Source: Bolinopsis microptera (Eukaryota; Ctenophora; Tentaculata; Lobata; Bolinopsidae). From it: DNA of 64,000 nt. This document shows positions 1-64,000 of this stretch, piece after piece. Both the position numbers and the translations under genes were made by a program. The DNA lies in NCBI RefSeq assembly GCF_026151205.1, contig NC_087077.1, positions 1,860,001 through 1,924,000 on the forward strand, in the 5' to 3' direction. Under the pieces are notes generated by a model. That model was not told the DNA's origin. It searched no databases and was given only the letters and a program-made list of their open reading frames with translations. Numbering within the stretch: the first letter of the stretch is position 1; each line of letters opens with the position of its first letter.

Positions 1-43
1 GGTCATTTAGGTTGGACAGGTTTGGTGTATGCCCCCTAAAGGT

Positions 44-83
44 GATGTGAACCCTGCTTGATTCAGTGTCAAGGGTTCACATC
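44..83. repeat. Perfect 12-bp inverted repeat (hairpin)
   Basis: Arms 44-55 (GATGTGAACCCT) and 72-83 are exact reverse complements around a 16-nt spacer. It lies just beyond the 3' tail of the neighbouring LINE. No function is assigned; it could be the edge of a small foldback element. Confidence 0.6.
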
Positions 84-130
84 ATCGCAAGCAAGTCTGT
101 GTACTGTTATTATGTAGTCATACCATCATG

Positions 131-185
131 TCATGGATTACAGGATTTACAGGATTACAGGATTTACAGGATTTTACAGGATTAA
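131..185 (-). repeat. LINE 3' microsatellite tail
   Basis: Six or so units of GGATTACA with one to three extra T, read on the minus strand as repeated AATCCTGTA. It sits past the 3' end of the LINE coding region. CR1/L2-type LINEs end in short tandem repeats rather than poly(A), so this is most simply the element's 3' terminus. That link is inferred from position and family habit. Confidence 0.65.
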
Positions 186-287
186 AATTAAATTATAGAT
201 CCATTATCATGGACCGTCATAATTGTACAGAGATTAATGAAAACAATCATCTTTGCTTGAAGTCAAGGCCAGGGTTATCCTTAAATC

Positions 288-644
288 TTAATTATGACTA
301 ATTCGCGAGGTTCTCACCAAATTGATAGTAAAATTGTTTAAGTTTCGTGCATTTGAATTACGCTGACGCATATCTTCGGTGAAGCTATTTCGCTCTTCGG
401 AGCAACGAAGGAAATAAGTGCACACACAGTTGACAGCATAGGAGCGCCTTTCTTGAAATTGAATATACTGTGGGGTGTTTGGTTGAATATCAAGTGAGCG
501 GTGGCAGTGAATATGGAGGCTCTGGTGATTTTGAGGAATTACAGTTGAGTAAGGAGACAAAATTTCCATGAGATGATCTTTGAGATTTGTTTCATTGATA
601 TTGCTGGAGTCGGTGATTTCATTGCTTATTTCAATGATTGGCAA
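288..644 (-). CDS. Probable displaced C-terminus of LINE ORF2
   Basis: A 118-aa frame overlapping the end of ORF2 by 14 bases, in another frame on the same strand. Its C-terminal half (RRSYAVNCVCTYFLRCSEER followed by NSF) resembles the closing helix of many LINE proteins, a run ending in an arginine-rich segment after the zinc cluster. Read this way it is the tail of ORF2 separated by one frame shift. It could instead be a chance frame; no independent motif proves it. Confidence 0.5.
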   Translation of the reverse strand: MPIIEISNEITDSSNINETNLKDHLMEILSPYSTVIPQNHQSLHIHCHRSLDIQPNTPQYIQFQERRSYAVNCVCTYFLRCSEERNSFTEDMRQRNSNARNLNNFTINLVRTSRISHN

Positions 645-3600
645 TTTGAGAAAGATTTTTGACTAATTTCGACCTCTGTTTTGAATACAAGTCACATATG
701 TAAAGAACATGCGACTCGTCTTCGATGTTCTCAACGCCCATACTTGATTGGCACCAACCACATAGTCTTTGCTCACGGGGTGTGTTGGAGTATCTGCCTC
801 TTTCAATATGGAGATCATGGGCGCTGATTCTAAGTTTTGTGGTGCTGTAACGACGAGAAAAGCCTTTGCATAAGTATAAGTAGGGCTCTCGGTTGAAGGT
901 GTGTTTGATTGAGTGATAGAATGAGAGTTTAGAAGAAGTAGATTTTTGGTATTGCCAACATTTTTTGAATTGATTGGTTAGAGCTTCGATGATTTTAGGA
1001 ATTCTATACTTTTTGCTGCATAGTGGTTTGATGGATTGACTAAAATTTGACTGATTTATGAGGGAGTCTTTTAATAATTTGTGATCACTAACAGGGTTGG
1101 GCGCGGCTTTGTTAGCTGCATTTGTATTGAGAATTCGGTGCGCAGTTACGTGATCTAGTTTGTAAATTTCCTCTAGTTCAAGGAGTGGTTTTATGTATCG
1201 ATACCAAGGTAAGTTTAGTGATTTTTGTTCTTTTACGGCTGCAGTGACAAACGAATTCGACTTTGATTTTGTATTTAGCCTTTTGAAATAATTTAACGTT
1301 AAGCGAATTGATTGATAAATCAGAGGAATTCTTCCTGTTTCTCCCCAAACACCTACATTTGATGCTTTACGATGGACTCCCAATGCCCATTTTAGGAATG
1401 AAATATGCACTCTTTCTTGCAGAGAGGCGCTGATTTTTTTAAGTAAGTTAGTAGCGGTTGCTTCTGTCGAGTTAATCGTTTTGCAAAGAGATTTATTGAT
1501 CGTACTAGTGGGTGTCCATATCGGAGCACCATATAATAAAATGGGCTTGATGAGAGAGTCGAACAGTGTAAGGAGTGCTTTAAAAGATAACTTTGAACGC
1601 ATGACAACCCTTTTCAGGCCAAAAAATGCACGCATTGCTTTGGTTTTAAGATTTTGTTGAGCGATCTGTACTTGACCCGATTGATGAAGTTCAAATCCAA
1701 GGTAACAATAACTGTCAACAATTTCAAGATTAGATCCGTTGAGTGTAAATTTGATGTTTTGTATGTCCTGTTTTAACGTTTTCTTACCAAAGATGACTGC
1801 TTGAGTTTTGAGTTCATTGATTTCAATGCCCCACTCCTTACAAAAATTACCGAGAATATTAAGTTGCTTTTGAGTGGTTTCCTGGTCGAGTGATGGGAGT
1901 ATAAGGTCATCCGCCCACAGTAGGTGGCTAACAGTCATATTTGAAAGTACAGGGCAATTTGGAAAATCTAGGAGGCAGGACATATCACTGAGAAAAACTT
2001 TAAAAAGATCAGGTGAGAGTGGGTGACCTTGTTCTGTACCTTTACGTATCTGAAAGCGTTTACTGAGATGACCAGATAATTTTATGTAAGCGTACGAGTT
2101 TGAGTACATATTTTTGAGGACATTGTAGAAGTTTCCAGTTATGCCATTTTTTGCGAGTTTGAGGAAAAGGGCTTGACGGCAGACTGAGTCGAATGCTTTT
2201 TTAAAATCAACAAATACTGCATATACAGGTTTCCCCAAGAGTTTATATTTTGAAGCTATAGTTTTCATGGTTAGTATGTGATCGTATGTTTGAGCTTTCT
2301 TTGTGAAGCCTAGTTGGTTAGGTGGATCAGGACAGTTTTCAGAGCGGAAGTGAATGAGTCGTTCTAAGAGAATAGTCGAGAAGAGTTTTCCTATGACACT
2401 GCTGACAGCAACTGCACGGTAGTTGTCAGGATCCGATTTATTACCCTTTTTATGAAGTGGAGATATAATGCTGACGTTCCAGGGGTAAATTCCTTGTGAG
2501 AAGCAGGCGTTGAAGAGGTTCAACAAAATCAATTTATGATTGGTGTCCAGACATTTTATAATTTCGTTGTTAATCATGTCGAGTGAGGAAGCTTTACCAT
2601 TTTTGAGGAATTTTATACTAGAGTCAAGTTCTGTTGTGGTGATTAAGGTGTTGAGTGACTCAGGATGAGTTGCACCTTGATTTATCAAGTCAGCTTGATC
2701 AATCATGGAAACTTTTTTATTTTCATTTATTGTTTTGTGGTTATCAGAATATAGGTTACCAAAAAAAGTCTCGAATCTATTCATATCATGACTATCGAAA
2801 TTAAGAGTTTCCTTTTTCTGATTTTTTAGTTTTTTGAAAGATTGCCAGTTGAGAATTTTCCCCCCCTCTATGTCCTCGTTCATACGTGCGAAGAATTCGT
2901 TTTTGGCAGAATTCTTCAAACGCTTATAGCTACCCTTGACAAGATAATAGTTTTCACGTATAAGATTGTTTGACGGGAATTTTGAGGTTGCATCTGTAGC
3001 TTTACGAAATTCTCTTTTACCTAATCTCGTTTTCCAGTTAAACCAAGGTTTGTTTGAGGTGTGAGATTTTTTGGGTGGTTTGGTTTGTTTGAAACACTTC
3101 GAGGCCATGTCGCGAAGATGTTCTGAAAGTCGTTTGTTAATGTTTTTAAGTTCACTTTCATTATTACGGTCATTGTCTGCTAAATTATTTTGATCGGCGA
3201 GTAAGTCGATGTTCGATTGAAGTTCTTGGATTAAAGTCAATGATAGATTTTCAGACTGAGCTTCGAAAAAGTCGTCTTTGTTCTCTTCGTTGATAATGTA
3301 TCTGGTTGGCGCTGTCTGATAAGTGTCCTGTAATGGGGCACGTTGGTTGATCGAGAATCTATTGCATTTTAATTCAGTACTGAGGGGTTTATGATCAGAA
3401 TGTTCAGTGAATGACAAGATTTTGAGGTAATTGATTCTGATCTTTGTGGAGTTGGTCACTGCAATGTAATCAATAACGCTGCACCCATTTTTTTGGATAC
3501 TTGTGAAGTTTCCTACAAGATCTCCTAGGGTACGGCCATTCAGAATAGTGAGTTGGTTATGTTTGACTAGGTTAAGAAAGTGTGTACCGTAAGTATTTGT

Positions 3601-4215
3601 GATAGAGTCTAGTGAGTTTCGGGGGAGAAAGTTATCAGGCTCATAATCGTCTGGTAAGGGAACAAAGTCGGTCGAGTCTTCTCTTATCATACCCGTTTTT
3701 TGTCCTATACGAGAGTTAAAATCCCCACACAGTATGACTTCGCCCTCCACCCGAAGTTCGTTCACAACGTCTTCAATGTTTTTTAAGGCATCTTTGCCAT
3801 TGTCAGTCGGATTTGAGGCTGATGAATTAAATGGTCTTATGTAAACATTAACTATGAATGTGTCTTCTGATAGGTTAAAGAAATCCTTGTCTAGTCGACA
3901 AACTAGGTAGTCCGAGCACTCTGTATTCTTGATAAACTCAATCCCTTCAATAAGCTCATTTTTAATGAGTATACCGACACCTCCTGATTTACCGTATTTC
4001 CTTATGTTGCAGATTGATCGATATCCTACCAAGTGAACCTCTCTCCTAATTTCCTGAAGACAGGCTATGTCATGATCTTTTATAACGTTTTGAAATGATT
4101 CTATTTCAAATTTGCTCCCATCGACTGATGAAGGCGATTGGATATTCCAAGAAAGTATTTTTATGCTATTTTTATTAATTGAGACCTGTGTATTTTTTTG
4201 TGTGTTTCTAGTCAT
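631..4215 (-). CDS. LINE ORF2: endonuclease-reverse transcriptase
   Basis: A protein of 1194 aa starting at an ATG. The N-terminal ~280 residues form an APE-like endonuclease: LSWNIQSP near the start, CLQEIR, ILCGDFNSRIG, SVIDYIAVTN and TEHSDHKPLS. The central reverse transcriptase shows AVFVDFKKAFDSV, GTEQGHPLSPDLF and LLWADDLIL; the last has Trp where most relatives have Phe or Tyr before ADD. The C-terminus ends with a CGWC...H....C zinc-binding cluster. The protein would nick target DNA and copy the element RNA there. The frame stops soon after the zinc cluster, and an overlapping second frame (288-644) continues in the style of a LINE C-terminus, so a single frame break near 631-644 is likely and the natural protein probably ~110 residues longer. 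Confidence 0.9.
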   Translation of the reverse strand: MTRNTQKNTQVSINKNSIKILSWNIQSPSSVDGSKFEIESFQNVIKDHDIACLQEIRREVHLVGYRSICNIRKYGKSGGVGILIKNELIEGIEFIKNTECSDYLVCRLDKDFFNLSEDTFIVNVYIRPFNSSASNPTDNGKDALKNIEDVVNELRVEGEVILCGDFNSRIGQKTGMIREDSTDFVPLPDDYEPDNFLPRNSLDSITNTYGTHFLNLVKHNQLTILNGRTLGDLVGNFTSIQKNGCSVIDYIAVTNSTKIRINYLKILSFTEHSDHKPLSTELKCNRFSINQRAPLQDTYQTAPTRYIINEENKDDFFEAQSENLSLTLIQELQSNIDLLADQNNLADNDRNNESELKNINKRLSEHLRDMASKCFKQTKPPKKSHTSNKPWFNWKTRLGKREFRKATDATSKFPSNNLIRENYYLVKGSYKRLKNSAKNEFFARMNEDIEGGKILNWQSFKKLKNQKKETLNFDSHDMNRFETFFGNLYSDNHKTINENKKVSMIDQADLINQGATHPESLNTLITTTELDSSIKFLKNGKASSLDMINNEIIKCLDTNHKLILLNLFNACFSQGIYPWNVSIISPLHKKGNKSDPDNYRAVAVSSVIGKLFSTILLERLIHFRSENCPDPPNQLGFTKKAQTYDHILTMKTIASKYKLLGKPVYAVFVDFKKAFDSVCRQALFLKLAKNGITGNFYNVLKNMYSNSYAYIKLSGHLSKRFQIRKGTEQGHPLSPDLFKVFLSDMSCLLDFPNCPVLSNMTVSHLLWADDLILPSLDQETTQKQLNILGNFCKEWGIEINELKTQAVIFGKKTLKQDIQNIKFTLNGSNLEIVDSYCYLGFELHQSGQVQIAQQNLKTKAMRAFFGLKRVVMRSKLSFKALLTLFDSLIKPILLYGAPIWTPTSTINKSLCKTINSTEATATNLLKKISASLQERVHISFLKWALGVHRKASNVGVWGETGRIPLIYQSIRLTLNYFKRLNTKSKSNSFVTAAVKEQKSLNLPWYRYIKPLLELEEIYKLDHVTAHRILNTNAANKAAPNPVSDHKLLKDSLINQSNFSQSIKPLCSKKYRIPKIIEALTNQFKKCWQYQKSTSSKLSFYHSIKHTFNREPYLYLCKGFSRRYSTTKLRISAHDLHIERGRYSNTPREQRLCGWCQSSMGVENIEDESHVLYICDLYSKQRSKLVKNLSQIANH

Positions 4216-4256
4216 GGTGTAATGTGTATAAATGAGAATATATTATGTGAGTGTAA

Positions 4257-4529
4257 TCACGTTCGACTAAGAGGAGAAGGTTCCAATCCTCCTGTAGAGC
4301 GGATTTTCTTTGGCTTGTTGAGAAGCAGTCTTGTCATTTCATGGATGCTGTGACGGAAGTTTCCTAGAATGACCTCTTTGCCTCTTGTTGAAAGGTGGAC
4401 TCCATCGTCCGTGTGATACTCTCCTATCAGATGATCATCATGCATGAAGTTGGCGTTGGGGTTATAATACAAAGACCGCTCTTTGAAGGGTTTGCGTTCG
4501 TTTTTATTAGTTACGGTCACAAATTCCCA
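4257..4529 (-). CDS. LINE ORF1 C-terminal remnant (SGNH/GDSL esterase block)
   Basis: About 90 codons open between a stop at 4530-4532 and the end of ORF1. The stretch HTDDGVHLSTRGKEVILGNF matches the last conserved block of SGNH hydrolases, the catalytic D-x-x-H followed by S-x-x-G. ORF1 proteins of many CR1-clade LINEs end in such an esterase domain. The nucleophile Ser, Gly and Asn blocks are absent, so this remnant cannot be an enzyme. The ORF2 ATG lies 42 bases downstream, the usual ORF1-ORF2 order. The frame holds no suitable ATG at its start, which fits a 5' truncation. Confidence 0.7.
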   Translation of the reverse strand, partial: WEFVTVTNKNERKPFKERSLYYNPNANFMHDDHLIGEYHTDDGVHLSTRGKEVILGNFRHSIHEMTRLLLNKPKKIRSTGGLEPSPLSRT

Positions 4530-4532
4530 TCA

Positions 4533-6206
4533 CAAATCATGTGATCATAAGTTGTTCACGAACAGATGATCGCGAACAGGGATCGGGCTATCTGGATTCT
4601 GCCCATTTTCCATTCCATTCATTTGATTTTCCATTATTTAGCTATTTCTTTTTTCTTTTTTTTTTCTGATTTCGCACATAAAGTCATACTTCAAAATTTA
4701 ACGTATTTACTTCAATAAGTTAAACTAGATGCAGATACTGCCTGATGGAAAAAGGAAGTAAAAGAATTTGAAAGCATAAAAGCAGTGGATTACACGTGTA
4801 ATTGTCAAAGTAGTTCAGCAGTAGGATTGGTGATGTAATGTCATTATATTAATTATAAACAATGTAAGCTCAAAAATATTCATGTTATATATGCTTGTTT
4901 ATTTGTTTAGGGACCGGTTTTTGATATACCGGCCAATGTTTACAAATACAATATCATATGATACATAACAATATAATTTTATCTATTGTAAGTGAAAATG
5001 AGAATTAAAAATTATGGTGTAACCTTTATTATTTATAAACTTTAAAAACCAAAAACTTGCGTATTATGGTTTATTAAAAACACAGTAAGAAATAATTTGA
5101 TTCGATACGACAGATGATCACACGCACTGTTCCTAAGCTACTTGCGTTGGTGATCAACGATTAATGAGCAGAGCAGGGTCGATAGTGCTCTGTTTGAACC
5201 GTAGTTAAATAAAAGTAAATGAGCACCTGTTAGCGCTGTCATGGTAGTGAAAGGGAAGTGAAAATGTGTCATATGGTTGATAATGATAGTGACTAGCATG
5301 TGCTAATCGTCTAGTTTTACTTATAGTTATTCCTCAGGTAATTCTCGGTAATTGATTTGTTGTGTGCGTAAACCGGGTAATCCGGAAGCTTACCATCCAT
5401 GTAATAGTAATTCACGTAGCCCGACATAACTGCTCGTATTCCCTGCTTTTGTTCAGTGAACAGTGAGTCGATATGGGATTTTGCTGCAAATCCCCAACTA
5501 TTGAACAGATATTTAAGTGCAGAGATTGATAATATTTTATCTGATTTTGATCAAATTTAGATCAAGTTGTGTTTCCCAGATCCTAATTTTCCAGAAGATT
5601 AATAGAACTACTCTGAGTCTGAAGTTAAAGCTACTTATAGGGGGGATTTCATAACATTAACAAAAGCCATGTATAGTGGTGAAATGTTAATGAATGACTT
5701 CCAAAAACAAATGATGAAATGGTTGAAAAGTGGTGAAGAATGAAGAATGGTGAATAATTTCTATTGTGAATGGAGTCTTCAAAATTGTAAACCATTTTTC
5801 ATCGGAGATGGTGAAAAATTCCACAATTCATGATTCACCATTACAATTATTCCCCATTATTCACCAATTTATAATTTGCTTCCTAAACTCATAGTAAAAT
5901 GGTATTTTTATCAAGACACTTATTTTACTTCGGTGTATTCCAACAGCCACATTGTTACACAAGACCAACCAGTCAATTACAGGAAGCCGAAGGATTTATT
6001 TGGCCAGTGACGGTTAGTGTGTACCATACTATAAAATGGTGTCAGTCAGTTTTCATGAACAAAAAGGTTGTAGGTTGTCATATAATATGAAAAATGAAAA
6101 TTTGTGAAGAGGCGTCATGAGGCTGCCACACCCTACTAGAATGAACTTGAGGTCTGAAAGTTTCTTCACGGACGTCGGACACTGATGTAATTGCATGTAC
6201 TTGTAG
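4533..6206. other. Intergenic, no gene recognised
   Basis: AT-rich sequence with stops in all frames at short spacing. A stretch at about 5,660-5,870 is rich in GGTGAA and its complement and may be an old foldback repeat. A 63-codon frame at 5,899-6,090 (+) has no recognisable signal and was not called. Confidence 0.6.
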
Positions 6207-6290
6207 TATATAGTTTTACAAGTTATACACATTTTACAAGTTTTACAAGTTTTACAAGTTTTACAAGTTTTACAAGTTTTACAAGTTTTA
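6207..6290. repeat. 9-bp tandem repeat (TTTTACAAG)n
   Basis: Seven near-perfect copies of TTTTACAAG run from about 6,229 to 6,288, with a degenerate unit just before. It lies 3' of the Ly6-like gene. It could be a simple satellite or the orphan tail of a LINE, since the local LINE also ends in an 8-10 bp repeat, but no LINE body adjoins it. Confidence 0.8.
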
Positions 6291-6292
6291 TT
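6287..6292 (-). terminator. Possible polyadenylation signal for the Ly6-like gene
   Basis: AATAAA on the minus strand, about 170 nt past the stop codon of the Ly6-like gene and at the edge of the 9-bp repeat. Position is suitable for a 3' UTR; nothing else confirms it. Confidence 0.4.
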
Positions 6293-6433
6293 AATTTTAC
6301 TATAACATTATTACTACATGCATAAAATACCCTAACTTTAAATATTACTCTTAGTTTTTAATGATAGTTATAATTGTTTATGTCATAATGCACCCGGGTT
6401 ATAATTATATAAATCGTTAAATTCTTCGGCTTA

Positions 6434-6453
6434 GTGAAAGTGAAAGTGAAAGT
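6434..6453. repeat. Short (GTGAAA)3 repeat
   Basis: Three perfect hexamer copies plus two bases, 10 bases beyond the stop codon of the Ly6-like gene and so in its 3' UTR. No function inferred. Confidence 0.7.
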
Positions 6454-6462
6454 CTTCTCAAA

Positions 6463-7026
6463 CTATAAAAGAATAGCGACTGCAAGGAAAGAGACGAGCT
6501 GGATGAGAAGGAAAGAGATCGTAGGTTTAGTTTCCGAGGACACATAGTTCTCCCTTTCTCCGTCGTCCTGGAATTTCTCCATTCCTTGTGTGTTGCAGTT
6601 ATCAGTACTGCAGACATCCAATTTGCAAGATTTAAAATCTATGTCAACATCTGAATTTCCTGCCATCACATTTTCTATCGAATTACAATAAGTTTGCTCC
6701 GTTGCCTCTAAGGTCGCACTACCAAGTGGTGGTAGACATGATCTTGAGACCATTTCAGATGTCACTGTGACACCAAACATACTGGCACCGTAGTTAACGC
6801 TGATAGCTCCGCAAACATGATTATCATACTCACAAGCGATCATGTCTGATGAGTCACACTTTGGAGGAGAGTCCATCTCCTGTTCGCCCATGTCATTATG
6901 TTTCATCGCTTCTTCCATCTCAGCGGAGTCGTACTCAACGGCCGCATCTTGGCACTGATAACAACTGAGAGCCTTGGTACAAACCACAATACAACTTGCA
7001 GCTATTATTGCTAGTATTACTTTCAT
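6463..7026 (-). CDS. GPI-anchored Ly6/uPAR-like three-finger protein
   Basis: A 187-aa protein from an ATG at 7026 to TAG. Residues 1-19 form a signal peptide (MKVILAIIAASCIVVCTKA), cut before LSCYQC, the usual opening of an LU domain. The mature part is cysteine-rich and closes with CSTDNCN, matching the CxxxxCN end of Ly6/uPAR domains. Residues ~165-187 (ISFLLIQLVSFLAVAILL) are hydrophobic with no charged tail after them, as expected of a GPI-attachment signal. The protein probably sits on the outer cell surface. An acidic Met/Glu-rich insert (about residues 30-55) lengthens the first finger. One open frame covers the whole protein, unusual because LU genes in animals are normally split by introns; either the gene is intronless or non-coding exons lie upstream. 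Ligand and role cannot be read from sequence. Confidence 0.85.
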   Translation of the reverse strand: MKVILAIIAASCIVVCTKALSCYQCQDAAVEYDSAEMEEAMKHNDMGEQEMDSPPKCDSSDMIACEYDNHVCGAISVNYGASMFGVTVTSEMVSRSCLPPLGSATLEATEQTYCNSIENVMAGNSDVDIDFKSCKLDVCSTDNCNTQGMEKFQDDGERENYVSSETKPTISFLLIQLVSFLAVAILL

Positions 7027-7718
7027 CTTCTAAACTTCTCGCTACCTTAAATATATTTTTAATTAATAACTTTCACCAAATGTGAAGTATAATCGATCAA
7101 TGATATTTTATTATATAATTATAAACAATACTCGTACATAGAGCTAGAATTAAGCTTTTTAATTTGATTTATCATCAATAAAATACCTAAATGGTATTGG
7201 TAAGTTCAAGTTGGTTGTCAAAAATATGCCGCTTCTTTCAGCTGTGCAGTAGGAGCGGAATTATTAATGCTAATTTAACCTCGACAAAAATTAAATTTTT
7301 AGGAAAGAATAAAATGTGAAAAACACACAGTTATGAGTGATCAGAACGTGTGAGAGAAAGCGGAGATAAGAGACTGAAAGGGAGCACTAGATGAGGCATT
7401 TTTGTGTAGTGCAACATCGACAATCTAATTCACAATCTAATTTCTACCTTGAAAATAAAAAGTGAAGCATTTGAAGGCAGGGAGAAATTGAACTACAAAT
7501 CTGAAAACATTTCTTGGGTAGGAAGCACTCTCACGCGTCACGCACAGGTTTCCCGGACTAATGGACGTTGCGCACGCAGTCGCACTTCTACTACACAGCG
7601 GGCCTGTCACACACGAGCCTGCTCGATCACTCTACACTTGAAGTCGAACTTTCTTAAAGGGACTTCGACACTCCAACAGTTGGAACCAATTCGAATCGTT
7701 GTATTTTTGAAGGTAACA
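7027..7718. other. Intergenic, upstream of the Ly6-like gene
   Basis: The near side should hold the Ly6-like promoter; an AT-rich TATATTTA-like stretch lies about 25 bases before the ATG, too close to be a convincing TATA box. The rest shows no coding signal. A 102-codon plus-strand frame at 7,449-7,757 runs into the satellite and was not called. Confidence 0.5.
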
Positions 7719-8083
7719 CGACATCTGTCCGACAGCGACATCTGTCCAGTGGCGTAACGTTGCCGGTTGGCGCCCCCCTGCCGAAAAAAGCGCCCCCCTG
7801 TTGGCGCTCCCTCCCCTTTTGGTGCCCCTCCCTAAAATTGAACAAATTAGGTAATTTTAAAGAATACGCCGGTAAAATCTCTAAAAAAGTGTGTATCTAG
7901 AGCAAAACGCGCAGTTTTGCTAGTACTTTAGTTAAGTTTTCGAAATTGTCCCACATTTAAACGACGATTTGGCGCCCCCCCTAAGACGGCGCCCCCTGCA
8001 CAGCGGGGTCAGCAGGGCCTTTCGTTACGCCACTGCATCTGTCCGACAGCGACATCTGTCCGACAGCGACATCTGTCCGACAG
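7719..8083. repeat. 17-bp satellite, four units, split by a MITE
   Basis: The unit CGACATCTGTCCGACAG occurs four times once the inserted MITE is removed: one full unit and part of a second before it, the remainder and two full units after. Each unit contains CTGTC-C-GACAG, a perfect 5-bp palindrome around one base. The array ends before CAATATTTTC. Confidence 0.9.
7747..8035. mobile_element. hAT-type MITE, 289 bp, with 8-bp target duplication
   Basis: The element begins CAGTGGCGTAACG and ends with its exact reverse complement CGTTACGCCACTG, a terminal sequence common among hAT-superfamily MITEs. It is flanked by a perfect 8-bp duplication CATCTGTC (7739-7746 and 8036-8043), the target length of hAT transposases. 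The interior has subterminal runs of GCGCCCCCC and no coding capacity, so it would need a transposase supplied elsewhere. The perfect termini and duplication suggest a fairly young insertion. Confidence 0.92.
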
Positions 8084-8095
8084 CAATATTTTCTT

Positions 8096-8385
8096 GTGTT
8101 TGAAGTGATATCTCAAATTTGGTACATAGAAATTCACCCAAACTCGCAAAAATTATTTGTCTTAAAGCTATCTTACTATCTAGAAAGTTTCAAGAAAATC
8201 GTATCGTTGTGTCTCCAGATATATGCCTTGGAACCACTGCAAACCACCGAATTGGAGATATTCTTTGTGTTTAAGGTGATAATGATATCTCAAATTTGGC
8301 GCATAGAAACTCGCTCAAACTTACACAGATTATTCCTCCTATAACCACCCTACTTTATGGAAAGTTCGGTAGGATCCGACATAAA
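8096..8385. repeat. Two diverged ~180-bp direct repeats
   Basis: GATATCTCAAATTTGG followed by a matching run recurs about 180 bases apart (first near 8107, second near 8287), with later blocks (TTCACCCAAACT / CTCGCTCAAACT, and AAAGTTTC / AAAGTTCG) also aligned. Probably the remnant of a local satellite. The plus-strand open frame across it is incidental. Confidence 0.55.
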
Positions 8386-8433
8386 CTATTGTCCGAATAA
8401 CCTATTTCCTGAGTCGCACGCCATATGTGATAT

Positions 8434-8852
8434 CACAATGCTGGCAAGCATTACCGTCGCCCTTATATTCACAACACTATTTACCCCCTATACGATTATA
8501 TCCCCTTTATTGTTTTCCAGGCATTAAGACTCATCGAAAGTAGTTCAGCAGGTACATTTAAGTTCAAAACATTCTAATTCAATGTTGAAGATGACAGGAA
8601 TAAGAAATAGTTATATGGAGGTTTTTAAGAAATTTGCGCAAAATACGCGCCAGCATGTTATACGAAATTCGGTAAAAAACCCAAAATCGCCATATTCAGG
8701 TGCCTTAAAAACCATGTTAAAATTGAGTTAGAGATCTGAAATTTTTTAGGGCGTCTAGACGTTGACCAAATCGACTGCAAAAAAGGTTTCAGGTTTCAGG
8801 AGCATCGGGAAGTGGGTTTTCTAGAACCCCTGTTTTACGATAGATTGTCGTG
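8434..8852 (+). repeat. Module F, copy 1
   Basis: Starts CACAATGCTGGCAAGC and ends at AGATTGTCGTGA. The same ~425-bp block recurs at 12,658-13,085 (+) and 16,558-16,981 (-), with a fragment at 10,420-10,531. No open frame. A (CATA)n run of about 28 bp separates it from the next P element. Confidence 0.85.
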
Positions 8853-8880
8853 ATACATACATACATACATATATACATAT

Positions 8881-9396
8881 TTTACCAAAACCCATAATCA
8901 TGGGTAGAGTGGACCGCTGCCAGTGTCTCTCTTTCCCAAACAAAAGGAAATGATATTAATTTGATTGACCGTTCTCAAATGCAAAAAGATACCGAGAATG
9001 AAATCGGTCGCTCGCTTTTCCCATTCATTCACGGCTTACGAATTGTATAAATTAGTTTCGATTGATTACATCAATCAGATGCTGTAAAAATCTCTTTGGG
9101 TTGCGTTCGGGTCGATACCTAGTATTTCGGGGTAAGGGACAAGGGTGGTAGTTATAACTGATTGAATAAGCTGAAGTTTATTGAATCTTTATTGCCGAGT
9201 ACAGCTGCCTTTGGGCAGTTCTTCTTAATCTATTACAATTGTAAATGAATGGGAAAAGCGAGCGACCGATTTCATTCTCGGTATCTTTTTGCATTTGAGA
9301 ACGGTCAATCAAATTAATATCATTTCCTTTTGTTTGGGAAAGAGAGACACTGGCAGCGGTCCACTCTACCCATGATTATGGGTTTTGGTAAAATAT
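8881..9396. repeat. Palindromic element P, copy 1 (long loop)
   Basis: Two inverted arms of about 150 bp starting ACCAAAACCCATAATCATGG and ending near CTTTTCCCATTCATT, here separated by a ~210-bp loop instead of the ~30 bp in other copies. The extra loop sequence contains a small inverted repeat (AGCTGCC...GGGCAGTTCT) and is unrelated to other P copies, so it may be a nested insertion or an older form. Confidence 0.8.
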
Positions 9397-10410
9397 CATC
9401 TATTTTTGATTATAATGTCAGGGTACTTTATAAAGTCGAAATATAAACTGATATCTTCATTAATAAGGAGGAAGTTTCAACGATTTCGAAATTTTTCCTT
9501 TAAAAACATTTCCTTGTGTTTAGGGAAGCATATCGGTCGATCACTGACTGAATATGCCACTTAATACTCATTCAAGTTGGCATTAAATTCATATATAATG
9601 ACATTAAACTGTCGTGGCAAAGCAGAATTTGTTGGAAATCACGAATGAGCAAAATTATCACCTTTCGCACGTGCAAACTTTGAGCGGACGTTGCGTACGC
9701 ATCCAATATTAAATCGCCGTAAATTTTTGCATGTAATTGTTTTATATATAGTTTGATAAGCATGCAAAGTTTCAAAGTGTTTCAAGAAGAACTGTAATCA
9801 CAACGGCACTCTAAAGTTGACAGAAAATGACGAAAACAGCAATTTTCAGTGATTTTAGCAATTTTCTATCAATTTGGGCGTGTCCCCACGTGTGCAACTT
9901 TTCGATTTTCAACTTTAAAACTAGCCTAATGCACAATTTATACCTATAGGAAGCAGAACTGAGCTCCACAACCCAAGGCATGGCCCAACACCAGAGAATA
10001 CTAAATCGCAAAATTGACGTTTTTATAAAATAATTCTTCAAAAAAGCACAAACTTCAATGACGAATATCTTTATGAAGGAGCAAGCTAAAAAACTTTCCG
10101 GTAGATTTTCAGAATGCTTGAACAATTATCTAAGATGAAAATTTCCTCAGATTTTGAATAAAATTACTCCTTAATGGTTTAAAATTAATTTTAAAAGTTA
10201 TTACTTTGTCAAAAATCAAGTTTTAAAAATGGTTAACTTGATGACGTCATCAAGGGGTGTTTATGACGTCAAATAATTTTTTTATACAATGTAAACTAAA
10301 GTGTAAACAATTATTTGCAAGACCTGTGGTCGGAAATGGCTGTATCTTTTATACTTTTGAATCTATGGACACTTAAATACAGGTTACAATTGACTGGCAA
10401 AGCGTCTATC
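9397..10410 (-). repeat. Module A, copy 1 (inverted)
   Basis: About 1 kb, matching the other A copies at 11,306, 13,855, 15,542 and 16,982. This copy is the most diverged of the five and reads in the minus orientation. It contains the GATGACGTCATC palindrome followed by a second TGACGTCA nearby. No credible open frame. Confidence 0.85.
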
Positions 10411-10419
10411 CCTGAATAT

Positions 10420-10531
10420 CACAGTGCTGGCAAGCACGACCGGTGCATTTATTGTGGGTATGCTATGTACCCCCTTTACTATTATACCCCCTTTACTATT
10501 ATACCCCCTTGGGTACACGTTACAAGACTCT
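10420..10531 (+). repeat. Module F fragment
   Basis: Holds the first ~100 bp of F (from CAGTGCTGGCAAGCACGACC) with a local duplication of a CCCCCTTTACTATTATA motif, then stops at ACAAGACTC where a half P element begins. Confidence 0.65.
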
Positions 10532-10536
10532 TTCGT

Positions 10537-10668
10537 GCGACCGATTTCATTCTCGGTATGAATTTGCATTTGAGAACGGTCAGTCAAATTAATATCATTT
10601 CCTTTTGTTTGGGAAAGAGAGACACTGGCAGCGGTCCACTCTACCCATGATTATGGGTTTTGGTCAAA
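10537..10668. repeat. Half P element (right arm only)
   Basis: From GCGACCGATTTCATTCTCGG to GGTTTTGGTCAAA, the right arm of P without its partner. It directly abuts the Helitron-like element that follows. Confidence 0.8.
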
Positions 10669-10670
10669 TA

Positions 10671-11305
10671 TCAACTTAATAACACCAGAATGTGTGTGTG
10701 TCTGTGTGTCTGTGTGTCTGTGTGTCTGTGTGTAATTTCCGAACGGTTATACAAAAAAAACGGTAATAGTTACGGGACTGGTTTTTTCGGTATAGTGCTG
10801 ACAAAACTCTGACGAAGCCCATAAGCAAATTTTATAAAAATCGGCCGGTGGTAAGTGGTTTAATTGATGGTTTTGTACCACAAAATATGTTACATAAAAT
10901 GGCTTGAGAAGAACGGCAAGAGTTACGGGGCTAGCTCTCTCTCTCTCTCTGTATGTAGCGTATATATTACATGGCGTATATATTACATGGTCATATAATA
11001 CTATAAACTTATTAGGGGAGGGAGTGCTCAAACGGTCTGTTTGGACTGTAGAGAGAGTTCATACTTTATTACGACAATGTAATGCATGTTCACAAATATG
11101 ATAGGCTGGTGTGGTGCATGGTGTTAAGGGTTAATTTCTATTGATTATTGATTAAGAATTACTATCTTTTAAGCATACTATTGGATACGTAAGGGCACTC
11201 CGAATAGAATTGCTCGCCTAATCCGGGTTTTGACTCAGCGGGTAATTACTCCTACCCTTTTTAACTGCGGCAGTGAAATCCCGGCCGTAGGCCGGGTTAC
11301 ACTAG
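10671..11305 (+). mobile_element. Helitron-like non-autonomous element G, copy 1
   Basis: Starts TC just after an A and ends CTAG just before a T, the A|T insertion signature of Helitrons. The last bases hold a hairpin, CGGCCGTAGGCCG, five bases before CTAG, which is the classic Helitron 3' structure. The 5' end is rich in TGTGTGTCTGTG repeats. No Rep/helicase frame is present. The final ~300 bp (from AACTTATTAGGGG) are shared with elements in the 57-64 kb segment. Confidence 0.75.
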
Positions 11306-12329
11306 TATATATAATAATATGTATAGACGCTTTTTGCAGTCAATTGTAGCCTACATTTAAGTGTCCGTAGATTCAAAAGTATAAAAGATACAGTCATTTC
11401 GAACCACAGGTTTTAAAGATAATCGTTTATACTTTAGTTTACTTTATATTGAAAAATAATTTATCATCATCATCATCACTTGATGACGTCATCAATTTAA
11501 GTGTTTTTAAAACTTGATTTTTGACAAAACAACAACTTTTCAAATCGATTTTACACCATTAAGGAGTAATTTTATTCAAAATCTGAGGACATTTTCACCT
11601 TAGATAATTGTTCAAGCATTCTAAAAATCTACCGGAAAAGTTTCCTACCTTACTCCTTCATAAAGATATTTGCTATTGAAGTTAGTGCTTTTTTGAAGAA
11701 TAATTTTATAAAAACACAAAAGTTGTGAATTAGTATTCTCTGGTGTTGGGCTATCCCTTGGGTTGTGGAGCTCAATTTTGCTTCTTAAAGGTCTAAATTG
11801 TGTTATAGGCTAGTTTTAAAGTTAAAAATCGAAAAGTTGCACACGTGGGGACACGCCCAAATTGATTTAAAATAGCTAAAATCACTAAAAATTTTGATTT
11901 TCACGATTTTTATCAACTTTGGAGTCCCGTTGTGATCCAAGTTCTTTTTGAAATCTTCTGAAACTTTGCATGCTTATCAAACTATACATTAAATACCACT
12001 ATGCAAAAATTTACGGTGATTCAATATTGTATGCGCACGCAACGTCCGCTCAAAGTTTGCACGTGCGAAAGGTGAGAATTTTGCTCATTCGTGATTTCGA
12101 ATATATTCTGCTTTCCACGATATTTAAATGGCATTATATATGAATTTAATGCCAACTTGAATAAGTAAAAAGTGCCATATTCAGTCGGTTATCGACAGAT
12201 ATACCTAACTAAACACAAGGAAACGTTTTCAAAGGCAAAATTTCGAAATCGTCGAAATTACCTCCTTGTTAATGAAGTTTCGACTAGCTGTGTAAATTAT
12301 CCTGACATTATAATCAAAAAGAGATGATA
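11306..12329 (+). repeat. Module A, copy 2
   Basis: Begins at the TATATATAATAATATGTATAG run next to G and ends AAGAGATGATA before a P element. Closely matches the copy at 16,982-17,999. Non-coding. Contains the 12-bp palindrome GATGACGTCATC. Confidence 0.85.
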
Positions 12330-12656
12330 TTTGACCAAAACCCATAATCATGGGTAGAGTGTACCGCTGCCAGTGTCTCTCTTTTCCAAACAAAAGGAAA
12401 TGATATTAATTTGAGGAACAGTCCGCTAATGCAAATTGATACCGAGAATGAAATCGGTCGCTCGCTTTTTCCATCCGATCACGGCTCACGAATTGTAATA
12501 AAGCTTATTGATTTGAAAAAGCGAGCGACCGATTTCATTCTCGGTATCAATTTGCATTAGCGGACTGTTCCTCAAATTAATATCATTTCCTTTTGTTTGG
12601 AAAAGAGAGACACTGGCAGCGGTACACTCTACCCATGATTATGGGTTTTGGTCAAA
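12330..12656. repeat. Palindromic element P, copy 3
   Basis: A nearly perfect ~327-bp inverted repeat from TTTGACCAAAACCC to GGGTTTTGGTCAAA with a ~25-bp loop containing AATAAAGCTTATTG. The arms carry paired matching changes, for example TACCGCTGCCAG against CTGGCAGCGGTA, which suggests the two arms correct each other. Confidence 0.88.
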
Positions 12657-12657
12657 T

Positions 12658-13085
12658 CACAATGCTGGCAAGCATAACCGTTGCCCTTATATTCACAACA
12701 CTATTTACCCCCTATACTATTATATCCCCTTTATTGTTTTCCAGGCATTAAGATTCATCGAAAGTAATTCAGCAGGTATATTTAAGTTCAAAACATTCTA
12801 ATTCAATGTTAAAGATGACAGGAATAAGAAATAGTTATGTGGAGGTTTTTAAGAAATTTGCGCAAAATACGCGCCAGCATGTTATACGAAATTAGGTAAA
12901 AAACCCAAAATCACCATATTCAGGTGCCTTAAAAACCATGTTAAAATTGAGTTAGAGATCTGAAACTTTGCAGAGCGTCTAGACCTTGTCCAAATCGACT
13001 GTAAAAAAAATTTCATGTTTCAGGAGTATCGGGAAGTGGGTTTTCTGGAACCCCTGTTTTACAACAGATTGTCGTGAAGCATATA
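12658..13085 (+). repeat. Module F, copy 3
   Basis: Follows P directly and ends in AGATTGTCGTGAAGCATATA, where the second Helitron-like element is inserted. High similarity to the copies at 8,434 and 16,558. Non-coding. Confidence 0.87.
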
Positions 13086-13854
13086 TCACCTTAATAACAC
13101 CAGAATGTGTGTGTGTGTGTGTGTCTGTCTGTCTGTCTGTCCGTGTGTAATTTCCGGTCGGTTATACAAAAAAACGGTAAGAGTTACGGGACTGATTTTT
13201 TCGGTATAGTGTCGACAAAACTCTGATGAAGCCCATAGGAAATTTTTTTTAAAATCGGCCGGTGGTAAGTGGTTTTATTGATGGTTTTGTACCACAAATG
13301 TTACATAAAGTTGCTTGAGCAGAACGGCAAGAGTTACGGGGCCTGCTCTCTCTTTCTCTCGCTCTCTCTCATTACTGTGTAATATGTTATCTGCTGCATT
13401 TAAGTAGCGTCATAATTGGATTAGCCCGGAAGATTTGCTGTAATGTTATACCTTAAGCTTATTAGGGGAGGGAGTACTGTTAGTGTTTGGGGTCTGTTTG
13501 GACTGCAGAGAGAGAGAGAGAGAGAGTTCATACGACAATGTTATGCGTGTTTTCAAATATAATATGCGGGTGTGGTGCGGAGTTAACAAGGGTTAATTTC
13601 TATAACGATTTAAATAAAAATAGAAAGCGGTTCAGGACGGGAGTGATGAGGTGTAATACTCGGTGTTCAGACCTTATGATCATGGAATGTGGTGCCTAAT
13701 AATGATTAAATTATCCACAAGAAATAACTGATTATGAGATTATTGTTTAAGAAACTATTGGGTCACCTAATGCGGGTTTTGACTCAGCGGGTAATTACTC
13801 CTACCCTTTTAAACTGCGGCAGTGAAATCCCGGCCGTAGGCCGGGTTACACTAG
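13086..13854 (+). mobile_element. Helitron-like non-autonomous element G, copy 2
   Basis: Starts TCACCTTAATAACACC after an A and ends CTAG before a T. CGGCCGTAGGCCG hairpin sits just before the end. It lies exactly at the F-A junction; the same junction without G is present, inverted, near 16,546-16,560 and serves as an empty site. Compared with copy 1 it has extra CT-rich and GA-rich microsatellite stretches. No coding capacity; it would depend on a Rep-helicase from elsewhere. Confidence 0.8.
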
Positions 13855-14872
13855 TATATATATAATAATATGTATAGACGCTTTTGCAGTCAATTGTAGC
13901 CTACATTAAAGTGTCCGTAGATTCAAAAGTATAAAAGATACAGTCATTTCGAACCACATGTTTTAAAGATAATCGTTTATACTTTAGTTTACATTATATC
14001 GAAAAATAATTTAACGTCATCATCATCACTTGATGACGTCATCAAGTTAAGTGTTTTTAAAACTTGATTTTTGACAAAATAACAACTTTTCAAATCGATT
14101 TAACACCATTAAGGAGTAATTTAATTCAAAATCTGAGGACATTTTCACCTTAGATAATTGTTCAAGCATTCTGAAAATCTACCGGAAAAGTTTCCTACCT
14201 TGCTCCTTCATAAAGATATTCGCTATTGAAGTTAGTGCTTTTTTGAAGAATAATTTTATAAAAACACAAAAGTTGTGAATTAGTATTCTCTGGTGTTGGG
14301 CCATCCCTTGGGTTGTGGAGCTCAATTTTGCTTTCTAAAGGTCTAAATTGTGTTATAGGCTAGTTTTAAAGTTGAAATTCGAAAAGTTGCACACGTGGGG
14401 ACACGCCCAAATTGATTTAAAATAGCTAAAATCACTGAAAATTGTTATTTTCACGATTTTTACCAACTTTGGAGTCCCGTTGTGATCCAAGTTCTTTTTG
14501 AAATCTTCTGAAACTTTGCATGCTTATCAAACTATACATTAAATACCACTATGCAAAAATTTATGGTGATTCAATATTTTATGCGCACGCAACGTCCGCT
14601 CAAAGTTTGCACGTGCGAAAGGTGAGAATTTTGCTCGTTCGTGATTTCGAATATATTCTGCTTTCCCACAATGTTTAAATGGCATTATATATGAATTTAA
14701 TGCCAACTTGAATGAGTAAAAAGTGCAATATTCAGTCTGTCATTGACAGATATGCCTACCTAAACACAAGGAAACGTTTTCAAAGGTAAAATTTCGAAAT
14801 CGTTGAAATTACCTCCTTATTAAGTTTCGACTGTGTAAATTATCCTGACATTATAATCAAAAAGAGATGATA
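13855..14872 (+). repeat. Module A, copy 3
   Basis: Left arm of the large inverted repeat centred near 15,207. Includes a perfect 20-bp palindrome at 14,029-14,048, ACTTGATGACGTCATCAAGT, with a TGACGTCA core. Non-coding. Confidence 0.87.
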
Positions 14873-15199
14873 TTTGACCAAAACCCATAATCATGGGTAG
14901 AGTGAACCGCTGCCAGTGTCTCTCTTTTCCAAACAAAAGAAAATGATATTAATTTAAGGAACCGTCCGCAAATGCAAATTGATACCGAGAATGAAATCGG
15001 TCGCTCGCTTTTCCCATTCATTCACGGCTTACGTATTGTAATAAAGCTTATTGAATGGGAAAAGCGAGCGACCGATTTCATTCTCGGTATCAATTTGCAT
15101 TTGCGGACGGTTCCTTAAATTAATATCATTTTCTTTTGTTTGGAAAAGAGAGACACTGGCAGCGGTTCACTCTACCCATGATTATGGGTTTTGGTCAAA
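14873..15199. repeat. Palindromic element P, copy 4
   Basis: An inverted repeat of ~150-bp arms, nearly perfect, with a loop containing ACGTATTGTAATAAAGCTTA. Its outer ends match TTTGACCAAAACCC. A short (AT)n run at about 15,199-15,214 separates it from the next P. Confidence 0.88.
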
Positions 15200-15214
15200 T
15201 ATATATATATATAA

Positions 15215-15541
15215 TTTGACCAAAACCCATAATCATGGGTAGAGTGAACCGCTGCCAGTGTCTCTCTTTTCCAAACAAAAGAAAATGATATTAATTTGAG
15301 GAACCGTCCGCAAATGCAAATTGATACCGAGAATGAAATCGGTCGCTCGCTTTTCCCATTCAATAAGCTTTATTACAATACGTAAGCCGTGAATGAATGG
15401 GAAAAGCGAGCGACCGATTTCATTCTCGGTATCAATTTGCATTTGCGGACGGTTCCTCAAATTAATATCATTTTCTTTTGTTTGGAAAAGAGAGACACTG
15501 GCAGCGGTTCACTCTACCCATGATTATGGGTTTTGGTCAAA
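15215..15541. repeat. Palindromic element P, copy 5
   Basis: Near-identical to copy 4, but the central loop reads in the opposite orientation. The two copies with their flanking A modules therefore form a palindrome of palindromes. Confidence 0.88.
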
Positions 15542-16546
15542 TATCATCTCTTTTTGATTATAATGTCAGGATAATTTACACAGTCGAAACTTAATAAGGA
15601 GGTAATTTCAACGATTTCGAAATTTTACCTTTGAAAACGTTTCCTTGTGTTTAGGTAGGCATATCTGTCAATAACAGACTGAATATAGCACTTTTTACTC
15701 ATTCAAGTTGGCATTAAATTCATATATAATGCCATTTAAATATCGTGGGAAAGCAGAATATATTCGAAATCACGAATGAGCAAAATTCTCACCTTTCGCA
15801 CGTGCAAACTTTGAGCGGACGTTGCGTGCGCATAAAATATTGAATCACCATAAATTTTTGCATAGTGTTATTTAATATATAGTTTGATAAGCATGAAAAG
15901 TTTCAGAAGATTTCAAAAAGAACTTGGATCACAACGGGACTCCAAAGTTGGTAAAAATCGTGAAAATAACAATATTCAGTGATTTTAGCTATTTTAAATG
16001 AATTTGGGCGTGTCCCCACGTGTGCAACTTTTCGATTTTCAACTTTAAAACTAGCCTATAACACAATTTACACCTTTAGGAAGCAAAATTGAGCTCCACA
16101 ACCCAAGGGATGGCCCAACACCAGAGAATACTAATTCACAACTTTTGTGTTTTTATAAAATTATTCTTCAAAAAAGCACTAACTTCAATAGCGAATATCT
16201 TTATGAAGGAGCAAGGTAGGAAAACTTTCCGGTAGATTTTCAGAATGCTTGAACAATTATCTAAGATGAAAATGTCCTCAGATTTTGAATAAAATTACTC
16301 CTTAATGCTTTAAAATCGATTTGAAAAGTTGTTATTTCGTCAAAAATCAAGTTTTAAAAACACTTAAATTGATGACGTCATCAAGTGATGATGATGACGA
16401 TAAATTATTTTTCGATATAATGTAAACTAAAGTATAAACAATTATCTTTAAAACCTGTGGTTCGAAATGACTGTATCTTTTATACTTTTGAATCTACGGA
16501 CACTTAAATGTAGGCTACAATTTACTGCAAAAGCGTCTATACATAC
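15542..16546 (-). repeat. Module A, copy 4 (inverted)
   Basis: Right arm of the large inverted repeat, reverse complement of copy 3. Joined directly to an inverted F module through ATACATACATATATATATAG, without a G insertion. Confidence 0.87.
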
Positions 16547-16557
16547 ATATATATATA

Positions 16558-16981
16558 GCTTCACGACAATCTGTTGTAAAACAGGGGTTCCAGAAAACCC
16601 ACTTCCCGATACTCCTGCAACATGAAATTTTTTTTACAGTCGATTTGGACAAGGTCTAGACGCTCTGCAAAGTTTCAGATCTCTAACTCAATTTTAACAT
16701 GGTTTTTAAGGCACCTGAATATGGCGATTTTGGGTTTTTTACCTAATTTCGTATAACATGCTGGCGCGTATTTTGCGCAAATTTCTTAAAAAACCTCCAC
16801 ATAACTATTTCTTATTCCTGTCATCTTTAACATTGAATTAGAATGTTTTGAACTTAAAGATACCTGCTGAACTACTTTCGATGAGTCTTAATGCCTGGAA
16901 AACAATAAAGGGGATATAATAGTATAGGGGGTACATAGTGTTGTGAATATAAGGGCAACGGTTATGCTTGCCAGCATTGTG
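16558..16981 (-). repeat. Module F, copy 4 (inverted)
   Basis: Reverse complement of F; ends CCAGCATTGTG and meets A copy 5 head on. Non-coding; a 76-codon frame at 16,838-17,068 is incidental. Confidence 0.87.
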
Positions 16982-17999
16982 ATAATAATATGTATAGACG
17001 CTTTTTGCAGTCAATTGTAGCCTACATTTAAGTGTCCGTAGATTCAAATGTATAAACGATACAGTCATCTCGAACCACAGGTTTTAAAGATAATCGTTTA
17101 AGCTTTAGTTTACATTGTATTGAAAATAATTTAACGTCATCATCATCACTTGATGACGTCATCAAGTTAAGTGTTTTTAAAACTTGACTTTTGACAAAGT
17201 AACAACTTTTTAAATCGATTTTACACTATTAAGGAGTAATTTTATTCAAAATCTGAGGACATTTTCATTTTAGATAATTGTTTAAGCATTCCGAAAATCT
17301 ACCGGAATAGTTTCCTACCTTGCTCCTTCATAAAGATATTTGCTATTGAAGTTAGTGCTTTTTTGAAGAATAATTTTATAAAAACACAAAAGTTGTAAAT
17401 TAGTATTCTCTGGTGTTGGGCCATCCCTTGGGTTGTGGAGCTCAATTTTGCTTCTTAAAGGTGTAAATTGTGTTATAGGCTAGTTTTAAAGTTAAAAATC
17501 GAAAAGTTGCACACGTGGGGACACGCCCAAATTCATTTAAAATAGCTAAAATCGCTAAAAATTTTGATTTTCACGATTTTTATCAACTTTGGAGTCCCGT
17601 TGTGATCCAAGTTCTTTTTGAAATCTTCTGAAACTTTGCATGCTTATCAAACTATATATTAAATACCACTATGCAAAAATTTACGGTGATTCAATATTGT
17701 ATGCGCACGCGACGTCCGCTCAAAGTTTGCACGTGCGAAAGGTGAGAAATTTGCTCATTCGTGATTTCGAATATATTCTGCTTTCCACGATATTTAAATG
17801 GCATTATATATGAATTTAATGCCAACTTGAATGACCAAAAAGTGCCATATTCAGTCGGTTATCGACAGAAATACCTAACTAAACACAAGGAAACGTTTTC
17901 AAAGGCAGAATTTCGAAATCGTCGAAATTACCTCCTTGTTAATGAAGTTTCGACTAGCTGTGTAAATTATCCTGACATTATAATCAAAAAGAGATGATA
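16982..17999 (+). repeat. Module A, copy 5
   Basis: Plus-orientation copy ending next to P copy 6. Contains the same CRE-like palindrome. A 78-codon frame at 17,761-17,997 is accidental: it is broken in the other A copies. Confidence 0.87.
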
Positions 18000-18326
18000 T
18001 TTGACCAAAACCCATAATCATGGGTAGAGTGTACCGCTGCCAGTGTCTCTCTTTTCCAAACAAAAGGAAATGATATTAATTTGAGGAACAGTCCGCTAAT
18101 GCAAATTGATACCGAGAATGAAATCGGTCGCTCGCTTTTTCCATTCGATCACGGCTTACGAATTGTAATAAAGCTTATTGATTTGAAAAAGCGAGCGACC
18201 GATTTCATTCTCGGTATCAATTTGCATTAGCGGACTGTTCCTCAAATTAATATCATTTCCTTTTGTTTGGAAAAGAGAGACACTGGCAGCGGTACACTCT
18301 ACCCATGATTATGGGTTTTGGTCAAA
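18000..18326. repeat. Palindromic element P, copy 6
   Basis: Inverted repeat close to copy 3, bounded by TTTGACC and GGTCAAA. It marks the right edge of the P/F/A mosaic. Confidence 0.88.
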
Positions 18327-18518
18327 TAATATCTAGGGTTAAACTTAAAATGCTACCCTTTCTTGATATATGTCGATAGATTGTCGTATATGTTAGGAAA
18401 GGGGTCGTTCACATATTACGCAATCAGCTGAGGGGGGCCGGGGTTACCAAATGATTACGCTAGTGTAATTTTGTGCAATGTGTATTTGTAAACTGATTAC
18501 GGAGGGGGGTGCAAGATA
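18327..18518. other. Unique spacer before the inverted array
   Basis: About 190 bp of clean sequence with GGGGGG runs and GATTACG motifs. Part of it (around CCAAATGATTACG) recurs inverted near 56,440. It ends at TAGTCAGGAATT, where the array begins. Confidence 0.6.
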
Positions 18519-19800
18519 GTCAGGAATTATCACGCGGAGCCCGAAGATGCGATGGTTTTTATTGTTTTGTGACAGTGCCCAGTTCAAGTTAAATATTGTA
18601 TTAATTGGTTCGTGTCAGAAGGGAAACGTTACAGTAATATGCGGCCGGCGGTGGGTGCAAAATCGCATTTTTCACTTATTGTCTACGTTTTCCGTGTCAT
18701 CAGCTTTATCCGTACTATGAATCGTTTTAGTAAAACGGTCGGCCATTCAAACAGGGCAATGTGACTGCTTCCGTTAGTGTGGCTGATTGAGAAAGAGACG
18801 TTCTACTCAAATATGGGAAGTGTAGATATAGAAATAGAATTGTTGATTGTTGGAAATTTGAGTTATATGTCATTATCTTGTTGTTATGGTCCCCATTTGC
18901 TATGTCGGATGTTATGATTTGAGATCACATATCATGTGGACATGAGCCGATAAAATTGAATAGTTAATCAATATAAATTTAATATGATACTATTACTTAG
19001 GTACGGACTTCAGTACGTAACAGTCGACAATAATGTGTTTGGATCTCATAATGTCAGGGTAGCATGATTCATGGGAAAACCAATTGTTTTAGGAATCCCT
19101 TTCACTGGCATTTCTTTACCCACTCGTCTTGTGACGTAACTTGTAGCCAAAAACATCCTAAACTTGGACCATAGACAAAAGTTGACCACTAGCTATAAGT
19201 ATAAAATTTGACCTCTTGTAAAGATGAGGAAATAAAATAATATGTGCTAAGCATCAGCTCAAGGTTAGTTGGGGTTAATTTGTAAGTGACATCGAATCAT
19301 GAAATTTGGAAACCATGAGAACATTGATCAATTGTTAATCTGGTAATCTATATTATAACTTTATACTAAACCTTAGCGGAACTCAATAATAGGACTCAAC
19401 AGCTCATGAGGGTAAAGGGTCAATAATTTATAGAAGACTAGATGGTGTTAGTGTAATTATTGTTTCCATTAGGGTTAGTGTAAGCGAATGATCTTAGAAT
19501 TGGGTGTAAAATAACAATATGAACATGCTACTTCACTGGGAGTCAAGCTACTGTCTGGTAACTAGAATTTAAGGTTGCTAAGTTTTGAGAGGTTAAGTTT
19601 GTAAACGAAGGCGAGGTGCAGAGTGCGGGTAACAAGAATTCTGGGACCTGTTTATGAAATGGATACAAAGTTAGAAGAATATCCAGACAACCGTGGTATT
19701 CGTGGGTGTATACATCAAAGGGATGGCGGACTTCTCGCCAGTTCAGGACGCCCTATTTCCTGGGGAAAATAATTCAAGGGTAGAGCTATTTGGCGATCCT
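18519..19800 (-). repeat. Array arm 1 (partial, inverted)
   Basis: Reverse complement of about 57,890-59,171. Starts in the spacer of the hairpin that lies at 59,137-59,208 in the clean copy and runs to the first 180-nt loop. Holds no complete gene, only the LINE-like fragment and its flank. Confidence 0.85.
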
Positions 19801-19980
19801 TGACTAAGAGCTACTATACACAGCCCAAAATGTGCTGAATGGTAACATCCTCTCCTCACATACTTGCATTCCCATCCTATCTTCACTCCATTGGAGGACC
19901 ATAGAGGGGGTTAGAGCGTGCCGTACACAGCACTAGAGAGGTATTCATAATCCATTCGAGACAACAAATCCTCTTCGCCC
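19801..19980 (+). other. Turn-around loop 1 (~180 nt)
   Basis: The non-palindromic spacer between arms 1 and 2, flanked by ...GGCGATCCT and AGGGAATCGC (AGGATCGCC in the clean copy). It matches 57,705-57,889 of the clean segment, so it is genomic sequence and not an adapter. It recurs at 32,470-32,642 and 45,088-45,270 in the same orientation. Confidence 0.8.
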
Positions 19981-22140
19981 AGGGAATCGCAAATAGATTT
20001 CCTTGATGTTACCCCGGAATAGGCTCCTGAACTGGGCGAGAAGTCGCCATCGCCTTTGGGATGTATAAACACCTCGAAATTCTAGGTTGTTGGATATTCT
20101 TCTAATAGTATCCAGTTTTAACAGGTCCCAGAGATTCTTGTTACCCGTGGGCATCTTGCTCCTCGCCTTCTTTACAAACTTAACCTCTCAAGTACTTAGC
20201 AGACTTATTTTTGTTACAGACAGTAGTCTGACTCATGAGTAGGCATGTTTTATTGTTATTTTACTCATTCTAGATTCATTAGCTTTCCCTACACTATGGA
20301 ACCAATAAGTTACACTAAACACCATCTGTCTTCGTTGTATTAGTTACTTACCCTCATGAGGTTGTGTCCTATTATTGAGTTCGCTAAGGTTTGTGATATA
20401 GTTATAAATAGATTAAATGATTAAACAAATGATCAATGTTCTCATGGTTCCAAATTTCATGATTCGATGTCACTTAAAATTAACCCCAACTAACTTGAGG
20501 CTGTGCTAGTCATATTATTTTATTCCTCATCTTTAAGAGGTCAAATTTCTATTATGTTTGTGGTCAACTTTATGTCTGTGTCAAGTTTTAGGGTGTTTTG
20601 GCTAACAATGTTACGTCTTGCGACGGTGGGTAAAGAAATGCCAGTGAAAGTGGATTCCTGAAAACAATTGTTTTCCAAGATTCATGCTACCGAATTATGA
20701 GCTTAACATTTTTGTCGGGTTTACGTTCTGAAGTCGTACCTAGTAATGTATATATTATATTTATACTTGAATTAACTATTCAATTTTATAGGTCATGTCA
20801 ATGATGGATGTGATCTCAAATTCATAACATCGACATAGGTATTGGGGGTCCATAACAACAAGTATGACATATCTCAATTTTTGCCAACAATCAACAATTC
20901 TATTGTATATCTAACTTCCCTTATTTGTGTAGAACGTTGCTTTCTCAAATTTCTGCAACTCTAACGAGCCAGTCACATTGCTGTTTTGAAATGGCCGACC
21001 GTTTACTTACGATCATAGTACGGATAAAGTGATGACACGATAAACGTTAGACAATAAGTAAAAGTGCGATTTTGACCACCGCGGCCGCATTTCGTATACG
21101 TTTCCTCTGAGCAGAACCAATTATACAATATTAAGGTTGAACTGGGCCAGCTGTCACAAAACAATAATACCGTCGCTTCTTCGTGGCTCGGTGAATATTT
21201 CTGACAGCTTGTGGAGGGAATTTGCGGCCCGAAGAAGCGAACGTATTATTGTTATAACTATTGAGGTTCGTTGGAACCGTTAATGTGATACGTGCGCATG
21301 ATACATGTAGTTTGTATATATAGTGTGCCACTGTATTTGTTTAAAAATTCCCGGCCAGCAGTTGAGGGACAGAATATTGCTCATAATACCTTCGGTCCTT
21401 GCTGGAAAAATCTGCAAATTATAAGTCTCAGTGTCCTCGGTTTTAGTGCATTATAATTTCCGGTAATTGTTATAAAATGTATGGCGCCCTTGAAGCATGA
21501 CCAATTAATATTACCTTCCAAAGCTGGAGGGCGTCTGTCTTAAAGTATGGATTGATCCAAGAGCAAAAAATGTATAACATTTGTACAAAACACTGGTATA
21601 TTGAAAATCGACAGTATGCTTAATGCTGGGCTAGATTGTTACAGCAGAGAATTTCTAGAACGTTGCAGGCAGTTACGATATGCGCTTTGTGCTTATAATG
21701 GACAATTAAGCTTTTCAAAAGCCCTCTCCCCTATGCTAGGCTGATCAGTTCCAGTTTATTTGAACTATCCTCATACGAGCCATGTATTATTTCTGTGAAC
21801 AGTTGCACGATTTAATCCGTGTTCGAACGGCCAAATAGAATGGACTTAAATTTAATTCTTCCTATGAGCCATCAGGAGTTGGAGTTCCCTCAGTGCTCTC
21901 GACAATTTAATGATCTGTTGCACATGTAACGTGATAAAGATCATAACTGCTCTCCTCGTTAAATTGAAGTCTCGGGGACAATATTTACCAGAAGCTCTGA
22001 ATTGTAATACTATAGGGCATTGTTGTAGCTAATTTTATTTAATAGCTGAGGCATGAGACACCATGCCTGACAAACTTGCCCTTGCAGTTGTTACTATAAA
22101 AAGGCGATTGATCAATACAAAATATTATAGGTGATTAACA

Positions 22141-22335
22141 ATGTCGATTGTTTTAGTCCTGATTTGTGGTCTGCCTTGCAGCGCAAGTAACCGAAACAAA
22201 ACAGTTGCCCTAACAGTACAAACTACTTCTACTAGCAGTAGCACTATGCCGTTTCCACCATGAGACTCTACCAATTCTACTAGCAGTAGCAGTCACCAGC
22301 CCTACAGGATTTATTCAGTAAAGTCCCATATGTAG
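22141..22335 (+). pseudogene. Broken copy of Ser/Thr-rich peptide gene (arm 2)
   Basis: Same start and Ser/Thr/Pro-rich body as the clean gene at 60,146, with the reading frame lost by small indels. The TATA-like ACTATAAAAAGGCG is kept upstream. The breaks look like sequencing errors rather than decay. Confidence 0.75.
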
Positions 22336-22950
22336 ACTACAAACCAGTTCTTCTAGCAGTCCAACTATGAATGCATAAGACCAAAATGCACCAAAAAGCA
22401 TCCCAAAAAAGTACCCATCAGGCGAGGATCTGACTTTTTTGGATAAATTCAGATAAAATGACTATTTGGTAGATGACTAGTAAGTTTGGTGTGATAACTT
22501 TGCATGATTTTATGCAATATGCTGAACCTTTAGTCTCTAGTGTTTATAGTATTGATTTTATCTTATTACAGACTCAAAGAACGAAATTTTGTTATATAAT
22601 TAGTAGCTAGTCCATTCTGGTACTAGTTGTAATATGAGCGGGATATAAATACTTTGTTATATTATTATTATTATATGCTTTGTCTTTATGATCATGTTTT
22701 ATTAGAAACATATTTCAAACTTGAAGGATATTATTATTTTTTTTAATTGTTAAGACCGAGATGCTGCATCCATGAAGATCCATACCACAAATTGTCAATG
22801 ACTGGAAAAAGCGAGCGACCGATTTCATTCTTGGTATCATTTTGCATTTGAGAATGTAATTCAAATGTATATTTTAATTAAACAATAGCTGTTGCAATTA
22901 ATATGTTGATATAATTTAATTTAGACTGATGATTTTAACAGTGCTTATAT

Positions 22951-23440
22951 TTACTCTTCGTCGGGTTCGCACCCTGACGTCAAGGAAGAAGAACCTGATG
23001 GTGGTGGTGATATCTCTCCTTCTGTTCTCGTCATCATGATGATGGGGTGATCTCCGTATCTCACCAGGTAAGGTGCCGGTCCTTACAATCAGTCTCCCTG
23101 TCTTTCACTGTTCCCAGACACATGTGTGTAGGGTTGATGAGGGTCCAGGGTTGCTTTCCACTCATCAATTCCTCGTCACGCAGGTCCTTAGTGAGACATC
23201 AAAGTCAGTGTCCACAAGTTCTGGGTGTTCGTCTCCTTTCACATTCTTTTCAGGTTGATCTTTACATTTGCAGAAAGGTTTTTTCATCGGCGGCAATACG
23301 AACTTAAAATTGTAGTCTGCCTTTACGGTCCTTTGCTTTTTCTGTACGTAAATGGCTCAGATCGTCATCGTCATGGTGAGTGACAATCTCCATCACATGC
23401 GGTGGAAGTGCCACCAGAGTTACCATAATAGACACCTCAT
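22951..23440 (-). pseudogene. Broken copy of His-rich protein gene (arm 2)
   Basis: Counterpart of the clean gene at 60,984-61,487, about 490 instead of 504 bases, with many one-base changes. Ends (stop and ATG regions) are recognisable. Confidence 0.75.
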
Positions 23441-24552
23441 TGACGAATGCTGAGCTTTAAGGGCGGAGAAGGGAAAGATGTGTAATTACTGTAAGACACT
23501 TTCAGAACAATTCACGTCGAATGAGATGAGTAGTTGCAGCGCTCTTTTTATCTTTTTTTCGATCTTTGGTTAAAGCCATTTTATCATGTTAAACCACTTG
23601 TAATTGCAATTTAATCAAGTCTGTCAAGATGGTTAACTTAATTTTCTAACAACGCCTGTACCCATCATTTGTTGGCCGTGACCCTATACAAAGAAATATT
23701 TAGCTTATGTTCACGATCTTTGTTCAATTTATGTGTAGTGAACTGTATCTCAGCTTTTTATTTTCACAACGCAATGGGGGAAAATTGAGAAATAAGATTG
23801 CAAACGTGAAAAAATCACACATATAACTTTTCTAAATGAACTTCAGTCAGAATATTTTATGCAGAATATTAGTCAACCGGCCTTCGGCGGGATTAATTGC
23901 GCAGTTTAAAAAGGGTAGGAGTATTTACCCACTGAGTCAAAACCGCATTACGGCATTAGGTGAGCAGTTCTATCTCGGGTGCCCTCACGTATCCTATAGT
24001 ATCTTAAACAATAGTATCTTATACAATTATCCATATAAATTAACCCTTATTTAAACTCCGCACCACACCCACACTATTTGAAAACATTGCATTACATTGT
24101 CGTTGAAAGTATGACCTCTCTCTACAGTCCCAAACAGGACCGCTTTGAGCGCTCCTCCCCTATTAAGTTTAAACGTATCATGACAGTGTAATTATGATAT
24201 ATGTTCCAACGCTAGATCTGCAAGATAAGATAAGATAAAGTTGTTCAATAAAATTCAGCATAAATTTAATTTAAAATATTTGGATTTAAAACGATCAACT
24301 GATTCCGCTGAAATCTGCAGTCAGTAATCTAAAAATTAAAATATGCCTCTCATGCTTCCTCGATGAAAAAATGTTTTAGAAAAACTTAACAGTTCAATAA
24401 TCAAGATTAAATCAAATTTGAGATCAAGATAAGAGTTGATAAGTGTTAATTATTTAAATCATCTTTCGAGAAAGTTGAGATATCATAAACTATATTATTC
24501 TGAGCTAGAGAATCCCTAAGCTATCCCAAATGTTTTAACGACTGGATTATGT

Positions 24553-25654
24553 TTACAGCTCGGAATGTCTATAAGTAAAAAGTGTCAAAATCCTTAACTC
24601 TCCTGAAATGTCCTTGAAACCCATCCTCAACCTACCCTCCATCTTCACAGCAGATTTCACACCAGGAAATATCTCCAAACACAGTTCTTCACCGACAAGT
24701 CCGTGTAAGGACTGTAGTAGACACATTCCGTCCAAACTCTTTAACCAGAGTCACGGTGAGATTGTAGTCCAGTGGGCCAGTCTCCACAAACTCCGTAGGG
24801 AATATCAGCCGCGGCCATATGATCGGAAAACTTGGGACTATAGCCTCGTTAGTAAGTGGCAGGTTTTTGAGCCAGGGCGAGAAGGTAGCGCTAACAAAGC
24901 GCGAGGTGAAGTGTAATCCCCAGGTAGCGCCCCAACATTCAGATCCCGGCACCATTGGGGGCATACGAGTAGTCTTCTCCCTGGGAAGAGTATTTTAACC
25001 CTTATCTTCCTTGTATTCTCTGGAAATGAGTTTTAGTTCTTGAGATTGTATTGTGCCAGGAGAAGGGTTGGTGAGTTTGTCAGAACCCGTCTGTAATTGT
25101 CATACACTTCACTCCTTTCTTTAACATGTTCAGCATATCCTGCCCCACGTTTTGTCCGTTTAGGTTGACGTGATTGGCACACTGCCCCACTCGTATCCAG
25201 CCCACACAGCTGGAAACTTGTCACTCTCCAGATCATCATTGATTTGTTTTACCGTTTGTAGGTGCAGGTTATGCAGGGATCATGGTCTGTGGAATGGCAT
25301 TATCACATGCGGCACAGAGATATCAGAGGAATTATGTATCTGCATTATCTTTGAAAAGGTGTCATGGCAGTGTGTCCTGTTTCATTTATCCGTCGCATGT
25401 AGTATTGACCAGTTGCCATAATTGCCAGGATAACGATTCTTTTGAAGCGGTTAGTAAAAGAAAAAGGGCACCAGGACGTTGGGAAGTGGGTGGCTTTCAT
25501 GTTTGTACCAGCAGGCTCGTTACTTGTGGAAGTCAGGGGAATAGGAAAACTCCAACTGCGTCGGAGTACTACGCCCCCCATTCCTCGCTTTGACTCGGAT
25601 TCTTGACATGATCAGTTAGGGCTGCAATGTGGCGAGGTTAGCAAATCCCAACAT
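24553..25654 (-). pseudogene. Broken copy of Ntn hydrolase gene (arm 2)
   Basis: Counterpart of 62,609-63,754, shortened by ~44 bases through scattered one-base losses. Short stretches of the protein survive in shifting frames, for example around the NSPT and SRF motifs. Confidence 0.75.
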
Positions 25655-26098
25655 AATGTAAAAAAACAAATATTAGAATAAAGTATTAGGGTTAAATTCT
25701 TGCAACTACAAACAATATTGAATTAAAGCACTCGATAAAACCAGCAGGTAAGGTACTGAAGGGGTAATGATTTACATTTGGAAACAGGAAATGAAATCCA
25801 GTAGTGATTAATGATTTCAAGATTTAAACATTATATTTTATAATTTCTCGGCTTCGTCTCTTTGGGAAAAAAATATAAGTTTTTATATTTTCCTTTTTTA
25901 ATACTGCAGATTGCAGCATTTTCTGTTCTTAGTTTGCATTAAAAATGTACACACATTTATTTGTGAAATAAATTTATACGGGTAACCTGTTCATGGGCAA
26001 ATATTTTGACACAGTAATCGATACGCGTATTGGTGGTGTGGGAGGATCAAGGACTGCAGCCAGCGAGTTTTAATCAAATCAAATAATTTTTTCTGTGT

Positions 26099-26137
26099 GA
26101 TATATTTATTAAAAACATGTGAAAAATTAATTTGATT
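26099..26137 (+). other. Turn-around loop 2 (~40 nt)
   Basis: AT-rich spacer between CTGTGT and ACACAG, where the forward arm turns into its reverse complement. Equivalent loops at 38,816-38,857 and 51,423-51,461 read in the same orientation. Confidence 0.8.
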
Positions 26138-26581
26138 ACACAGTATAAAAAATAATTTGATGATTTAAAAAAACTCGAGTGCTTGCAGTCTGAATCCTGA
26201 CGGACACACCAATACGCGTATCGATTACTGTGTGCAAATTATTTGCCATGGAACAGGTTACCGTTAATTTTTTTCACAAATAAAATGTGGGTACATTTTT
26301 TTATGCAAACTTAAGATCATATTTGCTGCAATCTGCATATTAAAAAAGGAAATATAAAACTTTATTTTTTTCCCAAAAAGAGACGAAGGACGATGTAATT
26401 ATAAAATATAATGTTTATCTTGTTAATAAGTTAATCACTATGAATTTCTTTCTGTTCCAAATGTAGAATTCATTACCTTCTGTACCTTACTGCAGGTTTT
26501 CGGAGTGCTTTAATTAATTTTTGTTTGTAGTTGCAAGTAGTTGGAACCCTAATACTTTATTCTAATATTTTTTTTACCTGT

Positions 26582-27706
26582 ATGTTGGGATGTGGATCCT
26601 CGACACATTGTGACCCTAAATGATGTCATGTCAGAGATCCTAGTCAAAGAGGAGGATGGGGCGTAGTACTCGGACGCAGTTTGGAGTTTCCTATTCCCTG
26701 GACTTCCACATTGTTAACGGTGCCTGTGGTACTAAACTGAAAGCCCCCACCTCTTCCCAACTGTTCTGGTGCTCCTTTTTTCTTTATACCGCTTCAAGAG
26801 ATCGTTTATCCCCCCGGGCAGATTTTTAATGGCAAAATGGTGCAATATACTTGCGACTGGATAAATGAAGCTGGACTCTTGCCAATGTCTCCTTTTCATA
26901 AGGATAATGCTGAGTCCATAGATCCTTTGTTATCTTGTGCCGCATGTGATAATGCCATTCCACAGACCTTGTTCCCTGCAGACATCCTGGCTACCTAAGA
27001 ACGGTAAAACAAATCTAGGGGATGATCTGGAGAGTGACAAGTTTCCAGCTGTGTGGGCTGGAGGACGAGTTTGGGCAGTGTTGCCATCACTTCACATAAA
27101 CGACAAAACTGGGGAGGATTTAGTGCTGGAACTGTAAAGGTGAAGGAGTGAAGTGGTATGTCAATTCATTCGGGGGGTTTGACAATCTCAACCTTCTCCT
27201 GGCACATGGAGCAATCTCAGGAACTATCTCATTTCCTGAGAATGGACAAAGGAAGAGAAGGGTTAAAATACTCTTCCAGGGAGGAAGATACTCGTTATGG
27301 CCACAATGGTCCGGATCTGGAATGTTGGGCTCTGGGGATTACACTTCACCTTCGCGCTTTGTTAGGTTGCTACTCTTCTGCCCTGGCTCCAAAACCGGCC
27401 ACTACTAAACGAGGCTATAGTCCATGTTTTCCATCATATGGCACGCGGCGATATTCCCTACTTGAGTTTGAGGCTGGCCATGGAAACCTAGCATATTTCA
27501 CTGGTGGACTTCTGGTTAAAGTTTGGAACGGAGATGTGTTCTATACAGGTCTTACACGGATGACGGTGCTAGAAACATGGTTTGGATGATATTTTGGTTG
27601 TGAAATTGCTGTGAAGATGGAGGGGAGGTTTGAGGATGGTTCAAGGACATTTCAGGGAGGTTGATGGATTTTGACACTGTTTTACTTGATAGACATTCGA
27701 GCTGTA
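26582..27706 (+). pseudogene. Broken copy of Ntn hydrolase gene (arm 3)
   Basis: Counterpart of the clean gene, with ATG and stop regions recognisable. The frame is broken many times, and the breaks differ from those in arm 2. Confidence 0.75.
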
Positions 27707-28836
27707 AACAATAATCAGTCGTTTAAAAATTTGGGTAGCTTAGGGATCTCTAGCTCTGGATACTTATAGTTGAATCTCACTTCTCGAAAAGGAGGTTAAA
27801 ATATTTTACCACTTTATCACACTCTTATCTTGATCTCAATTTGATTTAATCTTGATTTTGAACTAGGTTAATTTTCTAAAACCATTTTTCATCGAGAAGG
27901 CATTGTGGAGCATTTTTTAATTTTTTAGAGTTACTGACTGCTGATTTCAGCGGATTCAATTTGTCGTTTTTAAATCCAATGATTATAAATTAAATTTATG
28001 TGAATTTTATGAAACATCTTTATCTTGATCTTACTTGCAGAGTCTAGCGTTGGTACATATATCATAATTACACTGTCATGATTACTTTAAAACTTATTAG
28101 GGGTGGACGCGCTCATTAGCGGTCTGATTGGACTGTAGAGAGGAGGTTCATATTTCATACGACATTGTAAGCTGTTTTCAAATATGTGGGTTGTGTGTGC
28201 GGAGTAAATAAGGGTTTATTTCTTTTGATTTTTGTTTAAGAAGACTATTGTTTAAGATACTATTGGATACGGGAGGGCACTCGAATTAGAACTGCTCACT
28301 AATGCCGTAATGCGGGTTTTGAATCAGTGGGTAAATACTCACCCTACCTTTTTAACTGCGCAAGTATTTCCGGCGAAGGCCTGGTTAGACTAATATTAGC
28401 ATTATAAAAACTATTCTGCTGAACGTTTCATTTCGAAAGTTAAATGTGTGATTTTTCAGTTTGCAAATCTTTATTCTCAATTTCCACTTGCTTTGTGAAA
28501 ATATAAAGCTGTGTTACTGTCACCTTCATCTAATTTGAACAAAAAGATCGTGAAACATATGAGGCTTATTATTCTTTGTAGTTGGGTCCACGGGCTACAA
28601 ATGATGGGGGGTAAGGGTCCGTTGGTAGAAAATTAAGTTAAACCATCTTGACAGAACTTGATTAATGCAATTTCAGTTGGTTACCATGATTTATAAATGG
28701 CTTACCAAAGGAACGAAAAAAAGATAAAAAAGTGCGCTGCAACGTACTCAAACTCATTCGACGGTGAATTGTTCTGAAGGTGTGTCTTATATGTTATTTA
28801 CACATCTTTCTCCAGCTTAATGCTCAGCATTCGCCA

Positions 28837-29355
28837 ATGAGAGTGTCTATTAGTGATTTAACTCTGGTGGCACTTGCCACCCGCTTGTGATGGAGATTGT
28901 CCTCAACATGACGCATCGACGAGCTAGCACCATTTACGTGAAAGAAAAAGCAAGTGTGTATCAGCCTACAATGGCTAGGACTACAGTTTAAGTTCGTTAG
29001 TTGGCGCCGATAACCTTTAGCAAAGTAAGTTCAACTGAAGAAGATTGTGGATCAGGAGCACGAACACCTGAAACTTGTGACACTGACTATGATTGTCTCC
29101 TATGGAATCTGCGTGACGAAGGAAATTTGAGGAGGGAATATAGGCAACCTGGACCTTATCTCCACTACACTCATGTGGGTCCTGGGAACAGTGAGACAGG
29201 GAGACTGAGTTGTTAAGGGAGCCGGGCACCTACTGGTGAGATCGGAGATCACCATCATCATGATGACGTGAACAGAAGGATGGAGATGAGCTCCACCACC
29301 ATCATGGAGTTCTTCTTCCTTGACGTCAGGGGTGCAGAGACCCGACGAAGAGTAA
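28837..29355 (+). pseudogene. Broken copy of His-rich protein gene (arm 3)
   Basis: Start region CAATGAG and the GACGAAGAGTAA end are present; the interior is shifted by scattered single-base changes. Confidence 0.72.
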
Positions 29356-30016
29356 ATCTAAGCACGGTTTAAAGGCATTTCCGTCTAATGTAAAATTGTT
29401 TTTATCAACTTATTAATTGCAACTGCTATTGTTTTAATTATAATATTATATTTGAATTATCATTTCTCAAATGCAAAATGATTACCAAGAATGAAATCGG
29501 TCGCTAGCTTTTTCCATTCATGACATTTGTGATAGTGCTCTTCAATGGATTGCAGCAAGCTCGGTTCTTAACATATTAAAAAAAAATAATACATTAGTCA
29601 TTCAAGTTGAAATATGTTTCTTTATAAATGATCATACAGACAAAGATATAATAATAATAATTATAATGTATTTATATCCGTCATATAAGCAATAGTAAAC
29701 AAAGGATTGGTACTAGCTACCTAATTATATAACATAATTCGTTCTTTTGTGTCTGTATTGGAAGATAAAATCCAATACTATAAAACCACTAGTGACTAAA
29801 AGGTTCATGCATATTGCATAAATATGCATGCACAGTTATCACACAAACTATAAGTCATCTACAAAATTAGTATTTTTTTCTGTATTATCCAAAAAGTCAG
29901 ATCTCGCTTGATGGGTTACCTTTTTATTTTACTTATTTTACTTTTTTTGAGCTTTTGGGTGCATTTTGGGTGCTTATGCTTCATAGTGGACTGCTTGTAG
30001 AAAACGGTTGTAGTTT

Positions 30017-30208
30017 AACTAGGTGGGACTTTATGAATAGTAATTATGCAGGAGCTGGTGGATGCTAATGCTAGTAGAAGTGAGTAGGAGTCTCCATAGG
30101 TGGACTGCTAGTGATGCTGCTGTAGAATAGTTGTATTGTTAGGGCACTGTTTTGTTTCGGTTTACTTGCGCTGCTGGCAGACCACAATAGGACTAAAACA
30201 ATCGACAT
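30017..30208 (-). pseudogene. Broken copy of Ser/Thr-rich peptide gene (arm 3)
   Basis: The signal-peptide start is recognisable at 30,208; the Ser/Thr region is partly lost. Confidence 0.68.
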
Positions 30209-32469
30209 TTTTATAACCTGATAGATATGTTTGTTATTGATCAATCGCCTTTTTTTATAGTACATCTGCGATGGCAAGGTTTGTCAGGGGCATGGTTGTC
30301 TCATGCTCTGCTATTAAATAAAATTAGCTACAAACAAATGCTATTAGTATTACAATTAGAGAGTATGTAAAGATTGTGAGACTTCAATTTATCGTGGGAG
30401 AGCAGTTAATGATCTTTATCACGTTACATGGTGCCAACAGATCCTTTAAAATATGTCGAGGGCACTGAGGAACACCAATCCTGAGTGCTCATAGGAAGAA
30501 TTTTTTTAAATGGTCATTTCTATTTGCCGTTCGAACACGATTTAATCGTGCAATGGTTCCAAGAAAAGAAAAATTCATGGTCGTATGAGGGATCGTTCAA
30601 TATAACTGGAGACTGAGTCAGCCATAGGGCATAGGGGGTGCGGCTTTTGAAAAGCTTGTAATTGTTCATTCATATGCAAGCATAGGCTTATCGTATTGAC
30701 TGGCAACGACTAGATAATTCTCTGCTGTAGTCAAATGCTAGCCCAGCAGTATGCAAGTACTGTCGAATGTTTCAATATACCATGTGTTTGTACTAATGTT
30801 TATACATTTGTTTGCTCTTGGATCAATCCTTACTTTTGAGACAGTCGCCCTCAGCTTGGAAGGTTTAATATTGAATTGGTCATGCTTTCAAGGGCCGCCA
30901 TACATTTATACCTATTTCGGGAATTATAAGCACTAAACTCGTGGACACTGAGAGCTGTTAATTTGCAGATTTTACCTCAAGGAACCGAAGGTTTTATGTG
31001 CACATATTGCGAGTCACCTCAGACTGCTGTGGCGGGAATTTTTAAACAAAATACAGTGGCTCTATATTTACACAATATTATTGTATCCTGCGCTCGTATC
31101 ACATGTGGTTCCACGCGGAACGTCAATAGTTATAAACAAATAATACGTTCGCTTCTTCGGGCGCAAATTCTCTCCAGCAAGCTGTAAGGAATTCACGCGG
31201 AGCCGAAGAAAGCGAGGTATTATTGTTTTGTGACAGATGGCCAGTTCAAGCCTTAAATATTGTTATTTAATTCGGTCAGAGTCAGAGTAAACGTATACGT
31301 AAATGCTGCCGCGGTGGGTGCAAAATCGCATTTTTACTTTTGTCTAACGTGTTCGTGTCGTCAGCTTTATACGTACTATGATCGGGTTATAGTAAAACGG
31401 TTCGGCCAATTTCAAAACAGGGGCAATGTGACTGTTCGTTAGAGTGGCTGACTGCTGAATTTGAGGGAAAGAACGGACGTTCTACACAATAATGGGAAGT
31501 GTAGATATAGAATTGAATTGTTGATTGTTGGCAAAATTGACGGATTATGTCATTTCTTGTTGTTATGGACCCCTAATAGCTATGTCGGTGTTATGATTTG
31601 AGATCACATCATCATGTGACATGAGACGATAAAATTGAGTATAGTTATCTATATAATTATATTATGATACCTTTACTAGGTACGGATTCAGTAACGTAAC
31701 CGACAAAAATGTGTTAGGCTTCATAATGTTCAAGGGTAGATGAATCATGGAAAACAATTGGTTTCAGGTCATCCACTTTCACTGGATTTCTTTACCCACT
31801 CGTTATGGACGTACAATTGGTAGCCAAAAACATCCCTAAATTGACACTAGAAACCATAAAGTTGACCACTAGACATAATATAAATTTGACCTCTTGTAAG
31901 ATGAGGGAAATAAATAAGATGTGCTAAAGCATCAGCTCAAAGGTTTGGTTGGGTTAATTTGTTAAGGTGACATCGAATATGAATTTTGGAACATGAGAAA
32001 TTGATCAATTGTTATAATCAGTAATCTACTATTCTTTAACTTTATAAAAAAACTTCTGCGAACTCAATATTAGGGAACACAGCTCATGAGGGTTAAAGGA
32101 AATATTTCTACGAAGACAAATGGTGTTAGTGTAACTTATTGTTTTCATGGGTAGTGTATGTACTGATCTTAGACTCTGAGTAAAAAATAAAAAAAGAACA
32201 TGCTACTCATGAGTCAGCTTCTGTTGGTAACTAGTAAATAAGTGCAGCTAAGTTATTGAAGCGGTTAAGTTTGTAAAGAAGGCGAGGAGCAGAGTGCCGG
32301 GTACAAGAATCTCTGGGACTGTTAAGAAATGGATCAAGTTAGAAGAATATCAGACAACGTAGGTATTTCGAGGGTGTATACATCCAAAGGCGATGGCGAC
32401 TTCTGCACTGTTTCAGGACCGCCCTATTTCCCTGGGTTAATTCAGGGTTGATCTATTTTGGCGATCCTT

Positions 32470-32642
32470 TGACTAAGAGCTTCTTTACACCCAGCCAAAA
32501 TTGTGCTGAATGGTTACCAATCTATCCTACATAACTTGCACTTCCCATTCATCTTCAATCCATTGGAGATAGAGGCGGGTTATGAGAGTGACGACAAGCA
32601 CTAGAAGAGGTTACATATCATTGAGACAACAAATCTCTTCGC
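32470..32642 (+). other. Turn-around loop 1, second occurrence
   Basis: Same ~180-nt spacer as at 19,801, same orientation, with its own small errors. Confidence 0.8.
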
Positions 32643-34840
32643 AGGATCGCAAATAGATCTTCTTGATGTTACCAGGAAATAGGGCGTCCTGAACTGGGCG
32701 AGAAGTCGCCATCGCTTTGGGATGTATACACCTACGAAATCACTACGGTTGTCTGGATATTCTTCTAACTTGTATCAAGTTCTTAACAGGTGCAGAGATT
32801 CTTGTTACCCGGGGCATTTGATCGCGCCTTTCTTTAATAAACTTAACATTCAAGAACTTGCAGATTTTTTTCTAGTTACCAGACAGTGGCTGACTCATGA
32901 GTAGAATGTTTCTTATTGTTATTTTACTCAATTTCTAAGACAATTAGCTTACATAACCTTTGGAAACTATAAGTTACACATATCACCATCTTGTCTTTCG
33001 TAGAAATTATTTTTTACTCATTGAAGCTGTTGTGTCCTATTATTGAGTTCCGCTAAGGTTTGGTTATAAGTTATATATTGTTTATTCTGATTTAACAATT
33101 GATCTATGTTCTCATGTTCCAATATTTCATGATTCGATGTCACTTAACATATTATCCCCAACTAAACTTGAGCTGATGCTTAGCACATTTCTTTTATTTC
33201 CTATCTGTACAAGAGGTCAAATTTATATTATGTTAGTGGTCACTTTATGTCTGTGGTCAAGTTTTAGGGATGTTTTTGGTAACAATGTTTCGTCAGCAGA
33301 CGAGGGGTAAAGAAAATGCCAGGAAAGTGGATTCATGAAACCAATTGTTTTCCAGATTCATGTTTCTTCACCTGACATTATGAGCTAACACATTTTTGTA
33401 GGTTTACGTTTCTGATAAGTCCGTCATGTAATAGTATCATATTTATTTATATTCGATTAATATTCAATTTTTATCGGTACTGTCCTGTGATGTGATCTCA
33501 AATATAACATCCGACATAGGTAATGGGGGTCCATAATACAACAAGATATGACATAATCTCATATTTTGCAAACAATCAAACCAACTTCTATTTTATATCT
33601 ACACTTCTTATTTGTGTAGACGTTCGCTTTCTCATATTCAGACTCTAACGGAAGCAGTACATTTCCCTGTTTTGCAATGGCGGACCGTTTACTTACGATC
33701 ATAGTACGGATAAAGCTGATGACACGAAAACGTTAGAAATAAGTAAAAAGTGCGATTTTGCACCACCGCGGCAGCATTTTACGTACACTTTACTCTGAGC
33801 ACGAACCAATTAATACAATATAAGGCTTGAATGGGCAGCTGTCACAAAAACAATAATACTTCGCTTTTCGGGCTCCGCGTGATAATTCTGACAGCTTGCT
33901 GGAGGGAATATTGCGGCCCGAAGAGCGAACGTATTATTTGTTATAACTATTTGACGGTTCCGCTTGGAACGTCATGTGATACCGTGCGCTGATACAATTT
34001 AGTGTGTAAATATAGTGTGCATGTTATTTGTTTTAAAAAAACTTTCCGCCAGCCAGTGGAAGGTGACTCGCAATATGTTCATAATACCTTCGGTTCCTGC
34101 GGAAAAATTGCAAAAGATTCAGCTCCTCAGGTGTCAGAGTTTTAGTGCATATAATTCCCGGAAATAGTTATATGTATGGCGGCCCTTGACGCATGGACCA
34201 ATTCAATATTACCTTCCAAGCTGGGCGTCCTGTCTCTAAGTAAGGATTGATCAAGTGCATACAAATGTATAAACATTAGTAAAAACACATGGTATATTGG
34301 AAACATCGACAGTCCTGCTTATGTGGGCTAGCATTGTCTACAGCAGAGAAATTATCTAGAACGTTGCAGCGAATACGATATGCGCTTTGCTTGCATATAA
34401 TGGACAATTACAGCTTATCAAAGCCCATTCCCCTATGCCTCCTAGGCGATCAGTCTCAGTTATATATGAACGAATCCTTCATACGAGCCATGTATTATTT
34501 TCTGTGGAACCTGTGCACGATTTAATGTGTTCGAACGGCAATAGAAATGACTTTAAAAATAATTTTCCTATGAGCACTCAGGAGTTGGTGTTCCCCTCAG
34601 TGCCTCGACATATTTAATGGTTGTTGCACCATGTAACGTGATAGTGATCATTAATGCTTCTCGTTAAATTGAAGTTCGACAATCTTTACAGACTGTCTGA
34701 ATTGTATACTATAGCATTTGTTGTAGAATTTTATTTAATAGTGAGCATGAGACAACCATGCCCTGACAACCTTGCCATTGCAGTTGTACTATAAAAAGGT
34801 CGATTGATCAATAACAAAACATAATTATCAGGTGATAAAA

Positions 34841-35030
34841 ATGTCGTTGTTTTAGTCCTGATTGTGGTCTGCCTTGCTGGCAAGTAACGAACAAAACAGT
34901 TGCCCTAACAGATACAACTACTTTACTAGCAGTAGCACTAGCAGTCCACCTATGGTGACTCTACACTTCTACTAGCAGTTAGAGTCACCAGCTCCTGCAG
35001 TATTATATCAGAAAAAGGTCACCTATGTAG
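34841..35030 (+). pseudogene. Broken copy of Ser/Thr-rich peptide gene (arm 4)
   Basis: Starts ATGTCGTTG and ends CCTATGTAG like the clean gene, with frame losses between. Confidence 0.72.
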
Positions 35031-35666
35031 ACTACAAACCAGTTCTACTATCAGTCAACTATGAAGCATTAATGCACCAAAATGCAACCCAAAGCATCTC
35101 CAAAAATGTACCCTCAAGCGAGGATCATGATTTTTTGGTTTAATACAGAAATATTGGATATTTTTGTAGATGACTAGTAAGTTTGAGTGTGATAACTTTG
35201 TGCTTATTATGCAATATGCATGATCCTTTAGTCCACTAGTGTTTTATAGTATTGGATGTTTCTTCATTACAGACTTCAAAAGAACAGAATTTATGTTTTA
35301 AGTAGTAGCTAGTACCATTCTTGGTTAATTAGATGATAATATGAGGGGGGATAGTAAATACTTTGTTATATTATTATTATTATTATGCTTAGTCGGTATG
35401 ATATGTTTATAAGAAACATATTTCAATTGAGGACTATTATTATTTTTTTTAATTGTTAAGACGGGAGATTGCGCAATCCATTGAGAGCACTACCACAAAT
35501 TGTCAATGAATGGAAAAAAGCAGCGACCGATTTCATTCTTGGTATAATTTTGCATTTGAGAATGATAATTCAAATTTATATTATTAATTAAAACAATAGC
35601 TGTTGATTAAATATGTGATATTAAAAAAATTTTAATTTTGACTGAATGCTTTAACAGTGCTTATAT

Positions 35667-36159
35667 TTACTCTTCGTCGGGTCTCTTGCAACCCCTGGAC
35701 GTCAAGGAAGAAGAACCATGTATGGTGGTGGTGATCATCTCCATCTTCTGTTCCTCGTATCATGATGATGGATGATCTCCGTATCTCACCAGGTAGGTGC
35801 CGGTCCTTACATCAGTCTCACTGGTCTTCACTGTCCCAGGACCACATGTGTTAGGGTGATGATGGTCCAGGGTTGTTTCCACTCTAATTTCCTGTCAGAG
35901 AGTTCCTTAGTGAGACATCAAAGTCAGTGTCCACAAGTTCAGGTGTTCGTCTTTCCATTCACATCTGTTCAGGTTGATCTTATCATTTGCAGTAAAGTTT
36001 TATCGGCGGCAACTTCGAACTTAAAACTGTAGTCTGCATTTACGGACTATTGCTTTTCTTCACGTAAAGGCTAGCTCGTCCTTCGTAATGGTGAGGACAA
36101 TATCCTTTCACAAGCGGTGGCAAGTGCACCAGAGTTAACAACTAATAGGATCACCTCAT
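35667..36159 (-). pseudogene. Broken copy of His-rich protein gene (arm 4)
   Basis: Both ends match the clean gene; the interior carries scattered indels. Confidence 0.72.
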
Positions 36160-37277
36160 GCGAATGCTGAGCTTTAAGGGCTGAGAAGGAAGATGTGTAA
36201 TTAGCTGTAAGACACTTTCAGAACAATTCACCGTCGAATGATGTTGAGTACGTTTGCAGCGCTCTTTTTATCTTTTTTTCGTTCCTTTGGTAAGCCATTT
36301 TAATAAGTTAACACAACTTGAAATGCAATTAATAAGTCTGTCCAAGATGGTTAACTTAATTTTCTAACACGCTAGGTACCCCATCATTTTGTAGGCCGTG
36401 ACCCCAACTACAAAGAAATATTTAGCCCTCTATGTTCACGATCTTTTGTTCAAATTTATGTTGGTAGGGGAACAGTATCTCAGCTTTTATTTTCACCAAA
36501 GCAATGGAAATTGAGAAAATAAGATTTGCAAACGTGAAATCACACATTTTAATTTACTTATTGAACTTCAGTCAGAATAGTACTTTGCGAATATTTAGGT
36601 CTACCGGCTTCGGCCGGGATATAATGTCGCCGCAGTTAAAAAGGGTAGCGAGTATTTACCCACTGCTGTCAAAACCGCATAGGCATTAGGTGAGCAGTTC
36701 TATTCGGAGTGCCCTACGTATCCATTAGTATATTAAACAATGTATCTTAAAAATAATCAATTGAAAATTAACCCTTATTTACTCGCACACCACCCAACAT
36801 AGTTGAAAACATGCATTACATTGTAGTTTGAATGTTTGAACTTCTCTACAGTCCAAACAGACCGCTTTGAGCGCTCTCCCTAATAAGTTTAAAGTATTCA
36901 TGACAGTGTAATTATGATTTATGTACCACGCTAGACTCTGCAAGTAAGATCAAGATTAAGTAGTTCCAATAAAATTCAAGCATATATTTAATTTAAAAAT
37001 CATTGGATTTAAACGACAAATTGATTCGTCTGAATCAGCAGTCAGTACTCTAAAAAATTAAAAAAAATGCTCACATGCTTCCTCGATGGAAAATGGTTTT
37101 AGAAAATTAACTAGTTCAAAATCAAGATTAATCAAAATTTGAGATCAAGATAAGAGTTTGATAAAAGTGTTAAAATATTTAAACTTCCTTTTCGAGAAAG
37201 TGACGATATCAAACTATAATATTCCAGTGCTAGAGAATCCCTAAGCTATCCCAAATGTTTTAAACGGATGATTATTG

Positions 37278-38376
37278 TTACAGTCGGAATGTCTATCAAG
37301 TAAAAAAGTGTCAAAATCCTTCAAAACTCTCTGAAATGTCCTTGAACCCATCCTCAAAACATCCTCCTTCTTCAACAGCAGATGACACACGAAATATCAT
37401 ACAAAACAGTTTCTTCACGACAAGTCCGTGTAAGACTGTAGGTAGTAACATCTCGTTCCAAATCTTTAAACCAGAGCCACCAGGGAAGATTGCTAGGTCC
37501 AGTGGGCCAGGTTCCACATCGTAGGGAATATCAGCCGCGGCAATAGATGGAAAAACTTGGACTAATTTTTAAGCCTCGTTAGTAGTGGACAGGTTTTGGA
37601 GCCAGGCGAGAAGGTAGCAGCTTAACAAAGCGCGAAGGTGAAGTGTAATCCAGGTAGCCCCAACATTCCAGATCAGGTCATTTTGGGCCATACGAGTAGT
37701 CTTCTCCCTGGGAAGAGTATTTTATCCTTCTTCTTCTTTGTCATTCTTGGAAATGAGGATAGTTCTGAGATTGTCATGTGCCAGGAGAAGGTTGGAGAGT
37801 TTGTCAGAACCCGGAACATATTGTCATACCACATCACTCCTTCTCCATTTAACATGTTCTGCACTAATTCCTGCCCAGTTTGTCGTTTATGTTGAAGGTA
37901 TTGGAAACCTGCAAAACTGTCTCCAGCCAACAGCTGGACTTGTCACTCTCCAGATCATCCTTGATTTGTTTTACCGTTGTAGGTAGCCAGGATGTATGCC
38001 AGGGATATGGTCTGTGGGAATGCCTTATCACTTGCGGCACCAGAGATATCAGAAGGATATATGTACTCAGATTATCTTTGAAAGGAGGACATGGCAGAGA
38101 GTCCTGCTCATTTATCCGTAGCATGTAGTTTTGCACCAGTTGCCTTAAATCTGCCAGGATAACGATCTCTTTGAAGCGGTTAGTAAAAGAAAAAGGAGCA
38201 CCAGGACGTGGGAAGAGGGTGGGCTTTCTTGTTTAGTACAGCAGGCTGTTAAATGTGAAGTCAGGGATAGGAAACTCCAAACTGCGTCAGTACTACGCCC
38301 CCATCCTCCGCTTTGACTCGGTCTCTTGACATGACTAGTTAGGGTCAGCAATGTGGCGAGGGATAGCAAATAACAT
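37278..38376 (-). pseudogene. Broken copy of Ntn hydrolase gene (arm 4)
   Basis: ATG and stop regions align with the clean gene. About 47 bases shorter in total from many small losses. Confidence 0.74.
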
Positions 38377-38815
38377 ACTGTAAAAAAAATTATTAGATAA
38401 AGTTTTAGGTTTTCTATTCTTGCAACTACAAACAAAAATGAATTAAAGCACTCCGATAACCTGCAGTAAGGTACAGAAGGGGTAAATGATTTACATTTGA
38501 ACAGGAAAGAAATCAGTAGGGAATTAACTTATTATCAAGATTTAACCATATATTTATAATTTCATCGGCCTTCGTCTTTTTGGGAAAAAAATAAGTTTTT
38601 ATATTTCCTTTTTTAATAGCAGATTGCAGCATTTATGATCTTAGTTTGCATAAAAAAGTACACACATTTTATTTGTGAAATATAAATTTAGGGTAACCTG
38701 TTCCATGGGCAATAATTTGCACACAGTATCGATACGCGTATTTGGTGGTGTGGGCAGGATAGGACTGCAGCCAGCACTCGAGTTTTAATCAATCCAAATT
38801 ATTTTTTACTGTAGT

Positions 38816-38857
38816 GATTTATTATTAAAAGAAAAATAGTGACAAAATAATTTGATT
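38816..38857 (+). other. Turn-around loop 2, second occurrence
   Basis: About 42 nt between ACTGTAGT and ACACAGT, the same AT-rich spacer as at 26,099. Confidence 0.78.
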
Positions 38858-39304
38858 ACACAGTAAAAAATATTGATTGATTAAAACTCGAGTGGCTGCA
38901 GTCCTGATCCTGACCGAAACCACCAATAAGCGTTTATCGATTACTGTGTGCAATTATTTGCCCATGGAACAGGTTACCCGTATAATTTTATTTCCACAAT
39001 AATATGTGTGTACATTTTTTTGCAAACTAGATCATAAATGCTGCAATTGCATATTAAAAAAGGAAATATATAACTGTATTTTGTTCCAAAGAGACGAAGG
39101 CCGATGAAATTATAAATATAATGTTTAAATCTTGATAATAAGTTAATCACTTTTTTTTTTTTACTGATTTCTTTCTGTTCCAATGTAGAATTCATTACCC
39201 CTTCTCTACCTATACTGAGGTTATCGGAGTGCTTTAATTCATTTTTGTTTGTAGTTGCAAGATTTGAAAAACCCTTAGACTTTTTCTAATTATTTTTTTT
39301 ACAG

Positions 39305-40433
39305 TTTGTGGATTTGCTATCTCTGCCACCATACTGACTAATGAGTCTGTCAGGAGATCGAGTTCAAAGCGGAGGATTGGGGCGTAGTACTCGGACGCGA
39401 GTTTGGAGTTTCCTATTCCCCTGGATTAAACTTGTTAACGGAGCATGTGGTACTAAACATGTAGCCCACCCACTTCCCAACGTCTGTGTCCTTTTTCTTT
39501 TACTAACGATTCAAAGAGATCGTTATCCTGGGCAGATTTAATGGCAATGGTGCAATACTACATGCGGGATAAATGAAGCTGGACTCTCTGCCAATGTCTC
39601 CTTTTCAAGTTAATGCTGAGTACATAGATCCTTCTGGATTCTCTGGTGCCGATGTGTTATTTTGACATTACACAGGACCATGATCCCTGCATACATCATG
39701 GATACTACGAAACGGTAAAACAAAAAAGGATGATCTGGAGAGTGACAAGTTTCCAGCTGTGTGGGCTGGAGCGAGTTTGGGGCAGTGTTGCCAATACACT
39801 TCAACATAAACGACAAAAACTGTGGCAGATTAGTGCTGGACTGTTAAGGAGAAGAGTGATGTGGTATGACAATACAGTCGGGGTTCTGGACAAACTCTCC
39901 AACCTTCTCCTGGCACAGGAGCTATCTCAGGAACTTATCTCAATTTCCAGAGAATGCAAAGAAGAGAAGGGTTAAATTACTTTCCCAGGGTGAAGACTAC
40001 TCGTAATGGCCCCACAAATGGTCCGGATCTGAATGTTGGGCTACCTGGGGATTACACTTCACTTCGCGCTTTGTTAAGGCTGCTACTTTCTCGCCCTGGC
40101 TCCAAAACCTGCACTATTAACGAGGCTATAGTCCAGTTTTCCATCATTTGGCCGCGGCTGATATTCCCTACGGAGGTTGTTGAGACTGGCCACTGGGGAC
40201 CTAGCAATCTTCACCTGGTGGACTTGGTGTAAAGAATTGGATCGGAGATGGTCTACTACAGGTCTTACACGGGACTTGTCGGTGAGAAACTGTGTTTGGA
40301 TGATATTTCTGGTGTGAAATCTGCTGTGATGCATGGAGGGGAGGTTTGAGGATGGGTTCAAGACATTTCAGGAGGTTGAAGGTTTTTGACACTGTTTTTA
40401 CTTGATAGACATTCCGGCTGTAAACAATAATCA
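39305..40433 (+). pseudogene. Broken copy of Ntn hydrolase gene (arm 5)
   Basis: The ATG itself is altered, but the following codons and the region before the stop align with the clean gene. Confidence 0.72.
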
Positions 40434-41535
40434 GTCCGTTTTAAACTTTGGGATAGGCTTTGGGACTTCTTAGCTCTGGAATAATTATAGTTTGTATTTT
40501 TATATCTACTTTCGCGAAAGGATGTTAATATTTTTACACTTGATCACACTCTTACTTGATCTCAAATTTGATATAATCTTGATTTGAACTAGTTAATTTT
40601 CTATTAACCTTTTTCATCGAGGAAGCATGTGTGCATTTTTTAATTTTTTAGTAGTATGACTGCTGATATCAGCGGAATCAATTTGTCGTTTTAAATCAAT
40701 GATTTTTTAAATTAAATTTATGCTTGAATTTTATTGAACAACTTTATATTGATTTACTTGCAGAGTTCTAGCGTTGGTCATTATCATAAGTACACTTGTC
40801 ATGATTACTTAACTTATTAGGGGAGATCCGCTCTAGCGGTCTGTTTGGACTGTAGAGAAGAGGTTCATACTTTCATACAGACAATGTAATGCATGTTTTT
40901 CAAATATGTGGGTGTGTGCGGAGTAAATAAGGTTAATTTTTATTGATTATTGTATAAGATACTTTGTTTTAAGATACTTATTGGATACGTGAGGGCAATC
41001 CGAATAGAACTGCTCCCGATGCGTTAATGCGGGTTTGATCAGAGGGTAAATACTCCTACCTTTTTAACTGCGGCAATTATATATACGGCCGAAGGGGGTT
41101 AGGACTAATATTCGCATAAATCATATCTGACTGGAAGTTTCATTTTAGAAAAAGTTTAATGTGATGTTTTTCACGTTTGCTAATTCTATTTCTCAATTTC
41201 ATTGCTTTGTGTAAATAAAGCTGAGATTATGTTCACTACAATCATAATTGAACAAAAGATCGTGAACATATGGAGGTAAAATATTTCTTAGTTGTTGGGT
41301 CACGGGCTACAATTGATGGGGGTCAGGCGTTGTTAGAAAAAATTAAGTTAACCATCTGACAGACTTGATTAATTGCAATTTCAAGTTGGTTAACTTGATT
41401 AAAATGGCTTACCAAGGAACGAAAAAGATTAAAAGAGCGCTGAACGGCACTCAATCCATTCGACGGTGAATGTTCTGAAGAGTGTCGTACAGTAATTACA
41501 CATCTTTCTTCTCAAGCCTTAAAGTCGCATTCGCA

Positions 41536-42025
41536 ATGAGGTGTTTTTAGTGTTAACTCTGGTGGCACTTGACACCCGCTTGTGATGGAGATTGACTAAC
41601 CATGACGATGACGAGTAGCATTTTACGTGAAAGAAAAGCAAAGGTCCGTTAAATGGCAGGATACAGTTTTAGTTCGTTAGTTGCCGCGATAAACCTTTTG
41701 CAACGTAAGTCAACCTGGTAGAAGATTGTTGAAAGGAGACGAACACCCTGAAACTTGTGGACACTGACTTTGATGTTCACTAAGGGATTGCGTGACGAGG
41801 AATGGAGGGAGTGGAAAGAAACTTTGGACCATCATCACACTACACTCATCGTGGTCCTGGGGGAACTGTTGAAGTCAGGAGATGAGTTGTAAGGACGGGA
41901 CCTTACCTGGTGAGTACGGAGATCACCATCATCTGATGACGAGGAACAGAAGGATGGAGGATGATCACAACACCATATGGGTTCTTCTTCTGAGTCCGGG
42001 GTGCAAGAGACACGGAAGAGAGTAA
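41536..42025 (+). pseudogene. Broken copy of His-rich protein gene (arm 5)
   Basis: GCAATGAGGTGT start and AGAGTAA end are present; the interior is shredded. Confidence 0.72.
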
Positions 42026-42659
42026 ATATAAGCACTGTTTAAAGCATTCAGTCTAATTTAAAAATTTTTATATCAAAATTTTAATTGCAACGCTATTGTT
42101 TTAATTTTAATATAAATTTGAATTTTCATTTTCAAATGCAAAAATGATTCCACAGAATGATATCGTCGCTCGTTTTTCATTCATTGACAATTTGTGGTAG
42201 TTGCTCTTCAATGAATGCAGCAATTCGGGCTTAACAATTAAAAATAATAAAAGTCCTTCAAGTTGAAATATTGTTTTCTTATATCAGAATCATACAGACA
42301 AAGCATATAATAATAATAATATAACAAAGTATTTATATCCGCCTTATTAGCAACTAGTAACCATGAATGGTACTAGCTACTAATTTATAATATCTTAATT
42401 TCGTTCTTTTGAGTCTGTATATGAAGATAAAATCCAATATCTATAAAAACACTAGGACTAAAGGTTCATGCATATTGCATAATATGCATGCAAGTTATAC
42501 ACAAAACTTAATAGTTGATCTACAAAATATAGTCTTTTTAATCTGTATTTATCCAAAAAAAGTCAGAATCCTCGCTTGATGGGTACTTTTTTGGATGCTT
42601 TTGGGTGCATTTGGGTGTTATGCTTTCATAGTTGGCTGCTAGTAGAAACTGGTTGTAGT

Positions 42660-42855
42660 CTACATAGGTGGACCTTTATGAATGTATACTGAGGAGTGGT
42701 GGACGGTACTGCTAGTAGAAGTGGTAGAGTCTCCATAGGTGGGATGCTAGTGTACTGCTAGTAGAAGTAGTGTATCTGTTAGGCCAACTGGTTTTGTTTC
42801 GGTTTGGTTACTTGCGCTGCAGGCATACCACATTCAGGACTAAAACAATCGACAT
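42660..42855 (-). pseudogene. Broken copy of Ser/Thr-rich peptide gene (arm 5)
   Basis: Start and stop regions both recognisable on the minus strand; Ser/Thr codon repeats (ACTAGCAGT) still visible. Confidence 0.7.
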
Positions 42856-45087
42856 TTTTATATGATAGATATGTTTGTTATTGATCAATCGCTTTTTTAA
42901 TAGTTTTCAATGCAGATGCAAGTTTGTCAGGGGCATGTTGTCTTCATGTCAGCATTAAATAAAATTAGCTACAACAATGCTTTAGTATTACATCAGAGCA
43001 GTCTGTAAATTGTCGAGACTTCATTTAACGAGGAGAGCAGTTAATGATCTTTAATCACGTTCACATGGTGCAACAGATCCATTAATATGTCGAGGCACTG
43101 AGGGGACACAAACTCTGAGTGCTCATAGGAAGAATTATCTTTTAATGTATTTTATTTGCCGTTTCGAACACGATTAAATCGTGCAACTGGTTCCACAGGA
43201 CATAATACATGGTCGTATGTAGGGATCGTTCAATATAAATTGGTGACTGAGTCAAGCTAGGGCATAGTGGGGGGAGTGGCTTTTGAAAAGCTGTATTGTC
43301 CATTATATGCAAGAAAAGCGATATCGTATCTGATGCAACGTTCTAGATAATCTCTGCTGTAGACAATTGCTAGCCCGCAGTAAGCAGTACTGTCGATGTT
43401 TCAATATACCATGTGTTTGTAATAATTGTTTTACCATTTGTTTGGCTCTTGGATCAATCTACTTTAGAGACAGAAGCCTCAGCTTGGAAGGTACATTGAC
43501 TGGTATGCTTCACGGGGCCGCCATACATTTATAAACTATTTCGGGAATTATATGCAACTTAAAACTCGGGACACTGAGCGCTGTGATTAATTTTGCAAGA
43601 TTTTTCCCGCAAGGATCGAAGGTATTATGAGCACTATGCGAGTCACCTCAGACTGGCTGCGGGACGTTTTAAAAACAATATAACAGTGGCACACTTTATT
43701 TACACACTATATTGTATCAGCGCAGTATCACATGAAGGGTTCAAGCGGAACCGTCAATAGTTATAACAAATAATACGTTCGCTTCTTCGGGCGCAAATTC
43801 TCAACAAGCTTCAGGAATTATCACGCGGAGCCCGAAAATCGAGGTATTATTGTTTTGTGACAGCTGGCCAGTTCAAGCCTTAATATTTGTATTAATTTGG
43901 TCGTGCTCAGAGGAAACGTATCGTAATGCGGCCGCGGTGGGTGCAAAAATCGCACTTTTTACTTATTGTCTAACATTTTTCGTGTTCTTCAGCTTTATCG
44001 TTCTATGATCGTATTGTATCGGTCGGCCATTTCAAAACCAGGCAATGTGACTGATTCCGTTAGAGTGGTGAATTTGAGAGAATGCGTCGTTCTACACAAA
44101 GAATGGGTAGTGTAGATATAGAAATGAATTGTTGATTGTGGCAAAAATTTGAGTTTTATGTCATATCTTGTTGTTATGGGGTCCCATTAGCCTATGTCGG
44201 ATGTTATGATTTGAGATACATCATCTTGTGAATGAGCGATAAAATGAATAGTAATCAATATAAATATTATATGATACTATTACTAGGTACGGGATCTTCA
44301 GTAACGTAATCGACAAAAATGTGTTAGGTCTTAATGTCTGGGTAGCGTGAATCATGGAAAACAATTGGTTTAAGGATCCCATTTCATGGCATTTATTTAC
44401 CCACTGTTGTGGTCGTACATTGTTAGCCAAAACTTCCCTAAACTTGGAACCACTAGGACATAAAGTTGTCCACTAGAATTATATAAAAAATTTGACCTCT
44501 TGTAAAAGATGAGGAAATAAAGAATAAATGTGCTAAAGCATCAGCTCTAGGTTAGTTGGGGGTTAATTTGTTAAGGGACATCGAATCATGAAATTTGGAA
44601 CCATGAGAACATTGATCAATTGTTTTAAATCAGTCTAATCTATATTATATTTTATTAATCAACCTTAGCAACTCAATAATAGGGACACAAACAGCTCATG
44701 AGGGTTAAGGAAATATTTTACGAAGACATGATGGTGTTAGGTGTAACTGCTTGCTTTCCATAGGTGTGTAAGCTAATGATCTTAGAATTGAGTAAAAAAT
44801 AACATAAGAACAGTTAAATATGTGTCTGCTACTGTTGGTAACTAGAAAATAAGTATGCTAAGTTCTGAGAGGTATAAGTTTGTATAGAAGGCGAGGAAGC
44901 AAGAGTGCCCGTGTACACGAGATTCTATGGGACTGATAAAACTGGATACAGTTTTGTAGAATATCCAGGGGACAACCGTAGGTATTTCGAGGGTGTATAA
45001 ATCCCAAAGGCCGATGGCGACTTCTCGCCCAGTTCAGGGAGCCCTATTTCTGGGTAACATTCAAGGGAAGATCTATTTGGCGATCCT

Positions 45088-45270
45088 TGACTAAGAGCTA
45101 CTTTACACCAGCCAAAAAAATGATGCTGAATGGTACCACCTTCCTCACATTAACTTGCACTTCATTTCATCTTCAATCCACTGTGAGTCCATAGACGGGG
45201 GTTAAGAGAGTGCGTACCACAGCACTAGAGAGGTCTACATATCATTCGAGAACAACCAAATCCTCTTCGC
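45088..45270 (+). other. Turn-around loop 1, third occurrence
   Basis: Same ~180-nt spacer and orientation as at 19,801 and 32,470. Confidence 0.8.
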
Positions 45271-47472
45271 AGGATTCGCCAAATAGATTTCCCTTGATTG
45301 TACCAGGGAAATAGGGCGTCCATGAACTGGGCGAGAAGTCGCCATCGGCCTTTGGGATGTATACACCCTCGAAATACCTTACGGTTGTTGGATATTCTTT
45401 AAACTTGTATCCAGTTTTTAAGGTCCTGAGATTCTTGTTACGGGGCATCTTGCTCTCGCTTCTTTACAAACTTAATCTCAAGAACTTAGCAGACTTTTTT
45501 TCTAGTTACAGACAGTAGGCTGACTATGAGTCGCATGTTCTTATTGTTATTTTAATCAATTTCTAAGATATTAGTTAACTACCTATGGAAACAATAAAAG
45601 TTACACTAACACCATTTGTCTTCGTAGAATATTTCCTTTATCCATGAGCTGTTGAGTCCCTATTATTGAGTTCGTAGGTTTGTTATAAAGTTATAGTATA
45701 GATTAATGATTTAACAATTATCAATGTTCTCATGGTTCCAAATTTCATGATTCGATGTCACTTAATACAAATTAACCCCCAACTAACTGAGCTGATGCTT
45801 AGGCAATATTATGTATTTCCTATCTTTACAAGAGATCAAATTTATATTTTGTCTAGTGAGTAACTTTATGTCTTGTGGGTCAAGTTTTAGGGATGTTTGG
45901 CTAACAATGTTACGTCAGCAGAACGAAGTGGGTAAAGAATGCAGTGAAGTGGATTCCTGATAACCAATTGTTTTCCATGATTCCATGTACCCTGACATTA
46001 TGAGCCTAACACATTTTTGGTCGGTTTACGTTACTGAAGTCCGTACCTTAGTAATAGTATCATATTATATTTCAATTGATTAACTTTTCATTTTTATCGG
46101 CTCATGTAACATGATGGATGTGATCTCAAATCATAAATTCGACATAGGTAATGGGGGTCCATAACAACAAGATATGACATAATCTCAAATTTTGCAACCA
46201 GAATCAAATTCTATTTCTATTTCTACACTTCCAGTATTTGTGTAGAACGGTCGCTTTCTCAAATTCAGCCACTCTAACGAAGCAGTTCACATTGCCTGTT
46301 GAATGGCGACCGTTTACTATACGATCATAGTACGGTTAAAGCTGATGACACGAAAAGTTAGGACAATAAGTAAAAAGTGCGATTTTGCACCCACGCGGCG
46401 CATTTTAGTTACGTTTCCTTGAGCACGAACAATTATACAAATATTTAAGGCTTGAACTTGGGCCAGCTGTCCAAAAAACAATAATACTTCGCTTCTTCGG
46501 GCTTCCGCGTGGATAATTCTGACAGCTTGCTGGAGGGACATTTGCGGCCGAAGAAGCGAACGTATATTTGTTATAATATGACGGTTCCGCTTGGACCGTA
46601 TGGATTCGTGGCATGATACAATATAGTGTGTAAATATAGTGTGCCACTGTTATTGTTTTAAAAAATTCCCGCACGCCTGTCTGAGGTTGACTCGAATATG
46701 TGCTCATTATACCTTCGGTTCCTTGCTGGAAAAAATCTGCAAATTATCGCTTCTCTGTGATCCAAGTTTTATGTGCATATAATTCACGAGAAATAGTATA
46801 ATGTATGGCGGCCTTGAAGCATGACCAATTCAATATTACTTCCAAGCTGAGGGGCTGTTCTAAAGTAAGGATTGATCCAGAGCAAACAAATGTTATAATA
46901 AACATTAGTTCATACACATGTACTATTGAACATCGACTGTACTGTTACTGCTGGTAGCTTGGTTCTACAGCAGAGAATTATCTAGAACGTCTGCAGCAGA
47001 TACGTTACTGCGCTTTGCTTGCATTATAATGAAATTAACAGCTTTCAAAAGCACCTCTCCCCTATGCCCTAGGCTGACTCAGTCTCAGTTATATTTGAAC
47101 GGATCCTCATACGAAGCATGTATTATTTTGTGGGAACCAGTGCACGATATAATCGTGTTCGAACTGGCAATAGAAATGACTTAAAAATAATTCTTTATGA
47201 GCACTCAGGAGTTGGTGTTCCCATCTGTGCCTCGACTTATTTAATGGTTCTGTTGCACATGTAAGTGTAAAGATCATTAACTGTCTCCTCGTTTAATGAA
47301 GTTTCCGAACTATCTTTTAAGACTGCTTGAATGGTAATACTAATAGCATGGTTGTAGCTAATTTTATTTTAATAGCTGAGATGGACAAAACCATGCCCCT
47401 GACAAAAACCTTGCCATCTGCAGTTGTACTTAAAAAGCGATTGTTAATAACAAAATATTTACAGGTGATAAA

Positions 47473-47669
47473 ATGTCGATTGTTTTAGTCATGATTGTGG
47501 TCTGCCTTGCAGACGCAAGTAAACCGAAACAAAACTGTTGCCCTTACGATACAACTACTTCTACTAGCAGTAGCACTAGCAGTTCACATATGGAGATCCT
47601 ACCACTCTACTAGGCAGTAGCGTCCACCAGTCCTGCAGTATTACTAATTCTGTAAGGTCCACTATGTAG
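47473..47669 (+). pseudogene. Broken copy of Ser/Thr-rich peptide gene (arm 6)
   Basis: ATGTCGATTG start and CTATGTAG end retained; frame lost between. Confidence 0.72.
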
Positions 47670-48301
47670 ACTAAACCAGTTTACTAGAGTCCATATGAAA
47701 GCATAAACAACAACAAAGACCATATGCCACCAAGATCAAAAAAGTACCATCAAGCGTGGATCTGATTTTTGGATAAATACAGATAAAAATGGGACTTATT
47801 TTTGTGTAGATGACTAGTAAGGTTTGGTGTGATAACTTTGCATGCATATTATGCAATATGCATGAACCTTAGTTCTCTAGTGTTTTTTTGTATTGGATTT
47901 TTATCTTCATTCAGACTCTTAAGAAACGAAAATTATGTTATATAATTAGTAGCTGTACCATTTATTGGTTACTCTAGTTGCTAATATGAGCGGGATATAA
48001 ATACTTTGTATATTATTATTATTTTATGCTTTGTTGTATGATTGTTATCAGAAACATATTTCAACTTGAAAGGACTATATTATTTTTTTTAATTGTTAAG
48101 ACCGGAGATTGCTGCATCCATTGAAGGCACTACACAAATTGTCAATGAAGGAAAATGCGAGCGACCGATTATTCTTGGAATCAGTTTGATTTTGGAGATG
48201 ATAATTCAAATTTACTATTATATTAAAACAATAGCTGTTGCAATTAATATGTTGATATTAAAATTTTAAATTAGGCTGATTGCTTTAAACAGTGCTTATA
48301 T

Positions 48302-48788
48302 TTATTCTTCGTCGGGTTCTTGCACCCCTGGACGTAAGGGAAGGAGAACCCATGAGGTGGTGGTGATATCCTATATTCTGTTCCTCTTCATCTGATTGAT
48401 GGTGATTCCGTAATTCACCAGTAAGGTGCCCGGTCTTTACAATCAGTCTCCTGTCTTCACTGTCCCAGGACCACATGAGTTGTAGTGGTTGATGATGTCC
48501 AGGGTGGCTTTCACTCCTCATTTTCTCGTCACGCAGAGTCTTAGTGGAGACATCAAAAGTCGTGTCCACAAGTTCAGGGTGTTCGTCTCCTTTCTCAATC
48601 TTCTTCAGGTTGATCTTTAAATTTGCGAAGGTTTATCGGCGGAACTACGACTTAAAAACTGTAGTCATGCCATTTACGGACCTCTTGCTTTCTTTCAGTA
48701 AATGGCTAGTCGTCATCGTTATGGTGAGGACAATTCCATCACAAGCGGTGGCAAGTGCCACCAGAGTTAACACTATTAGGACACCTAT
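48302..48788 (-). pseudogene. Broken copy of His-rich protein gene (arm 6)
   Basis: Counterpart of the clean gene; the ATG region has lost a base. Short in-frame pieces remain. Confidence 0.7.
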
Positions 48789-49884
48789 TGCGAATGCTGA
48801 GCTTAAGGCTGGAGGAAGATGTGTAATTTCTGTAGAACCTCTTCAGACAATTCACCGTCGAATGAGTGGAGTACGTTGCAGCGCTCTTTTTATCTTTTTT
48901 CGTGCCTTTGGTAAGCCATTTTAATCAAGTTACCAACTGGAAATTGCAATTTAATCAAAGTCTGTCAAGATGTTAACTTAATTTCTATACACGCTGAGTA
49001 CCATCATTGTAGGCCGTGACTCAACTACAAGAAATATTTAGCCTCCATATGTCCGATCTTTTGTTCATTTATGTTGGTAGTGAACAGTTCTCAGCTTTTT
49101 ATCTTTCACAAAGCAATGGAAATTGAGAAATAAGATTTGCAAACGTGAAAAATCACACATTTAACTTTTCTAAATGAAACTTCAGTCAGATAGTTTATGG
49201 CGAATATTAGTCTATCCCGGCCTTCGGCCGGATATAATTGCCGCAGTTAAAAAGGGTGGAGTTTTTACCACTGAGTCAAAACCCGCATTACGGCATTAGG
49301 TGAGGAGTTTATTCGGAGTGCCCTCACGTATTCCTATAGTATTTAATACAATAGTTTCTTAAAAATAATCAATAGAATTAACCCATATTTACTCGCTCAC
49401 ACCCAACATATTTGAAAACTGCATTACTTTGTCGTATATGAAAGTATGACCTCTTCTACAGTCCAAACAGACCGTATGAGCGCTCATCCTAATAAGTTTA
49501 ACGTATTCATGACAGTGTATTATGATATATGTACAACGCTAGACTCTGCATGTAGATCAAGATAAGTTGTTCAATAAAATTCAAGCATAAAATTTAATTT
49601 AAGATCATTGGATTTAAAACGACAAAATTGATTGCTGAAATCAGCAGTAGTATCTAAAAAAATCTAAAAAATGCTACATGTTCCTCGATGAAAAATGGTT
49701 TTTAGAAAATTTAACTAGTTCAAAATCAAGATTAAATCAAATTTGAGATCAGATAAGAGTGTGATTAACGTGTTAAAATATTTACACATCTCTTTTCGAG
49801 AAAGTGAGATATCAAACTATAATATTCCAGAGCTAGAGGAATCCCTAAGCTATCCTCTAAATGTTTTTAACGACTGATTATTGT

Positions 49885-50995
49885 TTACAGCTCGGAATGT
49901 CTATCAAGTAAAAAGTGTAAATCTTCAATATCTGAAATGTCTTGAAACCATCCTCAAACATCCCTCCATCTTCACAGCAGATTTCACACCAGAATATCTC
50001 CAAACACAGTTTCTTCACCGGACAAGTCCGTGTAAGACCTGTAGTAGACACTTCTCCTTTCCATTTTTAACCAGAGTCCACCAGGTGAGATTGCTAGTCA
50101 GTGGGCAGTCTCCACAACTCCGTAGGGAATATCAGCCGCGGCCAGTTGATGGAAACTTGGACTATAGCATCGTTTGTAGTGCAGGTTTTGGGAGCCAGGG
50201 CGAGAAGAGTAGCAGCCTTAACAAAGCGCGAGGTTGAAGTGTAATCCCCCAGGTTGCCAACATTCCAGTATCCGGACCATTGTGGGCATACGCGTAGTTT
50301 CTCCCTGGGAAGAGTATTTAACCCTTCTCTTCCTTTTTTTTCCTTGGAAATGAGGATAGTTTGAGATTGTCATGTGACAGGAGAAGGTTGGAGATTTGTT
50401 TGTTATTTTCAGAACCCCGACTGTATTGTCTTACCACTTACTCTTCTACTTTAACATGTTCAGCTCTAATCTGCCCAGTTTTGTCGTTATGTTGAGTGTA
50501 TTGGCAAAACTGCCCCAAACTGTCTCCGAGCCCTCACAGCTGATAACTTGTCCTCTCCAGATCATCTTGATTTGTTTTACCGTTCGTAGGTAGCAGGATG
50601 TATGCAGGGGATCATGTGGCTGTGAATGGCATTATCACTTGCGGCACCGCAGATATAGAAGGATCTATGTACTCAGCTTTATCTTTGAATGGAGGACATT
50701 GGCAGAGAGTCTGCTTACATTTATCCCGTCGGCATTAGTATTGCACCAGTTCATTAATTGCCAGGATAACGATCTCTTTGATAGCGGTTTGTAAAAGAAA
50801 AAGGAGCACAAGGACAGTTGGAAGTGGGTGGGTTCATGTTTAGTACCAGCAGGCTCCGTTCAATGGGAACGTACTGGGGAATAGGAAACCCAACTGCGTC
50901 CGAGTACTACGCCCCCAATCCCTCCGCTTTGACTCGGATCTTTGACATGACTCTGTTAGGGTCAGCATGTGGCGAGTGATAGCAAATCCAAACAT
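49885..50995 (-). pseudogene. Broken copy of Ntn hydrolase gene (arm 6)
   Basis: Ends align with the clean gene; many frame breaks inside. Confidence 0.73.
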
Positions 50996-51422
50996 ACTGT
51001 AAAAAAAATATTAGAATAAGTATTTGGGTTCAATTTCTGCAAACTTCAAACAAAATGAATTAATGCACTCGAATAACCTGCCAGTAAGGTCAGAAGGGGT
51101 AATGATTCTACATTTGGAAACAGGAAAAGAACAGTAGTGATTAACTTATTATCAAGATTTAAACATTATATTTTATAAATTTCATCGGTTGTCTCTTTGG
51201 GAAAAAATAAAGTTTTTTTTTTTCTTTTTTAATATGCAGATTGCAGATTTATGATCATAGTTTGCATAAAAATGTACACACTTTATTTGTGAAGAAAATT
51301 TACGGGTACCTGTTTCCATGGGCAAAGAATTTGCACACAGTAATCGTTACGGTATTGGTGGTGTCGGCAGGATCAGGATGCAGCACTCGAGTTTTAATTC
51401 ATCAAATTATTTTTTACTGTGT

Positions 51423-51461
51423 GATTTATTTATTGAAAAATTAGTGAAAAATAATTTGATT
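51423..51461 (+). other. Turn-around loop 2, third occurrence
   Basis: 39 nt between ACTGTGT and ACACAGT, the cleanest of the three, same orientation. Confidence 0.8.
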
Positions 51462-54055
51462 ACACAGTAAAAATTAATTTGATTGATTAAAACTCGAGTG
51501 GCTGCAGTCCTGATCCTGCCCGACACACCAATTCGCGTATCGATTACTGTTGTGCAATTTATTTGCCATGGAACAGGTTACCGTATATTTTATTTCAACA
51601 ATAAAAATGATGTTACATTTTTTATCAAACTAGATCATAAATGCTGCAATCTGCATATTAAAAGGAAATATAAAACTTTAATTTTTTTCCCAAAGAGACG
51701 AGGCGATGAAATTATAAAAATTAATGTTTAAATCTTGATAATATGTTAATCACTATGATTTTCTTTCTGTTTCCAAATGTAGAATCATTACCCCTTCTGT
51801 TACCTTACTGCAGGTTATCGGTGTGCTTTAATTCATTTTTGTTTGTAGTTGCAAGAATTGAACCTAATACTTTATTCTAATTTTTTTTTTACTGTATGTT
51901 GGGATTTGCTATCCTCGCCACATTGCTGACCCTAACTGAGGTCTTGTCAAGAGATCCGAGTCAAAGCGGTGGAATGGGGGCGTAGTACTCGGACGCGGTT
52001 TGGAGTTTCCTATTCCCTGGACTTCCAATGTACGGGCCTGGGTTCTAATCATGAAGCCCACCCCTTTTCCCAACTGTCTGGTGCTCTTTTTCTTTTACTA
52101 ACGCTTCAAAGAGATCGTATCTGGGAGATTATGGAACTGGTGCAATACTACATGCGACGGGATAAATGAAGCAGGACTCTCTTGCCAATGTGCCTCCTTT
52201 TCAAAGTTAATGCTGAGTACATAGATCCTTCTGATTTCTCTGGTGCCGCATGTGGATATAATGCCATTCCACAGACATGATCCCTGCATACATCCTGGCT
52301 ACTACGAAACGGTAAAACAATCAAGGATGAATTGGGGTGGACAAGTTTCCAGCTGTGTGGGCTGGAGCGAGGTTTGGGGCAGTTGTTGCATACACTTCAA
52401 CATACGACAAAAACTGGGCAGGATTAGTGCTGGAACATGTTAAAGGAGAAAGGAGTGAAGTGGATGACAATACAGTCAGTGTGGTTCTGACAAACTCTCC
52501 AACCTTCTCCTGGCACATGAGCAATCTCAGGTAACTATTCCTCTATTTCCAGAGGAATGACAAAGGAAGAGAGGTTAAAATACTCTTCCAGGAGGAAAGA
52601 CTATTGATGGACCACATGGTCCGGATTGGATTGTTGGGGTACCTGGGAGTACACTTCACCTTCGCGCTTTGTTAGGCTGTACTCTTCTCGCCCTGGCTCA
52701 AAACTGCCACTAATAACGAGGCTATAGTCAAGTTTTCCTTCATATGGCGCGGCTGATATTCCTACGGAGTTGGAGATGCCCACGGACTAGCATCTTCAAC
52801 CTGGGGATCTGGTAAAAGATTGGAACGGAGCATGTGTTATACAGGTTTACACGGACTTGTGAGTGAAGAAACTGTGTTTGGATGATATTTCTGTGTGTGG
52901 AAATCTGTCTGTGAGTTGGAGGGAGTGGTTTGAGATGGGTTCAGACTTTTCAGAGAGTTGAAGGATTTTGACACTGTTTTACTTGATAGGACATCCGAAG
53001 ATGTAAAAATAATCAGTCGTTTTAAAACATTTGGGATGTTAGGGATTCTCAGCTCTGGAATATTTAGTTTGATATCTCACTTTTCTCGAAAAGGATGTTA
53101 ATATTTTTACACTTTATCACACTCTTATCCTTGTTCTCAAATTTGATTAATATTGATTTTGAAAACTAGTTAATTTTCTAAAACATTTTCTTCGAGAGGA
53201 AGCATGTGAGCATTTTTTAATTTTTTAGGTACTGATCTGATTCAGCGGAATCAATTTGTCGTTTTAAATCATTGATTTTTAAAATTAAATTTATGCTTGT
53301 AATTTTATTGAAAACTTTATCTGATTTACTAGCAGAGTCTAGCGTTAGGTACATATATCTATCTTTAACTCTGTCATGAATTATTTAAACTTATTAGGGG
53401 AGGAGCGCTCATAGCGGTCTGTGTGGACTGTAGAGAGAGGTAATTCTTTCATACGACAATGTAATGCATGTTTTCAATTTTTGTGGGTTGTGTGTGCGGA
53501 GTAAATAAGGGTTTATTTCTATTGATTATTGTTTTAAGATACTATGTTTTAGATATATTGGGATAAGTGAGGGCACTCCGAATAGACTGCTCACTAAGGC
53601 GTAATGCGGGGTTTTGACTCAGTGGGTAAATACTCCTACCATTTTTAACTGCGCAATTATATCCCGGCCAAGGCGGTTAGATAATATTCGCATAAAACTA
53701 TTCTGACTGAAGTTTCATTTAGAAAGTCTAAATGTGTGATTTTTCACGTTGCAAATTTATTTCTATTTCATTGTTTGTGATATTAAAAAAGTGAGTTTTG
53801 TTCACTACCATCATAAATTGAACAAAGATCGTGAACATATGGAGGCTATATATTTTTTGTAGTTGGGTCACGGGCCTACAAATTGATGGGGTACAGCGGT
53901 GTTATGTAAATTAGATAACCATCTTGACTGACTGGATTAAATTGGCAATTATGTTGGTTAATTGATTAAATGCTTACCAAGGAACGAAAAAAGATAAAAG
54001 AGCGCTGCAACGTACTCAACTCATTCGCGGTGAATTGTTCTGAAGAGAGTCTTAC
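51462..54055 (-). repeat. Array arm 7 (inverted, truncated)
   Basis: Contains the Ntn hydrolase copy and the Helitron-type block (~53,390-53,690), then stops abruptly at GAGTCTTAC, equivalent to ~61,540 of the clean segment. The sequence beyond is unrelated and clean. Confidence 0.85.
51896..53006 (+). pseudogene. Broken copy of Ntn hydrolase gene (arm 7)
   Basis: ATGTTGGGATTTGC start is intact and the end region is recognisable; the frame breaks repeatedly. Confidence 0.73.
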
Positions 54056-54510
54056 GCCCAAACACGACAGTTTCACTATCAACATTGGAACCACTGTTTT
54101 GCAGAGTTCCAGCAGCATGTGGATCTCACCAAAGTGCTCGATCAGGAACTCCTCGGTAGTTTTGGCGAGGTAGAGAAGAGATGGGTGTATATGGTGAGAA
54201 TCCAAGTTGAAGTTGAGGAGGTATAATTCTGAGGAGATTACCAGAAATAGTGTCAGAGCCAGTGACCAGAGCAGTGCAGCTTTGTGAGTCACTCTGATGG
54301 TTAGCAGGATGGCAATGTAAGCGATGAGGCAGGCCGAGAGCTTGTAGAGTAGTGAGAAGAGGTGGGTTTGTGTTATTAGGAGGGGCTGGAGGGAGGTGGT
54401 GTTGAGGGTCAGGGTCAGAGTCGTCACGTGACATGTGTCCAGGTGAGCTAGCGTGTAGACAAAACAGATTCCTGTCAGACCTAGTGAAAGTGGGGTAACG
54501 TTCAATAAAA
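54056..54510 (-). CDS. Probable seven-helix receptor, exon with TM2 end to TM5 (cut by the array)
   Basis: On the minus strand an open stretch begins at a TTTAG acceptor (AG at 54,511-54,512) and encodes LLNVTPLSLGLTGICFVYTL, then LFSLLYKLSACLIAYIAILL, then AALLWSLALTLFLVISSELY, and MLLELCKTVVPMLIVKLSCL. These are four hydrophobic spans spaced like TM2-TM5 of a rhodopsin-like receptor, with IRV where DRY would lie after TM3. There is no ATG, as expected of an internal exon. The acceptor leaves two bases of a split codon, which match the one base left by the donor of the exon at 54,823-54,988. The open frame continues past 54,056 only by chance into array sequence. The missing TM6-TM7 should lie 3' (lower coordinates) but are replaced by the array. 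Subfamily not recognised. Confidence 0.55.
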
Positions 54511-54822
54511 CTAAATAATAAATGATGGCAAGGACATTTCAGCGATACTTATTAGGCCTTTAATTCGTGGGATATTATTTTGTATCAAGAGCTGACAGAT
54601 AAACAGCTCTTATTCAACAAAAATACCTTTTAATAATCTGTTTTCACGCTTTTGAGTGGGTCGATCATCACAAAGCAAGAGTCTCCACTCTCCACTCAGT
54701 TTTTCAAACAGACAGTTATCAAAAGTATTAAATTAAAATACCTGTTAATTAAATACCTAAAATACATTAAAATTAACGATACGTCAATCGTACAGTAAAA
54801 AGCGTCCAATATTAGAACGAAC

Positions 54823-54988
54823 CTGTAAAAATATCAGCAACCGTTAGAAGAAGATGAAGAATGGAAGAGATCTTGGTGATACCTGACCTAGTCCATATTA
54901 TCAAGGTGACTACACTGCCTGCTATCGAGATAAAGCAACATATGGACGTCACTATTATCAGAGCTAGAACTCCTGGTTCGTTTGTCGT
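54823..54988 (-). CDS. Probable seven-helix receptor, exon with TM1 and start of TM2
   Basis: 166 bases between an acceptor ending GCCAGCAG and a donor CAG|GTTCGT on the minus strand. It encodes TTNEPGVLALIIVTSICCFI and onward to TLIIWTRSGITKISSILHLL and LTVADIFT: one membrane span, a short basic turn, then a second span with L-x-V-A-D, the TM2 hallmark of rhodopsin-like receptors. Splicing across the ~310-base intron joins it in frame to the next exon, giving VADIFT-V-LLNVTPL. Upstream exons for the N-terminus were not found. The receptor would act in the cell membrane; its ligand is unknown. Found by reading the minus strand; the open frame is too short to stand out by length. Confidence 0.55.
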
Positions 54989-55062
54989 CTGCTGGCAATC
55001 TGGGAGGTTTGTTATTATTCATTTGTCGTCTGCTGGCAATCTGGGAGGTTTGTTATTATTAA
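54981..55062. repeat. 41-bp tandem duplication across a splice acceptor
   Basis: TTTGTCGTCTGCTGGCAATC and the 21 bases after it occur twice in a row with period 41. On the minus strand the duplicated block contains the proposed acceptor of the receptor exon, so the site is present twice; the distal copy would put the exon out of frame. Confidence 0.85.
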
Positions 55063-55440
55063 TTTCCTTTTGAGATCGCGCATAAGATCTCTTATGAGAT
55101 ATGGAAGTTACATGAACGCTGAACAGGTACAACGTATGACTATGAGTGCAGCGAAAACAGCCACAGGTACAACGTATGAGTGCGGCGAAAGTTCGCGTAT
55201 AGTGCGATCTTGCAAATGCCTAAAATGTGTTTATACTTATAGGCAGCAAGAGTGCGTACAATGTTCCACAATTATTATAGTTTTCTGACAATTCCAAAAT
55301 TACACACATAGAAGTTATGCCAATTTTATTGGGTTAGACTTAGACTGCTCCCGTGCCTAGACTCCGGCTAGGGTACCTACTAAAAATGCTTCCCCGGGGA
55401 CTTATGGGCAAAAAAAACTACAGGCTAGTTAAACACGAAT
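55063..55440. other. No gene recognised
   Basis: Contains two copies of an ACAGGTACAACGTATGA motif about 40 bases apart (near 55,126 and 55,162). Otherwise nothing supported; upstream receptor exons might lie here but none was identified. Confidence 0.4.
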
Positions 55441-55445
55441 TCGAT

Positions 55446-55523
55446 TGTTTAGGGCTCGGGTTAGGGTTAGGGTTGTGGTTAGGGTTATGGATAGCTTTGG
55501 GGTTATGGTTAGGGTTTACCTGG
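55446..55523 (+). repeat. Degenerate telomere-like (TTAGGG)n tract
   Basis: Several GGTTAGGGTTAGGGTT units mixed with variants such as GGTTATGG and GGTTGTGG; another GGTTAGGGTTGCG lies near 55,605. TTAGGG is the common animal telomere repeat, so this may be an interstitial telomeric relic or simple repeat. The GL-rich open frame over it is an artefact of the repeat. Confidence 0.7.
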
Positions 55524-55829
55524 GGACCCCAGGCTATAATGTTTATAAACATAAATAGAGATTTGGTGGAATGACAGGCTGAGCGCCGCCCAGTAAAGGT
55601 ATGGTTAGGGTTGCGATTAGAGTTTATGTAAAACCGTTTTGTTCGACTGCAAAAGCATAACAACTAAAATCACGCAATACTTTTATGAGGTTTAAATCAC
55701 TTAACATCTTTAATTTTATTGGATAGTGGCAAAATTTTGCAGCTCGGTGGCTTTTAGTGGACGACCTAGAGGTGGCGGCATGTTGTCAGCATTGTGGCAT
55801 CCTTTGTATAAGTTTTCCACTATCACTAT

Positions 55830-56340
55830 GTTCGTAGAAATATTTTCTTTACCCTCATGAGTTTTTGTCCATATTGTGTTCGCAAAGGTATGTTATAAAG
55901 TTATGATATAAATCAATCGTCTAAACAATTGGTCAATGTTCTCATTGTTCCAAATCTCACTTAACAGATTAACTGCTAACTAACCTTATGCCCATCACAT
56001 ACGTAATATTTTATTTCCTCATCTTTGCCTTTGTTCATAAGAGGGCCTCCGGCCTCAGGCCTCTATGTATCGTTTTCTGAATGCTTGCAGTTTTCCAAAC
56101 ATTAATTGGGGTGTCTGTCTAGTGGTTAACTTTATGTCTAGTGGTAAACTTATGTCTAGTGGTCTAAGTTTTTATGTCTAAGTTTTAGGGAAGTTGGGAA
56201 GTTTTTGGCTAACAATGTTACGTCAGCAGACGAGTGGGTTAAGAAATGCTTGTGAAAGTGGATTCCTGGAAACCAATTTTTCCACGGTTCATTATGAGCC
56301 TAGCATATTTTGGCCGTACCTAGTAGTAGTAGTTAGTACC
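55830..56340 (+). repeat. Old diverged copy of part of the 57.7-64 kb segment
   Basis: Matches about 58,245-58,700 in the same orientation, including GTTACGTCAGCAGACGAGTG and TGTCTAGTGGT, but with natural-looking substitutions and a local triplication of TTTATGTCTAGTGGT. An insert with GGCCTCCGGCCTCAGGCC near 56,046 is absent from the main copy. Shows that this flank is itself a dispersed repeat. Confidence 0.75.
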
Positions 56341-56469
56341 TACCTCTCGATATACGATTTTGGAAGTTTTTCCTGAAACTACTTTTGTTCATATTTCATG
56401 CTACTCTGATCATTATAGCCGAAAATATTCGCCCCTCCCCCCTCCTTAATCAACCGTAATCATTTGGGA

Positions 56470-56595
56470 AGGTAATCGTACTGTAGTGCGACACGTACTC
56501 TAGTGCTAAGTCCGACAAAAACACCCTCTGTCGCACTACAGTACGTGTCGCACTACAATCCAGGTAGCGTACTCTAGTGCGACAAAATATCCTGA
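56470..56595. repeat. Small inverted-repeat element with GTGCGAC motifs
   Basis: ACTGTAGTGCGACACGTACT is followed ~45 bases on by its reverse complement and then by a further CTCTAGTGCGACA. Looks like a foldback or MITE fragment. The CCCCTCCCCCCTCC flank near 56,430 resembles the inverted sequence near 18,480. Confidence 0.6.
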
Positions 56596-56599
56596 CTTA

Positions 56600-57221
56600 T
56601 TTCCAAGTTCAGGTCACATCCTATCCTTCTTATGGACCCAACCACCTGAACAACTCTATCTCTCTGCATCAGTAGCAGCGAAATACGGATATAACTTCTC
56701 CCTTACAGTCAGCGATCTGACAACAACCTGACTGTGTATTTTAGGCATTACCACGCCACCTTCACTATTGCATCCGCTCACCCGTATTCACTGACACATG
56801 CCACACCTGGGTTTAGTATGAAGATGCACGCATATTCACCCAAGATGCGGAGATGTCTCAGTTTAGCGAGTTGAGATACAGCAGCAAACTCACAGGAGCC
56901 TGGATCAGAATTCAGAATCATCAGTTACAAACCGGACACCGTTTCGGGGCTTATTATAATCGCAATACGGTTTCCTGTCAGGTTTATGGTACTTCCTTGA
57001 GTCCACCCTTGGACCACCATCTGATCCGAGAGTCACCTGAGGAGACCCATTAGAGTTCGCAATTGGCGACGAGATAACGTTTATGGTACTTCTAGAGTCT
57101 AAATGTTAAGTGAACTTTCAAGCTCCAACCTTCCTGAACTCCCACTCCTTCTTCCTTGATAACAAGTAGATCCATCTGGAACAGTGGGCTGCCTCTTTCC
57201 CACTATCCCGTACTAGCTTCT
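56600..57221. other. No gene recognised; possible broken exon
   Basis: A plus-strand stretch of 66 codons at 56,853-57,053 (FGAYYNRNTVSCQVYGTSLS) has fairly coding-like composition, but I recognise no family and it lacks clear splice signals. Left uncalled. Confidence 0.35.
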
Positions 57222-58075
57222 TTAGCGCTCTTCCTTTAAAACCAATTCTCCTCGCAGCTCTCTCCAAACTCTGAGCAACCACTCCCCTTGCTCCAACTTC
57301 AACCGCAGCATTATAACAGCACCATCCTTTTGCTTGAATCTCAGTCTGAGGACTGCTGTATCGGTCGAGTTTGTACTCATGTGAACCGTCTTTGTCGACC
57401 TTGAGAATATCACAAGGTCCGGTCTCAGCCGTGCTTCTACAATCTTACTGGGAAACTTAAGCTGTCCCTCAATATCTGACAGCACTATCCAATCTCGAGA
57501 CCCACTCAGGATCCCAAAACCACAACTCTTCTTCCGGTCATCTGTACCTGATTTTTTCCTTTTTTTCCTCCCAGGAACAAATTCAATGAACTGTCTTCCA
57601 TCGCTGGCCTTGTTCTTATAAGTGTTCACTCGGCGCTCACAATGGACGATAACCTGTTCAGAGATCTGCTTCAGAACCCATGCCGTCATCTATATCTTCC
57701 TTGACTAAGAGCTACTTTACACCCAGCCAAAATGTGCTGAATGGTACCCATCCTCTCCTCACATAACTTGCACTTCCCATCCTCATCTTCACTCCACTTG
57801 GAGACCATAGAGGGGGTTAAGAGAGTGCCGTACACAGCACTAGAGAGGTCTACATATCCATTCGAGACAACAAATCCTCTTCGCCAGGATCGCCAAATAG
57901 ATCTTCCCTTGAATGTTACCCAGGGAAATAGGGCGTCCTGAACTGGGCGAGAAGTCGCCATCGGCCTTTGGGATGTATACACCCTCGAAATACCTACGGT
58001 TGTCTGGATATTCTTCTAACTTGTATCCAGTTCTTAACAGGTCCCAGAGATTCTTGTTACCCGGGGCACTCTTGC
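57222..58075 (-). mobile_element. LINE-like reverse transcriptase, 3' fragment
   Basis: Minus-strand frames encode VYIPKADGDFSPSSGRP-like sequence, then LLTPSMVSKWSEDEDGKCKL with a CKLCEERMGTIQHILAGCK zinc cluster and ALSQGRYR, then a basic region and RPDLVIFSRSTKTVHM. This order (zinc cluster, GRYRWRHD-type motif, RPDLV) is familiar from C-terminal parts of reverse-transcriptase proteins scattered in invertebrate genomes. The catalytic RT core is absent and the piece is broken. Class is inferred as non-LTR. The part above about 57,703 is repeated in every array arm; the part below is unique to this site, so the array segment ends inside this element. Confidence 0.6.
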
Positions 58076-59136
58076 TCCTCGCCTTCTTTACAAACTTAAC
58101 CTCTCAAGAACTTAGCAGACTTATTTTCTAGTTACCAGACAGTAGGCTGACTCATGAGTAGCATGTTCTTATTGTTATTTTACTCAATTCTAAGATCATT
58201 AGCTTACACTACCCTATGGAAACAATAAGTTACACTAACACCATCTTGTCTTCGTAGAAATATTTCCTTTACCCTCATGAGCTGTTGTGTCCCTATTATT
58301 GAGTTCGCTAAGGTTTGTTATAAAGTTATAATATAGATTAACTGATTTAACAATTGATCAATGTTCTCATGGTTCCAAATTTCATGATTCGATGTCACTT
58401 AACAAATTAACCCCCAACTAACCTTGAGCTGATGCTTAGCACATATTATTTTATTTCCTCATCTTTACAAGAGGTCAAATTTATATTATGTCTAGTGGTC
58501 AACTTTATGTCTAGTGGTCAAGTTTTAGGGATGTTTTTGGCTAACAATGTTACGTCAGCAGACGAGTGGGTAAAGAAATGCCAGTGAAAGTGGATTCCTG
58601 AAAACCAATTGTTTTCCATGATTCATGCTACCCTGACATTATGAGCCTAACACATTTTTGTCGGTTTACGTTACTGAAGTCCGTACCTAGTAATAGTATC
58701 ATATTATATTTATATTGATTAACTATTCAATTTTATCGGCTCATGTCACATGATGATGTGATCTCAAATCATAACATCCGACATAGGCTAATGGGGGTCC
58801 ATAACAACAAGATATGACATAATCTCAAATTTTGCCAACAATCAACAATTCTATTTCTATATCTACACTTCCCATTATTTGTGTAGAACGTCGCTTTCTC
58901 AAATTCAGCCACTCTAACGGAAGCAGTCACATTGCCCTGTTTTGAAATGGCCGACCGTTTACTATACGATCATAGTACGGATAAAGCTGATGACACGAAA
59001 ACGTTAGACAATAAGTAAAAAGTGCGATTTTGCACCCACCGCGGCCGCATTTACGTATACGTTTCCTCTGAGCACGAACCAATTAATACAATATTTAAGG
59101 CTTGAACTGGGCCAGCTGTCACAAAACAATAATACC
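58076..59136. other. Non-coding part of the segment
   Basis: No convincing open frame. Contains two copies of TATGTCTAGTGGTCAA (~58,487 and 58,507). Part of it exists as a diverged copy at 55,830-56,340, so it may belong to a dispersed repeat, perhaps the 3' flank of the LINE-like element. Confidence 0.5.
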
Positions 59137-59208
59137 TTCGCTTCTTCGGGCTCCGCGTGATAATTCCTGACAGCTTGCTGGAGGGAATTTGCGGCCCGAA
59201 GAAGCGAA
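59137..59208. repeat. 15-bp inverted repeat (hairpin block)
   Basis: Arms TTCGCTTCTTCGGGC (59,137-59,151) and its exact complement at 59,194-59,208 with a 42-bp spacer. The left end of the array corresponds to the middle of this spacer. Confidence 0.85.
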
Positions 59209-59230
59209 CGTATTATTTGTTATAACTATT

Positions 59231-59252
59231 GACGGTTCCGCTTGGAACCGTC
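59231..59252. repeat. 9-bp stem, 4-base loop hairpin
   Basis: GACGGTTCC and GGAACCGTC flank GCTT. A tight perfect hairpin, conserved in the array arms apart from read-like errors. Function unknown. Confidence 0.8.
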
Positions 59253-60096
59253 ATGTGATACGTGCGCATGATACAATATAGTGTGTAAATATAGTGTGCC
59301 ACTGTTATTTGTTTTAAAAACTTCCCGCCAGCCAGTCTGAGGTGACTCGCAATATGTGCTCATAATACCTTCGGTTCCTTGCGGGAAAAATCTGCAAATT
59401 ATCAGCTCTCAGTGTCCACGAGTTTTAGTGCATATAATTCCCGGAAATAGTTATAAATGTATGGCGGCCCTTGAAGCATGACCAATTCAATATTACCTTC
59501 CAAGCTGAGGGCGTCTGTCTCTAAAGTAAGGATTGATCCAAGAGCAAACAAATGTATAAACATTAGTACAAACACATGGTATATTGAAACATCGACAGTA
59601 CTGCTTACTGCTGGGCTAGCATTGTCTACAGCAGAGAATTATCTAGAACGTTGCCAGCAGATACGATATGCGCTTTGCTTGCATATAATGGACAATTACA
59701 GCTTTTCAAAAGCCCTCTCCCCCTATGCCCTAGGCTGACTCAGTCTCCAGTTATATTTGAACGATCCCTCATACGAGCCATGTATTATTTCTGTGGAACC
59801 AGTTGCACGATTTAATCGTGTTCGAACGGCAAATAGAAATGACTTTAAAAATAATTCTTCCTATGAGCACTCAGGAGTTGGTGTTCCCCTCAGTGCCTCG
59901 ACATATTTAATGGATCTGTTGCACCATGTAACGTGATAAAGATCATTAACTGCTCTCCTCGTTAAATTGAAGTCTCGACAATCTTTACAGACTGCTCTGA
60001 ATTGTAATACTAATAGCATTGTTGTAGCTAATTTTATTTAATAGCTGAGCATGAGACAACCATGCCCCTGACAAACCTTGCCATCTGCAGTTGTAC
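59253..60096. other. No gene recognised
   Basis: An 86-codon frame from an ATG at 59,478 has no signal peptide, domain or codon bias I can defend. The distal end forms the promoter of the Ser/Thr-rich peptide gene. Confidence 0.5.
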
Positions 60097-60104
60097 TATA
60101 AAAA
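60097..60104 (+). promoter_or_regulatory. TATA box of the Ser/Thr-rich peptide gene
   Basis: ACTATAAAAAGGCG contains a strong TATAAAAA, 49 bases before the ATG at 60,146. With the usual spacing transcription would begin near 60,125-60,130. Because the box lies downstream of the in-frame ATG at 60,062, it argues for the inner start. Confidence 0.7.
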
Positions 60105-60145
60105 GGCGATTGATCAATAACAAACATATCTATCAGGTGATAAAA

Positions 60146-60346
60146 ATGTCGATTGTTTTAGTCCTGATTGTGGTCTGCCTTGCAGCGCAAGTAACCGAAA
60201 CAAAACCAGTTGCCCTAACAGATACAACTACTTCTACTAGCAGTAGCACTAGCAGTCCACCTATGGAGACTCCTACCACTTCTACTAGCAGTAGCAGTCC
60301 ACCAGCTCCTGCAGTATTACTATTCAGTAAAGGTCCACCTATGTAG
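60146..60346 (+). CDS. Small secreted Ser/Thr/Pro-rich (mucin-like) peptide
   Basis: 66 aa from the inner ATG. Residues 1 to about 16-20 form a signal peptide (MSIVLVLIVVCLAAQVTETK); the mature part is TTTSTSSSTSSPPMETPTTS and a similar repeat ending APAVLLFSKGPPM. The DNA shows a repeating ACTAGCAGT-type unit, so the peptide grew by local duplication. Dense Thr/Ser/Pro suggests heavy O-glycosylation. A longer frame begins at an ATG at 60,062 but that lies upstream of the TATA box. After the TAG the same frame continues with ACTACAACCAGTTCTACTAG-type codons for 13 more residues, as if the protein once was longer or is spliced here. No family recognised. It faces away from the two minus-strand genes downstream. 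Confidence 0.6.
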   Translation: MSIVLVLIVVCLAAQVTETKPVALTDTTTSTSSSTSSPPMETPTTSTSSSSPPAPAVLLFSKGPPM

Positions 60347-60828
60347 ACTACAACCAGTTCTACTAGCAGTCCAACTATGAAAGCATAAGCACCCAAAATG
60401 CACCCAAAAGCATCCAAAAAAGTACCCATCAAGCGAGGATCTGACTTTTTTGGATAAATACAGATAAAAATGACTATTTTTGTAGATGACTAGTAAGTTT
60501 GGTGTGATAACTTTGCATGCATATTATGCAATATGCATGAACCTTTAGTCACTAGTGTTTTATAGTATTGGATTTTATCTTCATTACAGACTCAAAAGAA
60601 CGAAATTATGTTATATAATTAGTAGCTAGTACCATTCTTGGTTACTAGTTGCTAATATGAGCGGGATATAAATACTTTGTTATATTATTATTATTATATG
60701 CTTTGTCTGTATGATCATGTTATAAGAAACATATTTCAACTTGAAGGACTATTATTATTTTTTTTAATTGTTAAGACCGGAGATTGCTGCAATCCATTGA
60801 AGAGCACTACCACAAATTGTCAATGAAT
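60347..60828. other. 3' region of the peptide gene, AT-rich
   Basis: Repeats of CCCAAAA-type codons, a palindromic TGCATGCATATTATGCAATA stretch near 60,514, and ATTATTATTA microsatellite. No further gene seen. Confidence 0.5.
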
Positions 60829-60886
60829 GGAAAAAGCGAGCGACCGATTTCATTCTTGGTATCATTTTGCATTTGAGAATGATAAT
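60829..60886. repeat. P-arm fragment
   Basis: GGAAAAAGCGAGCGACCGAT and the following TTTCATTCTTGGTATCA match the inner part of the P-element arm from the 8.8-18.3 kb mosaic. The outer part of the arm is absent. Repeated at the same place in each array arm. Confidence 0.75.
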
Positions 60887-60983
60887 TCAAATTTATATTA
60901 TAATTAAAACAATAGCTGTTGCAATTAATATGTTGATATTAAAAATTTTAAATTAGACTGAATGCTTTAAACAGTGCTTATAT

Positions 60984-61487
60984 TTACTCTTCGTCGGGTC
61001 TCTTGCACCCCTGGACGTCAAGGAAGAAGAACCCATGATGGTGGTGGTGATCATCTCCATCCTTCTGTTCCTCGTCATCATGATGATGGTGATCTCCGTA
61101 TCTCACCAGGTAAGGTGCCCGGTCCTTACAACTCAGTCTCCCTGTCTTCACTGTTCCCAGGACCACATGAGTGTAGTGGTGATGATGGTCCAGGGTTGCT
61201 TTCCACTCCTCAATTTCCTCGTCACGCAGAGTCCTTAGTGAGACATCAAAGTCAGTGTCCACAAGTTCAGGGTGTTCGTCTCCTTTCACAATCTTCTTCA
61301 GGTTGATCTTACATTTGCAGAAAGGTTTATCGGCGGCAACTACGAACTTAAAACTGTAGTCCTGCCATTTACGGACCTCTTGCTTTTCTTTCACGTAAAT
61401 GGCTAGCTCGTCATCGTCATGGTGAGGACAATCTCCATCACAAGCGGTGGCAAGTGCCACCAGAGTTAACACTAATAGACACCTCAT
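60984..61487 (-). CDS. Secreted His-rich acidic protein (unknown family)
   Basis: 167 aa from an ATG at 61,487. Residues 1-15 (MRCLLVLTLVALATA) are a signal peptide, so the protein is exported. The mature chain begins CDGDCPHHDDDE, has CKC near residue 57, a central KINLKKIVKGDEHPELVDTD segment, and two His clusters (LDHHHHYTH; GDHHHHDDEE followed by DDHHHHHG), then ends DVQGCKRPDEE. His with Asp/Glu clusters suggests binding of zinc, copper or nickel. The paired Cys, the F/K-rich strand pattern and a late SCKDRAPYLVRYG motif are faintly like an NTR/TIMP module, but I would not assign it. Coding runs such as CATCATGATGATGGTGATC show that the His/Asp tracts expand by triplet slippage. Transcribed in the same direction as the hydrolase gene about 1.1 kb upstream of it. 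Confidence 0.75.
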   Translation of the reverse strand: MRCLLVLTLVALATACDGDCPHHDDDELAIYVKEKQEVRKWQDYSFKFVVAADKPFCKCKINLKKIVKGDEHPELVDTDFDVSLRTLRDEEIEEWKATLDHHHHYTHVVLGTVKTGRLSCKDRAPYLVRYGDHHHHDDEEQKDGDDHHHHHGFFFLDVQGCKRPDEE

Positions 61488-61922
61488 TGCGAATGCTGAG
61501 CTTTAAGGGCTGAGAAGGAAAGATGTGTAATTACTGTAAGACACTCTTCAGAACAATTCACCGTCGAATGAGTTGAGTACGTTGCAGCGCTCTTTTTATC
61601 TTTTTTCGTTCCTTTGGTAAGCCATTTTAATCAAGTTAACCAACTTGAAATTGCAATTTAATCAAGTCTGTCAAGATGGTTAACTTAATTTTCTAACACG
61701 CCTGGTACCCCATCATTTGTAGGCCCGTGACCCAACTACAAAGAAATATTTAGCCTCCATATGTTCACGATCTTTTGTTCAATTTATGATGGTAGTGAAC
61801 AGTATCTCAGCTTTTTATTTTCACAAAGCAATGGAAATTGAGAAATAAGATTTGCAAACGTGAAAAATCACACATTTAACTTTTCTAAATGAAACTTCAG
61901 TCAGAATAGTTTTATGCGAATA
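61488..61922. other. 5' flank of the His-rich gene
   Basis: Apart from the TATA-like stretch, AT-rich sequence with repeated AACTTGAAATTGC / TAATCAAGT motifs. No open frame worth calling. Confidence 0.5.
61590..61606 (-). promoter_or_regulatory. Possible TATA-like element of the His-rich gene
   Basis: On the minus strand AAAAAAGATAAAAAGAGCGC lies about 105-115 bases before the ATG. GATAAAAAG is a weak TATA variant at a plausible distance for a short 5' UTR. Confidence 0.35.
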
Positions 61923-62225
61923 TTAGTCTAACCCGGCCTTCGGCCGGGATATAATTGCCGCAGTTAAAAAGGGTAGGAGTATTTACCCACTGAGTCAAAA
62001 CCCGCATTACGGCATTAGGTGAGCAGTTCTATTCGGAGTGCCCTCACGTATCCAATAGTATCTTAAACAATAGTATCTTAAACAATAATCAATAGAAATT
62101 AACCCTTATTTACTCCGCACCACACCCACATATTTGAAAACATGCATTACATTGTCGTATGAAAGTATGACCTCTCTCTACAGTCCAAACAGACCGCTAT
62201 GAGCGCTCCTCCCCTAATAAGTTTA
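61923..62225 (-). mobile_element. Helitron-type 3' end block
   Basis: On the minus strand it runs from AACTTATTAGGGGAGGAGCG to a CGGCCGAAGGCCG hairpin followed by TTAGA-CTAA and then T. This matches the final ~300 bp of element G at 10,671 and 13,086, with CTAA in place of CTAG; both fit the Helitron CTRR end. The 5' limit is not visible, since sequence above 62,225 differs from G. Probably a related non-autonomous Helitron sharing only the 3' end. Confidence 0.65.
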
Positions 62226-62608
62226 AAGTATTCATGACAGTGTAATTATGATATATGTACCAACGCTAGACTCTGCAAGTAAGATCAAGATAAAGTTGTT
62301 CAATAAAATTCAAGCATAAATTTAATTTAAAATCATTGGATTTAAAACGACAAATTGATTCCGCTGAAATCAGCAGTCAGTACTCTAAAAAATTAAAAAA
62401 TGCTCACATGCTTCCTCGATGAAAAATGGTTTTAGAAAATTAACTAGTTCAAAATCAAGATTAAATCAAATTTGAGATCAAGATAAGAGTGTGATAAAGT
62501 GTTAAAATATTTAACATCCTTTTCGAGAAAGTGAGATATCAAACTATAATATTCCAGAGCTAGAGAATCCCTAAGCTATCCCAAATGTTTTAAACGACTG
62601 ATTATTGT
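62226..62608. other. AT-rich spacer, possibly the rest of the Helitron-type element
   Basis: No open frame. Contains CTGAAATCAGCAG and its near complement in palindromic context near 62,365, and TTTGAGATCAAGATAA motifs resembling one at 62,283. Also serves as the 3' region of the hydrolase gene. Confidence 0.45.
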
Positions 62609-63754
62609 TTACAGCTCGGAATGTCTATCAAGTAAAACAGTGTCAAAATCCTTCAACTCTCCTGAAATGTCCTTGAACCCATCCTCAAACCTCCCCTCCA
62701 TCTTCACAGCAGATTTCACACCAGAAATATCATCCAAACACAGTTTCTTCACCGACAAGTCCGTGTAAGACCTGTAGTAGACACATCTCCGTTCCAAATC
62801 TTTAACCAGAGTCCACCAGGTGAAGATTGCTAGGTCCAGTGGGCCAGTCTCCACAACTCCGTAGGGAATATCAGCCGCGGCCATATGATGGAAAACTTGG
62901 ACTATAGCCTCGTTAGTAGTGGCAGGTTTTGGAGCCAGGGCGAGAAGAGTAGCAGCCTTAACAAAGCGCGAAGGTGAAGTGTAATCCCCAGGTAGCCCCA
63001 ACATTCCAGATCCGGACCATTGTGGGCCATACGAGTAGTCTTCTCCCTGGGAAGAGTATTTTAACCCTTCTCTTCCTTTGTCATTCCTCTGGAAATGAGG
63101 ATAGTTCCTGAGATTGCTCATGTGCCAGGAGAAGGTTGGAGAGTTTGTCAGAACCCCGACTGTATTGTCATACCACTTCACTCCTTCTCCTTTAACATGT
63201 TCCAGCACTAATCCTGCCCCAGTTTTGTCGTTTATGTTGAAGTGTATTGGCAACACTGCCCCAAACTCGTCTCCAGCCCACACAGCTGGAAACTTGTCAC
63301 TCTCCAGATCATCCTTGATTTGTTTTACCGTTTCGTAGGTAGCCAGGATGTATGCAGGGATCATGGTCTGTGGAATGGCATTATCACATGCGGCACCAGA
63401 GATATCAGAAGGATCTATGTACTCAGCATTATCTTTGAAAAGGAGGACATTGGCAGAGAGTCCTGCTTCATTTATCCCGTCGCATGTAGTATTGCACCAG
63501 TTGCCATTAAATCTGCCCAGGATAACGATCTCTTTGAAGCGGTTAGTAAAAGAAAAAGGAGCACCAGGACAGTTGGGAAGTGGGTGGGCTTCATGTTTAG
63601 TACCAGCAGGCTCCGTTAACATGTGGAAGTCCAGGGGAATAGGAAACTCCAAACTGCGTCCGAGTACTACGCCCCCATCCTCCGCTTTGACTCGGATCTC
63701 TTGACATGACTCAGTTAGGGTCAGCAATGTGGCGAGGATAGCAAATCCCAACAT
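62609..63754 (-). CDS. Secreted Ntn hydrolase, choloylglycine hydrolase/penicillin V acylase family
   Basis: 381 aa from an ATG at 63,754. A signal peptide (MLGFAILATLLTLTES) ends exactly before Cys17, which would become the N-terminal nucleophile after cleavage. Further family motifs are in order: GRSLEF (Arg33; Glu36 where many members have Asp), GNW and DGINEAGLSAN near 84-102, VGVLTNSPTFSWHMSNLRNY with the oxyanion Asn204, and LPGDYTSPSRF with Arg263. All key positions are kept with the family's usual spacing, so it should be an active linear amide C-N hydrolase; substrate (bile-salt-like conjugates, N-acyl amines, acyl-homoserine lactones or penicillin-type amides) cannot be read. The motifs resemble bacterial penicillin V acylases more than animal NAAA or acid ceramidase, suggesting transfer from bacteria. 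On the minus strand the ATG follows a T-run and TACAG by one base, a good splice acceptor, so a 5' UTR intron is likely. Confidence 0.88.
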   Translation of the reverse strand: MLGFAILATLLTLTESCQEIRVKAEDGGVVLGRSLEFPIPLDFHMLTEPAGTKHEAHPLPNCPGAPFSFTNRFKEIVILGRFNGNWCNTTCDGINEAGLSANVLLFKDNAEYIDPSDISGAACDNAIPQTMIPAYILATYETVKQIKDDLESDKFPAVWAGDEFGAVLPIHFNINDKTGAGLVLEHVKGEGVKWYDNTVGVLTNSPTFSWHMSNLRNYPHFQRNDKGREGLKYSSQGEDYSYGPQWSGSGMLGLPGDYTSPSRFVKAATLLALAPKPATTNEAIVQVFHHMAAADIPYGVVETGPLDLAIFTWWTLVKDLERRCVYYRSYTDLSVKKLCLDDISGVKSAVKMEGRFEDGFKDISGELKDFDTVLLDRHSEL

Positions 63755-63775
63755 ACTGTAAAAAAAATATTAGAA
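63755..63775 (-). promoter_or_regulatory. Probable 3' splice site just before the hydrolase ATG
   Basis: Minus strand: an eight-T run then ACAG, one base before ATG. A polypyrimidine tract and AG this close to the start are what an intron in the 5' UTR would give, and would mark the gene as adapted to the animal host. Not proven without transcript data. Confidence 0.5.
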
Positions 63776-64000
63776 TAAAGTATTAGGGTTCAATTCTTGC
63801 AACTACAAACAAAAATGAATTAAAGCACTCCGATAACCTGCAGTAAGGTACAGAAGGGGTAATGATTCTACATTTGGAAACAGGAAAGAAATCAGTAGTG
63901 ATTAACTTATTATCAAGATTTAAACATTATATTTTATAATTTCATCGGCCTTCGTCTCTTTGGGAAAAAAATAAAGTTTTTATATTTCCTTTTTTAATAT
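63776..64000. other. 5' flank of the hydrolase gene to window end
   Basis: AT-rich. A second acceptor-like TTTGTTTGTAG lies on the minus strand near 63,805. The palindrome-forming end of the segment is just beyond the window. Confidence 0.4.

Follow-up and report, generated by a model that had tools for sequence, protein, structure and literature searches.

A 35.5-kb inverted array in the chromosome-scale reference of the ctenophore Bolinopsis microptera is most likely an artefact and not a real chromosomal feature, and the join at which it stands probably should not exist. Judged from the sequence, positions 18511–54055 of the window (the whole 64,000-nucleotide stretch that was analysed, on contig NC_087077.1, here C6) are very probably part of one raw, uncorrected long read, which seems to have been placed as gap filling between what are probably two unmerged haplotype contigs, A and B. 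The earlier note had proposed an uncorrected read; what it had not noticed is that a single locus is present here in two collinear copies and that the read lies precisely where they join.

Layout of the array

Self-comparison of the window showed that the array occupies 18511–54055 (35.5 kb), with arms alternating in orientation. The segment from which the arms derive lies at 57699–64237 (6.5 kb) and extends 237 bases beyond the window. The seven alternating inverted arms of ~6.2 kb and the ~12.65-kb period described in the earlier note were recovered, with the qualification that the seven comprise five full arms (6,277–6,369 bases each) and two partial ones. The loop-to-loop periods were 12,714, 12,610, 12,665 and 12,622. 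The right edge stood at 54055 as claimed, but the left edge, previously put at 18519, is at 18510/18511, A matching its other copy up to 18509; the edges were taken from alignment and may be off by a few bases. Both edges of the array are contig ends, not element edges. The window is composed as follows, "clean" coordinates being those of the single copy of the segment.

1..18510, + strand: tail of native copy A; ends directly after a G run; includes insertions absent from B
18511..19801, − strand: arm A1, partial; clean 59178 down to 57886; one base common to A1 and A2 at the joint
19801..26096, + strand: arm A2; clean 57702–64195
26097..32465, − strand: arm A3; clean 64237–57889
32466..38810, + strand: arm A4; clean 57699–64193
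38811..45087, − strand: arm A5; clean 64237–57886
45088..51420, + strand: arm A6; clean 57702–64195
51421..54055, − strand: arm A7, partial; clean 64237–61536; read cut at 54055
54056..64000, + strand: first part of native copy B, which stays collinear with A as far as C6:1940380; 54058 is the counterpart of C6:1831593 in A
57699..64000, + strand: clean single copy of the repeatedly read segment; goes on to 64237 outside the window

Differences between the arms

The arms differed from the clean copy mainly by indels, as had been noticed by eye: per 100 bases we counted 2.1–3.2 substitutions against 2.2–4.4 inserted and 4.1–5.2 deleted bases, and deleted bases outnumbered inserted ones in the arms (1,724 vs 1,084). 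The impression that most differences are private to one arm also held when they were tabulated. Where all five full arms overlap, with the partial arms A1 and A7 left out, 765 of 787 substitutions, 988 of 1,200 deletion sites and 710 of 738 insertion events occurred in a single arm. Natural duplicates had been expected to show more substitutions, and they do: the ratio of substitutions to gap openings was 0.52 for the five full arms and 3.65 for A vs B, and for two pairs of native repeats within the window it was 10 and 37.

Before correction for context, same-orientation pairs of arms shared 46–63 events each and opposite-orientation pairs 16–29, an excess that is expected if the C of one strand is lost most often. 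We compared sharing among the same five arms with a shuffle in which base identity and the length of runs were preserved, and which covers substitutions and deletions, not insertions. The four same-orientation pairs shared 175 deletions (158.5 expected, sd 10.3) and 15 substitutions (13.9 expected, sd 3.5), and the six opposite-orientation pairs shared 104 deletions (116.3 expected, sd 9.0) and 12 substitutions (7.9 expected, sd 2.8). For both classes, arm-to-arm sharing thus stayed within 1.6 sd of the context-matched shuffle, which indicates that errors were independent between passes. The earlier note had named changes shared between arms and forming a consistent tree as what would speak against its reading; sharing was near chance, and no descent signal above chance was found among the five full arms in this context-matched test.

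The five arms were also read jointly against the clean copy. At least three of the five agreed on another state at 22 of 6,302 positions, insertions being left out of this comparison, and only one of the 22, at 64059, was a substitution. Private errors, together with arms that jointly return B, indicate that one template was read again and again to give the arms, and that this template is copy B. A read derived from copy A was considered and rejected, since only one substitution, at 64059, separates the majority of the five arms from B. At that position B has C, A and four of the five full arms have T, and the fifth full arm has a deletion; either the molecule that was read was not identical to B as assembled, or the assembly of B has an error at this base.

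Error spectrum and read direction

A mutation process is blind to the direction in which a read is taken, whereas a sequencer is not, so a spectrum bound to read direction points to sequencer errors and not to mutations. We compiled 917 substitutions from all seven arms, partial ones included. When written in read direction, the spectra of the forward and reverse arms agreed almost perfectly (r = 0.994); when written in element direction, they were uncorrelated (r = −0.009). The commonest changes in read direction were A>T (195 in forward and 222 in reverse arms) and C>A (86 and 82). Transitions made up 99 of the 917 substitutions. In the native control of A vs B, which used the longer of the collinear pieces and left out the shorter ones, 347 substitutions in 13 collinear pieces were divided into 172 transitions and 175 transversions. 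The central claim of the earlier note, that the copies are one sequence read repeatedly, is thus borne out by errors independent in each arm, by a spectrum bound to direction and by the lack of a descent signal. This comparison of read and element direction works without raw reads, and it could reveal such fillers wherever one read passed a segment on both strands.

We weighed against these data the possibility that the chromosome really contains an inverted amplification. Its regular period and repeated identical junctions might be the trace of natural palindromic amplification. However, the differences between arms are private, rich in indels and follow the direction of the read rather than the strand of the element; no descent signal rises above chance; and the native repeat pairs of the window have ratios of substitutions to gap openings of 10 and 37, as given above. 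A natural inverted amplification was rejected on the spectrum and privacy of the differences, and we give it next to no weight.

The platform of the read is most likely PacBio CLR. Deletions exceed insertions here, as in the nanopore data of the pertinent part of PMC5553090; the same source describes insertions exceeding deletions in PacBio subreads of older chemistry, the opposite of our arms, so the platform is not certain. A nanopore read is nevertheless quite unlikely. Passes in the same direction share errors hardly above chance, whereas nanopore errors are described as systematic and non-random (PMC8495745, in the passage concerned); mismatches are the commonest nanopore error in the PMC5553090 data, but the least common class here; and the methods passage of PMC10232365 names PacBio CLR for the B. 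microptera assembly.

The locus around the array

Copy A corresponds to C6:1831593–1878509 (46.9 kb), with its tail at window 1–18509, and copy B to C6:1914058–1940380 (26.3 kb), from window 54058 on. A and B are collinear, and their overlap spans the first bases of B to the last of A: homology between them starts at 54058, the last base of the read being 54055, and the last 184 bases of A are 99.5% identical to B at C6:1940197–1940380. Collinear stretches of A and B are 89–99.7% identical, the last two of them 99.5–99.7%, and the matching stretches in the window tail of A (1..18510) are 95.5–99.7% identical to B. In the 13 collinear pieces, 347 substitutions were found in 15,277 aligned bases (2.3%).

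A and B each carry insertions of their own. Modules in direct and inverted orientation make up a 9.9-kb complex (8434–18325) that is present in A, and the corresponding site in B is empty; inside it lies a 2.7-kb palindrome of 97.6% (13855–16557). The portion at 8434–16560 has 235 matches in the genome, the top ones among the matches listed being 95–99% identical; the complex is a native dispersed repeat, not noise. A repeat of 330–350 bp is common to the repeatedly read segment (61920–62249) and the A-side complex (10978–11308), at 85% identity, and has more matches on other contigs. A 41-bp tandem array has ~54 copies in A (C6:1832398–1834621) vs 2.2 in B (window 54977–55065).

On this sequence comparison, A and B are probably two haplotypes of one locus, left as an unmerged allelic overlap. 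In an alternative account, the chromosome truly holds A and B as diverged tandem duplicates, and only the filled junction is a raw read. The succession of A-end and B-start would have the same geometry, 2.3% substitutions and many insertions are high for alleles, and related segments exist elsewhere on C6 (433–436 kb). However, the start of homology is no more than three bases from the end of the filler, and homology reaches the last bases of A, as a contig overlap must, the last two stretches are 99.5–99.7% identical against 89–99% for the other collinear ones, and the 9.9-kb repeat found only in A resembles a heterozygous insertion. A real duplication would need a gap that happens to coincide with its junction, which is less likely than a haplotype overlap, and overall we regard it as unlikely.

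Entry of the block into the assembly

For B. microptera, the methods in PMC10232365 list, in text order, Sequel II CLR reads, wtdbg2, HiRise, TGS-GapCloser 1.1.1, Purge Haplotigs and Pilon. The published assembly is reported at 265 Mb in 346 scaffolds with 13 chromosomes, the largest of 26.2 Mb and an N50 of 20.8 Mb (summary figures in PMC11797021); 97.23% of bases are in 13 scaffolds, and the k-mer size estimate is ~254 Mb (figures in PMC10232365). As described in the relevant passages of PMC7476103, TGS-GapCloser uses the read segment between two contigs, drops the estimated gap size and normally corrects its candidates.

We propose that scaffolding set the overlapping haplotype contigs A and B side by side without merging them, and that a gap-closing program would then have filled the A–B gap with the read. 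Haplotig removal, coming later, would have missed the duplication because the join lay inside one scaffold, and short-read polishing would have left the block unrepaired. If A and B are haplotypes and the filling is raw, the block and one copy, either the 46.9 kb of A or the 26.3 kb of B, are surplus. A point against this account is that the fill is uncorrected here, whereas TGS-GapCloser normally corrects candidate reads.

The position of the right edge is consistent with such a fill. The segment starts 3,646 bases into contig B, and A7 has 3,650 clean bases left until a further forward arm would follow; when the length ratios of the four reverse arms are used for scaling, the two values disagree by −15 to 87 bases. 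A filler that aligned the next forward arm to B and then, presumably, counted back to the first base of B would cut at 54055. The same arithmetic for the left edge gave 30,339 vs 30,665, 326 bases off. Both sums, if valid, imply a read of at least ~70 kb (30.3 + 35.5 + 3.6 kb plus the aligned ends).

Such events have partial precedents, seen here in the portions of the sources that describe them. As in false duplication of haplotypes (PMC9516828), two diverged versions of one locus were both retained, but A and B are parted by a 35.5-kb raw read in one scaffold. As in inaccurate fills of the TGS-GapCloser type (PMC7476103, PMC8848313), a long-read segment stands between neighbouring contigs and the gap-size estimate is unused; unlike in those fills, the filler is palindromic and uncorrected, and the gap itself is probably not real. 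Among the papers listed by literature searches on palindromes from missed adapters, on gaps filled with raw reads and on dumbbell reads that have no adapter, none describes such a case in its title.

Loops and template

The six loops are of two fixed kinds, and the breakpoints within each kind agree within 3 bases. At the three left loops a reverse arm ends at 57886–57889 of the clean copy and a forward arm begins at 57699–57702; at the three right loops a forward arm ends at 64193–64195 and a reverse arm begins at 64237. Homology at the joints, read by eye, amounts to four bases on the left (TCCT/AGGA) and one base on the right. No adapter-sized insert was present in the six loops, with 0–4 unaligned bases per arm, and a 21-base adapter stretch had 0 matches allowing up to 3 mismatches. 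A strict missed-adapter SMRTbell subread was rejected, the loops being without an adapter-sized insert; for the same reason the template would be a closed dumbbell or a concatemer of one. We infer a self-complementary closed loop with a duplex of ~57.89–64.20 kb, capped by outward loops of genomic sequence of ~184 and ~42 bases, that would have been read round repeatedly, or a concatemer copied from such a loop.

Within this explanation, and not exclusive of it, the read might come from a linear concatemer that strand-displacement amplification had produced ahead of the sequencing, instead of from a closed dumbbell read by rolling circle in the sequencer, a possibility that we hold as doubtful. 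The loops here are without an adapter-sized insert, although a PacBio circle is normally primed at an adapter, which favours the concatemer, and amplification is described as yielding repeated palindromes in PacBio reads (PMC6218980, in the part dealing with it). Against this, the assembly-methods passage of PMC10232365 names no amplification, and a read of at least ~70 kb, if the edge arithmetic holds, fits better with a polymerase read never cut at adapters.

Palindromic PacBio reads arise from amplification or missed adapters, and an unamplified control had detectable palindromes in 0.5% of reads, according to the relevant passages on Pacasus (PMC6218980). As in the palindromic reads described there, one read alternates between the strands of one fragment, and such a read enters assemblies unless it is split. 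Unlike in them, the six loops of our array are without an adapter-sized insert and form two fixed, offset junctions, and the array keeps seven arms and sits inside a finished chromosome.

The template might also be a natural hairpin-capped extrachromosomal DNA of ~6.5 kb that arose in the animal itself and was captured by just one read, although we consider this very unlikely. Such a molecule would form when, at two diverging replication forks, synthesis switches from the leading to the lagging strand. In the pertinent part of PMC10766183, the hairpin-capped extrachromosomal DNA of ODIRA is likewise a closed duplex, each end of which carries a single-strand loop directed outward, and both loops here point outward, as the ODIRA model demands; the details of the junctions fit it poorly. 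The left loop is longer than typical, the right junction has one-base homology, and only one molecule was seen. Inverted repeats of 2–14 bp with arms within ~100 bp, as at ODIRA junctions, were found at neither junction: on the left the repeat is 4 bp but its arms are ~184 bases apart, and on the right the arms are ~42 bases apart but the homology is one base.

Gene content and consequences

The clean segment carries, at 62609–63754 on the − strand, an ORF of 381 residues that is intact and has a choloylglycine hydrolase domain (PF02275), here in the genome of an animal. Each of arms A2–A7 contains this choloylglycine-hydrolase-like gene in pieces that fall in two or three frames, and the gene is also found once in copy A, split over two frames near residue 113. 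DNA relatives occur at C6:433211–436598 (89–92%) and, over about the extent of the ORF, at C9:6611240–6612398 and at three places in C6:14677056–14683087 (78–79%), which suggests a gene family. Elsewhere in the window, at 631–4215 on the − strand, an ORF of 1,194 residues has both an endonuclease and a reverse transcriptase domain, like the ORFs of LINE-type elements.

If the proposed explanation is true, a published chromosome-scale animal reference contains a 35.5-kb raw read together with a probably false duplication of 26–47 kb, and it carries false copies of the choloylglycine-hydrolase-like gene.
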